From: Alphaproteobacteria bacterium
Lineage (GTDB): Bacteria; Pseudomonadota; Alphaproteobacteria; Rhodobacterales; Rhodobacteraceae
Length of the DNA stretch: 64,000 nucleotides
Reading direction: 5' to 3'
Assembly: GCA_030429495.1 (NCBI GenBank)
Contig: JAUIFH010000003.1
Span: 1 to 64,000 of the forward strand
Shown: piece by piece, positions 1 through 64,000 of the stretch
How positions within the stretch are numbered: position 1 is the stretch's first letter
How the letters are laid out: every line of letters begins with the position of its first letter
Made by a program: the position numbers and the translations under genes
The notes under the pieces: generated by a model
Told to the model about the DNA's origin: nothing
The model's input: the letters and a program-made list of their open reading frames with translations, nothing else
Database searches by the model: none

Positions 1-903
1 TCCGGTATCATCTGCGCGGGCGGCACGCTTGGCATTCTCATTCCGCCGTCGATCATGCTGATCGTCTATGCCGCAGCCTCGGGTGTCTCCATCGTCCGAC
101 TCTATGCCGGCGCGCTGCTGCCCGGCTTCACGCTTGTCGGGCTGTACCTCGTATACGTGGTCGGCCGGTCGATCCTGCAACCGTCGTCCGCGCCACGCCC
201 GACGGCGGATGAGGTGCCGGACGTGCCGTTCGGCCGGGTCATGGTCATGGTCATGACCTCGTTCTTCCCGCTCGCCTTCCTCATCCTCGCGGTGCTCGGC
301 TCCATCCTCTTCGGTCTCGCGACACCGACCGAGGCTGCGTCGATCGGTGCGCTCGGTGGCATTCTCCTGGCCTTCGCCTATCGCGCGATGACCTGGCAGC
401 GGATGCGGGAAAGCGTCTACCTGACTGTCAGGACGACAGCGATGGTCTGCTGGCTTTTCGTCGGCTCCTACACCTTCTCGTCGGTCTTCTCCTATCTCGG
501 CGGGGAGCAGGTGATCTCGGAATTCGTGACGGGGCTGAACCTGTCGCCGCTGATGTTCCTGATCATGGCGCAGATCATCATCTTCCTCTTGGGCTGGCCG
601 CTGGAATGGTCCGAGATCATCATCATCTTCGTGCCGATCTTCCTGCCGCTCCTGCCGCATTTCGGGATCGACCCGCTGTTCTTCGGCATCCTCGTGGCGC
701 TGAACCTTCAGACCTCGTTCCTGACGCCGCCGATGGCGATGTCTGCCTACTACCTCAAGGGCATCGCACCGCCCGAAGTGCAGCTGACGCAGATCTTTTC
801 CGGCGTGATGCCGTTCCTGCTCTGCGTCGTTCTCGCGATGGCGCTGATGTACATCTTCCCCGGCATCGTGTTCGTCCTGCCCGAGATGTTCTATGGCAAG
901 TAA
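1..903 (+). CDS. TRAP transporter large permease (DctM family), 5' partial
   Basis: Reading frame 1 is open from the first base, so the gene begins upstream of the window. The visible 300 residues begin with a glycine-rich stretch followed by GILIPPSIML, a hallmark of the large membrane subunit of TRAP uptake systems. Several long hydrophobic segments follow, and the stretch FGILVALNLQTSFLTPPM is the conserved second half of the DctM fold. The protein imports an organic acid in the inner membrane with a periplasmic binding protein and a small permease, both presumably upstream. The downstream genes suggest a sugar acid or an amide derivative as substrate, which is inference. Its stop overlaps the amidase start by 11 bases. 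Confidence 0.93.
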   Translation, partial: SGIICAGGTLGILIPPSIMLIVYAAASGVSIVRLYAGALLPGFTLVGLYLVYVVGRSILQPSSAPRPTADEVPDVPFGRVMVMVMTSFFPLAFLILAVLGSILFGLATPTEAASIGALGGILLAFAYRAMTWQRMRESVYLTVRTTAMVCWLFVGSYTFSSVFSYLGGEQVISEFVTGLNLSPLMFLIMAQIIIFLLGWPLEWSEIIIIFVPIFLPLLPHFGIDPLFFGILVALNLQTSFLTPPMAMSAYYLKGIAPPEVQLTQIFSGVMPFLLCVVLAMALMYIFPGIVFVLPEMFYGK

Positions 904-2248
904 CACGACCGAAGCGCTGACGGCGTCGTCTGCTGTCGACCTGCGCGACCGGCTGGCATCGGGCGCGATCAAGGCAGAAGCGGTCGCCGAGGCCTGTCTG
1001 GACCGTATCCGGAGCGACGAGGAGCGCGTCGGCGCATGGGCATGGCACGATCCCGACTTCGTGCGCCGTCAGGTTGTCGCACTCGATCAGTACCGCGCCA
1101 CCGGCCGGCCGCTCGGGGCGCTGCACGGGCTGCCGGTGGGGTTGAAGGACATCATCGACACCGCGCGCATACCGACGGAGAACGGCACTGCAATCGACCG
1201 GGGCAGGGTGCCCGACGCGGATGCATTCGTCGTGGCGCGGCTGAAGGCGGCCGGTGCGGTGATCATGGGCAAGACGGCGACGACCGAACTGGCCTACATG
1301 AACCCCGCGAAGACCCGGAACCCGCACAATCCGGACCACACGCCGGGCGGTTCGTCCTCCGGCTCTGCGGCGGCCGTGGCGGCCGGGATGGTGCCGCTCG
1401 CGGTCGGCACCCAGACCGGCGGCTCGGTAATCCGTCCGGCCGCGTTCTGCGGCGTCACCGGCTTCAAGCCCACATTCGGGGCGATCCCGCGAACCGGCAT
1501 CCTGCGGCAGTCGCAGACCCTCGACACGGTGGGGGTATTCGGCCGCGGCCCGCTCGACGTGGCGCTGCTGGCGGATGTGCTCTTCGGCCATGCCCCGGCC
1601 GATCCGGCGACGGCACCGATGCCCGCGCCAAGGCTGCTCGAAACCGCCGCCTCGGCACCACCGCTGGCGCCGGTCTTTGCGCTGGTGAAGCCGCCGGGAT
1701 GGGAGAAGGCCGATCCCGATACGGTCGCGGCGTTCGACGAACTCGCAGCCGCACTGGGAGAGGCGCAGTGCTTCGAAGTGCCGTTGCCCACCGCCTTCGC
1801 GGATGCCGGGGAATTGCGCCGCCGCATCAACTTCGCCGAGATGGCGCGGAACTACTACACCTATGCCAAGGCCGGTCCGGCGCATCTGTCGCCGGTGCTT
1901 CAGGACGCGCTGCAGGAAGGCAGCGCGACGCTTGCGAAGGACTATCTTGCCGCGCTTGACTGGCGTGACGTCCTCCATGCCGGGCTGTCGAGGATATTTT
2001 CTCACGCCGATGCGATCCTGACGCCGGCCGCGCCGGGGCCGGCACCGGCCGACCTGACAACGACGGGAGACCCGGTGTTCAACGGGCTCTGGACCTTCGC
2101 CGGCACGCCCGCGGTCACGATTCCCGTGCTCACGGCGTCGAACGGAATGCCGATGGGCGTGCAGCTTGTCGGTGCACGGGGCAATGATGCGCGGCTTCTC
2201 AGGACCGCGAACTGGCTGTTCAACTGGCTTGACCATAAGGGAAGCTGA
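893..2248 (+). CDS. amidase signature family hydrolase
   Basis: A 451-residue protein of the amidase signature family, which hydrolyses C-N amide bonds. The Ser-cisSer-Lys triad is visible: Lys85 in VGLKDI, Ser154 in GGSSSGS and Ser178 in TGGSVIRP. Spacing between the two serines is 24 residues, as in characterised members. There is no signal peptide, so it is cytoplasmic. It overlaps the TRAP permease and lies in the same operon as galactonate-type catabolic genes, so it may cleave an imported amide or lactam to feed that pathway (inference). It is not GatA by context, since no gatB or gatC is nearby. Confidence 0.9.
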   Translation: MASNTTEALTASSAVDLRDRLASGAIKAEAVAEACLDRIRSDEERVGAWAWHDPDFVRRQVVALDQYRATGRPLGALHGLPVGLKDIIDTARIPTENGTAIDRGRVPDADAFVVARLKAAGAVIMGKTATTELAYMNPAKTRNPHNPDHTPGGSSSGSAAAVAAGMVPLAVGTQTGGSVIRPAAFCGVTGFKPTFGAIPRTGILRQSQTLDTVGVFGRGPLDVALLADVLFGHAPADPATAPMPAPRLLETAASAPPLAPVFALVKPPGWEKADPDTVAAFDELAAALGEAQCFEVPLPTAFADAGELRRRINFAEMARNYYTYAKAGPAHLSPVLQDALQEGSATLAKDYLAALDWRDVLHAGLSRIFSHADAILTPAAPGPAPADLTTTGDPVFNGLWTFAGTPAVTIPVLTASNGMPMGVQLVGARGNDARLLRTANWLFNWLDHKGS

Positions 2249-2264
2249 CACGGGGAGGAATGGA

Positions 2265-2432
2265 ATGGACAAGTTGATGGCACTGCTGGCCTTCGCGACA
2301 CTCGCCGGGTTCCTTGGTATTCTCGGCTGGTTCGTCCCCGAGATCGATCTCGTTCTTGTCATCGCCCTGACGGTCGGGCTGATCGGCTATGACTTCTTCA
2401 GCTCTGCGTGGCGCGGCAAGAACGGCGACTGA
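2265..2432 (+). CDS. small two-helix membrane protein in the TRAP/amidase operon
   Basis: A 55-residue protein I do not recognise by family. The start is the ATG at 2265, chosen because GGGGAGGAA at 2252-2260 is a strong ribosome-binding site just upstream. Residues 4-23 and about 27-45 form two hydrophobic helices separated by a short Pro-Glu turn. A basic and acidic tail, WRGKNGD, follows. It sits 16 bases after the amidase and 78 bases before the dehydrogenase, so it is probably co-transcribed. It could be an accessory to the TRAP transporter, but nothing in the sequence proves that. Confidence 0.6.
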   Translation: MDKLMALLAFATLAGFLGILGWFVPEIDLVLVIALTVGLIGYDFFSSAWRGKNGD

Positions 2433-2510
2433 ACGGGTCCGCAGAGGGACTTGCCCTTTCCGTGCCGCGAACTTACCCATTTGGGGACGCGGGCAAGGTG
2501 AGGAGCGGCG

Positions 2511-3278
2511 ATGTCAGAGGCGATCTATCCCGACCTTCGCGGCGCCTCCGTCTTCATCACCGGCGGCGGATCGGGCATCGGTGCAGCATTGACCGAGGCT
2601 TTCCTGCGGCAGGGCGCGAAAGTGGCCCTTGTCCAGCGCAGCGACGCCACGACGTTCTGCGACGATATGGAGGCTGCGACCGGAAACCGCCCGCGGTTCC
2701 TGCCCTGCGACATCACGGATATCTCTGCGCTCAAGGGGGCCGTCGCGGCGGCATCGCGTGCGAACGGGCCGGTGACGGTTCTCGTCAACAACGCCGCCGA
2801 TGATGTGCGCCACGCGACGCTCGACGTGACGGAGGATTTCTGGGACCGCAATCAGGCGATCAACCTCAAGGCCTATTTCTTCGCGGCGCAGGCGGTGCTG
2901 CCGGGGATGCGCGATGCGGGCGGCGGATCGGTCGTCAATTTCTCGTCGATCAGCTACATGATGGGCAATTCCGGCTATCCGTCCTACACAGCCGCCAATT
3001 CCGGCATCAACGGCCTGACCCGGTCGCTGGCGCGCGAATTCGGCCCCGACCGCGTCCGCGTCAATGCGATCGCACCCGGCTGGGTGCTGACCGACAAGCA
3101 GAAACAGCAATGGGCGACACCCGAGGGGCTGGCCGCGCATCTCGACCGGCAATGCCTGAAGGACATGCTTGCGCCCGACGACATCGTCGGCGGCGTTCTT
3201 TTCCTCGCGTCTGACGCCTCGCGGATGATGACGGGGCAGGCGCTCGTCATCGACGGCGGCGTCGTGGTGACGGGATGA
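2511..3278 (+). CDS. SDR family sugar dehydrogenase, atypical YxxxN active site
   Basis: A 255-residue classical short-chain dehydrogenase. The Rossmann motif TGGGSGIG is near residue 18, the structural NNA motif is present, and Ser146 and Tyr159 fit the catalytic positions. The usual catalytic lysine four residues after Tyr159 is replaced by asparagine (YTAAN, Asn163). The C-terminal LFLASDASRMMTGQ is normal for the family. Its position directly before DgoK (4-base overlap) suggests oxidation of galactose or a related sugar to a lactone or acid. Because of the missing lysine, catalysis may differ or may have been lost; the substrate assignment is inference from context. Confidence 0.88.
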   Translation: MSEAIYPDLRGASVFITGGGSGIGAALTEAFLRQGAKVALVQRSDATTFCDDMEAATGNRPRFLPCDITDISALKGAVAAASRANGPVTVLVNNAADDVRHATLDVTEDFWDRNQAINLKAYFFAAQAVLPGMRDAGGGSVVNFSSISYMMGNSGYPSYTAANSGINGLTRSLAREFGPDRVRVNAIAPGWVLTDKQKQQWATPEGLAAHLDRQCLKDMLAPDDIVGGVLFLASDASRMMTGQALVIDGGVVVTG

Positions 3279-4192
3279 GCGTCGCGCGCTGGATCGGTGT
3301 AGACTGGGGTACGACGCATCTGCGAGCGGCCGTTATCGGCGCGGAGGGCGAGGTTCTGGCCGATCTGTCCTCCGGTGCCGGCATGGGCCAGCTTTCCCCC
3401 GAAACCTTCGAACCCGCGTTGCTGCAGCTGATCGAACCGTTTCTTGGTGACCACCAACGGCCCACTCCGGTTATCGCCTGTGGCATGGTCGGCAGCCGGC
3501 AGGGCTGGCGTGAGGCGCCGTATCGTTCCGTTCCCTGCGCACCGGTCGACCCGGTGGCGCTGGTCTCCGCGCCGGTCACGGACCCGCGTCTGACGGTGCA
3601 TATCGTTCCGGGGCTGAGCCAGACGGCCCCCGCAGACGTGATGCGCGGAGAGGAGACCCAGATCGCCGGCCTGCTTGCCGCCCGCCCGAATTGGGACGGC
3701 GTGCTGTGCCTGCCCGGTACGCACACGAAATGGGTGCAGGTGAGTGCGGGCGAGGTCGTGTCGTTCCGGACTTTCATGACCGGCGAGCTTTTCGCACTGC
3801 TCGGGGCGCATTCCGTCCTGCGGCACGGGATCGCTTCGGCGGGTTGGCAGGAAGAGGCCTTCGCTGCGGCTGTGACAGAAACACTGGCCCGACCAGAGAG
3901 GCTGGCCGCCGACCTGTTCGGCCTGCGTGCCGCCGGGCTGCTGCACGGGCTTGACGGCGAAACTGCCCGGGCGCGGCTCTCCGGGCTTCTGATCGGTGCG
4001 GAGCTGGCGGCGGCGCGGCCCTACTGGCTGGGGCAGGACGTTCTCGTGATCGGCGCCGAGGAGGTATCCGGGGCGTACCGCGCGGCCCTGGCACTGCAGG
4101 GCGTGACCGCCGGAACCGTTCCGGGCCGGGATGCGGTTCTGGCGGGGCTTGCCATCGTTGCTGCCGGGTTTCTGAAGGGGAGTACGGTATGA
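3275..4192 (+). CDS. dgoK: 2-dehydro-3-deoxygalactonokinase
   Basis: A 305-residue kinase that phosphorylates 2-dehydro-3-deoxygalactonate at C6 with ATP in the De Ley-Doudoroff pathway. The N-terminal [12 protein letters not shown] is the phosphate-binding loop of the DgoK family. LPGTHTKWV and [10 protein letters not shown] in the middle are family hallmarks. The length matches the usual size of about 300 residues. It overlaps the SDR gene before it and the aldolase gene after it by four bases each (ATGA), so the three are translationally coupled. Confidence 0.95.
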
Positions 4193-4791
4193 GCCGCCAT
4201 CTGATCGCGATCCTGCGCGGCATCACGCCGCAGGATGCACTCGCGGCGACCGGCGCGCTGATCGACGCGGGTATCACCCGGATCGAGGTGCCGCTGAACT
4301 CTCCGCGGCCGCTCGACAGCATCCGCGCGATGGCCGCGGCTTTCGGCGACGACGCGTTGATCGGCGCGGGGACCGTGCTATGCCCTGCGGAAGTCGCGGC
4401 GGTTGCCGAAGCCGGCGGAAGGCTGGTGGTGTCGCCGAACTGCGACCCCTCCGTCATCCACGCGACCAAGGCCGCGGGGATGGAAAGCTGGCCGGGCGTG
4501 TTCACGCCGACCGAGTGCTTTGCGGCGCTCGCGGCGGGTGCGGACGGGTTGAAGCTGTTTCCGGCCTTCCTAGTCGGTGTGGCGGGCCTGCACGCAATGC
4601 GCGCGGTACTGCCGTCCGCGGCGGCGGTCTACGCGGTGGGCGGCGTCGGCCCGGAGAATTTCGCAGACTGGCGCGCGGCTGGGGCTACAGGCTTTGGCCT
4701 TGGTACGGCCCTGTACCGGCCGGGCGACGGCGCGGATGTTGTGGCGCGACGCGCGTCTGAGGTTGTCGCGGCATATGATGCGTTAAAGTAA
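4189..4791 (+). CDS. dgoA: 2-dehydro-3-deoxy-6-phosphogalactonate aldolase
   Basis: A 200-residue class I aldolase of the KDPG/KDPGal family, cleaving 2-dehydro-3-deoxy-6-phosphogalactonate to pyruvate and glyceraldehyde 3-phosphate. The Schiff-base lysine is Lys122 in GLKLFPA and the acid/base glutamate is Glu33 in RIEVPLNSP. Pairing with dgoK favours KDPGal over KDPG as the substrate. It is the last gene of the operon. A short AT-rich spacer separates it from the convergent formate dehydrogenase accessory genes, and I see no clear terminator hairpin there. Confidence 0.95.
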
Positions 4792-4843
4792 TGCATGAAG
4801 TATGACGCGTAAAATGTTGATTGAGTGAGAGAATGAGCGTAAA

Positions 4844-5323
4844 TTACTCCTCGATCTCGCCATGAATCGCGAACTGCTCCAGCCCGGCTTCGGTCGCCTC
4901 GATAAAACGGAACTGTTCACGCACGCCCGCCTCCGTCAGCTCGCGCAGCACCGTCAGAACCGTATTCGGGGCGTGGTCGGCGCATAGTTCGGCCATCTGC
5001 GCCAGTTCCTCCTCGGCCACGGGAAGGGCTGCCTCGACCGAAGGGGCGCCATAGACGGTGACGAAGTGATCCGCCAGACGCCGGGCAAGGTCGCGGTATT
5101 CGCCTTCTTCGATACGGGTCACGGCAACGAAGGTGACGCGGCCGAAGGTCTCCACGCCAAGCCAGCCGTTGGCGAAGGCTTGCCGCGCCTTGCCGACAAG
5201 GTCGGCATCGGACCAGTTCGAGAATTCGAACCCGCCCGAGACCGCCCATTCGCCGGTCCGCGCCGGGCTGTGGAACACGTTCATGTCGCTTTCGTCGAAA
5301 TGGATCGCGCGCGCCAGATGCAT
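4844..5323 (-). CDS. DUF6505 family protein
   Basis: A 159-residue cytoplasmic protein with no signal peptide or membrane segment. It resembles the DUF6505 family by its opening with HFDESD, by an early WAVSGGFEFSNW block and by an acidic C-terminus ending GEIEE. The function is unknown. It is the last gene of a four-gene minus-strand cluster: DUF6494, an Mrp-type ATPase, a ligase-like protein and this one, with one base between its start and the ligase-like stop. The setting beside a formate dehydrogenase island suggests a role in maturing that enzyme, which is inference. Confidence 0.75.
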   Translation of the reverse strand: MHLARAIHFDESDMNVFHSPARTGEWAVSGGFEFSNWSDADLVGKARQAFANGWLGVETFGRVTFVAVTRIEEGEYRDLARRLADHFVTVYGAPSVEAALPVAEEELAQMAELCADHAPNTVLTVLRELTEAGVREQFRFIEATEAGLEQFAIHGEIEE

Positions 5324-5324
5324 G

Positions 5325-6047
5325 TCAGACCTCCTCCAGCAGCGCCGAAAGTGGGATCAGCGTCGTTGAGTCGTCGGATTTCAGGAGCATTCCAAAATTT
5401 TCGTCGACACCAAGGAAGATGCCAGCCCGGCGCGATCCGCCCGTGGCGACAGAGACCTCCTCGCCGATCTTCCACGCCAGCCCGGCCCATTCCCTGTGCA
5501 GGTCGGCACGGCCCTGCGGCTCTTCCAGCGCGTTCAGCCAGACAAGCGCGTGACGCGACCATGCTTCAAGGATGCGCACAGGCTCAAGCCCGCCGCACCC
5601 TTCCTGATCGAGAGCGGTTCGGTCGGGAAATTCACCCGGTTCACAATCCGGCGGCAGCGTCAGTGTGAGTTCCAACCCCACGACGAGCCAGTCAGGTTCC
5701 TCTGCAGGCGTGTGATCGGAGCACGCGATCTTCAGGCTGCCGGCATGGGCACCGTTGACGCGTACGCCGCCCGACCATTCGAGATGGACCGACGTCTCCG
5801 GCGGGGCCAGAGCGCCAAGTGCGTTCTGAAGGCCGACGCCGCAGGCGATATAGGCCGCGAGGGCCGGTTCCAGTGGCATTTCCGGCGCAAGGACAAGCGC
5901 CGCCCGCAGCCGGTCGTCGAGAACCGACCACGCGATCAGTCCCGAATCCGTTCCGCGCCGGGCCTGGTCGCAGGCGATCACGAAGGGATTGGCCGGTCCG
6001 GCGGCAAGCCCCGTCATAAGGGGCGGGAAGACCGGGACCTGGCTCAT
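5325..6047 (-). CDS. biotin/lipoate ligase-like protein (DUF4444 C-terminus)
   Basis: A 240-residue protein with a biotin/lipoate protein ligase-like fold at about 20-180 followed by a small C-terminal domain ending IPLSALLEEV, fitting the DUF4444 architecture. The usual ligase loop GRGRxGR is replaced by QARRGTDSGLIAW. The position that normally carries a reactive lysine reads NGAHAGSLKIA, so ordinary biotin or lipoate activation is doubtful. No acceptor protein lies nearby. It overlaps the Mrp gene by four bases, so it probably serves the same pathway; an accessory role for formate dehydrogenase is my inference. Confidence 0.78.
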   Translation of the reverse strand: MSQVPVFPPLMTGLAAGPANPFVIACDQARRGTDSGLIAWSVLDDRLRAALVLAPEMPLEPALAAYIACGVGLQNALGALAPPETSVHLEWSGGVRVNGAHAGSLKIACSDHTPAEEPDWLVVGLELTLTLPPDCEPGEFPDRTALDQEGCGGLEPVRILEAWSRHALVWLNALEEPQGRADLHREWAGLAWKIGEEVSVATGGSRRAGIFLGVDENFGMLLKSDDSTTLIPLSALLEEV

Positions 6048-7105
6048 GCCTGGCCGCTCTCGATCAGCCGCAGGGCAAGGTCACGGAACGCGCGGGCCTG
6101 CGGTGAGGCGGGTTTGGAGACCACCACCGGTGCGCCGCCATCGGCGGCGGTGCGAATGTCGAGATGGAGCGGGATTTCCGCGAGCAGTGGTACGCCCAGT
6201 TTCTCGGCCTCGGCGCGAACGCCGCCATGGCCGAAGATGTGTTCCTCGTGCCCGCAATTGGAGCAGACATGGACCGCCATGTTCTCGATCATACCGAGGA
6301 TCGGAGTGCCCATCTTGTGGAACATGTCGATGCCCTTGCGCGCATCGAGCAACGCGATGTCCTGCGGAGTCGATACGATGATCGCGCCGGCAATCTCCGC
6401 CTTCTGCGCCAGCGTCATCTGCACATCGCCCGTGCCGGGCGGCAGATCGACGATCAGCACATCGAGCGCGCCCCATTGCACCTGAAACAGCATCTGTTGC
6501 AGCGCGCCCATCAGCATCGGGCCGCGCCAGACGACAGCCTCGCCCTCCTGCGTCAGAAGGCCGAGCGACATCAGCGTGACACCGTGGTTCCTGAGCGGCA
6601 GGATCGTCTTGCCGTCGGGCGAGGCCGGGCGCCCCGAGACGCCCAGCATGCGCGGTTGCGACGGGCCGTAGACATCGGCGTCAAGAAGCCCGACGCGCCG
6701 CCCCTCTGCCGCCAGCGCGACGGCGAGGTTGGCCGCGACGGTCGATTTGCCGACGCCGCCCTTGCCGGAGGCGATTGCGAGAATGCGGCCGACGCCCGGG
6801 ATTTTCTCCGGCCCCTGCGGCTTCGGACGCGCGCCGGTCTTGAGATCGGGCGGCGTCGGCGCCGAATGCGCGGTCATGACGACCGAGACCGCATCCACCC
6901 CCGGCATTGCGCGAATCCGCGCCTCTGCCTCGGCGCGGGCGGGTTCCATCCGCTGCGCCCGGGCAGGATCGATTTCAAGCACGAAGCGGACCGCGCCGCC
7001 CTCGACCGTCAGCGCGCGGACAAGGCCGGCACTGACGATATCGGTGCCACCAACCGGGTCGGCCACGCCCTTCAGGACGTCGAGAACCGCCTCGCGCGTC
7101 GTCAT
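6044..7105 (-). CDS. mrp: Mrp/NBP35 family ATP-binding Fe-S carrier protein
   Basis: A 353-residue P-loop ATPase of the Mrp/ApbC/NBP35 family, which carries and delivers iron-sulfur clusters to apo-proteins in the cytoplasm. An N-terminal MIP18-like domain spans about residues 1-85. The deviant Walker A GKGGVGKST follows near residue 115. DLPPGTGD is the Walker B region, and the cluster-binding pair is in CSNCGHEEHIFG. Its length is typical. It lies between DUF6494 and the ligase-like gene with ATGA overlaps on both sides. With several Fe-S proteins of formate dehydrogenase downstream on the other strand, it is a plausible cluster donor for them. Confidence 0.95.
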   Translation of the reverse strand: MTTREAVLDVLKGVADPVGGTDIVSAGLVRALTVEGGAVRFVLEIDPARAQRMEPARAEAEARIRAMPGVDAVSVVMTAHSAPTPPDLKTGARPKPQGPEKIPGVGRILAIASGKGGVGKSTVAANLAVALAAEGRRVGLLDADVYGPSQPRMLGVSGRPASPDGKTILPLRNHGVTLMSLGLLTQEGEAVVWRGPMLMGALQQMLFQVQWGALDVLIVDLPPGTGDVQMTLAQKAEIAGAIIVSTPQDIALLDARKGIDMFHKMGTPILGMIENMAVHVCSNCGHEEHIFGHGGVRAEAEKLGVPLLAEIPLHLDIRTAADGGAPVVVSKPASPQARAFRDLALRLIESGQA

Positions 7106-7302
7106 TCGGCGGGTCCGGTGATCTTCCCGGTCACGACATGCTCCATGTCGAGCCCGTCGATGGTAAGCACCATCTTCGCCGAAAAGCTCTTGCCGCTCGC
7201 GGCCGGTCCGGCGGCGCGCATCGCCGCCTCGATCGCCTGTTGCGAGGTTACGCCGACCTGCTTGAGGAACTTGCGCATCGACATGTTGAAGTCGTCATCC
7301 AT
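7102..7302 (-). CDS. DUF6494 family small protein
   Basis: A 66-residue protein resembling the DUF6494 family. It begins MDDDFNMSMRKFLKQVGVTS, with a predicted helical N-terminus, and ends with a beta-rich section containing AKMVLTIDGLDMEHVVTG. There is no signal peptide or membrane segment. It is the first gene of the minus-strand Mrp cluster and overlaps the Mrp start by four bases. Its 5' end faces the divergent cytochrome gene, leaving 73 bases for two promoters. The function is unknown. Confidence 0.75.
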   Translation of the reverse strand: MDDDFNMSMRKFLKQVGVTSQQAIEAAMRAAGPAASGKSFSAKMVLTIDGLDMEHVVTGKITGPAE

Positions 7303-7375
7303 TCTGTCTCGTCTCCTTACCGTATTGACCGATCCGGTGCGGCCTGCCTAGCCTTGGATCAGGGAGGACCGCGCA

Positions 7376-8116
7376 TTGCGGAACCGGATATTCGCCTTCG
7401 TCCTCGCCCTTCTGCCGCTTCCGGCGGGTGGTGAGGAATCGCGCGAATTCTCCGTCTCGGTCAGTTCCGAGATCGAGGCCTCCGGCCTCATGTCCTACAT
7501 CCTGCCACGGTTCGCACTCAAGACCGGACGGCGCGGCAGCGTGGTTGCCGCCGGCGGCGACCTTCGGCTCGGCCCGCAAGAGGGGCAAGGCGTCCCGGTG
7601 ATGGCGCGCGACGGGCAGGTCTTTGTCCTCGTGCTCGATTCCGAGAATGAAGCGGCGCGGCGCTTTGCCGACTGGATTCTCTCTGACATCGGTCAGACGA
7701 CGCTTGCCGCCTTTGCACCCGCAGATGGCCTTCCATTCGGCCCCGCGCCGACAGAAGAACGGGCAGTTACGATCGAGATCACCGGCGACGCGGTGCGCGG
7801 ACGCGAGATGGCCGAAATGCATTGTGCGCGGTGCCATCGGGTCGGCACCGATGCCGATGGGATGGGAATCGGTTCGGCCCCGTCCTTCGCCGCGCTGCGG
7901 ACGCTTCCGGATTGGGCCGAACGCTTCGCCGCCTTCTATGTGCTCAACCCGCACCCCGCCTTTCTTCAGGTCAGCGGTGTAACGCCGCCTTTCGATCCGG
8001 CGCTGCCGCCTCCCATCGTTCCGGTGGAGATTTCCGCCGACGAGGTCGAGGCGCTGTCGGCCTTTGCCGCCGGCATCAGACCGGCCGATCTCGGGGCGGA
8101 TATTCTCAGCCGGTGA
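7376..8116 (+). CDS. cytochrome c with N-terminal periplasmic-binding-protein remnant
   Basis: A 246-residue exported protein. It starts at TTG 7376, just downstream of AGGGAGG at 7361-7367, with a short signal peptide ending near residue 19. Residues about 20-125 look like the first and last parts of a tungstate/molybdate-type binding protein (RFALKTGRRGSV, then FADWILSDIGQTTLAAF) with the middle missing. Residues about 135-235 are a mono-haem cytochrome c domain with the haem site CARCH at about 150. It is likely a periplasmic electron carrier for formate dehydrogenase. It converges on the 4Fe-4S gene with eight bases between. Confidence 0.8.
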   Translation: MRNRIFAFVLALLPLPAGGEESREFSVSVSSEIEASGLMSYILPRFALKTGRRGSVVAAGGDLRLGPQEGQGVPVMARDGQVFVLVLDSENEAARRFADWILSDIGQTTLAAFAPADGLPFGPAPTEERAVTIEITGDAVRGREMAEMHCARCHRVGTDADGMGIGSAPSFAALRTLPDWAERFAAFYVLNPHPAFLQVSGVTPPFDPALPPPIVPVEISADEVEALSAFAAGIRPADLGADILSR

Positions 8117-8124
8117 AGCAGGCA

Positions 8125-10080
8125 TCAGTGGTCCCGGCGCTTGCTGAGATAGTCTTCCGTCGTCCGTATCCGTGGCCGATCGCCACCCGATAGGGGATTG
8201 GATTCGGAGTGATATTGCGCCCGGACGCGGCAGTCGTCGCACATCTGGATCAGCCGTCCGGCGCTGGAATCCGCGAACATCGCGTGCTTGCCCGCGAGCG
8301 TGTCCATGATCTTCTCAATCGTCGAGCGAACGCCGAAGGGCCGGCCGCATTCGATGCAGGGGAACGGCTCCTCCTCGTTCAGCACACGGCTCGATAAGGC
8401 GGCATCCGAAGGGTCGAAGCGCGGAACGAGGGTGATCGCGTTTTCCGGACAGACGTTGGCGCAAAGCCCGCATTGCAGGCAGGCATCCTCCTGAAACCGC
8501 AGTTGCGGCTTGTCAGGATTGTCGAGAAGCGCGCCAGAGGGGCAGAGCGACGCGCAGGCAAGGCAGAGTGTGCAGGCCCCGTTATCCACCTCGACGGCAC
8601 CGTAGGGCGCGCCGTCGGGCAGGGGGACAGTGGCGGTTGCGTCGGGCATAAGCGCCTTGGCCGCCAGTCGCGCCACTTGTCGCCGGCTGCCGAGAGGCAG
8701 GATCGGCTCCACCGCACTCGCGTCCGGCCTGGTGCCGTAGAGCAAGTCGGAAAGCGCGTCGGGGTCCGAGACATCGACAAGCCGGATGCGCCCGGCGCCG
8801 CCCATAGCCTCGGCCAGCACGGTTTCGCGCTGGAGCGTGGCGAGTTCCGTGCGCGGGGCGGGCAGGATATCGACCGCGACAAATCCAAGCGCCAGCGTCG
8901 CAAGCATCTCGGCATGGCCGAACCCGGCCAGCGCTTCGACCGAGAGGGGCAGCACATCCGCCGGCAGGCCGCGCCCGAACCGCGCCGAAAGCGCGATCAT
9001 CTCGGCGCCGTGCGGGGCGTCGTGGACCAGCAGCCGGGGCGCGGCCCCGCCTGCCGCCGCATAGGTCGTGGCAAGCGTGCGGAGCCGGCGCAGAAGGTGC
9101 GCGACGGGTGGCGCGTCGTAGCTGATCGCGCCCGACGGGCAGAGCGCCGAGCAGCTGCCGCAACCGGCGCAGACAAGCGGGTCGACCGTGACGTGATCGC
9201 CGTCCGGCCGGATCGCTCCGGTCGGACAGGCGTCAAGGCAACGGGTGCAGCCGGTCTTGCCAGCGCGCGAATGGGCGCAGATCTCGGGAGCGAGCGAGAC
9301 GTGAAGCGGTTTCTCGAACGTGCCGACATGCTGCGCGGCCTCGAATACCGCGGCCGTCACCGTGTTCGGATCGCCGGGATCGGCGCGCAGGTAGCCGTCG
9401 CGCTTGGCCGGGGCCGGGAAGAGCGGCGGCTTGCCCGAGAGATCGAGGATGATGTCGCAGGCCGTCTCGGCCCCGTCGCGTGGCGCACCGAAGCGGAACG
9501 CCCCGCGCCCGCCGGGTTCGAGCTGCCGCAGCGCGTCGATCCTGAGCGCGAAGGCGCCGAGCGTTCCGGTCGCCGAGACGAGGCGGCCTTGGACCGCTTC
9601 GTAGTCGCGTGTTTCCTGTGGGTCTGTCTCGTCGGTCAGCAGCACCGTGACGGCGAGCGCGCCGGAAAGCCGTTCGGCTGCGGGCAACGCCACCGTGCCG
9701 GCGCCTATGACAAGGCAGGCCCCGTCCGAGATGACGTCGATGGTCTTGGCTGGAGCGGACGGCAGAAGCGCCTCGGCCAGGAGCGCGGCCATCTTGGGCG
9801 CGGCAGAGGCGTCCGCGCTCCATCCCGCGCGATCGCGTATGTCGACGCATTCAGGCGCCGGGTGGTCGAGGTCGGCAGCGAGGTCGGTGAAACGCGCCGC
9901 CTCCTGCGCGCAGGCGATGACGGGCACGCCGGCCTCCATCGCGCGGGCAACCACGTCGATCTCCCGCGTGCAGAGGGCGGTATGAACGCGCGGGCAGGTC
10001 AGGCCGGTCGCGTCGGCAATGGCTTTGGCATCAATCGCCTGTGTGCCGAGGCAATCGCACAGCAGCAGATGTTTGGGCAT
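8125..10080 (-). CDS. multi-cluster 4Fe-4S ferredoxin-type protein of the formate dehydrogenase island
   Basis: A 651-residue cytoplasmic protein beginning MPKHLLLCDCLGTQ; the frame stays open further upstream but this start fits the family. Residues 1-250 form a non-ferredoxin domain. Four ferredoxin motifs follow: CTRCLDACPTGAI, CAGCGSCSALCPSGAI, CTLCLACASLCPSGAL and CLQCGLCANVCPENAI. A last cysteine region contains CIECGRPFG and MCDDC. It could bind about five 4Fe-4S clusters. It is divergent from the DUF3305-fdh operon and shares its control region, so it is probably an electron-transfer or maturation factor for formate dehydrogenase. Confidence 0.88.
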   Translation of the reverse strand: MPKHLLLCDCLGTQAIDAKAIADATGLTCPRVHTALCTREIDVVARAMEAGVPVIACAQEAARFTDLAADLDHPAPECVDIRDRAGWSADASAAPKMAALLAEALLPSAPAKTIDVISDGACLVIGAGTVALPAAERLSGALAVTVLLTDETDPQETRDYEAVQGRLVSATGTLGAFALRIDALRQLEPGGRGAFRFGAPRDGAETACDIILDLSGKPPLFPAPAKRDGYLRADPGDPNTVTAAVFEAAQHVGTFEKPLHVSLAPEICAHSRAGKTGCTRCLDACPTGAIRPDGDHVTVDPLVCAGCGSCSALCPSGAISYDAPPVAHLLRRLRTLATTYAAAGGAAPRLLVHDAPHGAEMIALSARFGRGLPADVLPLSVEALAGFGHAEMLATLALGFVAVDILPAPRTELATLQRETVLAEAMGGAGRIRLVDVSDPDALSDLLYGTRPDASAVEPILPLGSRRQVARLAAKALMPDATATVPLPDGAPYGAVEVDNGACTLCLACASLCPSGALLDNPDKPQLRFQEDACLQCGLCANVCPENAITLVPRFDPSDAALSSRVLNEEEPFPCIECGRPFGVRSTIEKIMDTLAGKHAMFADSSAGRLIQMCDDCRVRAQYHSESNPLSGGDRPRIRTTEDYLSKRRDH

Positions 10081-10247
10081 GTCGCTCCCCGGATGCGGCG
10101 GTCGGCGCTTGTTCTCGTGGTGGCCGTTTGTAGCGATGCTAGGCACGTTTACCGGGCACGCGTAAAGCCCCTTGTCGGGTTTCGCTGCTCGATTCGACGC
10201 CTCGGGTCCTGGATTTTTCCGACTGAAATCAGAGGAAATCCGGCTCC

Positions 10248-10260
10248 GGACATTTCGTCC
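10248..10260. promoter_or_regulatory. 13-bp inverted repeat, site 1 (GGACATTTCGTCC)
   Basis: A GGAC/GTCC inverted repeat in the divergent fdh control region. A second copy differing at one base lies 43 bp downstream, about four helical turns. It is a candidate operator for the fdh two-component response regulator encoded at 17493-18887; the binder is inferred from proximity only. Confidence 0.55.
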
Positions 10261-10290
10261 ACCGTCGCCGATGCCGCATTCCTGGCGGAC

Positions 10291-10303
10291 GGACATTTTG
10301 TCC
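10291..10303. promoter_or_regulatory. 13-bp inverted repeat, site 2 (GGACATTTTGTCC)
   Basis: The second copy, with five-base arms GGACA/TGTCC around TTT. It is 135 bp before the DUF3305 start and about 210 bp before the 4Fe-4S gene start. Same-face spacing with site 1 suggests that two dimers of one regulator bind cooperatively. Confidence 0.55.
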
Positions 10304-10437
10304 CGCCACGCTGCGCGCCGCGCGAAATTTGACGATTCGCGGCGATTTTTCTTGGCCGGAAGGGGGTGATGGTTGCAGGCTTGGTCTTAGGGATGGCCGG
10401 AACAAGGCCGACCCAAAGGGGAGGAACACTGATCGCA

Positions 10438-11001
10438 ATGGCGCTTGTCCGCGCATCACTTCCTGTCGGGATTGTCGTCCGCAGGTCGCCGGGTGTGACC
10501 CGCTGGGCGAAATGGGCATGGAAGGTCGTGGCCGTCGTGCCGGGCGCGGGACCTGCGCGCTGGCGCGAACTGCGGCGCGAGGGCGACGTGACCGATTTCC
10601 ACGCAGCGACACTCACGCTGGACCTCTGGTCGTCCGACACGGAGGCGTATCAGGTGGCGCTCGCCTCCGATCCTCCCGGCGTCATCGTCGTGCTGCGTGA
10701 GACGGAGGAAGCCGGTTCCGACATGCCGTGGCAGCCGGTGATCATTACGGCTTCGCCCTACGAGGGGCAGGACTATCTCGACAGCGGCGATGGACTGGTG
10801 GAACGCGTGACGATGCCGCCGGGCATGGTGGCCTGGCTTGCTGATTTTGTGCGCCGGCATCATGTCGAGGAACCGTTCGTGAAACGCCGCCGCGACCGCG
10901 CGCGGGTCGATCTGGTCGAGGACGGCAAGGGCGATTCCCGCATCCGTCAGGCGTCCGACGTTTATCGCGCGCCGCGTCCGATCGTGCGGGGGAACGCGTG
11001 A
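10438..11001 (+). CDS. DUF3305 domain-containing protein
   Basis: A 187-residue protein starting MALVRASLPVGIVVRRSPGV, downstream of the ribosome-binding site GGGGAGGAA. The conserved block around WAKWAWKVVAVVPGA and the middle VALASDPPGVIVVLRE resemble the DUF3305 family, which accompanies periplasmic formate dehydrogenases. There is no signal peptide or membrane helix. The C-terminus is rich in arginine. It overlaps the DUF3306 gene by four bases. It probably assists formate dehydrogenase assembly, inferred from its constant neighbourhood; the biochemical role is unknown. Confidence 0.85.
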   Translation: MALVRASLPVGIVVRRSPGVTRWAKWAWKVVAVVPGAGPARWRELRREGDVTDFHAATLTLDLWSSDTEAYQVALASDPPGVIVVLRETEEAGSDMPWQPVIITASPYEGQDYLDSGDGLVERVTMPPGMVAWLADFVRRHHVEEPFVKRRRDRARVDLVEDGKGDSRIRQASDVYRAPRPIVRGNA

Positions 11002-11624
11002 TGACCGGCTCTGCACCCGCAACGGATTTCTGGAGCCGCCGCCGCGCGGCCGTCCGCGCCGAGACAGAGGCGGAGACTGCCGCTGTTGTCGCCGCGGAGG
11101 CGGAGGCACTTGAGCGTCAGCGGGAAGAGGCGGCGGCCGAACGGAGCGATGACGATATCCTCGCCGAACTCGGCCTGCCGGACCCGGATACGCTGGGGCA
11201 GGGCGACGATTTCCGCGGCTTCCTCGAGAAGACCGTGCCTGAGCGGATCCGGCGGCGCGCTTTGCGGCGGCTCTGGCGGTCCAATCCGGTGCTGGCCAAT
11301 CTCGACGGACTTGTCGATCACGGCGAGGATTTCACCGATCGCGCGACGGTGGTGGCGGACATGCAGACGGCCTATCAGGTCGGTCGGGGGATGCTGAGCC
11401 ATGTCCTTGCGCTGGCCGATGCGGCGGTTGCCGCCGAAACGGAAGCCGAGGGCGCGGCCGAGACTGAAGTCGCCGCTGCGCCTGTTCCCGTGAGTGCGGC
11501 TGAAGAAGAAGATGCGGGCGGGGATGCGGCAGCGCAGCCCGTGACGCAGGACGCGACGCCCGTGGCGCGCAGACATATGCGGTTTGCCTTTGCGGCGGCC
11601 GAAGACAAGGAGACGCACGCATGA
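10998..11624 (+). CDS. DUF3306 domain-containing protein
   Basis: A 208-residue protein opening with FWSRRRAAVRAE, typical of DUF3306. An acidic, alanine/glutamate-rich helical stretch runs at about 15-45. A conserved middle contains LPDPDTLGQGDDFRGFL and RRLWRSNPVLANLDGL. The C-terminal third is low-complexity Ala/Glu/Pro and is probably disordered. It is coupled by four-base overlaps to DUF3305 before and to the TorD-like gene after. The family occurs almost only in formate dehydrogenase operons; the molecular function is not known to me. Confidence 0.88.
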   Translation: MMTGSAPATDFWSRRRAAVRAETEAETAAVVAAEAEALERQREEAAAERSDDDILAELGLPDPDTLGQGDDFRGFLEKTVPERIRRRALRRLWRSNPVLANLDGLVDHGEDFTDRATVVADMQTAYQVGRGMLSHVLALADAAVAAETEAEGAAETEVAAAPVPVSAAEEEDAGGDAAAQPVTQDATPVARRHMRFAFAAAEDKETHA

Positions 11625-12229
11625 GCGATGCCGCCGTCGATATTCGCATCGCCGAGGAAGACCGGCTGCGCGCCGATCTCTACGACTTTCTCGCCGCGCT
11701 TCTTGCCGCGCCACCGGATGCCGGGTTGCTGGCGCGGACGGCTGCGCTTTCCGGCGACGACACGCCGCTCGGCCGGGCCGTCGCCACATTGGCCAAGCTT
11801 GCTGCTGCCGCGACCCCGGTATCGGCCGAACGCGAGTTCACGCGGCTGTTCATCGGGCTTGGCCGGGGTGAGCTGCTTCCCTATGCGAGCTATTACCTGA
11901 CCGGCTTTCTCAACGAAAAGCCGCTCGCGTTGCTGCGCCGGGACATGGCCGGTCTGCAGATCAAACGCGCCCCGAACGTGTATGAACCGGAGGACAACAT
12001 CGCCAGCCTGATGGAGATGATGGCCGGACTGATCACCGGGCGCTTCGGCGCGCCGGCATCGCTTGCGCGGCAGCAGGAATTCTTCAACCGCCACATCGCG
12101 CCCTGGGCGGGACATTTCTTCACCGATCTGGAAGGCGCGAAAGGGTCGGTTCTCTATACGCCCGTCGGCACTGTCGGGCGGCTTTTCACCGAAATCGAAC
12201 GCGAGGCGTTCCGCATGGGCGGGGCGTGA
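11621..12229 (+). CDS. TorD/DmsD-family chaperone for formate dehydrogenase
   Basis: A 202-residue all-helical cytoplasmic chaperone of the TorD family. Such proteins bind the twin-arginine leader of a molybdoenzyme and hold back export until the cofactor is inserted. Family features seen are REFTRLFIGLGRGELLPYASYYLTG near residues 67-90, the EPEDNIASLMEMM block near 124, and the C-terminal PVGTVGRLF. The client is most likely FdhA, whose TAT leader is encoded 0.3 kb downstream. It overlaps DUF3306 by four bases. Confidence 0.92.
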   Translation: MSDAAVDIRIAEEDRLRADLYDFLAALLAAPPDAGLLARTAALSGDDTPLGRAVATLAKLAAAATPVSAEREFTRLFIGLGRGELLPYASYYLTGFLNEKPLALLRRDMAGLQIKRAPNVYEPEDNIASLMEMMAGLITGRFGAPASLARQQEFFNRHIAPWAGHFFTDLEGAKGSVLYTPVGTVGRLFTEIEREAFRMGGA

Positions 12230-12251
12230 CGACATGAAGGGAGAGACCACG

Positions 12252-12437
12252 ATGGCGAAGGTCAAGGACGGCACGAACCGGCGCGATTTCCTCAAACTGG
12301 CCGCGACGACGGCGCCCGCGGCAGCGGTCGCGACGGTCGCGGGAACCGACACGGCCGAGGCGGCAGCGGCGACGGACGAGACCCGGCTTCAGGACACCGC
12401 CCATACCCGGGCCTACTACGACAGCACCCGGTTCTGA
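12252..12437 (+). CDS. formate dehydrogenase region TAT-leader small protein
   Basis: A 61-residue protein with a twin-arginine motif NRRDFLKLAA near its start, then an alanine-rich hydrophobic stretch and a hydrophilic tail ending AYYDSTRF. The start at 12252 is preferred over 12234 because AAGGGAGAG sits 6 bases before it. It fits the small family of TAT targets encoded just before fdh catalytic genes. It may be a membrane-anchored or exported subunit that co-migrates with FdhA; that role is inferred from its position. Confidence 0.85.
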   Translation: MAKVKDGTNRRDFLKLAATTAPAAAVATVAGTDTAEAAAATDETRLQDTAHTRAYYDSTRF

Positions 12438-12530
12438 CCGGGTGACGGAAACAACGGATCGGCAGGGTCCGAGCGAATTGCGATGCAAACCCGGCCACCG
12501 GCACCCGCCGGACCAGCAAGGGAGAGAAGC

Positions 12531-15446
12531 ATGTTAAGGAAAAAGACCAGCGGAGCGGCAGTTCAGGCCCGGCGCGCGGCGGTCCCTTCGGGCCTCGGCG
12601 AAGCACGCGTTGACCGGCGCGCCTTCCTGCGCGGATCGGGCCTCGCCATCGGTGGCCTCGCGGCCCTCGGGGCGACAGGCGGAACGGTGCGGCGCGCGGA
12701 GGCGCAGGAGGCGGTCGCGGGCGCGATCCAGACGGTAAAATCGGTCTGCACCCACTGCTCGGTCGGCTGTACGGTCGTGGCCGAGGTCGACAATGGCGTC
12801 TGGGTCGGGCAGGAGCCCGGCTGGGACAGCCCTTTCAACCTCGGCGCCCATTGCGCCAAGGGTGCCTCGGTCCGCGAGCATGCTCATGGCGAGCGACGGC
12901 TGAAATACCCGATGAAGAAGGAAGGCGGCGAGTGGAAGCGGATCAGCTGGGAGGAGGCGATCAACGAGATCGGCGACCGCATGCTGTCCATCCGCGAAGA
13001 AAGCGGCCCGGACTCGGTTTACTGGCTGGGCAGCGCCAAGCATTCGAACGAAGGCGCCTATCTGTTCCGCAAGTTCGCGGCCTACTGGGGGTCGAACAAC
13101 GTCGACCATCAGGCCCGGATCTGCCATTCGACCACGGTTGCGGGCGTTGCGAACACATGGGGCTACGGCGCCATGACCAACTCCTACAACGACATCCACC
13201 GGTCCAAGGCGATTTTCCTGATCGGCGGCAACCCGGCCGAGGCGCATCCCGTTTCCCTCATGCACATCCTCAAGGCAAAAGAGGAAAACAACGCGCCGCT
13301 GATCGTCTGCGACCCGCGCTTCACCCGCACGGCGGCGCATTCGGACGAATATGTCCGGTTCCGCCCCGGTACTGACGTCGGCCTGATATGGGGCATCCTC
13401 TGGCACATCTTCGAGAACGGCTGGGAGGACAAGGAATTCATCCGCACCCGGGTCTGGGGCATGGACCAGATCCGCGACGAGGTGAAGAAATGGACGCCGG
13501 AAGAGACCGAGCGCGTGACAGGCGTGCCCGGATCGCAGTTGCGCCGCGTGGCCTACACGCTGGCGAACAACCGCCCCGGCACCGTGATCTGGTGCATGGG
13601 CGGTACCCAGCACACCAACGGCAACAACAACACCCGGGCCTACTGCGTGCTGCAGCTCGCGCTTGGCAACATGGGTACGTCGGGTGGCGGCACCAACATC
13701 TTCCGCGGCCATGACAACGTGCAGGGCGCGACCGATCTTGGCGTCCTGTCGCACGACCTGCCGGGCTACTACGGCCTGGCGCCGGGCGCCTGGGCGCACT
13801 GGGCCCGCGTCTGGGGCGAGGATCTCGACTGGCTCAAGGGTCAGTTCGCGATGCTGCTCGATGCCGACGGCAATGTCGCCAAGGATGCCGATGGCAATGA
13901 CATCAGCCTGATGAACCAGAACGGCATCCCGGTCAGCCGGTGGATCGATGGCGTCCTGGAAGACAAGGCCAATATGGACCAGAACGACAACGTCCGGGCC
14001 ATGGTTCTCTGGGGGCACGCGCCGAACTCACAGACGCGCGGCACCGAGATGAAGACGGCGATGGAAAAGCTCGACCTGCTGGTCGTCGTCGATCCCTATC
14101 CGACCGTCTCGGCGGTAATGCACGACCGGACCGACGGCGTCTATCTGCTGCCGGCCTCCACCCAGTTCGAGACGAGCGGTTCGGTCACCGCGTCAAACCG
14201 GTCGATCCAGTGGCGTGAGAAGGTGGTGGACCCGGTCTTTGAGTCGCTGCCGGATCACACGATCATGCGCATGTTCGCGGACAAGTTCGGGTTCTCGGAC
14301 CGGCTGTTCCGCAATATCGAGATCAAGGACGGCGAGCCGGTGGTGGAGGACATCACCCGCGAGTTCAACCGCGGCATGTGGACGATCGGTTATACCGGCC
14401 AGTCGCCCGAGCGGCTGAAGCTGCACATGGCCAACCAGCACACGTTCGACAAGACCACGCTCCGGGCCAATGGCGGTCCGGCGGATGGCGAGTTCTATGG
14501 TTTGCCATGGCCGTGCTGGGGCACGCCCGAGATGGCGCATCCCGGCACCGCCAACCTCTATGACATGTCGCTGCCCGTCAGCCGGGGCGGCCTGACCTTC
14601 CGCGCCCGGTTCGGCGTGGAACGGGATGGCGAGAACCTGCTGGCCGAAGGCGTCTATTCGGTCGGTTCGGAAATTCAGGACGGCTATCCCGAATTCACCA
14701 TGCAGATGCTGATGGATCTGGGCTGGGACGGCGACCTGACCGACGACGAGCGCGCCGCGATCGAGGCGGTGGGCGGACCGAAGGCGAACTGGAAGGTCGA
14801 CCTCTCGGGCGGCATCCAGCGCGTGGCGATCAAGCATGAATGCGCGCCCTTCGGCAATGCCAAGGCCCGGGCCGTGGTCTGGACCTTCCCCGACCCGGTG
14901 CCCCTCCACCGCGAGCCGCTCTATACCAACCGGCGCGATCTCGTGGCGGACTATCCGACCTACTCGGATCGCAAGCTCTACCGCCTGCCGACGATGTATG
15001 CGTCGATCCAGGAGAAGGATTTCTCGGGCGACTATCCGATCATCCTCACCTCCGGCCGGCTCGTCGAGTACGAAGGCGGCGGCGACGAGACGCGATCGAA
15101 CCCCTGGCTGGCCGAGTTGCAGCAGGACATGTTCGTGGAAATCAACCCGCGCGACGCCAACAACCTTGGTATCCGCGACCGGACGCAGGTCTGGGTCGAG
15201 GGGGCAGAGGGCGCCAAGGTCAGGGTTATGGCGATGATCACCGAAAGGGTGGGTGAAGGCGTTGCCTTCATGCCGTTCCATTTTGGCGGCCACTTCCAGG
15301 GCCAGGATTTGCGCGACAAGTATCCCGAAGGGGCCGATCCCTATGTGCTGGGCGAGGCGACCAATACGGCGCAGACCTACGGCTACGACTCGGTCACCCT
15401 GATGCAGGAGACCAAGTGCACGCTCTGCAAGATCAGCGCAGCTTAA
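12531..15446 (+). CDS. fdhA: formate dehydrogenase catalytic subunit (molybdopterin, cysteine form)
   Basis: A 971-residue molybdo/tungsto-bis-MGD enzyme oxidising formate to CO2, exported to the periplasm by the twin-arginine route (DRRAFLRG, hydrophobic core, cleavage after an AEAQ-like site near residue 60). The 4Fe-4S ligands are Cys73, Cys76, Cys80 and Cys108. The metal ligand, often selenocysteine in relatives, is an ordinary cysteine here: TGC codon at 13122, Cys198 in ARICHSTTVAG. Start 12531 follows GGGAGAGAAG. The length and the two following subunits fit the respiratory FdnG/FdoG type. It is the core of the operon from DUF3305 onward. Confidence 0.95.
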   Translation: MLRKKTSGAAVQARRAAVPSGLGEARVDRRAFLRGSGLAIGGLAALGATGGTVRRAEAQEAVAGAIQTVKSVCTHCSVGCTVVAEVDNGVWVGQEPGWDSPFNLGAHCAKGASVREHAHGERRLKYPMKKEGGEWKRISWEEAINEIGDRMLSIREESGPDSVYWLGSAKHSNEGAYLFRKFAAYWGSNNVDHQARICHSTTVAGVANTWGYGAMTNSYNDIHRSKAIFLIGGNPAEAHPVSLMHILKAKEENNAPLIVCDPRFTRTAAHSDEYVRFRPGTDVGLIWGILWHIFENGWEDKEFIRTRVWGMDQIRDEVKKWTPEETERVTGVPGSQLRRVAYTLANNRPGTVIWCMGGTQHTNGNNNTRAYCVLQLALGNMGTSGGGTNIFRGHDNVQGATDLGVLSHDLPGYYGLAPGAWAHWARVWGEDLDWLKGQFAMLLDADGNVAKDADGNDISLMNQNGIPVSRWIDGVLEDKANMDQNDNVRAMVLWGHAPNSQTRGTEMKTAMEKLDLLVVVDPYPTVSAVMHDRTDGVYLLPASTQFETSGSVTASNRSIQWREKVVDPVFESLPDHTIMRMFADKFGFSDRLFRNIEIKDGEPVVEDITREFNRGMWTIGYTGQSPERLKLHMANQHTFDKTTLRANGGPADGEFYGLPWPCWGTPEMAHPGTANLYDMSLPVSRGGLTFRARFGVERDGENLLAEGVYSVGSEIQDGYPEFTMQMLMDLGWDGDLTDDERAAIEAVGGPKANWKVDLSGGIQRVAIKHECAPFGNAKARAVVWTFPDPVPLHREPLYTNRRDLVADYPTYSDRKLYRLPTMYASIQEKDFSGDYPIILTSGRLVEYEGGGDETRSNPWLAELQQDMFVEINPRDANNLGIRDRTQVWVEGAEGAKVRVMAMITERVGEGVAFMPFHFGGHFQGQDLRDKYPEGADPYVLGEATNTAQTYGYDSVTLMQETKCTLCKISAA

Positions 15447-15458
15447 GGAGAAACGGAT

Positions 15459-16055
15459 ATGGCACGAGTAAAGTTCCTCTGTGACGCCGAACGCTGCATC
15501 GAGTGCAACGCCTGCGTCACCGCCTGCAAGAACGAGCACGAAGTCCCCTGGGGCATCAACCGCCGGCGCGTCGTCACGATCAATGACGGCACGCCGGGCG
15601 AACGCTCGATCTCGGTCGCCTGCATGCATTGCTCGGACGCGCCCTGCATGGCGGTCTGCCCGGTCGACTGCTTCTACCAGACCGAGGACGGGATCGTCCT
15701 GCACTCCAAGGACCTCTGCATCGGCTGCGGCTATTGCTTCTACGCCTGCCCATTCGGCGCACCGCAATACCCGCAGGCGGGCAATTTCGGATCGCGCGGC
15801 AAGATGGACAAATGCACCTTCTGCGCCGGCGGCCCGGAAGAGACCCATTCGACCGCGGAATTCGCCAAGTACGGGCGCAACCGGATCGCCGAGGGCAAGC
15901 TGCCGCTCTGCGCCGAGATGTGTTCGACGAAGGCGCTTCTGGCGGGCGACGGCGACGTGGTCTCTGCCATCTACCGCGAACGCGTGGTGGCGCGGGGCTT
16001 CGGTTCGGGCGCCTGGGGTTGGGGAACGGCCTACGACCAGAAGGCCGCGAACTGA
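15459..16055 (+). CDS. fdhB: formate dehydrogenase iron-sulfur subunit
   Basis: A 198-residue four-cluster ferredoxin subunit that passes electrons from FdhA to the cytochrome b subunit. Cysteine groups visible are CIECNACVTACK, CMHCSDAPCMAVCP, CIGCGYCFYACP and the last pair in KCTFC and LCAEMC. There is no TAT leader, so it is probably exported as a complex with FdhA. It is preceded by AAGGAGAAA twelve bases after the fdhA stop. Confidence 0.95.
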   Translation: MARVKFLCDAERCIECNACVTACKNEHEVPWGINRRRVVTINDGTPGERSISVACMHCSDAPCMAVCPVDCFYQTEDGIVLHSKDLCIGCGYCFYACPFGAPQYPQAGNFGSRGKMDKCTFCAGGPEETHSTAEFAKYGRNRIAEGKLPLCAEMCSTKALLAGDGDVVSAIYRERVVARGFGSGAWGWGTAYDQKAAN

Positions 16056-16145
16056 GCGTGCGTTCGTAACGGTGACTTGGTTGGGCCCGTGGTGCGACAG
16101 GCGTCACGGGCGCTACCGCCCGACTGCATGTCGCAGGAGAAGCAG

Positions 16146-17342
16146 ATGACCCTTCGCAGCCTATTGGCCGTTCTGGCCGCGCTCATGTGCCTCGCTTCAC
16201 CCGTTATGGGCCAGAGTGATGATACCCGCGCGGCGACGGGTGGCGCGCAGACGCTCGAAGACATTCTCGCGCGGCAACGCGGAGAGGACGTGGACGACGC
16301 GTTCCGGCGGGACGCCATCGGAGACCCGGCCTCGGCTGCGGGCATTGCCGATCAGCTTGGCACGCTTGGCGGTGTGTCAGACCCCGAGCTATGGCGGTCA
16401 CTCCGCTATGGCGACGCCAATATCAGCGTGACCTCGCGCACACCGGCTGCCGGAGTCATCATTCAGGATGGCGGCATGGCGTGGCTTTCCTTCCGCGAAG
16501 GGCCGCTTGCGCATTACGGCGGCTACATGCTGCTTGGCGTGATCGCCGCCATCGCCCTGTTCTACCTCATCCGCGGCCGCATCCGCATCGAAGGGGAGCG
16601 CTCCGGCGCGACGATCACGCGTTTCAACGCGGTCGAGCGTTTCGGCCACTGGCTGATGGCGGGATCGTTCGTCGTGCTGGCCATCACCGGCCTTGTGTTG
16701 CTGTTCGGACGGATCGCCCTGATCCCGCTCTTCGGAAAGGATGCCTTCGCGCCGCTCGCCGCCGCCGGGAAATGGGCGCACAACAACCTGTCCTGGGCGT
16801 TCATGGCAGGGCTCGCAATCGTCATCGTGGTCTGGATCGCCCACAATCTCCCCAACCGGCATGATCTCGTCTGGCTCGCCAAGGGCGGCGGACTGTTCTC
16901 GAAGGGCGTCCATCCACCCGCGCGGAAGTTCAACGCAGGCCAGAAGATCATCTTCTGGTCCGTCGTGGTCTTCGGCCTCTCGATCTCGCTCTCGGGCCTT
17001 TCGCTCCTGTTCCCGTTCGAACTGCCGATGTTCGCCAAGACCTTCGCGATCCTCAACGGAACGGGATTGCCGCAGCTTCTGGGATTCGGAGAGCTTCCGA
17101 CCGTTCTTGGTCCGCATCAGGAAATGCAGCTCGCCCAGCTCTGGCATTCAATCGTCGCCTTCCTGTTCATCGCGATCATCATCGCGCATATCTACCTCGG
17201 CTCGATCGGGATGGAGGGCGCGTTCGACGCGGTCGCATCGGGCGAGGTTGACGTTCAGTGGGCGAAGGAACACCATTCGCTCTGGTACGAAGAAGTGACG
17301 GGCGAGGCGCCCGACCACGCGCCGGCGGCCCCGGCGGAATGA
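16146..17342 (+). CDS. fdhC: formate dehydrogenase cytochrome b subunit
   Basis: A 398-residue inner-membrane subunit. A signal peptide (MTLRSLLAVLAALMCLAS) is followed by a long periplasmic segment of about 100 residues, then about five membrane helices; the second begins GHWLMAGSFVVLAITGL. Histidines within or next to helices (FGHWLM, LWHSIV, IAHIYLG) are candidate haem b ligands, as in the cytochrome b556 family. It passes electrons to quinone. The start at 16146 is chosen for the AGGAGA just upstream and for the signal peptide. Confidence 0.93.
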   Translation: MTLRSLLAVLAALMCLASPVMGQSDDTRAATGGAQTLEDILARQRGEDVDDAFRRDAIGDPASAAGIADQLGTLGGVSDPELWRSLRYGDANISVTSRTPAAGVIIQDGGMAWLSFREGPLAHYGGYMLLGVIAAIALFYLIRGRIRIEGERSGATITRFNAVERFGHWLMAGSFVVLAITGLVLLFGRIALIPLFGKDAFAPLAAAGKWAHNNLSWAFMAGLAIVIVVWIAHNLPNRHDLVWLAKGGGLFSKGVHPPARKFNAGQKIIFWSVVVFGLSISLSGLSLLFPFELPMFAKTFAILNGTGLPQLLGFGELPTVLGPHQEMQLAQLWHSIVAFLFIAIIIAHIYLGSIGMEGAFDAVASGEVDVQWAKEHHSLWYEEVTGEAPDHAPAAPAE

Positions 17343-17364
17343 CACAGCGGCAGGAGGAGAAGCA

Positions 17365-17490
17365 ATGAAAGTGATGCTCCTGGCGTTCCTGACGGCGGCG
17401 GTGATCGCGGTCGGTGCGGATTTCGCGCTCCATCGCGCCGGCTTCTCGTCCCAGGACATAACGAGCGGACCCGCGGTCCGCCTCGACTGA
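17365..17490 (+). CDS. 41-residue fdh-operon membrane or exported peptide
   Basis: A short gene starting at ATG 17365, eight bases after the strong ribosome-binding site CAGGAGGAG, ending at TGA 17488-17490. The product begins MKVMLLAFLTAAVIAVGADF, a single hydrophobic helix, followed by a polar tail ALHRAGFSSQDITSG and a C-terminal RLD. It follows the cytochrome b subunit by 22 bases and precedes the regulator by two bases, so it is part of the fdh transcript. It may be a small structural subunit of the membrane complex. I do not recognise the family. Confidence 0.65.
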   Translation: MKVMLLAFLTAAVIAVGADFALHRAGFSSQDITSGPAVRLD

Positions 17491-17492
17491 CA

Positions 17493-18887
17493 TTGGATAG
17501 GTCCTTGAAGGAACTGAGATCCGGCGGGACGCCGCCGACAGAGGATGCCGCGCAGCCGGAGCCGACGGCGATCGACCGGGTGCTTTCGCATGTCTCGATT
17601 CTCGTCGTCGACGACGAGCCGGGGATGCGAAACTTCCTGATCCGCACCTTCGGCCCGCGCTGCAAGCGGATCGAGGCAGCCGCAAGCGCGGAGGAGGCGT
17701 CGGCGCTTCTGGATGCGCAGCATTTCGACCTTGTCCTGCTGGACAACGTGATGCCCGGCCAGTCCGGTCTCGACTGGCTGACCGAGCAGCGCCGGGTTGG
17801 CCTTTTTGCCGAGGCGATCCTGATGACGGCCTATGCCGACCTCGATACCGCCATCCACGCTCTGCGTGTCGGCGCGGCGGATTTCGTGCTGAAACCGTTC
17901 CGCTCCAACCAGATCATCAACGCGGTCAACCGCTGCATGGATCAGCGCTATCTGAGGCGCGAGAACTTCCTGCTGAAATATGAACTCAGGGCCGACAGTT
18001 TCGCCGCGCGTGGTCGCCTCATCGGGACCTCGCCCCGGATCGAGGCGGTGCGCCGCACGCTGGAACGCGCCGCGCCGCAGACGACGCCGGTCCTGTTTTC
18101 GGGCGAAAGCGGCACGGGCAAGGAAATTGCCGCCCGCACCCTCCATGCCCTCTCGGACCGGGCCGACCGGCCCTTCGTTCCAATCAACTGCGCGGTCGCC
18201 TCGCCGGAACTTCTGGCGCGCGAACTCATGGGCGAGGTCGGCGCGGGCGGCCGCGACGGGCTTCTGATCCAGGCGAGCGGCGGCACCTTCTTCCTTGATG
18301 AGATCGACGAGACGCCGCCCGCGATGCAGGGCACGCTCCTCAGGGTGATCGAGGACAACCGCATCCGCCCCTACGGATCGGAACGGGAAATCCCGCTGAA
18401 CCTTCGGTTCCTCTTCGCGACGAACGCGGATCTGGAAAAGGCCGTGGCGGAGGGGCGGTTCCGCAAGGACCTCTATCACCGCATCAATGTCCTGACCGTC
18501 GACATGCCGCCCTTGCGCGACCGGGTGGGGGACATTGCGGAACTGGCCGAGCTGTTCAACGGCTCCATCGCCCGCCAGCTCGGCGTGACGCCGCTGACGA
18601 TAAGCGAGGACGTCGTGCGCAACCTCGCGCGCTACGGTTGGCCCGGCAATGTCCGCGAATTGCGCAACCTTATCGAACGGTCTCTGATCCTCGGAGAGTT
18701 TCCGCCGGAATTTGCCGGCGGCACTGAGCCCGCAACCGATGAACCGGCGGAATCGCTTCAGGCGATGGAACGCCGGCACATCCTTGCCATCCTCGCGGCC
18801 TGCGGCGGCAATCGCGCCGAGGCCGCGCGCCGGCTTGGCGTTTCGCGCAAGACCATCGACCGCAAATGCGCCCAATGGCATGTCTGA
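17493..18887 (+). CDS. NtrC/HupR-type response regulator lacking the GAFTGA loop
   Basis: A 464-residue regulator. Its receiver domain (about 34-150) has acidic residues Asp40-Asp41 and phosphoacceptor Asp84 in LLDNVMPG. The AAA+ domain (about 178-400) has Walker A GESGTGKE at 204-211, Walker B FFLDEID and an arginine-finger region FRKDLYHR. A Fis-type helix-turn-helix lies at the C-terminus (NRAEAARRLGVSRKTI). The sigma-54 contact loop GAFTGA is absent: between ELMG and GLLIQ there are 8 residues rather than about 14. It probably activates sigma-70 RNA polymerase. The TTG start at 17493 is uncertain; GTG 17580 is an alternative. Confidence 0.9.
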   Translation: MDRSLKELRSGGTPPTEDAAQPEPTAIDRVLSHVSILVVDDEPGMRNFLIRTFGPRCKRIEAAASAEEASALLDAQHFDLVLLDNVMPGQSGLDWLTEQRRVGLFAEAILMTAYADLDTAIHALRVGAADFVLKPFRSNQIINAVNRCMDQRYLRRENFLLKYELRADSFAARGRLIGTSPRIEAVRRTLERAAPQTTPVLFSGESGTGKEIAARTLHALSDRADRPFVPINCAVASPELLARELMGEVGAGGRDGLLIQASGGTFFLDEIDETPPAMQGTLLRVIEDNRIRPYGSEREIPLNLRFLFATNADLEKAVAEGRFRKDLYHRINVLTVDMPPLRDRVGDIAELAELFNGSIARQLGVTPLTISEDVVRNLARYGWPGNVRELRNLIERSLILGEFPPEFAGGTEPATDEPAESLQAMERRHILAILAACGGNRAEAARRLGVSRKTIDRKCAQWHV

Positions 18888-18896
18888 GGCGGTGCC

Positions 18897-20909
18897 ATGT
18901 CGGAACCACCTGTCCGCCGCGTGAGTTTCTGGCAAAGCGTCCGGGTGCGGATGCTGGTCATCGCGCTGCTGCCAGCGCTGATCCTGCTGCCGATGCTGCT
19001 TGCCTATACGATCCGCAGCTGGATGGATCGTTTCGACGGCGTCCTGATCGACAAGGTCGCGGGCGAACTGACGATCGCACATCAACATCTCGATGGGCTG
19101 CTATACGCACGACAGGCGGGTATCGAGGCGCTTGGGCAATCAGCGGATTTCGATCGCGCGGTCGGCGATCCTGCTGCGCTGCCGGCCTTTCTTGAAGCGC
19201 GGCGGCAGGCGCTCGGTCTCGATTTCCTTTATTTTGCGTCCGAACAGGGGGCCATCGCCTCTGCGCCCGATGGCAGCCGTATTGCGGGGCCGTCGCGCTG
19301 GCCGGTCGTCACGGCCGCGCTGACCGGTCGCGCGGGGGCGGAAATCGACATTTTCGACGGTGCCGAGCTGGCGCGCCTGTCCCCCGCGATGGCCGAGCGT
19401 GCGCGCCTGCCGCTGGTCCAGACCGTGGCGGCCGTTCCGACCGAACGGAGCGAGGAGACCCGGGGTATGGTCGTGCATGCCGCGGCGCCCGCGCAGGGCG
19501 GTGCTCTTGTGGGTGGGACGCTTCTGAATCGCAACCTCGCCTTCATCGACGAGATCAACGCACTCGTCTATCCCGAGGGCCGGCTGACGGCTGGCGGGCA
19601 GGGTACCGCGACGATCTTTCTGGAAGACGTCCGCATATCCACCAATGTCCGCCTGTTCGAGGATGTCCGCGCACTTGGCACCCGAGTGTCGGCGGCGGTG
19701 CGGGCCCGGGTGCTGGACGAAGGGCGGGTCTGGCTCGACCGGGCTTTCGTCGTCAACGATTGGTATGTTTCGGCATACGAGCCGATCGTCGACAGCTTCG
19801 GCACGCGGGTCGGGATGCTCTATGTCGGCTTTCTCGAAGCACCCTTCGTCGCAGCAGAACGCCGAACGATGATCGAGATCGCCGCCGGCCTCTTCCTCGT
19901 CCTCGTTGTCGCGGTGCCGGTCCTTCTGCGTTGGGCGCGGGGCATCTTCGCGCCGCTGGAGCGGATGAACGCGGTGATCGGTGCGGTCGAGGACGGCGAT
20001 CTTGGCGCACGGTCGGGCGGTCCGTTCGCAGAGGACGAGATCGGTCGCGTCGCGGCGCAGCTTGACCACCTTCTTGACCAGATAGAGGAACGCGACCGCC
20101 GCCTGCGGGGCTGGGCCGAGGAGCTTGAGGAACGCGTGGCCGACCGCACCCGTGATCTGGAGGAAGCAAACCGCCAGATCGAGGCGACGACGCGCCAGTT
20201 GATCGTATCCGAAAAACTTGCCGCCATTGGTGAGATCACGGCCGGCGTCGCGCATGAAATCAACAATCCGCTTGCAGTGATACAGGGCAATCTTGATGTA
20301 GTGCGCGAGGATCTGCGGGACCGTGCAGCACCGCTGAAGACGGAGTTCAGCCTGATCCAGGAACAGATTCAGGCGATCCATATCCTCGTCTCGAAGCTTC
20401 TGCGTTTCGCGCGGCCCGAGGAATATGCCGAAGGCGGGGCGGGTAACGACCCCGATGAGGTGATCCGCAACACGATGCCCCTCGTTCAGCATCTTCTCGC
20501 CAAGGCACGGATCGAGGTCGGCGTTGATCTTGATGCGGGCGCCGTGGTGGCGATGAACCAGACCGAGTTGCAGCAGGTTCTCATCAACCTGATGGTGAAT
20601 GCGATTCAGGCGATGCCCGAAGGCGGGCGGCTTGATATCGCGACCCGCCGGGTAGGGGCCGAGCCGCCGATGGTCCGCATCACCGTGGCCGATACCGGCA
20701 GCGGCATGACGGAGGCGGTGGTGGCGCGGATCTTCGATCCCTTCTTCACGACCAAGCGCAGCGAGGGGACGGGGCTTGGCCTGTCGATCAGCCGCAACCT
20801 CGTGACACGCGGCGGCGGCACGATCACGGTGGAAAGCGCGCCCGGGGACGGCACCCGGTTCGAGATCATGCTGCCGGTAGCGAATGCCGTCCCTGCGGAG
20901 AGTGCCTAG
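18897..20909 (+). CDS. membrane sensor histidine kinase paired with the fdh regulator
   Basis: A 670-residue kinase. Transmembrane helix 1 is near residues 18-40, then a periplasmic Cache-like sensor of about 280 residues, a second helix at about 325-345, a HAMP region, and a coiled coil (RDRRLRGWAEELEERVADRT). The HisKA domain has phospho-acceptor His453 in GVAHEINNP. The HATPase domain carries NLMVNAIQAM, DTGSGM and GTGLGLSIS boxes. It follows the response regulator by nine bases, so the two form a two-component system. The signal could be formate or a redox metabolite (inference). Its stop overlaps the convergent GtrII-like gene by four bases. Confidence 0.9.
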   Translation: MSEPPVRRVSFWQSVRVRMLVIALLPALILLPMLLAYTIRSWMDRFDGVLIDKVAGELTIAHQHLDGLLYARQAGIEALGQSADFDRAVGDPAALPAFLEARRQALGLDFLYFASEQGAIASAPDGSRIAGPSRWPVVTAALTGRAGAEIDIFDGAELARLSPAMAERARLPLVQTVAAVPTERSEETRGMVVHAAAPAQGGALVGGTLLNRNLAFIDEINALVYPEGRLTAGGQGTATIFLEDVRISTNVRLFEDVRALGTRVSAAVRARVLDEGRVWLDRAFVVNDWYVSAYEPIVDSFGTRVGMLYVGFLEAPFVAAERRTMIEIAAGLFLVLVVAVPVLLRWARGIFAPLERMNAVIGAVEDGDLGARSGGPFAEDEIGRVAAQLDHLLDQIEERDRRLRGWAEELEERVADRTRDLEEANRQIEATTRQLIVSEKLAAIGEITAGVAHEINNPLAVIQGNLDVVREDLRDRAAPLKTEFSLIQEQIQAIHILVSKLLRFARPEEYAEGGAGNDPDEVIRNTMPLVQHLLAKARIEVGVDLDAGAVVAMNQTELQQVLINLMVNAIQAMPEGGRLDIATRRVGAEPPMVRITVADTGSGMTEAVVARIFDPFFTTKRSEGTGLGLSISRNLVTRGGGTITVESAPGDGTRFEIMLPVANAVPAESA

Positions 20910-22771
20910 CGCGGCAGGGGCGGGAGCAGGGCCTCGGCCGAAACATCGCCCTGCCACAGAACGGCGCCGTCAGGTGCGACGAGGCGCAGGCCAAGCCGCT
21001 CCAGCCCGTCCACGGGCGGCAGAAGGGCCGCGGTGTAGCACTCTTCGCCCAGGGGAATGGCAAAGCTGGCCACGCTGAAAGAGCGTTCGGCGGCGTGGGA
21101 CCGTCCGCTGCGGTGAAACGCGACCCAGAGTTCGGGGTTTTCGTCACCGGTTTCAAGGCAGGTGCGAGCGACATGAAAGAAGGTGCGCGGGCCGAGGCAG
21201 ATGCGGCCCTCTGCCCCGTCAGGCAGAGGCGCGCAGGAAAGGTCGTCCGCGAAGGGTTCGAACGGTTCGAGGCAGACATAGGCCATGCCTTCGTGGACGA
21301 AGGCCGATCCGTCGGCCGGAAAGGCGGTGCAGGCGCGGGGGCTGACCGGAAGGGAGGCCGTATAGTCAGACAGGCCATACAGTTCGCGGAAGACCCCGAT
21401 CGTGGGATTTCCGGCGTGAAAGCTGGTCCAGCCCGCAAGCGTGCCCCACGAAAGATCGCTGGGACCCAGCCCACCGACGATACGGAAGGGCGGGCCGGGA
21501 TAGCCGGGTAGGGTAACCAGACGCGCATAGATCGCGCGCGCAAGGTCTTCGTCCCGCTGACCGACCCGCGCGCTGTCGGACCAGAATGCGGATGATGCGA
21601 GGGACAGGGCAATGGCAAGCGCCGCGACCGCGGTAGATCCAGCCGCGACTATGCCTCGAGCAATCCGCGGCAGCTGGCCGGCAGCAAGGGTCAGTCCGGC
21701 GATGAAGACTGCGGATGTCCAGAACCCGATATAGCCGAAGGCGCGCGCCGGCACGCTGTCGCCTTCATAGCCCAGCCAGAAGACGATCGGGAAGACGAAG
21801 AAGGCGAGGCCGGCGCCGATCGCCATGCGCGCCGCCGCAAGCACCCGTGCCGTGCCGTTCCAGAAGACCGTGGCAAGGACGAGGAGGCCGAGCGCGAAGA
21901 GGGAGAAGAGACCCATCGCTGCGCGCAGGCCGAAAGGCAGCTTCATCAGGGTCCCGGTATGCAGGCTGCGGATCAGCGAAGGCAGTTCGGTAAGCTTTGC
22001 CCGCACGCCGGCGCCGTCGGCGGCCTGGAAGCGACGGGTCTCGATCTCCACCCCGGTCGCGGCGGCATAGAGGTGCCATTCGAATATGTAGAGCCCGATC
22101 GCGGCGACGGATGCCAGCGCCCCGATCACGGCAAGTCGCACGGCGTCACCGAACTGTCGGCGGTCGGCACCGATCAGCACGAGCACTGGAACGATGAGCC
22201 CGGCGATGGCGAAGGTCTGGTAGATCGCAATCGAGAAGGCCAGCAGCTGTGCCGCGAGAATGACGGCGAGGGCCTGCTGCCCCCGGCTCTTCGCTGCCGA
22301 CCGGTCGATCACCTCGAAGGCCGCAACGGAAAGAGCCAGCGCAAAGGGGTATGCGAAGATGTTGGCGGCGAAGCTCAGCACGTCGGCCATGTAAAGATGG
22401 TGAGTGCCGATCAGGAAGATCGCGAGCGTCGCGGCGGGCCGGAGAGTGGCAGGCGCCGCGTGGCGGGCGAGACAGAGGGCGACCCAGTAGAGGCAGGGAA
22501 AGGCGAGCGCCAGTTGCACCGGCTGAAGGAAGCGTTCGCCGAGCAGGTCGCGGAAGATCACTTCGAGCAGCCAGCGCCCTTCGACTGACGTCCAGAGCGG
22601 AGAGGCGCCGGTGATGTGACGCCAGTCGTCGGAATGGTAGCCGTCGTTCACAACGCCGAAGCCGGTGACGAGGATATAGGCCAGCGCCGCGAACAGGAAT
22701 GCGCCGCGCGGTGTCAGGGCGTCCGGAAGCAGGGTCGGCACCGGGCTCGGTCGCTCAGGCGTATCCTTCAC
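20906..22771 (-). CDS. GtrII-like glucosyltransferase membrane protein
   Basis: A 621-residue polytopic protein with about ten hydrophobic segments, beginning near residue 24 (GAFLFAALAYILVTGF) with HSDDWRH directly after the first helix. The helical part ends near residue 440 and the remainder is a soluble, probably periplasmic, domain. The layout matches Glucos_trans_II/GtrII proteins, which transfer glucose from a lipid carrier to a surface polysaccharide in the periplasm. Its start overlaps the upstream GtrB-like gene by four bases. The acceptor glycan cannot be told from sequence. Confidence 0.72.
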   Translation of the reverse strand: MKDTPERPSPVPTLLPDALTPRGAFLFAALAYILVTGFGVVNDGYHSDDWRHITGASPLWTSVEGRWLLEVIFRDLLGERFLQPVQLALAFPCLYWVALCLARHAAPATLRPAATLAIFLIGTHHLYMADVLSFAANIFAYPFALALSVAAFEVIDRSAAKSRGQQALAVILAAQLLAFSIAIYQTFAIAGLIVPVLVLIGADRRQFGDAVRLAVIGALASVAAIGLYIFEWHLYAAATGVEIETRRFQAADGAGVRAKLTELPSLIRSLHTGTLMKLPFGLRAAMGLFSLFALGLLVLATVFWNGTARVLAAARMAIGAGLAFFVFPIVFWLGYEGDSVPARAFGYIGFWTSAVFIAGLTLAAGQLPRIARGIVAAGSTAVAALAIALSLASSAFWSDSARVGQRDEDLARAIYARLVTLPGYPGPPFRIVGGLGPSDLSWGTLAGWTSFHAGNPTIGVFRELYGLSDYTASLPVSPRACTAFPADGSAFVHEGMAYVCLEPFEPFADDLSCAPLPDGAEGRICLGPRTFFHVARTCLETGDENPELWVAFHRSGRSHAAERSFSVASFAIPLGEECYTAALLPPVDGLERLGLRLVAPDGAVLWQGDVSAEALLPPLPR

Positions 22772-23787
22772 CGTTCCTCCGGGTCGTCGAAGCCGTCGGC
22801 GCTTCCCACGATATAAAGCGGGCGCTGCTTGGCCTCACTGTAGAGCCGGCCGAGATATTCGCCGATGATGCCGAGTACGACGAGTTGCATTCCGCCCATG
22901 AAGATCACCGCGACCATCGTTGAGGCATAGCCTGGAACATCGGTGCCCAAGACGATTGTTCGTATGAGAAGATAGAAGCCGTAGAGCATCGCGACGAGCG
23001 CGAAGAGCAGGCCGAAGTAGCCGGCGATCCGCAACGGGACCGTGGAATAGCCTGTGATCCCGTCCAGCGCGAAGTTCCATAGTTTCCAGTAGTTGAACTT
23101 CGTCTTGCCGGCCGCACGGGGGGGGCGTTCATATGACACGCTGGTCTGGCGGAAGCCGACCCAGGAGAACAGGCCCTTCATGAACCGGTTGCGTTCGCGC
23201 ACCTGTTTAAGCGCGTCGACCACCTTGCGGTCCATCAGGCGGAAATCGCCCGCATTCGCCGGAATGTCGACATCGGACAGCCAGTTGATGACCGAGTAGA
23301 AGGCGGCTGCCGAGCGGCGCTTCATCCAGCTGTCGGTGTTGCGGGCGTTGCGGACCGCATAGACGACGTCGTAACCCTCACGCCAGAGCCGGACGAAGTC
23401 CGCGATCAGTTCCGGTGGGTCCTGAAGGTCGGCGTCGAGCGGGACAACGGCACGGCCATTGGCATGGTCGAGTCCGGCGGTCATCGCCAGCTCCTTGCCG
23501 AAGTTCCGCGCGAGGTTGATGAACTTGATACGCGGGTCGCGGGCGCGTGCGGCGGCGAGTATCTCTGCCGTGCGGTCGCGGCTGCCATCGTTGACGCAGA
23601 TGATTTCGTAGCTCTCGCCGATGCCGCCCAGAACCTCTTCGAGACGGGCGAAGAAAAGGTCCAGCACCTCTTCCTCGTTATAGGCGGCCACGACGATGCT
23701 GAGGGTCGGAACGGCAACCGGCGCCGGCGCTGGCACGACGGCGCCGCCGGTCGTGTCGTTCCGGTCTGAAACACCAGCGGCCGTCAT
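22768..23787 (-). CDS. GtrB-like polyprenol-phosphate glycosyltransferase (GT2)
   Basis: A 339-residue family 2 glycosyltransferase that would charge undecaprenyl phosphate with a sugar, usually glucose. The N-terminal catalytic domain shows SIVVAAYNEEEVL near residue 30, CVNDGSRDRT, and PLDADLQDPPELI with the DxD-like metal site. Two C-terminal membrane helices contain IAGYFGLLFALVAMLYGFY. The start at 23787 is chosen for the upstream GGGGAAC and typical length. It is the first gene of a two-gene unit with the GtrII-like protein. A GtrA flippase gene, often present, is not seen here. Confidence 0.88.
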   Translation of the reverse strand: MTAAGVSDRNDTTGGAVVPAPAPVAVPTLSIVVAAYNEEEVLDLFFARLEEVLGGIGESYEIICVNDGSRDRTAEILAAARARDPRIKFINLARNFGKELAMTAGLDHANGRAVVPLDADLQDPPELIADFVRLWREGYDVVYAVRNARNTDSWMKRRSAAAFYSVINWLSDVDIPANAGDFRLMDRKVVDALKQVRERNRFMKGLFSWVGFRQTSVSYERPPRAAGKTKFNYWKLWNFALDGITGYSTVPLRIAGYFGLLFALVAMLYGFYLLIRTIVLGTDVPGYASTMVAVIFMGGMQLVVLGIIGEYLGRLYSEAKQRPLYIVGSADGFDDPEER

Positions 23788-23922
23788 GTGAGGTTCCCCA
23801 GCTGAGCCATTGAACAGGATCGGTATTTCCAATCCCCCCTTCTATAGCGCGAATTGGCGGCGCGTCAGCGGCTTTTTCGCCGCCGTGCGGCATTTGCGCA
23901 GGGTCGGGGAGGAGTTTCGCGG

Positions 23923-26124
23923 TCAGATCTGGGCGGTCAGGAAATCCGACAGCTCGTCGGATTTGATCGGCTTGTAGAGTATGTCTATCCCGGCTCTCTC
24001 GCAGTCGGTGCGGATGGCCGGGTCGCGATTGGCGGTGATGATCCGGACGGCGATCGCGCCATAACGCCGGCGCAATGTCGTGATCAGGTCAAGCCCGTTC
24101 ATTCCTTCGCCAAGCTGCAGATCGACCAGAAAGAGGTCGGGCACGATGTCGATCTCCTCCAGCAGCGACAAGGCGTCTTCGCCAGTGGGCATATCGATCA
24201 CTTCGAAGCCCCATTTCTCCAGAAGCTGTCCCATCGCGCCGCGCAGGCTGGCGTCGTTCTCGACAAGGCATACGATACGCGCTGTCGCGGGCACAAGCGG
24301 CGCGACCGGGCGTATCGACCCCGCAAGGGCGGCGCGCGGCGGACGTGCCGCCTCGGGTAAGGTTATGGTGAACCGGGTGCCGCCCCCGGGGGCGGAGACG
24401 AGGTCAAGGCGGTGGTCCAGCAGCGAACAGGCCCGCTCGACGATGGCAAGGCCAAGGCCCATGCCGTCGGCGCCTGATGCCTGTGCGTTCAGGCGGTGAA
24501 ATTCCCGGAAGATGTTGCGTTGTTCGGCCAGCGGAATGCCCGGCCCGGTATCGACGACGCTGACGCGGATGCCGGCGCCGGCCGGGTCCACCTCAATCCG
24601 CACCGATCCGGTATCCGTGTAGCGGATCGCGTTCGACACAAGGTTCTGCAGGATGCGCCGCAGATAGGTCGGGTCGCTGTCAACGACTGCGGTGCTGCCG
24701 TCGCAGGCAAGGTCCAGCCCCTTGCGCGCGGCGGCGGGCGCGAAATCCTCGTTCAGGCGGGCAAGCATCGGGCCGAGATCGACGGGTTTCACGTCCACGG
24801 CCGCGTGACCGGATTCGAGTTTGGAGATATCCAGGAGCGCATCAAGGATACCCTCGACCCCGCCCAGCGCGTTCTGCGCCTTTTCCAGCGTGGCACGCGC
24901 AGGCGTCGCCAGCGCTTCGTCAGAGATCGAGGCAAGGTAGAGTTTCGCTGCCGAAAGCGGCTGCAGGAGGTCATGGCTTGCCGCCGCCACGAAGCGCGAG
25001 CGTGATGCGTTCGCGCGCTCCGCCCGGTTCAGCGCCTCGGCCAGCTCTACGGTCCGGTCGTTGACACGCTGTTCCAGCGTTTCGTTCGCCTCGCGGATCG
25101 CCCGCATCGCGCCGCGTTCTGCGGTCACGTCGGCGAAACTCACCACGAAGCCGCGATCGGGCATTTCCTGCGCGAACACCGCGAGGATCTGGGTGTCGCC
25201 GCGGCTGAGTTCGAAGGCGAGCGGCCTGCGCGCCGTGCCGGATGCCGCCCAGTCCACTAGCGCGGCAATGGTCGTGCCGCCGCCAAGGTGCATCCGCTCG
25301 GCCAGACGCGTGACGAGCGTGTCGAAGGAGGAGCCGATATGGAACTGGCTTGCCGGCATGGTCAACAGCTCGCCCAGCCGCCGGTTCCAGCCAACGAGCC
25401 GCCCGGCGGGATCGAAGATACAGACGCCCTGGTTGATATGGTCGAGGGTTGCGCGGATCATCTGTGCCTGATCGTCAAGCAGCTTGCCGCGCTCCTCGCG
25501 CTCAAGCCGGATGATGTCGGTGATATCGGTTTGCAGCACGACCGTGCCGCCGTCGCGGGTGCGGTGTTCCGAGACCTGCACCCAGCGGTCGCCGGTCATG
25601 CGGACGTTGAACATGACGTGGTTGTCGGCATGGCGCCGCATCCTGCGGACGGCCCAACTGCCCGACGTCTCGCCCTGCGGCAGAGCAAGATCGGCGGAAC
25701 GACTGACCATGCCGACATAGTCCGCGAAGGTCAGGCCGGGTTTGAGCGCATCGTGGATGTCGCCCATATGCATCCCGAACCGTGCGTTGCACATGACGAG
25801 CGTTTCGGCTGCGTCGAACAGGGCGAAGCCCTCCTGCACCGTCTCGATCGCATCGGCGAGGTTCTGGCGCGCCGCCTCCGCCTCGCGCTTGGCCTCGGCC
25901 AGCAGCGCGTTCGACTCGTTGAGAAGGTCGAGCGCGTGTTCAAGGTCGGATGTGCGCTGGCGGACCTGATCCTCAAGCATGACCGCGCGCTGGAACTGGG
26001 AATAGGCCGCCCCGCTGTCGTCTGTCGCCTGTTCGACCCTGCGCATGAGCACGTCGACGATCTGCAACAGCTTCTCATGCTGGCGTTCCGGCGGGTCGGC
26101 GGGATTGACGAGCGTGTCGGTCAT
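23923..26124 (-). CDS. hybrid PAS histidine kinase (NahK/ErcS'-like)
   Basis: A 733-residue cytoplasmic kinase starting MTDTLVNPADPPERQ. It has a coiled coil at about 60-110, two PAS-like domains (about 115-235 and 250-370), a second coiled coil, and a HisKA domain with phospho-acceptor histidine in AAASHDLLQPL. The HATPase domain contains NLVSNAIRYTDTG and ADGMGLGLAIVER. A C-terminal receiver domain starts at IVCLVENDASL. There are no membrane helices. It overlaps the FIST-domain gene by four bases. FIST-hybrid kinase pairs sense nitric oxide or control ethanol oxidation in other proteobacteria; the linked LuxR-type regulator and PQQ dehydrogenase favour alcohol control here. Confidence 0.9.
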   Translation of the reverse strand: MTDTLVNPADPPERQHEKLLQIVDVLMRRVEQATDDSGAAYSQFQRAVMLEDQVRQRTSDLEHALDLLNESNALLAEAKREAEAARQNLADAIETVQEGFALFDAAETLVMCNARFGMHMGDIHDALKPGLTFADYVGMVSRSADLALPQGETSGSWAVRRMRRHADNHVMFNVRMTGDRWVQVSEHRTRDGGTVVLQTDITDIIRLEREERGKLLDDQAQMIRATLDHINQGVCIFDPAGRLVGWNRRLGELLTMPASQFHIGSSFDTLVTRLAERMHLGGGTTIAALVDWAASGTARRPLAFELSRGDTQILAVFAQEMPDRGFVVSFADVTAERGAMRAIREANETLEQRVNDRTVELAEALNRAERANASRSRFVAAASHDLLQPLSAAKLYLASISDEALATPARATLEKAQNALGGVEGILDALLDISKLESGHAAVDVKPVDLGPMLARLNEDFAPAAARKGLDLACDGSTAVVDSDPTYLRRILQNLVSNAIRYTDTGSVRIEVDPAGAGIRVSVVDTGPGIPLAEQRNIFREFHRLNAQASGADGMGLGLAIVERACSLLDHRLDLVSAPGGGTRFTITLPEAARPPRAALAGSIRPVAPLVPATARIVCLVENDASLRGAMGQLLEKWGFEVIDMPTGEDALSLLEEIDIVPDLFLVDLQLGEGMNGLDLITTLRRRYGAIAVRIITANRDPAIRTDCERAGIDILYKPIKSDELSDFLTAQI

Positions 26125-27281
26125 GTGGCGTCCGGCGCCGGCGGATAGATCGCGATGCCGGTCATCGTCTGGTTCACATGCACCGCGCCGAGCTGTTCGC
26201 CGTAGGTCGAAAAGCCGACCACGTTGTGCTTGCGCAAGAGGTTGGAGATTTGGCCGAACATCTGCTTTTCCTGCGCCTCTATGCGCCGGAGGATACAGTC
26301 GCAGGCGAGGATCGCCTGCGGCGGCCCGTCTTCTGCCAGCCTGGTCAATTCGCGGTCGAGATGCTCGACCATGTTTTCCGGTTCCGCCAGCGTCAGCACC
26401 AGCCCCTCGTCGATGGCCGAAAAGAAGACGAGGTCGCCATTGGGCAGCATCCGCTGGATCGAGCGGACATGGTGCTTGCCGCCGAAACGGACCACGACCG
26501 GATGGGCGGCGAAGGTGAAGGTGGTCAGCTGCGCCGGGTCCTTGCCCAGGATGCGGGCATATTCGAATGCTGCCGGTTCGGCGTTGATCTGATGGACGAT
26601 CCTGTGCGCCGGGTCGGCCTTGGTCACCACCATGCGCCGGTCGGTCGGCCTGAGATGGTCGAGGTTGAAGACCCGTATCGGGCAGCGCGAGCGCACGAAG
26701 GTAAGGACCGCGGCGTTCCGGTGCGCCCGCCCGTCGCCGAAGACGAAGGTTTCGCCGAACCGCGTGCCGTCGCCCGCCGATCCGCCGAACAGCGGCACCG
26801 GGCCGAGGCCGGAGGCGAGGGCCGCGGCGACCTCGTCCTCCTTGATCGACAACCCGTCGACGAGGAGGAACGCAAACTCTCCCGGCCAGTCGGGCTTTTC
26901 GCGGGCAAGGCGCTGGCGGCTGCGGATCAGCCGCCCGATCAGGTCCTCGTCGGCGAGTGCGGAGAGGTCGGGGATCATGATCCGGTCGACCGCGAACAGG
27001 TCGGCGGGAAGCCCGACGGCGATGATCTCGTCCTCGGCATAGCCATCCGATGAAATCTCGCCGGCCGTGCTGCACCCGATCACCGGAACGCCCGGGAAAT
27101 GTGCGGCGGCACGCGCCGGGAGCGTCGCGGGGTCGGACGATGGTGCGGCGAACAGCATGACCAGCGCGAGTGGCGATCCCGCAAGCCCCTCTGACAGCCG
27201 GGTCAGGGCATCCGGGTCGGTTGCGCGCCAATGCGTGCTGCGCATGACCGCCGCTGTCAGCGGCTCTGCCCTGTCGTCCAT
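26121..27281 (-). CDS. FIST domain sensor protein (NosP-like)
   Basis: A 386-residue soluble protein with FIST-N and FIST-C domains. Family marks are GCSTAGEISSDGY near residue 70, FGGSAGDGTRF near 160, and the C-terminal FGQISNLLRKHNVVGFSTYGEQ. ATG 27281 is preceded by GGGAGGAC. FIST proteins bind small ligands, and some bind haem and nitric oxide and regulate a hybrid kinase encoded next to them. This gene lies between the LuxR-type regulator (24-base gap) and the hybrid kinase (ATGA overlap), so the three form one operon read from the promoter near 28041. Confidence 0.9.
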   Translation of the reverse strand: MDDRAEPLTAAVMRSTHWRATDPDALTRLSEGLAGSPLALVMLFAAPSSDPATLPARAAAHFPGVPVIGCSTAGEISSDGYAEDEIIAVGLPADLFAVDRIMIPDLSALADEDLIGRLIRSRQRLAREKPDWPGEFAFLLVDGLSIKEDEVAAALASGLGPVPLFGGSAGDGTRFGETFVFGDGRAHRNAAVLTFVRSRCPIRVFNLDHLRPTDRRMVVTKADPAHRIVHQINAEPAAFEYARILGKDPAQLTTFTFAAHPVVVRFGGKHHVRSIQRMLPNGDLVFFSAIDEGLVLTLAEPENMVEHLDRELTRLAEDGPPQAILACDCILRRIEAQEKQMFGQISNLLRKHNVVGFSTYGEQLGAVHVNQTMTGIAIYPPAPDAT

Positions 27282-27304
27282 TGCGTCCTCCCGTGACGGG
27301 GAGC

Positions 27305-28009
27305 CTAGGCGGGTCCGCCGTTCTCTGGCAAGAGGCTCGCGAAGTTGGCCTCCTGCGCGATCAGAACCGCCTGCGTCCGGCTGTAGACGCCAAGCTTCCG
27401 CATGATCGCGGTCACATGCGCCTTCACGGTGGTCTCTGCGATCGACAGGTCGAAGGCGATCTGCTTGTTGAGCTTTCCGGCACATATCAGTTGCAGGATG
27501 CGCGCCTGCTGCGGCGTCAGAAGGCCAAGCCGTGATATCGCATCCTCCTGCGGGGTCGGTGGGTCGGGCCGGTCGGACTCGTATCCGTCCGGCGTGAAGA
27601 CCTCGCCCCGCCCGAGCGCGGCAAACGCCGCGCGGAATACCTCGCGCTGGCTGTGTTTCGGAACGAAGCCGGATGCCCCGGCCTTCAGCGCGGCGCCGAT
27701 GACCTTCGCGTCGGCAAGCGACGACACGACGACGATCGGCGTGGCGCCGGCCGTGCGATGCAAACGGACAAGCCCGTCCATCCCGTTGACATCGGGCAGG
27801 TTGAGATCGAGGACGATCACATCTGGCCGTGCGCCCGACGCGATCTTCTCCAGCGCTGTGTCGAGCCGGTCGGCGGTGTCGATTTCGGCGATGCCGACGA
27901 AGGCCTTGAGCGTCATGGACAGCGCGTCGCAAAACAGCGGATGGTCGTCCACGATAAGCGCCGAATGCATCGTCACGCCGGTTCCGCGGGGTGGGGGTGT
28001 CATCATCAT
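27305..28009 (-). CDS. LuxR/NarL-family response regulator of alcohol oxidation
   Basis: A 234-residue regulator. The receiver domain has IVDDHP and phospho-acceptor aspartate in VLDLNLPDVNG. The NarL-type helix-turn-helix is in LTPQQARILQLI and KQIAFDLSIAETTVKAHV. It may start at any of three ATG codons at 28003-28009 or at ATG 27970, which begins MHSALIVDD; none has a strong ribosome-binding site. It heads the FIST-kinase operon and resembles the ExaE/AgmR/ErbR type that switches on PQQ ethanol oxidation. I infer that it binds the shared element found at seven promoters of this locus, including its own. Confidence 0.9.
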   Translation of the reverse strand: MMMTPPPRGTGVTMHSALIVDDHPLFCDALSMTLKAFVGIAEIDTADRLDTALEKIASGARPDVIVLDLNLPDVNGMDGLVRLHRTAGATPIVVVSSLADAKVIGAALKAGASGFVPKHSQREVFRAAFAALGRGEVFTPDGYESDRPDPPTPQEDAISRLGLLTPQQARILQLICAGKLNKQIAFDLSIAETTVKAHVTAIMRKLGVYSRTQAVLIAQEANFASLLPENGGPA

Positions 28010-28040
28010 CGGGACCTGCCGGAGCTGCTGTGTTTAAGGA

Positions 28041-28080
28041 GGATAACAAAGCACGCCGTGCCCGTAACTAGCCCAAAGGT
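28041..28080 (-). promoter_or_regulatory. candidate promoter of the regulator-FIST-kinase operon
   Basis: On the minus strand a weak match to the shared element (28068-28080, reading ACCTTTGGGCTAG) lies 21 nt before a -10-like TTATCC at 28041-28046. On the plus strand the same place reads CCCAAAGGTCGAAT, a better match, because the core is near-palindromic. The spacing equals that of six other promoters, suggesting autoregulation. Confidence 0.5.
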
Positions 28081-28090
28081 CGAATATGAA

Positions 28091-28117
28091 ACCGCGCGCC
28101 CCGGAAAGGGCGCGCGG
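28091..28117 (-). terminator. hairpin after the PQQ alcohol dehydrogenase gene
   Basis: A perfect 10-bp GC stem (arms 28092-28101 and 28108-28117) with a six-base loop lies 23 bases past the dehydrogenase stop on the minus strand, followed by GGTTTCAT. The U-run is weak, so termination may be partial. Confidence 0.55.
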
Positions 28118-28139
28118 CGGGCGATCGCGCGGTGGTGGT

Positions 28140-29906
28140 TCAGTTCGCCATCGCAAGCTGTTTCGGCAGCTTGAAGGTCCAGACAAGGCCGCCCTGGTTC
28201 AGGTAGTTGACCTTCTTGGCGACTTCTCCGCCCCAAAGCGGCACCGCGCCGCCCCAGCCAGAGACGATGGAGACGTATTGCTCGCCATCCTGCTCCCAGG
28301 TCACGGGCTGGCCAACGATGCCGGAGCCGGTCTGGAACGACCAGAGCTCCTCGCCCGTCTCGTCGTCAAGTGCCTTGAACTCACCCTCGGGCGTGCCGAA
28401 GAACACGAGGCCGCCGGCGGTGGTCATCACGCCACCCCAGAGCGGCGCGTCGTTCTTGTATTCCCACTTCCATTCGCCGGTCATCGGGTCGATGGCCTTG
28501 AGCGAGCCGATGTGATCCTCGTAGTTCGGCTTGATGGTGAAGCCCGAGCCGAGATAGGCCGCGCCCTTCTTGTAGCTGATCGGCTCGTTCCAGATGTCCA
28601 TGCCCCATTCGTTCGACGGCACGTAGAAAAGGCCGGTCTTCTGGCTGTAGGCCATTGGCATCCAGTTCTTGCCGCCGAGGAACGAGGGCGAGGAGAACAC
28701 AACCTCGCCCTTCGCACCATCCGCGGCCTTCGCCGGATCGCCGGGGCGGTTTTCCTCGTTGTAGATCGGGCGGCCATTTTCGTCGATTCCGGAGGCCCAG
28801 GAGATGTCCTTCACGAAGGGCCAGGCATTCAGGAACTTCCCGTCCTCGCGGTTCAGGACGTAGAAAAAGCCGTTGCGGTCGGCGGTGGCGAATTTCTTTT
28901 TGCCCTCGGCGTCGGTGAAGGCGACCACCTCGTTCACGCCGTCATAGTCCCAGCCTTCGCGCGGTGTGGTCTGGAAATGCCATTTGATCTCGCCGTTCTC
29001 AGGATTGATGCCAAGGCGCGAGGCGGCATAGAGGTTGTCGCCGGTATTACCGTCGACCGGCGTCCCTGCGTTGCGCAGGTGCGAGTTCCAAGGCGCCGGA
29101 TTGCCTGTCCCGAAGACCAGCGTGTCGGTTTCGGCGTCATAAGAGCCGCCAAGCCATGTGGCCCCGCCGCCGGTCTTCCAGAGGTCGCCCGGCCAGGTCG
29201 CGTTCAGCGTCCCGGTCATGGTGCTCTCCTCGCCCTTGTAGGTGCCCATGTGCCCCTCGATCACGGGTCGAGTCCAGACCAGATCGCCGGTTTCGGCGTC
29301 GCGCGCCTGAACCTCGCCGACGATGCCGAATTCGCCACCCGAATTGCCGGTGACGACCAGGCCGTTCACGATCAGCGGGGCTGCCGTGTACGAATAGCCT
29401 TCCTTGTATTCGGCGATCTTCTTGTTCCAGACCACATCGCCGGTCTTGGCGTTCAACGCCACAATCCGCGCATCGAGCGTGCCGAAATAGATCTTGTCCC
29501 CGTAGAGCGCGGCGCCCCGGTTGATCACGTCGCAGCACGGCAGGATGCCTTCGGGCAGACGCGCGTCGAACTGCCAGAGCTCATTGCCGGTATTCACGTC
29601 GATGGCGTAGAGCCGGGAATAGGAACCGGTAATGTACATGATCCCTTCATGGATCAACGGCTGGGTTTCTTGTCCGCGCTGCTTCTCGCCGCCAAGGCTG
29701 AACGCCCATGCCGGCACGAGGTTCTTCACGTTGTCCTTGTTGAGCGTGTCGAGCGGGCTGAAGCGTTGAAGCTGCTGGCCCATGCCGTTGGTCACGATCT
29801 GCGCGGTGTTCGTCTGGTCGTTGGTGATATCGTCCTGCGTGACCTCGGCCCGCGCGACACCGGTCGCGCAAAGGGCAGCGGTCACGGCCAAGATAAAGCG
29901 GTTCAT
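28140..29906 (-). CDS. PQQ-dependent alcohol dehydrogenase, predicted lanthanide type (XoxF/ExaF-like)
   Basis: A 588-residue periplasmic quinoprotein with a signal peptide cut after ARA (residue 20). The adjacent disulfide cysteines are Cys124-Cys125 in [10 protein letters not shown]. Beta-propeller tryptophan-docking repeats such as [13 protein letters not shown] are present. The catalytic aspartate is Asp320 in GWDYDGVNE, and Asp322 is the extra acidic residue that marks lanthanide-dependent enzymes; calcium enzymes have Ala or Ser there. It oxidises a primary alcohol (methanol or ethanol cannot be separated by eye). Start 29906 follows a GGAGGAC site. Its electron acceptor is probably the cytochrome at 35562. 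Confidence 0.92.
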
Positions 29907-29974
29907 CGGCGTCCTCCCTGGATGGTCCGTCGCTGGCCCGGCGAGTGCCGGAGGGCACTGGCGGGGCCGGTGCA

Positions 29975-30014
29975 TTATTCGGCGGGGCCGGGAGGCACGG
30001 TATTGGCCAATGGT
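29975..30014 (-). promoter_or_regulatory. promoter of the PQQ alcohol dehydrogenase
   Basis: The element ACCATTGGCCAAT (minus strand, 30002-30014) matches the locus consensus at 10 of 13 positions. It lies exactly 21 nt before the -10-like GAATAA at 29975-29980. The predicted leader to ATG 29906 is about 60 nt. A larger palindrome overlaps its upstream side. Confidence 0.6.
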
Positions 30015-30028
30015 CGTACGACCTTTGG
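30007..30028. promoter_or_regulatory. 22-bp palindrome upstream of the dehydrogenase
   Basis: A near-perfect palindrome centred at 30017/30018, with arms CCAATGGTCGT and ACGACCTTTGG that differ at one symmetric pair. It adds a second copy of the shared element one helical turn upstream of the promoter-proximal site, between the pqqE stop and the dehydrogenase promoter. Confidence 0.65.
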
Positions 30029-30040
30029 GTCAGTGCCGGA

Positions 30041-31150
30041 TCAGGCCGGGACCGGCGGCTTCGGGCGACGATAGATGAAATCCGGCGCCGCGCCGCCTTC
30101 GCCCTCGGCGGCGAGCAAGGCGTCCAGCGTGGCCCTTCCGGGCGACTTGCGGCAGACCGGGTCGGTCGCCGTGGGATCGCCGAGAACCGCCATCGCCTGA
30201 CAGCGGCAGCCGCCGAAGTCGATGTCGCGGCGGTCGCACGTCTGGCAAAGCTCCGGCATCCAGTCCGTGCCCCGAAACGCCATGAAGGCGGGGCCCTTGT
30301 ACCAGATGTCCACCAGCGCCGAGGTCGCCACGTTCTGGAACGCCAGCCCCGGGATCGTCTGCGCCGCATGGCAGGGCAGCGCCGTCCCGTCCGGCGCGAC
30401 GTTGAGGCCGGTCGATCCCCAGCCGCCCATGCAGGCCTTGGGGAAATCGGCGTAGTAATCGGGCGGCACGAAGTCGATGACCATCCGCCCCTGATGCCGG
30501 TCCCGTGCCTCTGCCACGATCCGTTTTGCCGTATCCACCTGATCGCGCGAAGGCTGGAGCGCGGCGCGGTTCCTCAGAGCCCAGCCCTGGAACTGCACGC
30601 AGGCGACCTCGATCCGCCGCGCACCGAGCGTGAGCGCGAGGTCAAGCGTCGCGGGCAGGTCGTCGAGGTTATGGCGGTGCATGACCGCGTTCAGGGTCAG
30701 CGGGATGCCGAGGTCGGCGATATGGCTCGCAAGCTCCATCTTGCGGTCGAACCCGCCCCTGTAGCCGCCGATCCGGTCGGAGATATCGGCCCTGACGCCC
30801 TGCACCGACAGCTGGATGTGGTCGAGCCCCGCCGCCACCAGCGCCTCAAGCCGGGCGCGGGTCAGGCCGATCCCGGAAGTGATGAGGTTGGTGTAAAGCC
30901 CCGCATCGCGCGCGTGGCGCACCAGGTCCTCAAGGTCGCGGCGCGAGGCGGGTTCGCCGCCCGAAAGATGCAGTTGCAGGACACCCAGCTCTGCCGCCTC
31001 GCGGAAGACCCGCGCCCAGGTCCCGGTCGAAAGCTCCGTCTCCTTCGCCGCCAGCTCCAGCGGGTTCGAGCAATAGGGGCAGGCGAGCGGGCAGCGATGC
31101 GTCAGTTCCGCCAGCATCGCAATCGGGGGATCGACGCGGGGCTCAGCCAT
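30041..31150 (-). CDS. pqqE: PqqE radical SAM enzyme
   Basis: A 369-residue radical SAM protein that forms the Glu-Tyr carbon-carbon bond in the PqqA peptide, the first step of pyrroloquinoline quinone synthesis. The radical SAM cluster motif CPLACPYCS is near residue 20. C-terminal SPASM cysteines for auxiliary clusters are in KACMGGWGS, LPCHAAQ and LCQTCDRRDIDFGGCRC. Its start overlaps pqqD by eight bases. It is the last gene of the pqqABCDE operon. Confidence 0.95.
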   Translation of the reverse strand: MAEPRVDPPIAMLAELTHRCPLACPYCSNPLELAAKETELSTGTWARVFREAAELGVLQLHLSGGEPASRRDLEDLVRHARDAGLYTNLITSGIGLTRARLEALVAAGLDHIQLSVQGVRADISDRIGGYRGGFDRKMELASHIADLGIPLTLNAVMHRHNLDDLPATLDLALTLGARRIEVACVQFQGWALRNRAALQPSRDQVDTAKRIVAEARDRHQGRMVIDFVPPDYYADFPKACMGGWGSTGLNVAPDGTALPCHAAQTIPGLAFQNVATSALVDIWYKGPAFMAFRGTDWMPELCQTCDRRDIDFGGCRCQAMAVLGDPTATDPVCRKSPGRATLDALLAAEGEGGAAPDFIYRRPKPPVPA

Positions 31151-31421
31151 GGGTCACATCCACCAGCCGCTTGTCGGCGAGGCCCTTCAGGAACTCGACG
31201 ACATCCGCGCCGACCTCATCCGCCGGCGCGCCGAAGCGCGCGGCCAGATCGCCCGCGATCTCACCCACCGACCGTTTGCCGTCGACCTCGTTCAGGATCA
31301 CCGCGCCGATCTGGTCGAGCATCAGCGCCGTTTCCGGGCCGAGAAGCACCTCGGCCCGGCGCACCTTGTCGCGGTGAAGCCGCACGCCGCGCGGCAGGAC
31401 AGGGATCGCGGCGGGGGTCAC
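31143..31421 (-). CDS. pqqD: PqqD peptide chaperone
   Basis: A 92-residue protein that binds the PqqA peptide and presents it to PqqE. I choose GTG 31421, which overlaps the pqqC stop as GTGA and gives the usual length; an ATG at 31445 would add eight residues and a larger overlap. Family features are the N-terminal PVLPRGVRLHRDK, LLDQIGAVILNEVDGKRSV-like core (LNEVDGKRSVGEIA) and the C-terminal LADKRLVD. Confidence 0.9.
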   Translation of the reverse strand: MTPAAIPVLPRGVRLHRDKVRRAEVLLGPETALMLDQIGAVILNEVDGKRSVGEIAGDLAARFGAPADEVGADVVEFLKGLADKRLVDVTHG

Positions 31422-32158
31422 GCCAGCCCCTCGCCCGGTTGCCATGCCCCCGGCGGAATGCGACCCGGCGCCACGTAGGCCGAATAGAGCGCGTCGAGCT
31501 GTGCCCAGAGGACATCGGTCTTGAAGGTCAGCGCCGCCGCCGCCGCGTCCTGATCCGCTTGCGTCACGGCATGGTCCAGCACATAGCCAAGCCCGAACTT
31601 CACATCCTTCGGCGCTTCGTCGAGCCTGTGGCGGAAATAGCTGATCGCCTCGGGGCTGGCGAAATCGTAGTGCTCCAGAAGTCCCGCGATCCGGTCGGCA
31701 TGGATCTTCGGCGCGAACAGCTCGGTCAGCGACGAGGCCACCGCCTTCAGCATCGGCTCGTCGCGGACATAGCGGACATAGGCATCGACCGCAAAGCGCG
31801 TCGCGGGCAGGACGCCTTTCGCCGAGGCGACATAGTCCGGGTCGAGCCCCACGGCCGAGGCGAGCTTCAGCCAGCGCGCGATGCCGCCCTCGCGGGTGTC
31901 GGTGCCATCGTGATCCTCGATCCGCGACCGCCAGGCACGGCGCAGCGCGGGGTCCTCGACGCGGCTCAGAAAAGCCGCGTCCTTCATCGGGATGCGGCTT
32001 TGATAATAGTAGCGGTTCACCACCCAGGCGCGGACCTGATCGATGGTGCAGCCGCCGGAATGCAGAAGCGCGTGGAACGGATGGCGGTCGTGGTAACGCT
32101 CGTCCCCGATCCGACGAAGCCGTGCCTCGAAGGCTGCGCGCGTCGTCATCTCGTTCAT
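31418..32158 (-). CDS. pqqC: PqqC pyrroloquinoline-quinone synthase
   Basis: A 246-residue all-helical oxidase catalysing the final ring closure and eight-electron oxidation to PQQ. Family residues are seen in HPFHALLHSG near residue 23, WVVNRYYYQSRIP near 45 and IEDHDGTD near 80. The length is typical. It overlaps pqqB by four bases and pqqD by four. Confidence 0.96.
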   Translation of the reverse strand: MNEMTTRAAFEARLRRIGDERYHDRHPFHALLHSGGCTIDQVRAWVVNRYYYQSRIPMKDAAFLSRVEDPALRRAWRSRIEDHDGTDTREGGIARWLKLASAVGLDPDYVASAKGVLPATRFAVDAYVRYVRDEPMLKAVASSLTELFAPKIHADRIAGLLEHYDFASPEAISYFRHRLDEAPKDVKFGLGYVLDHAVTQADQDAAAAALTFKTDVLWAQLDALYSAYVAPGRIPPGAWQPGEGLA

Positions 32159-33042
32159 AGCCGAACCTCCATTCCGTCGCGGGCGATGGTCCAGCCCGCC
32201 GCCTTCACCGTCGCCGCCTCCGGCCCCTCGGGCTGAAGCGCGGGGTTGGTGTTGTTGATGTGGACGAAGACCTTTCGGCCCCTGACACCTGTCAGCCGGG
32301 CCAGCGACCCCTCCGGCCCGCTCATCGCGATGTGCCCCATCCGCGCGCCCGTCTTGGTTCCCGTCCCCGTCGCCTGCATCTCGTCATTCTCCCAGACCGT
32401 GCCGTCGAACATCAGTAGGTCCGCATCCCCGAGCCGTTCGGCCAGCCAGTCCGGCACGGTGGCGCAACCCGGCACGTAGTAGGCCCGCTTGCCGTTCGCC
32501 GTCAGACACAGGCCAATCGTCTGTTCCCCCATCGCGTCGGTCTCGACCGTCTCGCCTTCAAGAAAGAGCGCGACCTTGCCGGGTACGGCGAAGGGCGTCA
32601 CCTGAAGCCCCGGAACCGGGCTGAACGGCTGGTCGAGCATGATCGGATGCCGGGCGACAAGTTCGGGGTCGAGAACGCCGAAGACCGGATTCGCCGACAG
32701 GACTGACAGAATCTCGGCCGAGGCGTGGACGGCAAAACCCGTCTTCTCCCTCAGCGTCAGAAGCCCGGCGATATGGTCGACATCGGCGTTCGTCAGCACC
32801 ACCGCCTTCACCGGACTGCCCCTCAGACCCGGCGGGTGCAGGGCAGGCGTACGGTCCAGCTGGTCGCGGATGTCGGGCGAGGCGTTCAGCACCACCCAGT
32901 CGCGGCCATCGACGGAAACTGCCACGGACGATTGCGTCATCCGTGGCAGTCGTCCTTCGCGCGCGTCAACGCAGTTCCGGCAGGCGCAGTTCCATTGTGG
33001 AAGCCCGCCGCCGGCACCGGCGCCAAGCACGGTGACCAGCAT
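32155..33042 (-). CDS. pqqB: PqqB metallo-beta-lactamase-fold hydroxylase
   Basis: A 295-residue protein of the MBL fold acting between PqqE and PqqC on the peptide-derived tyrosine moiety. Family marks are the start MLVTVLGAGAGGGLPQWNC, the cysteine pair CACRNC, the metal site TNADVDHIAGLL and the C-terminal HINNTNP. It follows pqqA by seven bases. Confidence 0.96.
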   Translation of the reverse strand: MLVTVLGAGAGGGLPQWNCACRNCVDAREGRLPRMTQSSVAVSVDGRDWVVLNASPDIRDQLDRTPALHPPGLRGSPVKAVVLTNADVDHIAGLLTLREKTGFAVHASAEILSVLSANPVFGVLDPELVARHPIMLDQPFSPVPGLQVTPFAVPGKVALFLEGETVETDAMGEQTIGLCLTANGKRAYYVPGCATVPDWLAERLGDADLLMFDGTVWENDEMQATGTGTKTGARMGHIAMSGPEGSLARLTGVRGRKVFVHINNTNPALQPEGPEAATVKAAGWTIARDGMEVRL

Positions 33043-33049
33043 CAGTCAC

Positions 33050-33145
33050 TCAGAACAGGTCGCGGTCGTCGTCCTCGGCCGGTCCGTACATGTTGATTTC
33101 CATGCCGCAGCGGATTTCGACGGCCTTGGGCTTTGTCCAGCTCAT
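33050..33145 (-). CDS. pqqA: PqqA precursor peptide
   Basis: A 31-residue gene starting ATG 33145 after GGGAGGAC. The peptide reads SWTKPKAVEIRCGMEINMYG in its first part and ends with an acidic DDDRDLF tail. The Glu and Tyr that PqqE cross-links are in the E-x3-Y unit EINMY (Glu16, Tyr20), so the precursor is intact. It is first in the pqqABCDE operon. Confidence 0.95.
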   Translation of the reverse strand: MSWTKPKAVEIRCGMEINMYGPAEDDDRDLF

Positions 33146-33175
33146 TTCAGGTCCTCCCGTGTTGCAGTGTTTCCA

Positions 33176-33215
33176 GACTAGCCCCTCCGGGGCGGCGAGG
33201 GAATTAGACCAAAGC
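33176..33215 (-). promoter_or_regulatory. promoter of pqqABCDE
   Basis: The minus-strand element GCTTTGGTCTAAT at 33203-33215 (9 of 13 matches) is 21 nt before the -10-like CTAGTC at 33176-33181. The nosR-like promoter at 44437 has the same CTAGTC at the same spacing. Confidence 0.62.
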
Positions 33216-33259
33216 ATCGGTTCGACGGCACGCCGCGCATGGAACGGCCGCCCCTGCGC

Positions 33260-34225
33260 TCATGGACGCGTCGCGGCACCCCAGGGGAAGCGACCGACCT
33301 TGATCGTGCGCACCGCTTTGCGCGCGGCGACGTCGATCACGGTCACGTCGCCCGAAACGCCGTTCGTCGTGAACAGCGAAGACTTGTCGGGTGAAAATGC
33401 CATGTGCCAGACGCGCCTCCCGACAAGGATGTAGTCGGTCACCTCTCTGCTTTCGGCGTCAATCACGGCGACATGGTTCGACGGGCCGAGGGCGACGAAG
33501 ACAGTCTTGCCGTCCGGCGTAAACTTGATACCCACCGGCTGGATGCGGTCGTCATGCACGCCGGTGATGGCAAACCGGATCTTTGCCGTCTCGGCCTGTG
33601 TCGCGGTGTCGAAGACGGTGACTGTTCCGCCGATCTCGGAGGATACCCACAACTCGGCCCCGTCGGGTGAAAATTGCGCATCGCGGGGACGTGCATCAAC
33701 CAGAGTATTGGCGATGATCCCATGTGTCGCGGTGTCGATCCAATGCGCCATGTTCGTCGTCTCGGACGTGGTGATGACGATCTTGCCGTCGGGGCTGACG
33801 GCCATCCCCTCTGGCTCGATCCCGACATCGATCTGGGCGACAACCCGGCGCGTCTCGGTATCCACAACGGTCGTGATCGCGTCATCCTCGTTCGCGATCC
33901 ACAGATGGCGGTCGTCGGGATGGAGGACGAACTGCTCCGGGTCCTCGCCAGAGGGCAGGTCGTGAAGGATTTCCCCGGTTTCCGTGTCGATCACCTGAAC
34001 AGCGTCGCTGTCGGAGGCGCAGACATAGGCGCGCGCGTAGTCGCGTGAAAACGTGATGCCGCGCGGGCGTTCGCCGGTGGCGATGGTGCGCACCACCTCC
34101 AGCGTGGCGACGTCGATCACGCTGATCGTGTCGTCCTTTTCGTTGGTGACCCAGATTTCGCCGGCGGTCGCCAGTTGCGCGGCAATCAGGGCGATCAGGG
34201 CTGTCACGGGAAACAGGCGTTTCAA
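33260..34225 (-). CDS. PQQ-catabolism-associated YVTN beta-propeller protein
   Basis: A 321-residue exported protein with a signal peptide (MKRLFPVTALIALIAAQLATA). It is built of seven or so YVTN-type repeats of about 42 residues, such as DTISVIDVATLEVVRTI, VQVIDTETGEI and VTVFDTATQAE. The family accompanies PQQ alcohol dehydrogenase ABC systems, where it is predicted to be periplasmic. Its start overlaps the stop of the upstream binding protein by four bases. The expected ABC ATPase and permease genes do not follow; a pqq operon on its own promoter follows instead. Confidence 0.88.
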   Translation of the reverse strand: MKRLFPVTALIALIAAQLATAGEIWVTNEKDDTISVIDVATLEVVRTIATGERPRGITFSRDYARAYVCASDSDAVQVIDTETGEILHDLPSGEDPEQFVLHPDDRHLWIANEDDAITTVVDTETRRVVAQIDVGIEPEGMAVSPDGKIVITTSETTNMAHWIDTATHGIIANTLVDARPRDAQFSPDGAELWVSSEIGGTVTVFDTATQAETAKIRFAITGVHDDRIQPVGIKFTPDGKTVFVALGPSNHVAVIDAESREVTDYILVGRRVWHMAFSPDKSSLFTTNGVSGDVTVIDVAARKAVRTIKVGRFPWGAATRP

Positions 34226-35397
34226 GGGCTTTCTCCAAAGGCTGTGCAGCCACTTTCGGGCCGGTCGAGGCCCAGCGTGTCGAGTTCGTTCTCCCGGTGC
34301 AGGAAACCGTCAAGCGGTGCTTCCGCGACCAAAGCGCGGGGTTGGACGACGGGCACGGGCTGGCGCATCTGGCCGTTCCAGCGCCGGAAGGACAGTGGCC
34401 GGCCCTTGAATCCAGCCAGTTCGAATTCATCCGACAGGATATAGGCGCGCAGCATGGCGGGATTATTGCTGCCGGTGCGCGTCACCGCCTCTCCCAGCGT
34501 TCGAAGGGCGGCCCAGGCGGCGTAGTCGCGCGGACGCATGGGGCGGCCGGCGAGGTCCTCGAACCGGCTTTGAAGCTGTGCGGCGCCCCATTGCTCGACG
34601 ACCGTCGACCAGCCGGTGGGGACAAGGCCGTCGGACCCCGCGACAGGGCGGGGCAGCCAGGTGTTGAAGGCGATGTAGCGCGCGAAATCGTCGGCTTCGT
34701 CGGCGATGAGAAGGGCGTCGTGGTCGGGCAGGTCCTGCGTGAAGAGGGCCACCTCTGCCGCCGCCGACCGGCGCAGGTCGGCGCTTTCACTCCACTCCTT
34801 CACTGCCACGATCTTCAGTCCGAATTTTTGGGCCGAGCGGCGCATGGCCTCGGCCCAGTCGCCGTCATCCGGGCGTGGCCCGACGATCAGTGCGACCCGC
34901 GTCCACCGCTTCGACAGCAGGGTCTGCATCAGGGCATCCGACCGCATCGATCGCGACAGGCCGGTATGGAGCAGGTTCGCCCGGCATCCGGTGTCGCGCA
35001 GGCTTTCGTCGGGCGCGGCGACAGAGAAGAGCAGGGCGCCCGCTGCCTCCGGCAGGTCGGCTATGGCGGTCACGTCTGCCGCATTCGCGTCAAGCACGAG
35101 GTAGGGCGAGGCGGCGAGCGCCGTGCGCGCGGCCTGGAGAGGGTCGTCACCCGGCGGCACGCTGACGATGTCGAGCGTGTAGCTGTGGCCGAGAAAGCGC
35201 CCTGTCGTAGCGTTGTCGGTCTGGCCAAGCCGCGCGCCCGCCGGGCCATCGTCCTCGGGCACCGGGTCGAGGTTGGACAGGACCGGCGGTCGGGGCTGTT
35301 CGGTCCGCAGATAAGTGGCGTGAAGCCGGGTTTCCGCCCGTGCGGCCACCGCGGGGATCGCCAGCGCCAGAATGAGAATGAGGATAAGGCGGTGCAT
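34222..35397 (-). CDS. ABC-type substrate-binding protein of a PQQ alcohol system
   Basis: A 391-residue periplasmic protein with a signal peptide (MHRLILILILALAIPAVAARA). It has the two-lobed type I binding fold of branched-chain amino acid-type receptors, with DVTAIADLP and WTRVALIVGPRPDDGDW as Rossmann-like strands. It resembles the binding proteins that travel with PQQ alcohol dehydrogenases. Start 35397 follows GGGAGGAG. It is translationally coupled to the beta-propeller gene. No membrane components are in the window. Confidence 0.82.
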   Translation of the reverse strand: MHRLILILILALAIPAVAARAETRLHATYLRTEQPRPPVLSNLDPVPEDDGPAGARLGQTDNATTGRFLGHSYTLDIVSVPPGDDPLQAARTALAASPYLVLDANAADVTAIADLPEAAGALLFSVAAPDESLRDTGCRANLLHTGLSRSMRSDALMQTLLSKRWTRVALIVGPRPDDGDWAEAMRRSAQKFGLKIVAVKEWSESADLRRSAAAEVALFTQDLPDHDALLIADEADDFARYIAFNTWLPRPVAGSDGLVPTGWSTVVEQWGAAQLQSRFEDLAGRPMRPRDYAAWAALRTLGEAVTRTGSNNPAMLRAYILSDEFELAGFKGRPLSFRRWNGQMRQPVPVVQPRALVAEAPLDGFLHRENELDTLGLDRPESGCTAFGESP

Positions 35398-35416
35398 GGA
35401 TCTCCTCCCGCCGCGA

Positions 35417-35456
35417 GGGTAGGGCCGGTCGTGTCCGGGCGGAATGCGACCATGGT
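35417..35456 (-). promoter_or_regulatory. promoter of the binding protein/beta-propeller operon
   Basis: The minus-strand element ACCATGGTCGCAT at 35444-35456 (12 of 13 matches, inside the 12-bp palindrome CGACCATGGTCG at 35447-35458) is 21 nt before the -10-like CTACCC at 35417-35422. The predicted leader is very short, about 13 nt. Confidence 0.65.
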
Positions 35457-35491
35457 CGGAGCCATCGGGCGGGCGTGCCCGCGGGTTTTGC

Positions 35492-35531
35492 ACCAAGGTC
35501 GAATAGGCGGCCTGTGGCGGTTTCGCTATCC
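35492..35531 (+). promoter_or_regulatory. promoter of the cytochrome c/XoxJ-like operon
   Basis: The perfect consensus element ACCAAGGTCGAAT at 35492-35504 is 21 nt before the -10-like CTATCC at 35526-35531. It is divergent from the preceding promoter, with the two elements 35 bp apart. Confidence 0.7.
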
Positions 35532-35561
35532 AGTCGGTGACAGGAACGCGGGAGGAAACGC

Positions 35562-36248
35562 ATGTCCATCAACGCTTCGCGGGCGGGTCTCGCCGCCCTT
35601 GCCCTATTCATGACTGCCGCTCTTGCAGACGCGCATGGCGATGTCGCCCCCCAGCCCGTGAATACCGACGCCTTGCCCGAAGTCGGCGACGAGTGGCTGA
35701 CCGAGAACCCCTATCGCGCCGATGCCGCCGGCGAGGATGTCTGGCGGGCCGCCGTCGACATCGGCGCGTCCGGGTTCAACCAGAACTGCGCGCGGTGCCA
35801 CGGGCTTGGCGCGGTATCGGGCGGCCTTGCGCCCGATCTTCGGTTCCTGGAAGCAGAGGAATACGGCGACGAATGGTTCATCGAGCGGTTCCGCCACGGT
35901 TATACCCAGGACGGAACCACCAAGATGCCGGCCTTCGGCGAGCTTCTGGGCCAGAAGGCGGCCTGGGCGATCCGCACCTATGTCGAGACGCGGCCCGACG
36001 ATGGCGCATTGGACGAGGCCGCGCCGAGGCTCAAGGAAATCCGCGACCAGCTCGCTTTGGGCGAGGGCGTCGACGTGCCGGCGGTCAGGACGGAACTGCT
36101 GGGCATTGCGGAAACCGTCGCGACAGGTTCGGGCGCGCCGGTCGCCGATAGCGTGGCGCTGCGCGCGGCCATGTTGATCGGCGAGGATGCGGCAAGCTGG
36201 AGCAGCGCGGCCGAGACCCTCACGATCGGTCTTTCGGCGGCACATTGA
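35562..36248 (+). CDS. cytochrome c (PedF-like) of PQQ alcohol oxidation
   Basis: A 228-residue periplasmic mono-haem cytochrome. A signal peptide ends near ADAHG at residue 25. The N-terminal segment DEWLTENPYR and the haem motif CARCHGLGAVSGG near residue 87 resemble the PedF/cytochrome c550-c553i group linked to quinoprotein dehydrogenases; the distal methionine is probably in TKMPAFGE. A C-terminal extension of about 75 residues has no clear domain. It is the likely electron acceptor of the dehydrogenase at 28140. The promoter carries the best copy of the locus element. Confidence 0.88.
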   Translation: MSINASRAGLAALALFMTAALADAHGDVAPQPVNTDALPEVGDEWLTENPYRADAAGEDVWRAAVDIGASGFNQNCARCHGLGAVSGGLAPDLRFLEAEEYGDEWFIERFRHGYTQDGTTKMPAFGELLGQKAAWAIRTYVETRPDDGALDEAAPRLKEIRDQLALGEGVDVPAVRTELLGIAETVATGSGAPVADSVALRAAMLIGEDAASWSSAAETLTIGLSAAH

Positions 36249-36252
36249 TCCG

Positions 36253-37143
36253 ATGCGGGCATGGCTTGCGGCGGTTGCGATCATGATCCTCGGCCTCGCG
36301 CCGGGGCAGGTGGCGGCGCGCTGCGAGGGCGTCGTGCCGGGCGACCGGCCGCAGAACACCGCGCGGCAGGATGTCGGCCAGACCTTCGATGCCATTCTCG
36401 AACGGGGATACATCGAATTCGCCGTCTACGCCGACAATCCGCCCTATTCTCAGGACGAGGGCGGCCATCCGGCCGGTGTCGATGTCGAGGTAGGCCGGCT
36501 GATCGCGGCGGAACTGGGTGTTGAGGCCCGTTTCCGCTTTGTCGAGGCGGGCGAGACGCTCGACGCCGATCTTCGCAACTATGTCTGGAAGGGCGCAGTC
36601 ATCGGTGGCCACGTGTCGAACGTCATGCTGCGCGTGCCCTACAACAGCGACTACGCCTGCCGGGTGGAACAGGTCGTGTTCACCGGCCAGTACGCGGCCG
36701 AGACGATCGCTATCGCCTATGTGCGGGACAAGTATCCCGATGGCGGCCCGACGCCCGCCTACTTCCGCTACGATACCGTCGCCGTCGAAAATGACTCCAT
36801 CTCGGACTTCTACCTCACCGGACTTGTGGGGGCGGCGAAGGGACAGGTTCACCGCTATCCCACGACCGAAGCCGCCATGGCCGCGCTTGCTGCGGGAGAG
36901 GTCATGGCGGCGATGGGGCCGCAGGGCGCGCTTGAGGCCGGTCTGACCGATACGCTCGCGCTCCACCGCCCGCCGATGCCGGGCTTCGCGGTCGGCAACT
37001 GGACCGTCGGCGTCGCGGTCCACCACAGCCATCGGGACCTTGCATATGCCGTGGACGACGCGGTCGCCGCGGGTCTGGCCGACGGCCGCATCGCCGCGAT
37101 CTTCGCAGCGCAAGGAATGACATTCACGAAACCAGAGCGATGA
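36253..37143 (+). CDS. XoxJ/MoxJ-like periplasmic binding protein
   Basis: A 296-residue secreted protein with a type II periplasmic-binding fold (signal peptide to about AAR at residue 22, then RGYIEFAVYADNPPYSQDE and the ligand-pocket region VDVEVGRLIAAELG). It resembles quinoprotein-dehydrogenase-associated XoxJ/MoxJ proteins, thought to help activate or load PQQ dehydrogenases. Start 36253 lies two bases after the cytochrome gene's stop region, so both are co-transcribed. No ABC permease is nearby, which agrees with a non-transport role. Confidence 0.87.
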   Translation: MRAWLAAVAIMILGLAPGQVAARCEGVVPGDRPQNTARQDVGQTFDAILERGYIEFAVYADNPPYSQDEGGHPAGVDVEVGRLIAAELGVEARFRFVEAGETLDADLRNYVWKGAVIGGHVSNVMLRVPYNSDYACRVEQVVFTGQYAAETIAIAYVRDKYPDGGPTPAYFRYDTVAVENDSISDFYLTGLVGAAKGQVHRYPTTEAAMAALAAGEVMAAMGPQGALEAGLTDTLALHRPPMPGFAVGNWTVGVAVHHSHRDLAYAVDDAVAAGLADGRIAAIFAAQGMTFTKPER

Positions 37144-37151
37144 CAACTACG

Positions 37152-37191
37152 ACCAAGGTAAGATAGCCTCACGACGGGCTTCCCCATAGCC
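37152..37191 (+). promoter_or_regulatory. promoter of coxGSLM
   Basis: The element ACCAAGGTAAGAT at 37152-37164 (10 of 13 matches) is 21 nt before the -10-like ATAGCC at 37186-37191. The leader to ATG 37214 is about 15 nt. This is the sequence link between cox and the alcohol genes. Confidence 0.6.
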
Positions 37192-37213
37192 TTGGGTTAG
37201 ATGGAGGGACGAC

Positions 37214-37732
37214 ATGGAACTCAAGGACCAGCGCGACATCAATGCCAGCCCGGAGATTGTCTGGGCGGCGATCCTCGACCCGGAGGTTCTGAAGGCCTGC
37301 GTGCCGGGCTGCGAGAGCATGACGGGTTCGCCGGAGGAAGGTTACGAGGCGGTCGTTGTACAGAAGGTCGGGCCGGTGAAGGCGAAATTCACCGGTGTTG
37401 TCACGTTGTCCGACATCGTCGAGGGCCGCGAAGTGACGATCACGGGCGAGGGCAAGGGCGGCCCCGCCGGCTTTGCCAAGGGCGGGGCGAAGGTCACGCT
37501 CACGCCGGAAGGCGACGGAACACGCCTGTCCTACGATGTCGATGCCAAGGTGGGCGGCAAGCTTGCCCAGCTTGGGAGCCGGATCATCGACGGATTCGCG
37601 AAGAAGATGGCGGACCAGTTCTTTGCCCGGTTCCAGGAAGCGGTAGAAGGCCCGCCCGAGCCGGATGGCACGGAGCTTGACGGGTCCGACCAGCCTAAGA
37701 AAGGTTGGTTCAAAAGGGTGCTCGGCGGGTAG
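37214..37732 (+). CDS. coxG: CoxG-family SRPBCC protein
   Basis: A 172-residue protein of the CoxG/SRPBCC family. The N-terminal [19 protein letters not shown] is the family start. The helix-grip fold runs to about residue 145, followed by a charged linker and a C-terminal [11 protein letters not shown]-like tail that may contact the membrane. CoxG proteins help place or assemble molybdenum hydroxylases of the CO dehydrogenase family. It is first in the operon, 28 bases before the small subunit gene. Confidence 0.9.
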
Positions 37733-37760
37733 GCCGAAAAGAATCGATAGGGAGGAAGAC

Positions 37761-38246
<486 letters not shown>

Positions 38247-38258
38247 GGGGAGGGGACG

Positions 38259-40637
38259 ATGCCGAAGGATCAAGGAATTGGCGCGAGTTCCAAGCGCCGC
38301 GAAGACGTCCGCTTCCTGACCGGGCGCGGGGTCTACACCGATGACCTGAGCCTGCATGGACAAACCCATGCGGTCTTTGTCCGTTCGACCGTGGCTCATG
38401 GCCGGATCAAAGCCATCGACACCGCCGCCGCTGCGGCAATGCCGGGCGTCCTCGCGGTCTTCACCGGAGAAGACTTCAAGGACATGGGTGGTAACCCGGC
38501 CGGCTGGCTCATCAATTCGCGCAACGGCGAACCGATGCGCGAACCCAAGCGCCCGGTTCTGGCCCACGGCAAGGTCCGCCATGTCGGCGACGCCTATGCC
38601 GCCGTCGTGGCCGAAACCTTCCAGCAGGCAAAGGACGCCGCCCAGCAGCTTGCCGATGACAGCGATATCGAGGAATTGCCCGCGATCGTCGACATGGCCG
38701 CCGCGCTTGCCGACAGTTCCAACCGGGTTCACGACGAGATCCCCGACAACCAGTGCTTCGACTGGGGCTGGATCGAGGACAACCGCGCCGCCGTCGATGC
38801 GGCGATCAAGGCCGCGCCGCATGTCACCACGCTGGAACTCGTGAACAACCGGCTGGTGCCGAATGCGATGGAACCGCGCGCCTCTATCGGCGAATACTTC
38901 CCGGGCACCGGCGACTACAAGCTGACGACGACCAGCCAGAACCCGCACCTCCACCGCCTGCTGATAGCGGCCTTCGTGATGGGCATGCCCGAGAACAAGC
39001 TGACCGTCGTCGCGCCCGACGTGGGCGGTGGCTTCGGCTCGAAGATCTATCACTACGGCGAAGAGGCGGTTGTGCTGGCGGCGGCGAAAAAGCTCGCCCG
39101 CCCGGTGCGTTGGACGGCGGAACGCTCGGAAAGCTTTCTGTCGGATGCTCATGGCCGCGACCATGTGACAAAGATCGAACTGGCCTGCGAGAAGGACGGT
39201 ACCTTCATTGCCTTCCGGACCGAGACGATGGCCAATGTCGGCGCGTATCTGTCGAACTTCTCGACCGCGACACCGACCTTCTTGCACGGCACTCTGATGG
39301 CCGGTCCCTACAAGGTGCCGAATGTCTACGTGAACGTGAAGACGGTCTTCACCAATACCGCACCTGTCGATGCCTATCGCGGCGCTGGCCGGCCCGAGGC
39401 GACCTTCAGCCTTGAGCGGGTGATCGACAAGATGTGCCGGGAACTTGGGCTCGATCCGTTCGAGGTGCGGCGCAAGAACCTGCTCACCAAGGACATGTTT
39501 CCCTACACGACTCCGGTGGGCCTTGCCTACGACACCGGCGATTACCACGCCACGCTCGACAAGGCGATGGCGATGGCGGACGTCGCGGGCTTCGAGGCGC
39601 GCCGCGCCGAGAGCGCGAAGAAAGGCAAGCTGCGCGGCATGGGTCTGTCCACCTGGATCGAGGCCTGCGGCATTGCGCCGTCGAACCTCGTGGGCGTCCT
39701 CGGTTCCCGCGTCGGTCTTTACGACGCGGCGACCGTTCGCGTGAACGCGACCGGCAACATCTCGGTCATGACCGGTGCCCACAGCCACGGTCAGGGGCAT
39801 GAGACGGTCTTCGCGCAGATCGTCGCGGAAAAGCTCGGCGTGCCGGAGGCGTCGGTCGAGATCGTCCACGGCGACACGTCGAAGATCCCGTTCGGCATGG
39901 GCTCCTACGGTTCGCGCAGCCTCGCCGTTTGCGGTTCGGCGATGAACCGGGCGGTCGACAAGATCATCGCGAAGGGAAAGAAGATCGCCGCACACATGCT
40001 GGAAGCCGCCGAAGACGATATCACCTTCGAGAACGGCAATTTCAGCGTCGCGGGCACCGACAAGGCGAAAAGCTTCGGCGAGATCGCGTTCTCGGCCTAT
40101 GTGCCCCACAACTACCCGCTGGAGACGCTGGAACCGGGGCTGGAGGAGACGGCGTTCTATGACCCGGCCAACTTCACCTATCCGGCCGGCGCCTATATCT
40201 GCGAGGTGGAGGTCGATCCCGACACCGGAAAGGTGGACGTCGCGGCGTTCTACTGCGCGGACGACTTCGGCAATGTCATGAACCCGATGATCGTCGAGGG
40301 CCAGGTGCATGGCGGGGTCGGGCAGGGGATCGGCCAGGCGCTTTGCGAGAACACGAGCTATGACGAAAGCGGCCAGCTTCTGTCCGGCTCCTACATGGAC
40401 TACGCGATGCCGCGTGCCGACGACGTGCCGTTCTACAACGTCGACTATTCCTGCCAGACGCCCTGCACCCACAATCCGCTGGGCGTGAAGGGCTGCGGCG
40501 AGGCGGGGGCAATCGGTTCGCCCCCGGCGGTCGTCAACGCCGTGATCGACGCGCTTCACCGTGGCGGTCACACCCACGTCACCCATATCGACATGCCGGT
40601 CTCGCCGTCGCGGGTCTGGTCGGCGATCAACGGCTGA
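38259..40637 (+). CDS. coxL: form II CoxL-like molybdenum hydroxylase large subunit
   Basis: A 792-residue molybdopterin cytosine dinucleotide subunit of the xanthine oxidase family. The active-site loop reads AYRGAGR at 372-378, the form II signature; genuine form I CO dehydrogenase has AYxCSFR with a catalytic cysteine, which is absent. The catalytic glutamate is Glu748 in GCGEAGAIG. Substrate-pocket motifs GGGFGSK and GQGHETV are present. Form II enzymes have uncertain substrates. Sharing a promoter element with the PQQ dehydrogenase genes, it may oxidise the aldehyde product rather than CO (inference). Confidence 0.93.
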   Translation: MPKDQGIGASSKRREDVRFLTGRGVYTDDLSLHGQTHAVFVRSTVAHGRIKAIDTAAAAAMPGVLAVFTGEDFKDMGGNPAGWLINSRNGEPMREPKRPVLAHGKVRHVGDAYAAVVAETFQQAKDAAQQLADDSDIEELPAIVDMAAALADSSNRVHDEIPDNQCFDWGWIEDNRAAVDAAIKAAPHVTTLELVNNRLVPNAMEPRASIGEYFPGTGDYKLTTTSQNPHLHRLLIAAFVMGMPENKLTVVAPDVGGGFGSKIYHYGEEAVVLAAAKKLARPVRWTAERSESFLSDAHGRDHVTKIELACEKDGTFIAFRTETMANVGAYLSNFSTATPTFLHGTLMAGPYKVPNVYVNVKTVFTNTAPVDAYRGAGRPEATFSLERVIDKMCRELGLDPFEVRRKNLLTKDMFPYTTPVGLAYDTGDYHATLDKAMAMADVAGFEARRAESAKKGKLRGMGLSTWIEACGIAPSNLVGVLGSRVGLYDAATVRVNATGNISVMTGAHSHGQGHETVFAQIVAEKLGVPEASVEIVHGDTSKIPFGMGSYGSRSLAVCGSAMNRAVDKIIAKGKKIAAHMLEAAEDDITFENGNFSVAGTDKAKSFGEIAFSAYVPHNYPLETLEPGLEETAFYDPANFTYPAGAYICEVEVDPDTGKVDVAAFYCADDFGNVMNPMIVEGQVHGGVGQGIGQALCENTSYDESGQLLSGSYMDYAMPRADDVPFYNVDYSCQTPCTHNPLGVKGCGEAGAIGSPPAVVNAVIDALHRGGHTHVTHIDMPVSPSRVWSAING

Positions 40638-40650
40638 GGGAGGAACGGCC

Positions 40651-41433
40651 ATGCATAACTTCGAGTTCGTGAAACCGTCCTCAATCGCCGACGCGGTGGC
40701 AGCGCTTCGGCAGGAGGACGCGCAGGCCCTGTCCGGAGGGCAGACGCTGATGCCGACGATGAAGCAGCGGCTTGCCGCGCCCTCGGTGCTGGTCAGCCTG
40801 ACCGGCATCGCCGAGATGAAGGGCATCCGCGCATCGGGCGGTGTCGTCGAGATCGGCGCCGCGACCACCCACGCCGAAGTCGCGGCGGGGGCCGGCGCCT
40901 ATCCCGCCCTGACCGCGCTTGCGGGCAATATCGGTGATCCGGCCGTCCGCAACCGGGGAACGATCGGCGGCAGCCTCGCCAACAACGACCCGGCCGCCGA
41001 CTACCCGGCGGCGGCGCTCGCCTCGGGCGCGACGATCGTGACCAATGCGCGAGAGATTGCGGCCGACGACTTTTTCCAGGGCCTCTTTACGACGGCGCTG
41101 GAGGAGGGTGAGATCATCACGGCGGTCCGCTTCCCGGTCCCCGAGCGCGCGGCCTATGCCAAGTTTCAGCAGCCGGCTTCGCGCTTTGCGCTGACGGGTG
41201 CTTTCGTGGCGAAAACATCCGCCGGTGTGCGCGTCGCGATCACCGGTGCGGGCGAGGATGGCGTCTTCCGCTGGACCGATGCCGAGGCAGCGCTTTCGGG
41301 TAATTTCTCGGCAGCCGTTCTCAATGGCCTCGCGGCACCGGAGGATGGCCTGATCGGCGATCTGCACGGAACGCCAGCCTACCGTGCCAACCTCGTCAAG
41401 GTCATGACGCAGCGCGCGGTTGCCGCCGCCTGA
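40651..41433 (+). CDS. coxM: molybdenum hydroxylase FAD subunit
   Basis: A 260-residue FAD-binding subunit. The family motifs are AGGQ-like LSGGQTLMP near residue 28, TTHAEVA, and GNIGDPAVRNRGTIGGSLANNDPAAD spread over about 90-115 (FAD pyrophosphate site), then the CO_deh_flav_C domain. It accepts electrons from the small subunit. It follows coxL with a GGGAGGAA site and ends the operon before a strong terminator. No coxD/E/F maturation genes follow. Confidence 0.94.
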   Translation: MHNFEFVKPSSIADAVAALRQEDAQALSGGQTLMPTMKQRLAAPSVLVSLTGIAEMKGIRASGGVVEIGAATTHAEVAAGAGAYPALTALAGNIGDPAVRNRGTIGGSLANNDPAADYPAAALASGATIVTNAREIAADDFFQGLFTTALEEGEIITAVRFPVPERAAYAKFQQPASRFALTGAFVAKTSAGVRVAITGAGEDGVFRWTDAEAALSGNFSAAVLNGLAAPEDGLIGDLHGTPAYRANLVKVMTQRAVAAA

Positions 41434-41460
41434 ACGGCGTTGACAGCTCCCTGTCGACTG

Positions 41461-41486
41461 GCCCCCGCTTCGGCGGGGGCCTTTTT
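41461..41486 (+). terminator. Rho-independent terminator after coxM
   Basis: A perfect 8-bp stem, gcccccgc (41461-41468) and gcgggggc (41473-41480), closes a stable TTCG tetraloop and is followed by CTTTTT. It ends the cox operon just before the convergent apbE stop at 41488. Confidence 0.93.
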
Positions 41487-41487
41487 G

Positions 41488-42363
41488 TCAGAGGGTCACA
41501 AGGTCGCCGTCCGGCGACACGAGCGTAACGGACAGCAGATCGTGCCCGGTTCTGCTGAGGCGCGCAATCGCCTCGCGGTCGAGAAAGCAAAGCGCGGTCG
41601 AGAGGCCATCCGCCAGGGTTGCGGTCGTTGCCTCGACACTCACCGTCGACCAGAGCGGCGCGCGCCCCATCGGATCAAGGATATGGAAAGAAGGCCCGAG
41701 TGTCAGAGCGCCGGGACTCGACGTCGCGACGCAACCGCCGGAAAGCGCCCGCTGGCCGAGCAGCCCGTGGATTGGGTCCTCCACCCCGATCCGGAATGGT
41801 CCGCCGATTGCCGCGTATTCACCGATATTGACGAGTGCATGCGTGAATCCTACCGCCGCGAGAAGGTCGCGGACGCGGTCCGTCGCGAAGCCCTGCGCGA
41901 TGCCGTTGAAAGTCAGCGCCTGTCCCGGTGCAAGGCGGATCGTGCGCGGCGAGACCTGCACACGGTTCCAGCCAAGTGCGGCGCGGGCGGGTCCAATGGG
42001 CCGTCCTTCGGCAAGAGCGCGCCAGAGCGGCTGCACGGTCGGGTCGAACCGTCCGCCGGTCAGGCGGTGGACACGGTCCGAGGCAGCGAAAAGGGCGCGG
42101 AAATCTGGCGAGGGTGCAAGCCAGCCATCGCGATTGAGGCGGCTAAGGGCAGAGACGGGATCATGGAGGCTGAATTCCGCCTCGATCCCGTGCAGAAGGT
42201 TTTCGATGCGGGGCAGGACCGCGTTTGCCGCCGCCGCATCGCCGCGCAGGCTGACAGAGACATCCGCACCGAGCGCGCGGCCCTGCCACAGCGTCTCTGC
42301 ACCGGCGCGCCCGGGTACGGCCAGCGCTGCCGCCGCGATCTGAAGAAATCGCCGCCGTCTCAT
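41488..42363 (-). CDS. ApbE-family FAD:protein FMN transferase (NosX-like)
   Basis: A 291-residue exported flavin transferase that attaches FMN to a threonine of partner proteins in the periplasm. A TAT-like leader MRRRRFLQIAAAALA is present. ApbE motifs include the FDPTVQPL block near residue 100, NGIAQGFATD near 155 and LVNIGEYAAIGG near 178; the usual Mg/FAD-site aspartate motif near the C-terminus reads ATTATLADGLSTALCF. Its start overlaps the nosR-like stop by four bases, so that protein is the predicted FMN acceptor. Confidence 0.88.
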   Translation of the reverse strand: MRRRRFLQIAAAALAVPGRAGAETLWQGRALGADVSVSLRGDAAAANAVLPRIENLLHGIEAEFSLHDPVSALSRLNRDGWLAPSPDFRALFAASDRVHRLTGGRFDPTVQPLWRALAEGRPIGPARAALGWNRVQVSPRTIRLAPGQALTFNGIAQGFATDRVRDLLAAVGFTHALVNIGEYAAIGGPFRIGVEDPIHGLLGQRALSGGCVATSSPGALTLGPSFHILDPMGRAPLWSTVSVEATTATLADGLSTALCFLDREAIARLSRTGHDLLSVTLVSPDGDLVTL

Positions 42364-44429
42364 TCCGCCGCCTCCCGGTTCGTGCGCCGCGCCGCGAGGA
42401 TCAGGGGCACGCATCGTTTCGGGTCGTCATGGATTGCTACGCAATCAAGGCACTGGAAACATTCGGAATAGTCGATCTTGCCAGACTTTTCGATCGACCC
42501 GTAATTGCACCGGACGCGGCAGAGCTGGCAGGGGCTGCCGCATTCGGCCCGCCGGGCGATCCAGTTGCGGCCGCGCAGGAGCCCGCCGATCGCCATCACC
42601 GCGCCGAGCGGGCAGATATAGCGGCAGAAGCCCTTGAACGTGACCATCCCGAGCGCGAGCCAGAAGCCCGCATAGGCGACATAGTACCATTCGCGGACGA
42701 AATAGACGGTGATTGCGGTCTTGAATGGCTCAATCTCCGCCACCTGATCGACCCGGTCGGGGACAAGCAGAACCGTCGCGACCATCCCGCCGAGAACGAC
42801 GTATTTGATCCGCTTCAGACGCGCATCCAAGATCACGCCCGGTTCAAGCCGGGGCAGGCGGAGCAGCCGGCCTGCATGGTGGGCGAATTCCTGAAGCGCG
42901 CCGAACGGGCAGAGCCAGCCGCAAAAGAAGCCGCGCCCCCAGAGGATGAGGCCGGCCCCCGCCGCCGCCCAGACGATGAGGGAAAACGGGTCGTAAAGCA
43001 GATAGCCGAAACTGGTCCCCTCCAGTGCCGTCCGTATTGTCGCGAAGACGGTAACGACCGAAAGCTGCCCCTGTCCCCACCAGCCGATGAACCCGGTCAT
43101 GAAACCGAGGATGCCAAGCCGGGTGGCCGTGAGGGACCGGTGTGCCGCGAACCGGCGGGCTCCGGGGCCGAGCAGAAGGAACAGCGCCGAAAGAAACACG
43201 GCTAGCGCGGCGAGATCGCCCTGACGTGCGCGGATCGCCTCTTGCCAAGGCGGGCGGGGTGCTGTTGCCTCCGGCCGGACGAAGAACCGTTCGTCGGTCC
43301 GGTGCGGCAGGTCGAAATGGACGCTGCCCGTTTCCGGGCGGAACATCCCGTGTTCGCGGGTTGCCTGAACCTTCAGCACCCAGTCCCGCACCGGATCGAA
43401 GCCCAGCCGCCGGTCCGTCCTGAGGATCATCGCGGTGCCGGCGGGCACGCCGGGCCGCGTTTCGAACAGAAGGTCGGCGTCGCGCAGCGCGACGGGCAAC
43501 CCGTCCTGTTCGGCCGCCAGCCGGTCGGGCGCGGTGTTTCGCGTAAAGGCATCGGAGACCAGGCCGTGCCGGCCCGCATCGATGACCAGCAGCGGTTCGT
43601 CCGTGGGCGAGACCGCGCGGAACCGGTCGAGATCGCGCAGCGACTCGGCGGTCAGGACCGCGCGGGCAATTGCCGGCGGGCCGATATCGACCAGCCAGAG
43701 ATCAAGGTAGCGGCCATCGGGGTTTGCGGTTGCCTCCGGATCGTCAGCGGCCCAGATGGTACCGGCAAAGGCCGCGTCGACATCGCGGTTCAGGACCGTG
43801 AGATGCCCTGCCAGACCGCTCGCCACGAGGTCTGCCCATGTCAGCGCCTCGTCGTGATCGGGGTCGGGCGCGGCGGGCGGCGCTGCGGCGATCCCCCGCA
43901 TCTTCTCGCGCGCGACCTGGAGCGTGGCGGCAAGGATCGATTCATGCGCAATCCGAACGCTCGCCGTCGCCTTGGTTACACCGTCGAGATAGACAAGATC
44001 CGATCCGGCGCCGCCCGCACCATAGGGCGTGCCGACGACCATCGGCGTGTTGATCGAATGGCCGCGATACTGTTCGAAGAACTTGCGGAATGGCGCTTCG
44101 CCAAGCCCCGAGACGAAGATCGGCTCGTTATGCGAGAGCAGCCGCACATCGATGAACTGGCCATTCCGGTCGAGCAGGACCAGCATGTTGATCGGCGCGC
44201 CCGAGAAGCCGGGCAGGGGGGCCATCAAACCGGTCTCGAAAACATACCCCGCCTCGGCCCCGCCGGAGTTCAACAGGCTCCACACGCCTTTGTCATTGAC
44301 CGGCTCGCCCAGTGCATAGGGCGGCAGCACGAAGGGTTCGACATCGGCGCGCGCCAGCGGTTCGGCCACGCCCGGAACAGGCAGGCCGAGCAGGAACACG
44401 ATGGTCAGGCACGATAGCAGAACGCGCAT
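42360..44429 (-). CDS. NosR/NirI-family flavo-ferredoxin membrane protein
   Basis: A 689-residue membrane protein: signal peptide, periplasmic FMN-binding domain (about 70-190, possible flavinylation threonine in VTKATAS), a periplasmic beta-rich region to about 380, membrane helices, and the polyferredoxin motifs CGWLCPFG, CRYICPLG, CGSPCQLCRVRC and CFQCLDC. NosR proteins feed electrons to N2O reductase, but no nosZDFYL gene is here. With apbE alone it is an orphan. Its promoter carries a perfect locus element, so it probably moves electrons for alcohol oxidation (inference). The transcript looks nearly leaderless. Confidence 0.9.
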   Translation of the reverse strand: MRVLLSCLTIVFLLGLPVPGVAEPLARADVEPFVLPPYALGEPVNDKGVWSLLNSGGAEAGYVFETGLMAPLPGFSGAPINMLVLLDRNGQFIDVRLLSHNEPIFVSGLGEAPFRKFFEQYRGHSINTPMVVGTPYGAGGAGSDLVYLDGVTKATASVRIAHESILAATLQVAREKMRGIAAAPPAAPDPDHDEALTWADLVASGLAGHLTVLNRDVDAAFAGTIWAADDPEATANPDGRYLDLWLVDIGPPAIARAVLTAESLRDLDRFRAVSPTDEPLLVIDAGRHGLVSDAFTRNTAPDRLAAEQDGLPVALRDADLLFETRPGVPAGTAMILRTDRRLGFDPVRDWVLKVQATREHGMFRPETGSVHFDLPHRTDERFFVRPEATAPRPPWQEAIRARQGDLAALAVFLSALFLLLGPGARRFAAHRSLTATRLGILGFMTGFIGWWGQGQLSVVTVFATIRTALEGTSFGYLLYDPFSLIVWAAAGAGLILWGRGFFCGWLCPFGALQEFAHHAGRLLRLPRLEPGVILDARLKRIKYVVLGGMVATVLLVPDRVDQVAEIEPFKTAITVYFVREWYYVAYAGFWLALGMVTFKGFCRYICPLGAVMAIGGLLRGRNWIARRAECGSPCQLCRVRCNYGSIEKSGKIDYSECFQCLDCVAIHDDPKRCVPLILAARRTNREAAE

Positions 44430-44436
44430 AATCCCA

Positions 44437-44476
44437 GACTAGGGCGCACGCACCCTCCCGGACATTCGACCATGGT
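44437..44476 (-). promoter_or_regulatory. promoter of the nosR-like/apbE operon
   Basis: The minus-strand element ACCATGGTCGAAT at 44464-44476 is a perfect match and part of the 16-bp palindrome TTCGACCATGGTCGAA (44465-44480). It lies 21 nt before the -10-like CTAGTC at 44437-44442. Transcription would begin at about 44430, at the ATG itself, and no ribosome-binding site is visible. Confidence 0.7.
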
Positions 44477-44494
44477 CGAAGCATGCGCCCGGTA

Positions 44495-47400
44495 TCAGCC
44501 CTGCATCGCGTCCGGGGCGGCCTTTCCGGCCTGATCGCCGACCCGGCGGCGGCTGAAGATGCGCGCCACGAGGACGAAGAAGAACGGCACAAAGATCACG
44601 CCTAGGACGGTGCCGGTGATGGTGCCGCCCAGGACGGCGGACCCGACTGCCGTGCGACCACCCGCGCCCGCGCCGCTCGACAAAGCCAGCGGCACGACGC
44701 CCAGACAGAAGGCAAGCGAGGTCATCGTGATGGGTCGCAGACGCTGGCGCGCCGCCTCTTTCACGGCGAAATAGAGATCCTCGCCGGCTTCGAAACGTTC
44801 GCGCGCGAATTCCACGATCAGGATCGCGTTCTTGCCAGTCAGACCGATGACGGTCAGCAAACCCACCTGGAAGAACACGCCGTTCTCGAAGCCGAACAGA
44901 TAGGCGGCCCCCATCGTCCCCAATACCCCGATCGGCATGGCCAGCATGACCGAGAAGGGAATCGCCCAGCTTTCGTAGAGCGCGGCTAGGCACAGGAAGA
45001 TCGCGGCAAGCGACAGGGCATAAAGCAGAGGGGCCGAGCCGCCGGAGGCCTGCTCCTCAAGCGAAAGCCCGGTCCATGCAATGCTGTAGCCCGGGGGTAG
45101 TTGCGTCGCCAGACGCTCGATCTCGGCAATGGCCTCGCCGGTGGAGACGCCCGCAGCCGGCGAGCCCTGTATCTGCATGGCAGGCACGCCGTTGTAGCGG
45201 TTGAGCCCCTGTGGCCCGTATTCCCAGCTCTCGCTGGTGAAGTTGGCGAAGGGAACGAGATCGCCGTTGGCGTTGCGAACCCGCCATTTTTGTAGGTCTG
45301 ACGGGGCGGCGCGGCTGTCAGGTTCACCTTGCACATAGACGCGCTTGATGCGGCCGTTGTCGTTGAAATCATTTACATATGCACCGGCCCAGGCAATGTT
45401 GAGCGTCGTGCCGACATTTGCCGGCGTGACGCCGACGGCACCGGCGGCGCGCCAGTCGATGTCGAGCTTGAACTGTGCCGCGTCCTCCAACCCCGAGGGT
45501 CTGGCCGAACCGATGAGCGGACTTTGCGCCGCGAGGCCGAGCAGCTGGTTGCGCGCGCTGAGCAGTTGTTCATGCGTCTGGCCACCCTGCGCCTGGAGGT
45601 AGAAATCGAAGCCCGAGACGTTGCCGAGCTCGATGACCGACGGCGGAACGATGGGAAAGACCATCGCGTCGCGGATGCCCATGAAGGCCGGGAAGGCGCG
45701 TCCGGCGACGGCCTGCACCGATTGAGAAGGCGAGGGGCGTTCATCCCAGTCCTTCAACCGGATGAAGGCAAGGCCCATGTTCTGGCCTTGTCCGGCGAAA
45801 CTGAAACCGACGACGCCGAACATGGATTCCACGTTCTCCGACTCTGCCGCGTTGAGGTGTCGCTCGACACTTTCGACCACGTCACGCGTGCGTTCGGCCG
45901 TGGCGCCAGTGGGCGCCTGGATCAGGGTCATCAGGATGCCCTGATCCTCGTCGGGCAGAAACCCGGTGGGAGTGTTCTGGAACAGGAACACCATGCCGTA
46001 GCCAAGGACCGCGTAGATGGCGAGCATCCGAAGCGGGCGGCGGATGAGATAGCCGATGGTCCCGGCATATCCACTGGTCAACTTGTCGAACCCGATGTTG
46101 AACCAGCCGAGCGGCCCCCGGCGGGTGTGATGCGCGTCCTTGCCCTTCAGGATCGTCGCGCACAGTGCCGGGGTAAGCGTCAGTGCAACGAGGACCGAGA
46201 GCGCCATCGCCGAGACGATGGTGATTGAGAACTGGCGGTAGATCACGCCCGTCGAACCACCGAAGAACGCCATCGGCACGAATACCGCCGACAGAACCAG
46301 CGCGATGCCGATCAGCGCGCCGGTGATCTGCCCCATCGACTTGCGTGTCGCCTCACGCGGGGAAAGACCTTCCTCCTCCATGATCCGCTCGACATTCTCG
46401 ACCACGACGATCGCGTCGTCCACCAGCAGGCCGATCGCCAGAACCATCGCCAGCATCGTCAGCGTGTTGATGGTGAAGCCCGCCAGCGACAGGATAGCAA
46501 AGGTGCCGAGGAGGACGACGGGAACCGCCAAGGTCGGGATCAGCGTCGCACGAAGGTTCTGGAGGAACAGCAGCATCACCAGGAACACGAGCCCGATCGC
46601 CTCGAAGAGCGTTTTCTGTACCTCGTGGATCGAAATCTCGATGAAGGGCGTGGTGTCATAGGGGATGACGTAGCTCACCCCTTCCGGAAAGAACTCCTTC
46701 ACCGCCTCGATCCGTTCTTTCACGAGTTCCGCGGTGTCGAGAGCATTTGCGCCCGAGGCGAGATTCAGCGCCATGCCCGAGGCGGGCTGGCCGTTGAACC
46801 GGGCGATGGTGGAATAGTTCTCTGCGCCGATCTCGACCCGCGCCACGTCCTGCAGCAGGACGAGGCCGCCATCGGTTTCCGAGCGCAATACGATGTTGCG
46901 GAAATCCTCCGGCGTCGAAAGCAGCGACTGTGCGGTGATCGTCGCGTTCAGCTGCTGGCCTTCGGGTGCCGGCAGCGTCCCGAAAGCGCCCGCCGATATC
47001 TGTGCGTTCTGCGCCGACACGGCGCCCACGACGTCGGACGACGTCATCTCGAAGGCGGCGAGCTTGGACGGGTCGAGCCAGATGCGCATTGCGTATTGCG
47101 CGCCAAAAACGCGCGCGCCGCCGACGCCTTCGATCCGGCTGAATTCATCGACAAGATTCGAATTGAGATAGTCGGATAGATCGGCCTGGTCGAGTTGACC
47201 GTCATCGGAGATCAGGGCGATCACCATGAAGAACGAAGACGAAGCCTTCTGCACCCGGACACCCAACCGCTGAACCGTTTCCGGCAGAAGCGGCGTTGCC
47301 TGCGCAAGCTTATTCTGCACCTGAACCTGCGCCACGTCAGGGTCGGTTCCCGTCTCGAAAGTAAGGGTGATGCTTGCCGTCCCCGCCGAGGTCGAGGACG

Positions 47401-47638
47401 ACGACATGTACCGCATCCCGTCGAGGCCGGTCATTTGCTGTTCGATGATCTGGGTTACGGTATTGGCCACGGTGTCGGCCGATGCGCCCGGATATTGCGC
47501 GCTGATCTGAACCGCGGGCGGCGCGATCTGCGGGTATTGCGCGACTGGCAAGGTCAGGATCGACAGAAGGCCGACGCCCATGATCAGGATCGAGATCACC
47601 CAGGCGAAGACGGGCCGGTCGATGAAGAAGCGGGCCAT
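44495..47638 (-). CDS. RND multidrug efflux permease (AcrB/HAE1 family)
   Basis: A 1047-residue inner-membrane proton antiporter. It starts [20 protein letters not shown], typical of HAE1 pumps, and has twelve predicted helices with two large periplasmic loops. Helix 4 carries [17 protein letters not shown], containing the proton-relay aspartates. The second half shows [14 protein letters not shown]. It is coupled to the adaptor gene 21 bases upstream and probably exports hydrophobic drugs or solvents. No outer-membrane channel gene is adjacent, so it must borrow one. Confidence 0.95.
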
Positions 47639-47659
47639 GGTGGTCCCCCTGGGTTCTGG

Positions 47660-48808
47660 TCAGTTTCCGGCCGGTTCGGCGGCGGCAGTTTCGCGTTCTT
47701 CCGGCGTGACGGTCATTCCGGCCGAGACCTTTTGCAGACCGGCGACGATGACCCGGTCACCGGGGACGAGGCCTTCCGTCACGACCCACTGATTGCCCTG
47801 GTCGCGCACGACCGTCAGTTCGCGGCTTTCGACCTGGTTCTCGGCGTTCACGACCATCGCGACCGGTCTGCCCCTGCGGTCGCGGGACACACCTTCTTGC
47901 GGGGCGAGGATGGCATCCTCCACTACGCCCTGCGGCATGACCACCTGAACATACATGCCCGGCAGGAGAAAACTGTCCGGGTTGGGAAATTCAAGGCGCA
48001 GAACGATCACGCCGGTCTGTTCGTTCACATGCGGCTCTGCGGCGGCCAGGATGCCCTTGTGTTCGTACTCGCCGCCATCGGCGAGGCGCAGGGTAACGGT
48101 CGCATTCGCCTCTTTCGCAACCTGCTGTCCCGAACGGCGCCACTGGAGAATTTCAGAGGCCGACTGCGTAACGTCGACATAGACCGGGTCGAGCTTGCGG
48201 ATCACCGTCAGCGCGGATGTCTGCCCGGCGGTCACAAGCGCGCCCTGCGTTGTCTGGCTGAGACCCACGACCCCCGAAATGGGCGCGCTGATCGTTGTCC
48301 GGTCGAGGTCGATCGTGGCGGCAAGCACCTGTGCCTCCGCCACCTTGACCGCAGCTTCCGCCACGTCGCGGGCGGCGACGGCATTGTCGAGAGACTGCTG
48401 GCTCGTGACGTTGCGGTCGAGCAGCTCCTGCTGGCGCGTCGCCTCCCGCTGCGCGGCACGCACCTGCGCCTCGGCCTGCGCGAGCCCGGCTTCGGCCGCG
48501 GCTTTCGCGGCCTCGTAGCTTGCCGCGTCGATCCGGTAGAGCGGATCGCCCTTCTGCACTGGCCGGCCTTCTTCAAAGAGCCGTTCCGTTACGATCCCGC
48601 TTACCTGCGGGCGAACCTCGGCAAGTCCGGATGCCGCGACCCGACCCGGAAGGGTCGACGTGAGGATAACGTCGCTCGACTCCAGCGTCACGACCGTGAC
48701 CGACATTGGCGGGTTCTGGCCGCCCTGCTGCTGCGCGTTCGCGGGCAGCGATGCAGCAACAGCCAGCGCCGCGATCAGGATCTGAAGGTTATGGTTGAAA
48801 AACGGCAC
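47660..48808 (-). CDS. RND efflux periplasmic adaptor (AcrA family)
   Basis: A 382-residue membrane fusion protein. A signal peptide ends at ANA near residue 25 and no lipobox cysteine is seen, so it is probably not a lipoprotein. The split lipoyl motif PQVSGIVTERLFEEG, a long helical hairpin (about 95-165) and the barrel region with ISGVVGLSQTTQGALV are clear. It links the RND pump to an outer-membrane channel. Its 5' region faces the TetR gene. Confidence 0.94.
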   Translation of the reverse strand: MPFFNHNLQILIAALAVAASLPANAQQQGGQNPPMSVTVVTLESSDVILTSTLPGRVAASGLAEVRPQVSGIVTERLFEEGRPVQKGDPLYRIDAASYEAAKAAAEAGLAQAEAQVRAAQREATRQQELLDRNVTSQQSLDNAVAARDVAEAAVKVAEAQVLAATIDLDRTTISAPISGVVGLSQTTQGALVTAGQTSALTVIRKLDPVYVDVTQSASEILQWRRSGQQVAKEANATVTLRLADGGEYEHKGILAAAEPHVNEQTGVIVLRLEFPNPDSFLLPGMYVQVVMPQGVVEDAILAPQEGVSRDRRGRPVAMVVNAENQVESRELTVVRDQGNQWVVTEGLVPGDRVIVAGLQKVSAGMTVTPEERETAAAEPAGN

Positions 48809-48866
48809 GGCATGCTCCGGCGAATGCGCCCGCCGGTCAGGCGGGTCGGGTGAAGGTTCAATAAGG

Positions 48867-48880
48867 AAACTGGATAGTTT
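48867..48880. promoter_or_regulatory. candidate TetR operator in the efflux divergent region
   Basis: An AT-rich inverted repeat AAACT-GGAT-AGTTT lies within the 135-bp space between the adaptor and tetR-like genes, next to further AGTT/AACT copies. It is placed to control both promoters. The binder is inferred from context. Confidence 0.4.
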
Positions 48881-48943
48881 TGTAAAGTTCGTATACGCTC
48901 ATGATCCGCGTCGCCCGGAGAGAAATGACAGGAGCGCGAACTG

Positions 48944-49624
48944 ATGCCCAATAAACAGTCGGGTTGCGATGCCGTCACGCAGCGCAAGCGCGGCAGACCG
49001 GTGCAGATGGATCCCGCCGAGCGCGAGACGCTTGTGCTCGACTGCGCGATTGAGTTGCTGTCTGAACGTGGCCCCGACGATGTGACAATGGCCGATATCG
49101 CCAGGCGCGCCGGCATGTCGAAGCGAACCCTCTACACGCTCTATCGCAGCCGCGAGGAATTGCTTGGGGCCGGATTGAAGCGGATCGGCAAGACGCTGTT
49201 CCGGACCCTTCATCCGGACGAACGGGATGCCTCCCTCGGAGACCGTCTCCGCATCCTGCTGAGCTTTGACCCGAAGCTGGAAGATCCCTCGGTTCCGCTT
49301 GAAATGCTGCGCGTGGTCATCGCCGAGGCGCGCAACTACCCCGAGATGGGCCGGAGCCTGGGTCGGACCGGTCCCGGCCAGGTCCGCGATCTCCTTTGTG
49401 CGGAACTGATCAAGGCGGCGGCGACGGGCGAGATCGACCTTGCCCCCGACGAGATTCCGGCCGCAGCCGAGCTCCTCTTCGACATGGTGGTTGGCAACAC
49501 GATTCCCTGTCTGCTCGATCCCGACCGCCTGCTGCAACTGCCAGAAGAAAACGCCGCCCGCAGGGACCGGGCAGTCGACATTTTCCTCAATGGCGTCCGT
49601 CCGCGCCCGCGGCCCGAGTCCTGA
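48944..49624 (+). CDS. TetR/AcrR family repressor of the RND pump
   Basis: A 226-residue regulator. The N-terminal helix-turn-helix covers about 25-70, with DVTMADIARRAGMSKRTLYTLYRSREELLGA as a standard TetR recognition region. The C-terminal ligand domain is divergent, as usual. It is transcribed away from the pump genes, 135 bases apart, so it most likely represses them and itself until an effector binds. ATG 48944 follows a weak GGAGCG. Confidence 0.92.
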   Translation: MPNKQSGCDAVTQRKRGRPVQMDPAERETLVLDCAIELLSERGPDDVTMADIARRAGMSKRTLYTLYRSREELLGAGLKRIGKTLFRTLHPDERDASLGDRLRILLSFDPKLEDPSVPLEMLRVVIAEARNYPEMGRSLGRTGPGQVRDLLCAELIKAAATGEIDLAPDEIPAAAELLFDMVVGNTIPCLLDPDRLLQLPEENAARRDRAVDIFLNGVRPRPRPES

Positions 49625-49689
49625 CGCCGCAGATCGCCGATGTTCCGAAGGCGCGCAGCCAGAACATCATGATCTCGCATTCGGCCATC

Positions 49690-49725
49690 TGTGTGTCCTC
49701 TTGTGTGTTCTCGTGTGTGTCGTGG
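49690..49725. repeat. three tandem imperfect 12-mers, TG-rich
   Basis: Units tgtgtgtcctct, tgtgtgttctcg and tgtgtgtcgtgg lie head to tail between the tetR-like gene and tRNA-Asn. They have no coding role I can see. Confidence 0.6.
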
Positions 49726-49779
49726 AGAACGCCAGAACCCCCTTGAGTGCAAGGAAAAAAGGGGTCTGAGAGGAAGAAT

Positions 49780-49854
49780 TGGCTCCGGCGGTAGGGATCG
49801 AACCTACGACCAATTGATTAACAGTCAACTGCTCTACCGCTGAGCTACGCCGGA
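49780..49854 (-). tRNA. tRNA-Asn (GTT)
   Basis: On the minus strand the 5' acceptor TCCGGCG pairs with CGCCGGA at the 3' end, followed by G and a genome-encoded CCA. The anticodon loop CTGTTAA has anticodon GTT, and the T-arm GGTTCGATCCC is canonical. It is 75 nt long including CCA. Confidence 0.95.
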
Positions 49855-49923
49855 ACACGGAGGGCGATATAGCAAGGGTGCGCGGGGGCGTCCAGTGGGT
49901 TTCGGCAGATTTTTCGCACGGTC

Positions 49924-50835
49924 TCAGCGCAAGGCAAAACGGGCGTCCGGGGCGAGGGGGGCGTCCGGCTCGACGATGCTTTTCTCCATCATGTCAATGA
50001 GATGGGCGAAGACATTTCGGGTCGCCGCTGGGATAAGGGCTGCTGGTGTGTCGGTATAGATGCGGCTGGCGAGCGACGTGGCGTCGGCCGGGCCGGCTTC
50101 CAGTGCCGCTCGGATCGCGGCCTCGCGGTCGCGACGATGGCGGACAAGCTCGGCGATGCGGGCGGGCGCATCAGGGATCGGGTCGCCATGGCCGGAATGG
50201 AGGCGCTCCGCGCCGCTCGCCGCAAGCCGCTCGAGCGACGCCATGTAGGCGCCCATGTCGCCGTCGGGCGGTGAGATCAATGACGAGGCCCAGCCCATGA
50301 CGTGATCGCCACAGAAGGCGGCACCGTTCCAAAGGAAGCTCAGATGGTTGCCGAAATGGCCGGGCGTATGAAGCGTGCGTAGCGTCCAGCCGTTTCCGGT
50401 GATTTCCTCGCCGTCGGCAAGTTCGATATCCGGGACGAAGCCGGCATCGACCCCTTCGCCGCCGGCCAGCGCACCTTGCGCGGCGAGACGGGTCATCGTG
50501 GCCGACCGGCCCGCGCGCGCGTCGCCGAAGGCAAGGACGGGTGCGCCCGTCGCCTCGGCCAGAGGGCGGGCCAGCGGAGAGTGGTCGAGATGGGCATGGG
50601 TCACGAAGATATGGCTGACCCGCTCACCGGGCGCGAGGGCCGCGAGCAGCGCGGCGAGATGGGTCGGATCGGACGGGCCGGGATCAATTACCGCGACGTC
50701 GCCCTCGCCAAGCAGGTAGCTGTTGGTGCCGTGGAGTGTCATCGGCGACGGATTCGGCGCGAGCACCCGCCTTAGGCCCGGCTCCAGCACTTCCGCGCGG
50801 CCGTACGCGACGGGGATTTCGTTGCCCTGCCTCAT
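49924..50835 (-). CDS. MBL fold metallo-hydrolase (LACTB2/endoribonuclease-like group)
   Basis: A 303-residue cytoplasmic metallo-beta-lactamase-fold protein. The zinc motif THAHLDHS near residue 96 and further ligands in TPGHFGNHLSF and SGHGDP are present. The C-terminal 60 residues form a winged-helix-like region (LVRHRRDREAAI). This layout resembles the LACTB2-like group, whose characterised members hydrolyse nucleic acid or thioesters. There is no operon partner. The substrate is unknown. Confidence 0.85.
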   Translation of the reverse strand: MRQGNEIPVAYGRAEVLEPGLRRVLAPNPSPMTLHGTNSYLLGEGDVAVIDPGPSDPTHLAALLAALAPGERVSHIFVTHAHLDHSPLARPLAEATGAPVLAFGDARAGRSATMTRLAAQGALAGGEGVDAGFVPDIELADGEEITGNGWTLRTLHTPGHFGNHLSFLWNGAAFCGDHVMGWASSLISPPDGDMGAYMASLERLAASGAERLHSGHGDPIPDAPARIAELVRHRRDREAAIRAALEAGPADATSLASRIYTDTPAALIPAATRNVFAHLIDMMEKSIVEPDAPLAPDARFALR

Positions 50836-50877
50836 CTTGCGCTTCCTCTCCCTTCGCGCCGCCGTTAGGGTCGGCGC

Positions 50878-52203
50878 ATGACCTTCGGATGGTTAAAGCG
50901 TGTCCTTCCCCGCGGGCTTTACGGCCGGGCCGCGCTTATCCTCATCCTGCCCATCGTGATCATTCAGCTCGTCGTGTCCATAGCGTTCATCCAGCGCTAT
51001 TTCGAGGACGTGACACGGCAGATGACGCGCAATGTCGTGCATGAGGTTTCCTTTGTCGCGGGGCGGGTCGATACGGCGCCGGATCTCGCGGCGGCCCAGG
51101 CCGAAGCGGCGGCGCTTGGCGGAGAACTGGCGATGACGGTGTCAGTGCCGGCGCCCGGGGATGCCGCGCAGGCCGATACCCGGCGTTTCTACGATCTGTC
51201 CGGGATCGTGGTGATCTCGACCTTGCGGGCGGCGTTTCCCGAATTGCTGGCGGTCGACCTGTCGAACCTGCGGGTCGCGCGGCTCGTTCTGGCAGGCCCG
51301 CATGGCCCGGTCGAGATCACGATCGACCGCAGGCGGGTTTCGGCAAGCAATCCACACCAGCTTCTCGTGCTAATGGTCGCGACCGGCCTTCTGATGACGA
51401 TCATCGCATTCCTGTTCCTGCGCAACCAGTTGCGCCCGATCCGCCGCCTTGCCCGCGCGGCCGAGGCGTTCGGCAAGGGCCGCGTCGTGCCATATCGCCC
51501 GGCTGGCGCGCTTGAGGTCCGCTCCGCCGGCAATGCCTTTCTCGACATGCGGGCCCGGATCGAGCGTCAGATCGAACAGCGCACACTGCTTCTGTCCGGG
51601 GTCAGCCATGACCTGCGCACGCCGCTGACGCGCCTGAAGCTCGGCCTGTCGATGATGAGCGGTGACGCCGAGGCGGAAGCGATGATGCGGGACGTCAACG
51701 ACATGGAACGTCTGCTCGACGCCTTCCTCGCCTTCGTCCGCGGCGACGCGCAGGAGGAGGAGCCTGAGATGGCAGACCCGGTGCCGCTTGTCCGCGCGAT
51801 CATCGAGGATGGCCGTCGCATGGGTCAGAAAGTGACGCTTCACGAGGTCGAGGGCGCAGGCCGCGCGCCCCTGCGGGCGGGCGCGGTTCGCCGGGCGCTG
51901 GAGAACCTGATCGGCAATGCCGTGCGTTATGGCAGCCGGGCGGAAGTGTCGCTCGCCATTCTCGACCGGTCGATCCGGATCAGTGTGGAAGATGATGGCC
52001 CCGGTATCGCCAAGGAACGGCGGGAGGAGGCGTTGCGCCCGTTCACCCGACTTGATGACGCCCGTAACCAGAATCGCGGAAGCGGGGTCGGTCTCGGCCT
52101 TGCGATAACCGCCGACATCGCCCGCAGCCACGGAGGGGCGCTTCGTCTTGGCGAAAGCGAGCGGCTTCGCGGGCTCAAGGCAGAGCTGGTTCTGGCACGA
52201 TAG
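50878..52203 (+). CDS. EnvZ-like membrane histidine kinase, orphan
   Basis: A 441-residue kinase. The first membrane helix is at about 17-40 (LILILPIVIIQLVVS), then a periplasmic domain of about 125 residues, the second helix near 165-180 and a HAMP region with LRPIRRLARAAEAFGKG. The HisKA histidine is in SGVSHDLRTPLTRL and the HATPase domain has ENLIGNAVRYG and SGVGLGLAI. It resembles osmosensor-type EnvZ kinases of the family. No response regulator gene is adjacent; a tRNA gene follows on the other strand. Confidence 0.9.
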   Translation: MTFGWLKRVLPRGLYGRAALILILPIVIIQLVVSIAFIQRYFEDVTRQMTRNVVHEVSFVAGRVDTAPDLAAAQAEAAALGGELAMTVSVPAPGDAAQADTRRFYDLSGIVVISTLRAAFPELLAVDLSNLRVARLVLAGPHGPVEITIDRRRVSASNPHQLLVLMVATGLLMTIIAFLFLRNQLRPIRRLARAAEAFGKGRVVPYRPAGALEVRSAGNAFLDMRARIERQIEQRTLLLSGVSHDLRTPLTRLKLGLSMMSGDAEAEAMMRDVNDMERLLDAFLAFVRGDAQEEEPEMADPVPLVRAIIEDGRRMGQKVTLHEVEGAGRAPLRAGAVRRALENLIGNAVRYGSRAEVSLAILDRSIRISVEDDGPGIAKERREEALRPFTRLDDARNQNRGSGVGLGLAITADIARSHGGALRLGESERLRGLKAELVLAR

Positions 52204-52237
52204 GGGCGGGGACACGCCGCCGGATCGGCCGGTGGCG

Positions 52238-52314
52238 TGGTAGGCCCGGAGGGACTCGAACCCCCAACCAAGGCGTTATGAGCGCCCTGCTCTAACCAAT
52301 TGAGCTACAGGCCC
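52238..52314 (-). tRNA. tRNA with CAT anticodon (Ile2 or elongator Met)
   Basis: On the minus strand the acceptor GGGCCTG pairs with the 3' arm, and CCA is encoded. The loop CTCATAA holds anticodon CAT. It lacks initiator features, since the first acceptor pair is matched. The variable region CTTGGTT resembles tRNA-Ile with a lysidine-modified C34, but elongator tRNA-Met cannot be excluded by eye. A tRNA-isotype model and the presence of tilS identity elements would decide. Confidence 0.88.
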
Positions 52315-52414
52315 GGCCTGACCCCGTCACTAAGCTGCGGGCCGGGGCGGGTCAATCGGGTTTACGAGGTGGTTATTTCCGGGCTTGATGGGGACACAGG
52401 GCAGGGAGAGTGCG

Positions 52415-52837
52415 GTGCCGGGCTTCAGACGTGTTACGGTGATCTACGTCGTGGGTCTCATCCTGATGGAGATCCTCACGGTGATCGTGAGCGATCACGT
52501 CTGGCAGGCGGGCGGCGTGGCTTTCATGCTTGGTGTGTTCCTGGCCTCGTTCCTCGTGCCCGCTCTTGCGGCAGGTCTGGCCTTCGGCCGGCACGCCGGG
52601 CGGGCAGCCCTTCCGGACGAGGCGTGGCGCTACGCCGGATGGTTCACCGTTCTTCAAAGCGCGGTTCTGGCCGGGCTGCTCCTCTTCGCGATGCAGGACT
52701 TCCTGCGCGAAGAATCCGACGGGGCGGTCATCCTTGTTGTTATCGTCGCTGCCGTGGCGGGGCTGTGCCTGATCGTCTCACGCATGGCCTTTCCGATGGG
52801 CGCGCGGCGCGGGGCGGGTGCCGGCCGCGCCGCCTGA
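52415..52837 (+). CDS. ABZJ_00895-like small membrane protein
   Basis: A 140-residue integral membrane protein with four predicted helices: VIYVVGLILMEILTVIV, AFMLGVFLASFLVPALA, WFTVLQSAVLAGLLLF and VILVVIVAAVAGLCLI. It resembles the ABZJ_00895 group of unknown function. I chose GTG 52415 because GGGAGAG lies just before it; an ATG at 52388 in the same frame is possible. It is a single gene before purM. Confidence 0.65.
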   Translation: MPGFRRVTVIYVVGLILMEILTVIVSDHVWQAGGVAFMLGVFLASFLVPALAAGLAFGRHAGRAALPDEAWRYAGWFTVLQSAVLAGLLLFAMQDFLREESDGAVILVVIVAAVAGLCLIVSRMAFPMGARRGAGAGRAA

Positions 52838-52900
52838 TCGCGCGTTGCCCCCGCCAGCACTTTCAGCTATCGCAGCGGCAACGGATTCCGGGGGATCGGC

Positions 52901-53944
52901 ATGACGAAGAAAAACGGGATGACCTATGCCGAGGCTGGCGTCGACATCGACGCGGGTAACGCGCTGGTCGAAAGGATCAAGCCGGCGGCGAAGCGCACGG
53001 CGCGGGCGGGCACGATGTCCGGGCTGGGTGGCTTCGGCGCGCTTTTCGATCTGAAAGGCGCGGGCTACACCGACCCGGTTCTGGTCGCCGCGACCGACGG
53101 TGTCGGCACCAAGCTGCGCATCGCGATCGACACCGGCAATGTCGATACGATCGGCATCGACCTTGTCGCGATGTGCGTGAACGATCTTGTCTGCCAGGGC
53201 GCAGAGCCCCTGTTCTTCCTCGACTATTTCGCGACCGGAAAGCTCGACGCGGACGAGGCCGCGCGGATCATCGAGGGGATCGCCGAAGGCTGCGCCCAGT
53301 CCGGCTGCGCGCTGATCGGCGGAGAGACGGCGGAAATGCCCGGCATGTATCACAAGGGCGACTTCGACCTTGCCGGTTTCGCGGTCGGCGCGATGGAGCG
53401 CGGGCAGGATCTGCCGGCGGGTGTGGCGGCGGGCGACGTGCTGCTGGGTCTCGCCAGCAGCGGGGTCCATTCCAACGGTTATTCGCTGGTCCGACGGCTG
53501 GTGGAAGTCTCCGGCCTGGGCTGGGGCGATGCCTGTCCGTGGGGCGGCGGCACGCTGGGCGAGGCGCTTCTGGCGCCGACGCGGCTTTACGTGCGCCAGG
53601 TGCTGGCGGCGATCCGGGCGGGCGGGGTTCACGCGCTGGCCCATATCACCGGCGGCGGGCTGACCGAGAACCTGCCGCGCGTCCTGCCCGAGGGGCTTGG
53701 CGCCACGATCGACCTCGACAGCTGGGATCTGCCGCCGGTCTTCGGCTGGCTCGCCAAGGTCGGCGGACTTGAAGCGGCCGAGATGCTCAAGACCTTCAAC
53801 AGCGGCATCGGCATGGTTCTTGTCGTGGCGCCTGACCGGGCGGACGCGGTGCAAAGCCTGCTTGAAGCCGAGGGCGAGACGGTCCGGCGCATCGGAACGG
53901 TCGTTGCGGGGCAGGGCGTTTCCTACACCGGCACGCTCTCTTGA
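52901..53944 (+). CDS. purM: phosphoribosylformylglycinamidine cyclo-ligase
   Basis: A 347-residue AIR synthetase, the fifth step of purine synthesis. Family motifs are [16 protein letters not shown] near the start, [12 protein letters not shown] (nucleotide site), [18 protein letters not shown] and [11 protein letters not shown]. Its stop overlaps the TTG start of purN (TTGA). The length is typical. Confidence 0.98.
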
Positions 53945-54531
53945 CCAAACGGGTCGCGATCCTGATCTCGGGCGGCGGCTCCAATATGGTGGCGCTTTGC
54001 GAAAGCATGGTCGGCGACCATCCGGCGCGCCCGGTTCTTGTCGCATCGAATGATGCGGCGGCGGGCGGTCTGGCCAAGGCCGCGGCGATGGGCATTCCGA
54101 CCGCTTCCGTCGATCACCGCCCCTTCGGCACCGACCGCGCCGCGTTCGAGGCAGAACTGCTGACCCCGATCCTCGCCGCCGAACCGGACATCCTTTGCCT
54201 TGCCGGTTTCATGCGCGTGCTGACGCCCGGTTTCGTGGGGCGTTTCGCAGGTCGGATGCTGAATATCCACCCCTCGCTTCTGCCGAAATACCCCGGTCTT
54301 CATACGCATCGCCGCGCGCTTGAGGCGGGCGACACAGAGGCCGGCTGCACCGTGCACGAAGTGACGCCGGTTCTCGATGACGGGCCGATCCTTGGTCAGG
54401 CGCGGGTTCCGGTGCTTGCCGGCGATACCGAGGCGTCACTGGCCGCACGGGTGCTTGTACAGGAGCACCACCTTTACCCCGCGGTGCTGCGCCGTTTCGC
54501 CGAGGGCGACCGACGCCCGGTCATTCTCTGA
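53941..54531 (+). CDS. purN: phosphoribosylglycinamide formyltransferase
   Basis: A 196-residue formyl-THF-dependent GAR transformylase. It begins at TTG 53941 and reads [16 protein letters not shown]. The formyltransferase active-site block [20 protein letters not shown] contains the Asn-His pair, and the aspartate is in [11 protein letters not shown]. It is translationally coupled to purM. Confidence 0.97.
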
Positions 54532-54652
54532 TTCAAGCTCCGGCCTTGCTGGTCGCGACGAAAATTTCCGCCGTCTCCGCCCTTTTCAATCCGAAGGCGC
54601 TGCCCTAAGAGGGACCATCTGCGGGATGACCCCGCACCTGAACGGACTGTTG

Positions 54653-55807
54653 ATGCACACGATCACCACGACCGAGGACCTTGCCCGTTTCTGCGAAAAC
54701 GCCAAGGCAGGCCCGTATGTCACCGTCGATACCGAGTTCCTTCGGGAGCGGACCTACTATTCCAAGCTCTGCCTGATTCAGCTTGCGCTTCCGGGCAACA
54801 CCGGCGAGGCGGTTCTGGTTGACCCGCTGGCAAAGGGCCTGTCGCTGGAACCGCTCTACGACCTCTTCCGCCACAAGGAGACCGTGAAGGTCTTCCATGC
54901 CGCGCGGCAGGATCTTGAGATCTTCTTTGTCGATGGCAGGGTCTTTCCCGAACCGCTGTTCGATACCCAGATTGCCGCGATGGTCTGCGGTTTCGGCGAT
55001 CAGGTGGGCTACGAGACGCTGGTGCGCAAGATCGCCAAGCAGTCACTCGACAAGACCTCGCGCTTCACCGACTGGTCGCGGCGTCCGCTCAGCGAGGCGC
55101 AGAAGATCTATGCGCTTGCCGACGTGACACATCTGCGCGTTATCTACGAATTCCTCGCTGCCGAGCTGAAGCGCACCGGCCGAGAGAAATGGGTGGAGGA
55201 GGAGGAGGCCGTCCTTCTCGATCCGGAAACCTATACCAATCGCCCGGAAGAGGCATGGATGCGGGTCAAGACGCGCACCAATTCCGGCCGTTTCCTGTCG
55301 GTCGTGCGCGAACTTGCCCGTTTCCGCGAAGACTACGCCCAGACCCGCAACGTGCCACGCAGCCGCGTCTTCAAGGACGATGCGCTGCTTGAGCTTGCCT
55401 CGACCAAGCCCACGACTGCCGAGGAACTCGGCCGCAGCCGGCTGCTCCTGCGCGATGGCCGCAAGCCCGAGATCGCGGACGGCATCCTTGCCGCCGTGAA
55501 GGCCGGTCTTGCCGTCAAGCCAGAGGATTACCCGAAGCCGGATACCTCGCGCGAACAATTGCAGGTCAACACGGCGCTAGCCGATCTGCTTCGGGTGCTT
55601 CTGAAGGCGAAATCGGAATCCGCTGGCGTGGCGCAAAAGCTGATTGCGTCGTCCTCCGACCTCGACGCGCTTGCCGCAGGCGACCGTGCTGTCGCCGCCC
55701 TCAATGGCTGGCGCGGCGAGGTCTTCGGCAGCGATGCCCTCAGGCTGTGCAAGGGCGAGATCGCGCTTTCCGCGAAGGGTGGGGCGGTCCGGGTCGTTCC
55801 GGTCTGA
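54653..55807 (+). CDS. rnd: ribonuclease D
   Basis: A 384-residue 3'-5' exoribonuclease that trims tRNA precursors. DEDD exonuclease residues are in VDTEFLRERTYY, FHAARQDLEIF and YALADVTHLRVIY. An HRDC domain (about 205-290) follows, with FLSVVRELARFREDYA and DALLELASTKPTT. Start 54653 (MHTITTTEDLARF) gives the family length; ATG 54626 in the same frame would add nine residues and has a somewhat better ribosome-binding site. It is a single gene. Confidence 0.95.
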   Translation: MHTITTTEDLARFCENAKAGPYVTVDTEFLRERTYYSKLCLIQLALPGNTGEAVLVDPLAKGLSLEPLYDLFRHKETVKVFHAARQDLEIFFVDGRVFPEPLFDTQIAAMVCGFGDQVGYETLVRKIAKQSLDKTSRFTDWSRRPLSEAQKIYALADVTHLRVIYEFLAAELKRTGREKWVEEEEAVLLDPETYTNRPEEAWMRVKTRTNSGRFLSVVRELARFREDYAQTRNVPRSRVFKDDALLELASTKPTTAEELGRSRLLLRDGRKPEIADGILAAVKAGLAVKPEDYPKPDTSREQLQVNTALADLLRVLLKAKSESAGVAQKLIASSSDLDALAAGDRAVAALNGWRGEVFGSDALRLCKGEIALSAKGGAVRVVPV

Positions 55808-55813
55808 TCCGGC

Positions 55814-56284
55814 TCAGCGCCGGCTTACCCGGCTGTTCTGCGCGCCAAGCACGACGATCTGGCGGACGCCGGCAAGCTTGATGTTGGAAATGTGGGTCGC
55901 CGCCGTCAGTTCGCGGGACCACTCGGTCGACACCCGCTGCTGGGTCAGCGGCTCTGCGATGACGAAACGGTAGGTCAGAACGCCGTCGACCGGCTCACCG
56001 CCGTTTTCGGCAACCAGATCGGTGTTCCACCAGCCCTGCGTCGGCGGCAGGCCAGTCGCGCGGATGATGGCGCCCCCCGGTTCGCGGGAGACTTCCAGAT
56101 CGGTCACCTGCGCGACGAGGATGCGCGGGTCGTCGGGCCGTCCGGGGACGATCCCTTCCTGCACCACCGTTACGGATTCGGAACGCTTGAACCAGTTGAA
56201 GGGATTGATCCGGCTTTCGCGGACCTTCGCGCAACCTCCGAGCGTCAGTGCGAGGACAAGCACTCCGATGACAGGCAATCTCAT
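55814..56284 (-). CDS. small lipoprotein of unknown function
   Basis: A 156-residue protein with a lipoprotein signal: MRLPVIGVLVLALTLGGC, cysteine at 18. The mature part has NPFNWFKR near residue 27, then a beta-rich domain with GIVPGRPDDPRI and LPPTQGWWNTDLV. I do not know the function. It converges on rnd with six bases between stops. Confidence 0.75.
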   Translation of the reverse strand: MRLPVIGVLVLALTLGGCAKVRESRINPFNWFKRSESVTVVQEGIVPGRPDDPRILVAQVTDLEVSREPGGAIIRATGLPPTQGWWNTDLVAENGGEPVDGVLTYRFVIAEPLTQQRVSTEWSRELTAATHISNIKLAGVRQIVVLGAQNSRVSRR

Positions 56285-56410
56285 GCGCGGCGGCTCCCTT
56301 CCAGCTTCCCGCTCTGCCTAGCCCATTCGCGGCGCTCTGAAAAGGGTTCCGGATGGCTGGACCTCGCGCGGCTTTGCCACTACCTGAATGGCAGAGCTAC
56401 GGAGAGGATC

Positions 56411-56845
56411 ATGGCGACCGAGGCTTTCGAGGAAATTGCCGAAACCTTCGAGTTTCTCGATGACTGGGAGGACCGTTACCGCCACGTCATCGAGCTTGGA
56501 CGTGCGATGGACGCGCTGGACCCGGCCTTCCACGTGCCGGCGACCAAGGTCGAGGGCTGCGCCAGCCAGGTCTGGTTCCTGCCGCGGATCGACGGGCAGG
56601 GGCCCGATGCGCGGTTCGACTTTCAGGGCGACAGCGATGCGATGATCGTGCGCGGCCTGATCGCGGTGCTGCACGCGCTTTATTCCGGGTTGCCCGTTCG
56701 TGAGGTTCAGACCGTCGACGCCGCGGCCGAACTCGCCCGGCTGGGCCTTGACGAACACTTGTCGTCACAACGCTCCAACGGGGTGCGGGCAATGGTCGGC
56801 CGGATCCGCAAATTCGCCGCCGAGGCGGCCGAAACCGCCGGCTGA
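56411..56845 (+). CDS. SufE family sulfur-acceptor protein
   Basis: A 144-residue protein of the SufE/CsdE family, which accepts persulfide sulfur from a cysteine desulfurase and passes it to the SufBCD scaffold. The active cysteine is in KVEGCASQVWFLP near residue 52. The N-terminal FEFLDDWEDRYRHVIELG is typical. Start 56411 follows GGAGAGG. No other suf gene is in the window, so the gene is remote from the main suf operon. Confidence 0.95.
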   Translation: MATEAFEEIAETFEFLDDWEDRYRHVIELGRAMDALDPAFHVPATKVEGCASQVWFLPRIDGQGPDARFDFQGDSDAMIVRGLIAVLHALYSGLPVREVQTVDAAAELARLGLDEHLSSQRSNGVRAMVGRIRKFAAEAAETAG

Positions 56846-56851
56846 CGCCGG

Positions 56852-57478
56852 TCAGAGCCTCGTCAGCGCCGTCTGCAGGTCGCCGTAGCCGGTGAAGCGG
56901 CGCTCATAGGCAAGGCCAAGGCGCCTTGCGCAGTCCTCCGCCTTTCGGTCAAGCGCCGGGTCGTTGGTCTGGGCCTGATAGACCAGCTTTTCATAATTGC
57001 CGAACATCATCGGGATCAGTTCGGGATGCCGGTCGAAGCCCATCGGCTTCCAGACGAAGGCGTCGAACTGACGGACGAGAAAGTCGGTCAGGTAGAAGGC
57101 GGTGAATTCCTCGCGCGCCGCGAAGGCGTCATTGCCTTCAAAGAAGGAATAGCAGTGCGGCCCTGCGACCATCTCGACGCCGAGTTCCCGGCACCGCGCC
57201 TCAAGCAGGCCACCCGTCCCGCAATCGGCATAGACGACGAAGATGTCGTCGTAGTCATCCCGATGCTTGGCGACCGCTTCGGTCACTGCTTCGGTGATCC
57301 TCTCGGGCCACAGATGATACTTCGCGGGCAGGCAGGTCAGGTCAAGGTGGTCCCAGCCGTTGGCTTCCTTGAGGTCGAGGATCTCGCGCGCCAGCGCGCC
57401 GCAGGCGATCAGCAGGATGCGGCCCTTCCGGGCAGGGGCCAGCCCGTTCTCGGTCAGTGTCGCGTCGGACGGGATCAT
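56852..57478 (-). CDS. DUF1638 domain-containing protein
   Basis: A 208-residue cytoplasmic protein resembling DUF1638. Conserved cysteine motifs are ILLIACGALAREI near residue 25, YADCGTGG and AGPHCYSFF. HLDLTCLPAKYHLWPERI is a family block. DUF1638 genes often lie near corrinoid methyltransferase genes, and here the corrinoid protein is 300 bases away. A role in cobalamin-dependent methyl transfer is inference. It overlaps the upstream 61-residue gene by four bases. Confidence 0.85.
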   Translation of the reverse strand: MIPSDATLTENGLAPARKGRILLIACGALAREILDLKEANGWDHLDLTCLPAKYHLWPERITEAVTEAVAKHRDDYDDIFVVYADCGTGGLLEARCRELGVEMVAGPHCYSFFEGNDAFAAREEFTAFYLTDFLVRQFDAFVWKPMGFDRHPELIPMMFGNYEKLVYQAQTNDPALDRKAEDCARRLGLAYERRFTGYGDLQTALTRL

Positions 57479-57660
57479 CTTCGGCCCGTCCCGAATCGGG
57501 CAATCAGCGCCAGCCCCATGACAGCCGCAAGAAGGCCGGAGGACGGAATGACCGGGAAGGACTCAGCGAAGAGGAAATCGGCAGCGAACGCCGCCGCCAC
57601 GGTCAGGCCGGCCATGATCATGACCAGAGCCAAAATGAAGAGGAAGCGGCGCAGGGGCAT
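57475..57660 (-). CDS. 61-residue two-helix membrane protein
   Basis: A small protein starting MPLRRFLFILALVMIMAGL. Residues 6-27 and about 38-55 are hydrophobic helices, and it ends with a basic ARFGTGRR. ATG 57660 follows GGAGAT. Its stop overlaps the DUF1638 start by four bases, so the two are coupled. I do not recognise the family. Confidence 0.6.
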   Translation of the reverse strand: MPLRRFLFILALVMIMAGLTVAAAFAADFLFAESFPVIPSSGLLAAVMGLALIARFGTGRR

Positions 57661-57715
57661 CGGTATCTCCTTGGCTCCAATCTGGGTGTGGTCGGTCCCG
57701 ATGTGAAGCGCCCGG

Positions 57716-57754
57716 AAAGAAAAAGGCCCCGCATGGCAGATCGCCCGCGGGGCC
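57716..57754 (-). terminator. Rho-independent terminator after the corrinoid protein gene
   Basis: On the minus strand the arms GGCCCCGC (57747-57754) and GCGGGGCC (57725-57732) form an 8-bp stem with a 14-base loop, followed by TTTTTCTTT. It separates the corrinoid gene from the 61-residue/DUF1638 pair. Confidence 0.9.
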
Positions 57755-57776
57755 GGCAGGGAGCATTCCCGGAAAC

Positions 57777-58478
57777 TCAGCCGGCGGCGAGCTTGTTGTG
57801 CTTGCGCGACATGAAGTCCTTGGCGGTCTGCACGGCGACGGCGGCGTCGCGGCAATAGGCGTCCGCGCCGATCGCCTTGCCGAATTCCTCGTTCAGCGGC
57901 GCGCCGCCGACCAGAACGATGAAGTCCTCGCGCATGCCCTTTTCCTTCATCGTGTCGATCACGACTTTCATGTAGGGCATCGTGGTGGTGAGAAGGGCGG
58001 ACATGCCGAGGATGTCTGCGTCTTCGCGCTCAAGCGCTTCGATGTATTTTTCGACCGGGTTGTTGATGCCGATATCGACGACCTCGAAACCAGCGCCTTC
58101 CATCATCATGCCGACGAGGTTCTTGCCGATGTCGTGGATGTCGCCCTTGACGGTGCCGATCACCATCTTGCCGACCTTCGGCGCGCCGGTTTCGGCCAGG
58201 AGCGGCTTCAGGATCGCCATGCCGGCCTTCATAGCGTTGGCGGCCAGCAGCACTTCCGGAACGAAGAGGATACCGTCGCGGAAGTCGGCGCCGACGATGG
58301 TCATGCCGGCCACGAGCGCCTTGGTCAGGACGTCGTAGGGCGCCCAGCCACGGTCGAGAAGGATGCGAACGCCCTCTTCGATCTCTTCCTTGAGACCGTC
58401 GTAGAGGTCGTCGTGCATCTGAAGCACAAGCTCTTCGTCGTCGAGCTCGGAAAGGATGATGTCTTCTTCGTCGGCCAT
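57777..58478 (-). CDS. corrinoid (B12-binding) protein, methionine synthase B12 module
   Basis: A 233-residue protein with a helical cap domain (about 15-105, LKEEIEEGVRILLDRG) and a B12-binding Rossmann domain whose cobalt-ligand motif is GDIHDIGKNLVG. It matches the B12 modules of MetH and of methyltransferase corrinoid proteins, but is separate. With the homocysteine methyltransferase at 59750 it probably forms a split methionine synthase; the pterin-binding module is not in the window. ATG 58478 follows an AGGAGA site. Confidence 0.92.
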   Translation of the reverse strand: MADEEDIILSELDDEELVLQMHDDLYDGLKEEIEEGVRILLDRGWAPYDVLTKALVAGMTIVGADFRDGILFVPEVLLAANAMKAGMAILKPLLAETGAPKVGKMVIGTVKGDIHDIGKNLVGMMMEGAGFEVVDIGINNPVEKYIEALEREDADILGMSALLTTTMPYMKVVIDTMKEKGMREDFIVLVGGAPLNEEFGKAIGADAYCRDAAVAVQTAKDFMSRKHNKLAAG

Positions 58479-58615
58479 CGCATGTCTCCTGGCGGTTCTT
58501 TCGCCGTAATGCGACCAATGTAACCAGATCACTTGGCGAATTGCGACATCGCCCGCTCTCTTGGCGACAGTGTGAAGTTTGCGGACGGCAGTCCGGCAAC
58601 GGGTGCTTGCCAGAT

Positions 58616-58630
58616 GTTCACCAATTGTTC
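58616..58630. promoter_or_regulatory. LexA box GTTC-N7-GTTC
   Basis: A perfect alphaproteobacterial SOS box, GTTC at 58616-58619 and GTTC at 58627-58630 with seven bases between, 11 bases before the radical SAM gene start. LexA bound here would block transcription, so the gene should be DNA-damage inducible. Confidence 0.8.
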
Positions 58631-58641
58631 TACTATTCCTC

Positions 58642-59724
58642 ATGCCGCTTCCGCCCCCCGATCCCTTCCTGCGCATTCGCGCGCGCGGCGCCAATACGGC
58701 ACCGGACGGGCGGTTCGAACCGTACAGCCGGGTTCGCGAGAACGACGGATGGGACCTGCCGGAGGACGAACGGCTTGCGCGGACCGAAGTGAGCGAGGAG
58801 CAGCCGCGCAGCATCATCAACCGCGTTTCCTCGCCCGATCTCGGTTTCGACAGGACGATCAACCCCTATCGCGGATGCGAACATGGCTGCGCCTATTGCT
58901 ACGCCCGGCCAAGCCACGCTTATCTCGGCCTGTCCGCCGGCCTCGATTTCGAGACGAAGATCATCGCCAAGCCATCGGCCCCAACGCTGCTGGAGCGTGA
59001 GATTTGCCGCCCGTCATATCGCGTCGCGCCGATTGCGCTCGGCACGGATACCGATCCGTATCAGCCGGTCGAGGCGCGCTATCGCATCATGCGCGGCATC
59101 CTTCGGGTTCTGTCCGACTGGAACCATCCACTGACCATCGTAACCCGTGGGGCACTGATCGAACGCGACATCGACATTCTGGGCGACATGGCTGTGCGCA
59201 ATCAGGTCCAGGTCGGAATATCGGTGACGACGCTGGACGCCGATCTTGCGCGGCGGCTGGAGCCGCGGGCACCGGCACCGGCGCGCAGGCTTCGGATGAT
59301 CGGGTCGCTCGCCAAGGCGGGCGTCCCGGTGCGGGTTATGGTGGCCCCCGTGATCCCGGTTCTGACCGAGCCTGACCTTGAACGTATCCTTGAGGCGGCG
59401 CGGGACGCAGGCGCAAGCGCGGCAAGCTGGATCCTGCTCCGTCTGCCGCATGACGTTGCAGATCTTTTCCGAGACTGGCTCGCGCGCAACGAACCGGGGC
59501 GCGCGGGTCATGTCATGAACCGCCTGCGCGAGATGCGCGGCGGCAAGGATTACGATGCCGGTTTCGGCGTGCGGATGTCCGGGGAAGGGGTCCATGCAGA
59601 GCTGATTGCGCACCGCTTCGACCTTGCCATGCGGCGTCTGGGGCTGGCGCTGAAATTGCCGGGGCTTGACTGCACCGCTTTCGCCCCGCCTCCCCGGCAG
59701 GGCGATCAACTGTCGCTGTTCTGA
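58642..59724 (+). CDS. PA0069-family radical SAM protein (SplB-like)
   Basis: A 360-residue radical SAM protein. The cluster motif is RGCEHGCAYCYARPSH near residue 79. Conserved blocks are LGTDTDPYQPVE, TRGALIERDID and ISVTTLDADLARRLEP. The family is related to spore photoproduct lyase-like proteins, but its substrate is not known. The LexA box in front points to DNA repair. ATG 58642 is taken from the family start (MPLPPPDP) and its place just after the box. Confidence 0.92.
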   Translation: MPLPPPDPFLRIRARGANTAPDGRFEPYSRVRENDGWDLPEDERLARTEVSEEQPRSIINRVSSPDLGFDRTINPYRGCEHGCAYCYARPSHAYLGLSAGLDFETKIIAKPSAPTLLEREICRPSYRVAPIALGTDTDPYQPVEARYRIMRGILRVLSDWNHPLTIVTRGALIERDIDILGDMAVRNQVQVGISVTTLDADLARRLEPRAPAPARRLRMIGSLAKAGVPVRVMVAPVIPVLTEPDLERILEAARDAGASAASWILLRLPHDVADLFRDWLARNEPGRAGHVMNRLREMRGGKDYDAGFGVRMSGEGVHAELIAHRFDLAMRRLGLALKLPGLDCTAFAPPPRQGDQLSLF

Positions 59725-59749
59725 TCGCGACCCCGTCGGCCGGCGGATG

Positions 59750-60766
59750 TTATCCGCGCCGGCGTCCGCGCCGTTCGCGTGCGGCACCTTCCGCCGCGTC
59801 GCCGGTCCCGTCCGAGGCGGAGGAGAACCCGCCAAGCGCACCGGCGATCTCGTCGAGCGTCGGACGCGGCCCTTTCGGTCGCTCTTCCAGCGCACGATGC
59901 ATCGCCTTCAGATGCTCCGGCATCGTGCCGCAGCAGCCGCCGATGATCGTGGCACCGGCATTGCGCGCCAGCACGGCGTATTCGGCCATCAGTTCGGGCG
60001 TGCCGTCGTAATGGATATGCCCGTCATGGTATTTCGGGATACCCGCGTTGCCCTTCGCGATGATCGGCCGCTCCGGCCCCGCCGCGACGAAGCCGAGTAC
60101 GGTCCGCATCAGGTCCGCAGCACCGACGCCGCAATTGGCGCCGAAGGCGAGGGGCGGGTGGGCGAGCTGGTCTACCATCGCGACCATCGCGGCCGAGGTC
60201 AGGCCCATCATCGTCCGCCCGGCGGTATCGAAGCTCATCGTGCCGCACCACGGCATGCCGGCCCGCGCACATCCCTCGGCGGCGGCGGCGTATTCCTCCT
60301 GCGCGCTGATCGTCTCGACCCAGAGGACATCGGCGCCGCCCTCCTTCAGTCCTTCGGCCTGCTCGTGGAACATCTCGACGGCGATATCGTGCGTCAGCGA
60401 TCCCATCGGCGCCATGATCTCGCCCGTCGGCCCCATGGAACCGGCGACGATCACCGTCCGCCCGGACGCATCCGCGATCTCGCGGCCGAGTGCCGCGCCG
60501 ATCCGGTTCAACTCATGCACCCGGCCCTGGGCGTTGTGCAGCTTCAGACGGCTCGCATTGCCGCCAAATGTGTTGGTGAGGAAGATGTCCGATCCGGCCT
60601 CGACCGCGCTGCGATACAGGCTGCGGATATTGTCCGGCTGGTCGGTGTTCCAAAGCTCGGGCGCTTCGCCCGCCGTCAGCCCCATGTTGAACAGGTTCGT
60701 GCCGGTCGCGCCGTCGGCCATGAGCCAGTCTCGCGTCTGGAGCAGGCGGGAAAGCGGGTCGCTCAT
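59750..60766 (-). CDS. homocysteine S-methyltransferase module (BHMT-like)
   Basis: A 338-residue zinc enzyme transferring a methyl group to homocysteine. The start DGATGTNLFNMGL is typical. The zinc cysteines are in GANCGVG and the pair in GGCCGTMPEHL. The C-terminal 30 residues are low-complexity arginine-rich. It resembles the homocysteine-binding module of MetH found as a separate protein in this family, which would work with the corrinoid protein at 57777. Betaine could be an alternative methyl donor. Confidence 0.9.
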   Translation of the reverse strand: MSDPLSRLLQTRDWLMADGATGTNLFNMGLTAGEAPELWNTDQPDNIRSLYRSAVEAGSDIFLTNTFGGNASRLKLHNAQGRVHELNRIGAALGREIADASGRTVIVAGSMGPTGEIMAPMGSLTHDIAVEMFHEQAEGLKEGGADVLWVETISAQEEYAAAAEGCARAGMPWCGTMSFDTAGRTMMGLTSAAMVAMVDQLAHPPLAFGANCGVGAADLMRTVLGFVAAGPERPIIAKGNAGIPKYHDGHIHYDGTPELMAEYAVLARNAGATIIGGCCGTMPEHLKAMHRALEERPKGPRPTLDEIAGALGGFSSASDGTGDAAEGAARERRGRRRG

Positions 60767-60973
60767 CGGAAAGCCTTTCGATCAATGCCTCAAGGGGCGG
60801 TCGTGGCGGCCACCCTTGGCCCGGATGTGCCATGCCGGCGCCGATGAATCAAACCGATCTTCGTCATGATCATCGTGAGGCCGCTGCAACATCGTGCCCG
60901 TCAAGCGGATGATCGCCGCCCGGCTGTATGCCGCGCGACGCGCTCGTGTGCGTGACCGCCGCGGCCGGCCCGC

Positions 60974-61288
60974 TCAGGACTCGGTCATCAGCTGGCGCTT
61001 GGCCTCGACCATCAACTCGCCCATCTTGGCGCGGATGGTCGCTTCGTCCGCGCGGTCGCCAAGGTCAGCCGCAAGCTTGCGGAACACGTCCTCGTCGCCG
61101 GCCTCCTCGAAATCGGCGGCGATGACCTCCTTGGCATAGCCGTCCGCCTCCGCGCCGGACTTGCCCATAAGGCCGGCCGCCCACAGGCCGAGAAGCTTGT
61201 TGCGGCGGGCTTCGGCCTTGAACTTCATTTCCTCGTCATGGGCGAACTTGGCCTCGAATGCTTGTTCGCGATCGTCGAAGGTGGTCAT
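60974..61288 (-). CDS. F1-ATPase zeta subunit (DUF1476), natural inhibitor
   Basis: A 104-residue helical protein starting [20 protein letters not shown], typical of the zeta subunit of alphaproteobacterial ATP synthase. The N-terminal inhibitory helix enters the F1 catalytic interface and blocks ATP hydrolysis but not synthesis. The length equals that of the Paracoccus protein. It is divergent from purC across 164 bases. Confidence 0.93.
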
Positions 61289-61452
61289 GGAGGGCCCCTT
61301 TGGTATTGGCGTCCCATTCCATATGCCCGCCGGACCGGATCGCTGCAAGCCCCGTTCGGGCGTTCCGCCTTTGGCTTGCGGCACCGACCCTCTTGGCCTA
61401 TAGCGGCCCGAGGGAAAGGCCGGGGCGGTCCGGCCGGTCGAACGGAGCTTTC

Positions 61453-62214
61453 ATGGCACGTCGCAAGAAGATTTACGAAGGCAAGGCGAAGATTCTCTAC
61501 GAAGGCCCGGAACCCGGCACCTTCGTGCAGTATTTCAAGGATGACGCCACCGCCTTCAACGCCCAGAAGAAGGCGACGATCGAGGGCAAGGGCGTGCTCA
61601 ACAACCGCCTGTCCGAGTTTTTCATGACCGGGCTGACGAATATCGGCATCCCGAACCATTTCATCCGCCGCATCAACATGCGCGAACAGCTGATCCGTCA
61701 GGTGGAAATCATCCCGCTGGAAGTGATCGTGCGCAATTTTGCCGCCGGCTCCATCGCCAAGCGACTCGGGATGGAGGAGGGGACGCACCTGCCGCGTCCC
61801 ATCGTCGAATACAGCTACAAGAACGACGCGCTCGGTGATCCTATGGTGTCCGAGGAATATATCGTTGCCTTTGGCTGGGCCAACCAGCAGGACCTGGACG
61901 ATATCGTGCAGATCGCGCTCCGGGTGAACGATTTCCTCTCGGGTGTGTTCTACTGCGCGGGCATCAAGCTGATCGACTTCAAGATCGAGATCGGCCGCAT
62001 CTGGGACGGCGATTTCATGCGCCTCATCGTCGCGGACGAGATCAGCCCGGACAGTTGCCGGCTCTGGGACATCAAGACCGGCCAGAAGCTCGACAAGGAC
62101 GTGTTCCGCCGTGATCTGGGCAACCTGACCGATGCCTATTCCGAGGTCGCCCGCCGCCTCGGCGTCCTGCCGACGCAGGCCACCCACATGTCGAAACCGA
62201 CCCTGATCAACTGA
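61453..62214 (+). CDS. purC: phosphoribosylaminoimidazole-succinocarboxamide synthase
   Basis: A 253-residue SAICAR synthetase, step eight of purine synthesis. Motifs are [14 protein letters not shown] at the start, [22 protein letters not shown], and [12 protein letters not shown] with metal-binding acidic residues. Start 61453 follows a weak ribosome-binding site. It begins a pur operon with purS and purQ. Confidence 0.97.
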
Positions 62215-62228
62215 AAGGCCCCGCCGCG

Positions 62229-62468
62229 ATGAAAGCCCGTGTTCATGTCATGCTCAAGGATGGCGTCCTCGACCCGCAGGGCGAGGCGGTGAAACACGCG
62301 CTCGGCACGCTCGGCTTTTCCGGGGTTGACGGCGTGCGCCAGGGCAAGGTGATCGAACTTGACCTCGCCGCGACCGACAAGGCCGCCGCAGAGGCCGAGG
62401 TCAGGGCGATGTGCGAGAAACTGCTCGCCAATACCGTGATCGAGAAATACACGGTCGAGATCGCCTGA
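62229..62468 (+). CDS. purS: FGAM synthase small subunit
   Basis: A 79-residue protein starting MKARVHVMLKDGVLDPQGEA, the PurS fold. It bridges PurL and PurQ in the three-part phosphoribosylformylglycinamidine synthase. It follows purC by 14 bases, and its stop overlaps the next ATG by one base. Confidence 0.97.
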   Translation: MKARVHVMLKDGVLDPQGEAVKHALGTLGFSGVDGVRQGKVIELDLAATDKAAAEAEVRAMCEKLLANTVIEKYTVEIA

Positions 62469-63511
62469 TGCGCGCTGCGGTCCTGACCGGATACCGCGCC
62501 CCTCTCGACCTTCAGACCGTTCCTGATCCCGGCTGCCCAGCGGACGGAGTCGTCCTCAGGGTCCTTGCCTGCGGCATCTGCCGGTCGGACTGGCACAGCT
62601 GGGCCGGCTCCGATCCGGACGTGGTTCTGCCGCACATTCCCGGGCATGAATACTGCGGTGTGGTGGAGGAAACCGGCCCGCGCGTCACCCGCTGGAAGCG
62701 GGGCGACCGCGTGATCGCGCCCTTCATCCTCGCCTGCGGCCAATGCCCCGCCTGCGCGGAAGGCAACCAGACGACCTGTCCGACGCAAGTCATTCCCGGT
62801 TTCACCGACCCCGGCGCCTTCGCCGAACGCATCGCGGTGCCGCGCGCCGATCACAACCTGACTGCCCTGCCGGAAGGAATGGATCCGGCGCTCGCCGCCG
62901 CGCTCGGTTGCCGCGTCACGACGGCCTGGCATGGTCTGACCGGGCGCGCCGCTCTGCGTCCCGGCGAATGGCTCGCCGTCTTTGGAACCGGCGGCATCGG
63001 CCTCTCGGCGCTTCTCCTCGCCAAGGCCATCGGCGCGCGCGTGGTGATGGTCGACGTGGTCGCGGACAAGCTCGTCCATGCAAGGATGCAAGGCGCCGAC
63101 GCCATCGTCGACGCCGCCACGACGGACGCGCCCGCGGCCGTCCGCGAGATCACCGGCGGCGGTGCACATGTCGCCATCGAGGCGCTCGGGATTGAAGAAA
63201 CGACCGTAAGCGCTTTGAAAAGCCTACGGAAACTCGGCCGCATGGTTCAGATCGGCATGCCCGCGGGAAAGCACACTCAGATGACGCTGCCCATGGACGC
63301 CGTCTATTCCGGCCAGCTCGCGCTCTACGGCACGCGGGGCATGCCCGCCTGGCGCTACCCGAGTCTTCTGAGCCTTATCGAGGCGGGGCAGGTCGATCTG
63401 ACGCCGCTCATCGCCCGCCGCGTATCCCTCTCGGCGGCCTCCGCCGAACTCGCTGCCTTCAACGGGCCGACCCCGCCAGGTGTCGCAGTCATCACCGATT
63501 TCACCCGATGA
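62468..63511 (+). CDS. zinc-dependent alcohol dehydrogenase family protein
   Basis: A 347-residue medium-chain dehydrogenase. The catalytic zinc ligands are in CGICRSDWHSW and GHEYCG, and the structural zinc cysteines are in CGQCPACAEGNQTTC. The Rossmann motif is FGTGGIGLSALL. It uses NAD(P) to oxidise an alcohol; the substrate is unknown. Its placement, one base of overlap after purS and 115 bases before purQ, inside a purine operon, is unusual. Confidence 0.93.
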   Translation: MRAAVLTGYRAPLDLQTVPDPGCPADGVVLRVLACGICRSDWHSWAGSDPDVVLPHIPGHEYCGVVEETGPRVTRWKRGDRVIAPFILACGQCPACAEGNQTTCPTQVIPGFTDPGAFAERIAVPRADHNLTALPEGMDPALAAALGCRVTTAWHGLTGRAALRPGEWLAVFGTGGIGLSALLLAKAIGARVVMVDVVADKLVHARMQGADAIVDAATTDAPAAVREITGGGAHVAIEALGIEETTVSALKSLRKLGRMVQIGMPAGKHTQMTLPMDAVYSGQLALYGTRGMPAWRYPSLLSLIEAGQVDLTPLIARRVSLSAASAELAAFNGPTPPGVAVITDFTR

Positions 63512-63626
63512 CACTTCATCTTGCCGAAAATACCTCGGGGTTTGGGGCAGCGCCCCAATCCGCCGCTGGAACCGGCGCGGCGTTTGAGGTAACAGCCCAT
63601 CAACCCCGCAACCCCGAGGTGCGATC
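63512..63626. repeat. intergenic stem-loop element before purQ
   Basis: The spacer holds TTGCCGAAAATACCTCGGGG followed by a 7-bp stem TTGGGGC-AGC-GCCCCAA. This resembles a short element often seen after genes in Rhodobacteraceae (recalled, not searched). It could be a repeat, a processing site or an inefficient terminator. Confidence 0.5.
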
Positions 63627-64000
63627 ATGAAAGCCGCCGTCATTACCTTCCCCGGATCGAACTGCGACCGCGACCTTGCCGTCGCCTTCGAACGCGCGGG
63701 CGCCGAGGTCATCAAGGTCTGGCACAAGGATGCCGATCTGCCGAAGGGCATCGACATCGTCGGCATCCCCGGCGGATTTTCCTTTGGCGACTACCTGCGC
63801 TGCGGCGCAATCGCGGCGCAATCGCCGGTGGCCTCGGCGGTCAGGGACTTCGCCGGCAAGGGCGGCTATGTCATCGGCATCTGCAACGGCTTCCAGGTCC
63901 TGACCGAAACCGGCCTCCTGCCCGGTGCGCTGCTCCGGAACGCGACGCTGAAATATGTCTGCAAGGCGCTGGACCTCAGGGTAGAGACCGCCGACAGCGC
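63627..64000 (+). CDS. purQ: FGAM synthase glutamine amidotransferase subunit, 3' partial
   Basis: The first 124 residues of PurQ run off the window. The start [17 protein letters not shown], the oxyanion strand [15 protein letters not shown] and the nucleophile cysteine in GICNGFQ are present. It supplies ammonia from glutamine to PurL. The start follows a CGAGGTG. Confidence 0.96.

Follow-up and report, generated by a model that had tools for sequence, protein, structure and literature searches.

The window, the whole 64,000-nucleotide stretch of Rhodobacteraceae DNA analysed here, contains a sensor operon, PQQ alcohol-oxidation genes, a coxG-SLM set and a NosR-like/ApbE pair, arranged as follows:

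23923–26124, minus strand: PAS hybrid histidine kinase, 733 amino acids (domains, frame and start)
26121–27281, minus strand: FIST-domain protein (domain search)
27305–28009, minus strand: NarL/LuxR-type response regulator, the proposed binder (Response_reg and GerE domains)
28140–29906, minus strand: PQQ-dependent alcohol dehydrogenase (TIGR03075)
30041–31150, minus strand: pqqE (TIGR02109)
31418–32158, minus strand: pqqC (TENA/PqqC family)
32155–33042, minus strand: pqqB (TIGR02108)
33050–33145, minus strand: pqqA, 31 amino acids (TIGR02107, 39.1 bits, cut-off 20)
33260–34225, minus strand: PQQ-associated beta-propeller protein (TIGR03866)
34222–35397, minus strand: substrate-binding protein associated with PQQ alcohol dehydrogenase (TIGR03863)
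35562–36248, plus strand: cytochrome c550 PedF (TIGR04494)
37214–37732, plus strand: coxG (PF06240)
37761–38246, plus strand: coxS, [2Fe-2S] subunit (PF01799)
38259–40637, plus strand: form II CoxL with an AYRGAGR loop (domain search, loop read from the translation)
40651–41433, plus strand: coxM, FAD subunit (PF00941)
41488–42414, minus strand: ApbE-type FMN transferase (PF02424)
42360–44429, minus strand: NosR-like membrane ferredoxin protein (domain and profile matches)

The response regulator, the FIST-type protein and the hybrid kinase are encoded together, and the PQQ alcohol dehydrogenase, pqq and pedF genes are linked, both as in an AgmR/PedR1-type regulon. A paralogous regulator–FIST–kinase set (43% identical) is located elsewhere in the same genome, on contig 24, near the gene for glutathione-dependent formaldehyde dehydrogenase. 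A form I CO dehydrogenase was rejected, as the CoxL loop reads AYRGAGR instead of (A/S)YRCS(F/L)R. The membrane protein is NosR-like only, scoring 429.7 bits with NF046105, where the cut-off for a true NosR is 1000.

Upstream of seven transcription units lies a palindromic element, a 7-2-7 repeat with the idealised form TWCGACC-WW-GGTCGWA, in which two heptamers form an inverted repeat around two base pairs, the layout of NarL-type sites. The original prediction had described it as a 13-mer followed, 21 nucleotides downstream, by a -10-like hexamer. All seven 13-mers and all seven hexamers are present where it had placed them, and its match counts are right when checked by eye, but the -10 proper starts one base later, has the form TAnnnT and lies 22 nucleotides after the 13-mer. 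In the list below, R1 is a profile built from 53 selected sites from relatives, without any window sequence; operators and -10 hexamers are putative, and each -10 is on the strand of its operator:

28069–28084, minus strand: operator of the regulator–FIST–kinase operon, TTCGACC-TT-TGGGCTA, best R1 match in window and genome; -10 at 28040–28045, TATCCT
30003–30018, minus strand: operator of the PQQ alcohol dehydrogenase, TACGACC-AT-TGGCCAA; -10 at 29974–29979, AATAAT (23 of 28 relatives have a -10 in register)
33204–33219, minus strand: operator of pqqA, CGATGCT-TT-GGTCTAA, left half degenerate; -10 at 33175–33180, TAGTCT
35445–35460, minus strand: operator of the TIGR03863 binding protein/beta-propeller unit, TCCGACC-AT-GGTCGCA; -10 at 35416–35421, TACCCT
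35488–35503, plus strand: operator of cytochrome c550 pedF, TTGCACC-AA-GGTCGAA, in the intergenic region common to TIGR03863; -10 at 35527–35532, TATCCA
37148–37163, plus strand: operator of coxG-coxSLM, TACGACC-AA-GGTAAGA, top window match of a coxG-trained matrix; -10 at 37187–37192, TAGCCT
44465–44480, minus strand: operator of the NosR-like gene, TTCGACC-AT-GGTCGAA, a perfect palindrome; -10 at 44436–44441, TAGTCT, 6 nucleotides before the ATG

The symmetry of the sites is uneven. Matching pairs, out of seven, number two at the regulator, three at the alcohol dehydrogenase, two at pqqA, six at TIGR03863, five at pedF, four at coxG and seven at the NosR-like gene, with only two or three pairs kept in three of the seven sites. 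The distance to the -10, originally thought invariant, varies by 1–2 nucleotides in relatives and is mostly 23–24 nucleotides from the palindrome end. A -10 in register (22–26 nucleotides) follows 56 of 64 regulator sites, 23 of 28 alcohol dehydrogenase sites, 15 of 26 TIGR03863 sites and all four nosR and all four pqqB sites of relatives. The pedF hexamer of the window, TATCCA, lacks the final T, like most listed pedF sites, and none of the 23 best pedF sites of relatives is followed by TAnnnT in register, partly because the best palindrome often faces the divergent gene. Class II activator sites are centred near -41.5 and overlap or abut the -35 region. The palindrome centre lies 31.5 nucleotides before the -10, and the class II position proposed originally would fit relative to this hexamer, with the centre estimated near -43.5 and not at -42.5.

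By itself, the 13-mer is mildly enriched in the window, by 1.7-fold (35 matches with up to three mismatches against 20.9 expected; one of 100 shuffles is as high). With at most one mismatch it occurs at 16 places in the genome, five of them inside the window, against 2 for the reversed pattern. Ten of the 11 outside matches are in coding-like open reading frames and one (L009) is not; one of the ten, L015 on contig 24, scores 15.1 bits. The element is judged real because of its position and conservation, not because of the 13-mer count. Under R1, the promoters at 28040, 29974, 44436, 35416 and 33175 are window matches 1–5 and that at 35492 is match 7; the 28068 site, which had been considered the weakest, is the top-scoring one. 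The coxG site at 37147 is match 12 (E 1.1), while the coxG-trained matrix ranks it first in the window, followed at once by five of the six remaining operators. A genome-wide search, proposed with the original prediction and run with R1 on the 3.83-Mb genome, gives ten matches at E≤10 (150 of 635 candidates scored), of which seven lie in the locus and represent six of the seven sites. The three others are partial matches inside coding-like open reading frames. Across 61 genomes of the same family, at E≤0.02 and with strict filters, R1 has matches in seven genomes only; some of these matches are the regulator's own promoter or are in species used for training.

Comparison with orthologous loci, which had likewise been suggested, shows the element to be conserved before the same genes. 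Among relatives, the best 80 of 462 related loci, held-out matrices find it upstream of the alcohol dehydrogenase in 28 of 28 cases, of TIGR03863 in 26 of 26, of pedF in 23 of 25, of coxG in 45 of 50, of the nosR-like gene in 5 of 7, of pqqB in 4 of 5 (pqqA/B upstreams) and of the regulator in 24 of 80, against 64 of 80 in sample. Of 195 control upstreams, with kinase upstreams left out, none has the element in six of the runs, and one has it in the coxG run. On four named plasmids, every match of at least 12 bits precedes a PQQ-cluster gene (132 of 139 annotated genes examined; the Sinorhizobium fredii NGR234 plasmid record, which has no annotation, was left out). In Shinella, a -10 is in register at only one of the strong sites. 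The held-out conservation and the four plasmids strongly support the original proposal of one element for one alcohol-oxidation regulon.

Matches of at least 12 bits are also present in 21 of 79 kinase upstreams. As 20 of these are FIST coding sequence, namely the codons of the conserved peptide STYGEQ, a separate operator before the kinase gene was rejected; the one other match is not explained by these codons. Of 25 pedF upstreams outside the family, 13 contain a 7-2-7 repeat of related type, against 0.1% of shuffles; the form was chosen post hoc, and 10 of the 13 come from two families. A TACTACC form is found before pedF in other families; the operator described here has TACGACC.

Promoters of coxG with the element are found in 11 of 15 genomes that have the regulator and in 0 of 15 that do not (Fisher p 5e-5, with the threshold set once the data had been looked at; threshold-free rank test p 1.3e-5; both ignore phylogeny, and some genomes are of the same species as training loci). 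In the other four of the 15 regulator-bearing genomes, the coxG promoter does not have the element. This co-occurrence, and the element in the regulator's own promoter, support the LuxR-type regulator at 27305 as the candidate activator, as first proposed, and on sequence grounds it is the likely binder. Glutathione-dependent formaldehyde dehydrogenase was rejected as a further target: none of 31 upstreams of the family reaches 12 bits (the highest score is 9.0; upstream L116, 7.5 bits). The promoter of this gene in the window's own genome contains a half-palindrome with TATACT 24 nucleotides on, and scores 0.1 bits.

Because of the nearly fixed distance and the recurrence before the same genes in relatives, the palindrome is very probably where a single shared on-switch docks. 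In our preferred reading, which we consider probable, it is the operator of the 27305–28009 response regulator, which would be the class II activator of the whole regulon. To the observed sites, register, conservation and co-occurrence with the regulator, this model adds binding, phosphorylation, activation and an inducer, which we infer. A phosphorylated regulator dimer would occupy the 7-2-7 repeat, directly next to the -35 region and with its centre near -43.5, and would recruit RNA polymerase to promoters with a poor -35 and a TAnnnT hexamer. The FIST protein and the PAS hybrid kinase encoded with the regulator may pass an alcohol or aldehyde signal to the regulator, and the presence of the sensor operon in the regulon would amount to autoregulation. 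The regulon would also comprise the PQQ alcohol dehydrogenase, PQQ synthesis, the TIGR03863 and TIGR03866 proteins and cytochrome c550, and further the form II CoxG-SLM molybdenum hydroxylase and the NosR-like/ApbE pair. The most notable of these predicted members are the form II "CO dehydrogenase", a widespread enzyme, and the NosR-like/ApbE pair.

Chance or base composition might account for a 13-mer that by itself is only 1.7-fold enriched, but this is contradicted by the held-out tests, the negative gene classes and the genome-wide ranking, and is hardly credible. NarL-type paralogues can share operators, and the 43% identical paralogue of the same genome could be an alternative or additional binder: the operator would be real and would serve the contig 24 set near glutathione-formaldehyde dehydrogenase, or both sets. 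This is unlikely, as the two coxG loci taken from genomes with only a 43–44% relative (G001 and G042) lack an 8-bit site with a -10, the formaldehyde dehydrogenase upstreams (0 of 31) stay below 12 bits, at 9.0 or less, and in 64 of 80 loci, in sample, the window-type response regulator has the element before its own gene. Repression through this operator, on the model of RfdR in Rhodobacter sphaeroides, is very improbable. Two systems act on adhI in that species, AfdRS activating and RfdRS thought to repress (PMC4776306, in excerpt), but the site described here is located upstream of the -35 region and not over the -10 or the start, and AgmR, the corresponding regulator in Pseudomonas, acts as an activator according to excerpts of PMC12997753.

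A wider reading can be put forward, tentatively and with considerable doubt. A conserved operator of the AgmR/FlhR family, TACKACC-WW-GGKMGTA, always in the same promoter geometry, would define an alcohol-oxidation regulon in several classes of proteobacteria; within Rhodobacteraceae it would recruit form II CoxSLM as a cytoplasmic aldehyde oxidase finishing the work of the periplasmic PQQ dehydrogenase, with the NosR-like/ApbE pair as electron conduit. If true, this would assign a substrate class to the form II "CO dehydrogenase". The regulon as predicted already links two orphan enzyme sets, CoxGSLM of form II and NosR-like/ApbE, with alcohol or aldehyde oxidation, which makes the form II substrate question directly testable. 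The promoter rule, palindrome plus TAnnnT register, can be searched for in other genomes. The element is also a concrete candidate operator for a much-studied regulator family; a limited search of the literature, partly in excerpt, found no operator sequence for AgmR/PedR1 or FlhR/AfdR regulators.

Regulators of the AgmR/PedR1 and FlhR/AfdR types are already known. The regulator, FIST-type protein and hybrid kinase and the PQQ alcohol dehydrogenase, pqq and pedF targets all resemble AgmR/PedR1/ErbR of Pseudomonas, where GfdT/NosP is the FIST-type protein. In the excerpted text of PMC12997753, this LuxR-type regulator of the ped and exa systems activates PQQ alcohol dehydrogenases, pqq genes and pedF, and its gene lies near those for the NO-sensing protein GfdT/NosP and a hybrid kinase; coxG-SLM and NosR-like/ApbE are not among the targets described there. 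FlhRS of Paracoccus denitrificans and AfdRS/RfdRS of Rhodobacter sphaeroides control formaldehyde and methanol oxidation and share the arrangement of response regulator, intervening open reading frame and kinase (PMC4776306 and PMC8879981, in excerpt). The characterised target of FlhR/AfdR is glutathione-dependent formaldehyde dehydrogenase, whereas the 12-bit site is absent from all 31 of its upstreams here, the best-known species not being among those covered by name. A further difference is the separate paralogous set that the window genome has near this gene.

In the NarL/NarP operators, too, two heptamers flank a 2-bp spacer, and their regulators have the same GerE output domain, but the NarL heptamer consensus is TACYYMT, from which the TWCGACC of the window element departs. 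The window set shares CoxG/S/L/M and the AYRGAGR loop with form II CO dehydrogenase-like enzymes, and differs from them in its predicted place in a PQQ-alcohol regulon.

The 13-mer and the hexamer 21 nt downstream of it, on which the original prediction was built, are present at all seven transcription units, from 28 to 44.5 kb. In symmetric form, the element (here called the operator) contains two heptamers separated by a 2-base spacer, idealised as TWCGACC-WW-GGTCGWA. The copy in front of the nosR-like gene is a perfect palindrome; in the copies of the response regulator (RR), PQQ alcohol dehydrogenase (ADH) and pqqA units, two or three of the seven pairs are symmetric. The genes of these units are:

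Sensor unit: NarL/LuxR-type RR, the proposed binder (27305-28009, minus strand), FIST protein, PAS hybrid kinase
PQQ genes: ADH; pqqA, pqqB, pqqC and pqqE; the PQQ-associated proteins TIGR03863 (binding protein, ABCb) and TIGR03866
Electron carrier: cytochrome c550 PedF
CoxG, with CoxS, CoxL (38259-40637, form II by its AYRGAGR loop) and CoxM
NosR-like protein (region 42360-44441), with ApbE

The ADH operator is overlapped from upstream by a further half-palindrome (CCAAAGGTCGTACG, 30016-30049), and GGTCG is located immediately 5' of the left heptamer in 8 of 28 ADH promoters of relatives, as judged by eye. A mimic of the operator in the FIST coding sequence (26183-26211) consists of the codons for STYGEQ (TTCGACCTAYGGCGAA), a caution for motif scans.

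As the 13-mer alone is weakly enriched in the window (35 matches, 20.9 expected), an expectation-maximisation search, seeded with the predicted palindrome, was performed on 166 upstreams of orthologous genes, drawn from the 80 best among 462 loci that contain a regulator relative. It converged on TACGACC-WT-nGTCCAA plus an AT-rich extension, and gained an unseeded TAnnnT hexamer at a fixed distance from the palindrome. A profile, R1, was made from 53 of the resulting sites (at least 12 bits, with a -10 in the main register; pedF copies added), excluding the window sequence and its closest locus, L017. Six of the seven sites are within the top seven R1 matches in the window, and the coxG site ranks 12th (E 1.1). 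A search of the 3.83-Mb genome that covered 150 of 635 candidates gave 10 matches at E<=10, and six of the seven sites are among these.

Each gene class in turn was omitted from training and then tested at a 99% shuffle threshold. The operator was recovered in ADH (28/28), ABCb (26/26), PedF (23/25), coxG (45/50), nosR (5/7) and pqqB (4/5) upstreams; the ABCb and PedF counts are interdependent, both being drawn from a single intergenic region. The RR class passes in 24/80; its promoters carry a variant element (TAAGACCTTWGG form), and 64/80 pass only with RR in the training set. Of 195 control upstreams (coxL, SBP, propeller, FIST, pqqC, pqqE and GSH-FDH, the glutathione-dependent formaldehyde dehydrogenase, one of these last misplaced), six runs pass none and the coxG run passes one (pqqC, 1/5). 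Kinase upstreams were kept out of the controls because the FIST codons there mimic the element: 21/79 score as operator-like, 20 of the 21 through these codons.

The promoter geometry is narrow but not, as first proposed, invariant: in 64 RR promoters, TAnnnT starts 22 (4), 23 (31), 24 (20) or 25 (1) nt from the last palindrome base, and RATAMT in ADH promoters is mostly at 23. By the TAnnnT register of relatives, the -10 hexamers originally listed begin one base too early, and the palindrome centre moves from -42.5 to near -43.5, taking the -10 as -12 to -7. Counted once per promoter for sites of at least 12 bits, a -10 at 22-26 is present in RR 56/64, ADH 23/28, ABCb 15/26, nosR 4/4, pqqB 4/4 and PedF 0/23; for coxG, where the best palindrome was taken at any score, TAnnnT is at 22-25 in 47/50. 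The PedF value arises because the best palindrome is often the copy facing the divergent gene, and because the pedF-proximal copies, in most of nine listed, carry TATSAM-like hexamers in the same register. The NosR-like ATG lies 6 nt 3' of its -10, so that its mRNA would be leaderless; this distance is again 6 nt in L048, L066 and L068, 27 nt in L081, and 6-7 nt in annotated Gemmobacter and Sulfitobacter records.

The distribution of coxG operators points to the RR as the binder. Among 61 family genomes, 53 have coxG, 16 with an RR orthologue (at least 58% identity) and 37 without. For the 30 best loci, 15 from each group, an operator of at least 8 bits with a -10 is present in 11/15 with the orthologue versus 0/15 without (Fisher p 5e-5, kinship ignored, threshold chosen after a first look at the data); operator scores alone give p 1.3e-5 (30 loci, kinship ignored). 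Two of the 15 genomes without the orthologue have a 43-44% relative. The training set for this comparison held no coxG upstreams; some tested genomes are of the same species as training loci, G009/L025 and G027/L036 having common coxG upstreams (the 50 bases before coxG are identical in G009 and Defluviimonas denitrificans L025). As G009 belongs to the same genus as the window, Defluviimonas is the probable source genus. A strong R1 match was found in 7 genomes, all with the regulator or, in one, a 50% relative (overall 23/61), an association that is partly circular, the G029 and G041 matches sitting directly before the regulator gene.

Other targets were sought in the 80 loci as sites of at least 13 bits with a -10, products being named by eye. 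Of 39 such sites upstream of genes beyond the query set, 31 precede CoxG by N-terminal sequence; the remainder include PqqA, an aldehyde dehydrogenase-like protein and transporter-like genes. On contig 12 of the same genome (L009, ~1476-1520), two adjoining operator-like palindromes (8.5 and 12.4 bits) lie past the end of a formate dehydrogenase-like gene, by eye, with no coding-like ORF there; on contig 24 (L015, ~1495-1514), a 15.1-bit palindrome lies within a coding-like ORF, with another of 11.2 bits ~400 nt off.

Plasmids of Shinella zoogloeoides, Ruegeria sp. AD91A, Gemmobacter fulvus and Sulfitobacter sp. THAF37 were also scanned (132 of 139 annotated genes, seven being cut at edges). 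All matches of at least 12 bits sit upstream of PQQ-cluster genes: before ADH and nosR-like in 4/4, pedF or ABCb in 4/4, and pqqA, coxG, RR, cytochrome and ABC genes in some. Two unrelated genes score 8.5-8.6 bits. The Shinella RR gives no match and that of Sulfitobacter 9.1 bits; Sulfitobacter coxG is without its own site, the cytochrome gene before it having one of 18.1 bits. An in-register -10 is absent at most Shinella sites and at Gemmobacter ADH and ABCb. Outside the family, 13 of 25 pedF upstreams contain a 7-2-7 repeat of TACTACC or TACGACC form (at least 11/14 positions; shuffles 0.1%). This is a lead, given that the form was picked after an earlier look at the data and that two families supply 10 of the 13, none of these 10 having a -10 in register; judged by eye, TAnnnT is again 22-23 nt beyond the repeat in four cases, either weaker or single.

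At the level of titles and abstract beginnings, the literature searched gave no published description of the operator, though an earlier one may exist; the main text of two P. aeruginosa binding atlases does not mention ErbR, AgmR or PA1978 (PMC8041468, PMC13086498). The activity of form II CO dehydrogenase "remains unresolved" (PMC13240472), and its substrate is believed to be something other than CO (PMC6794299). In Pseudomonas, AgmR/PedR1, beside GfdT/NosP and PedS1, is a known activator of ped and pqq genes (PMC12997753); formaldehyde oxidation is controlled by FlhRS, AfdRS and RfdRS (PMC4776306, PMC8879981). A second RR-FIST-kinase operon of the same genome (contig 24, L242, 10704-14840; regulator 43% identical), ~3-7 kb from GSH-FDH, may be the true FlhR/AfdR counterpart.
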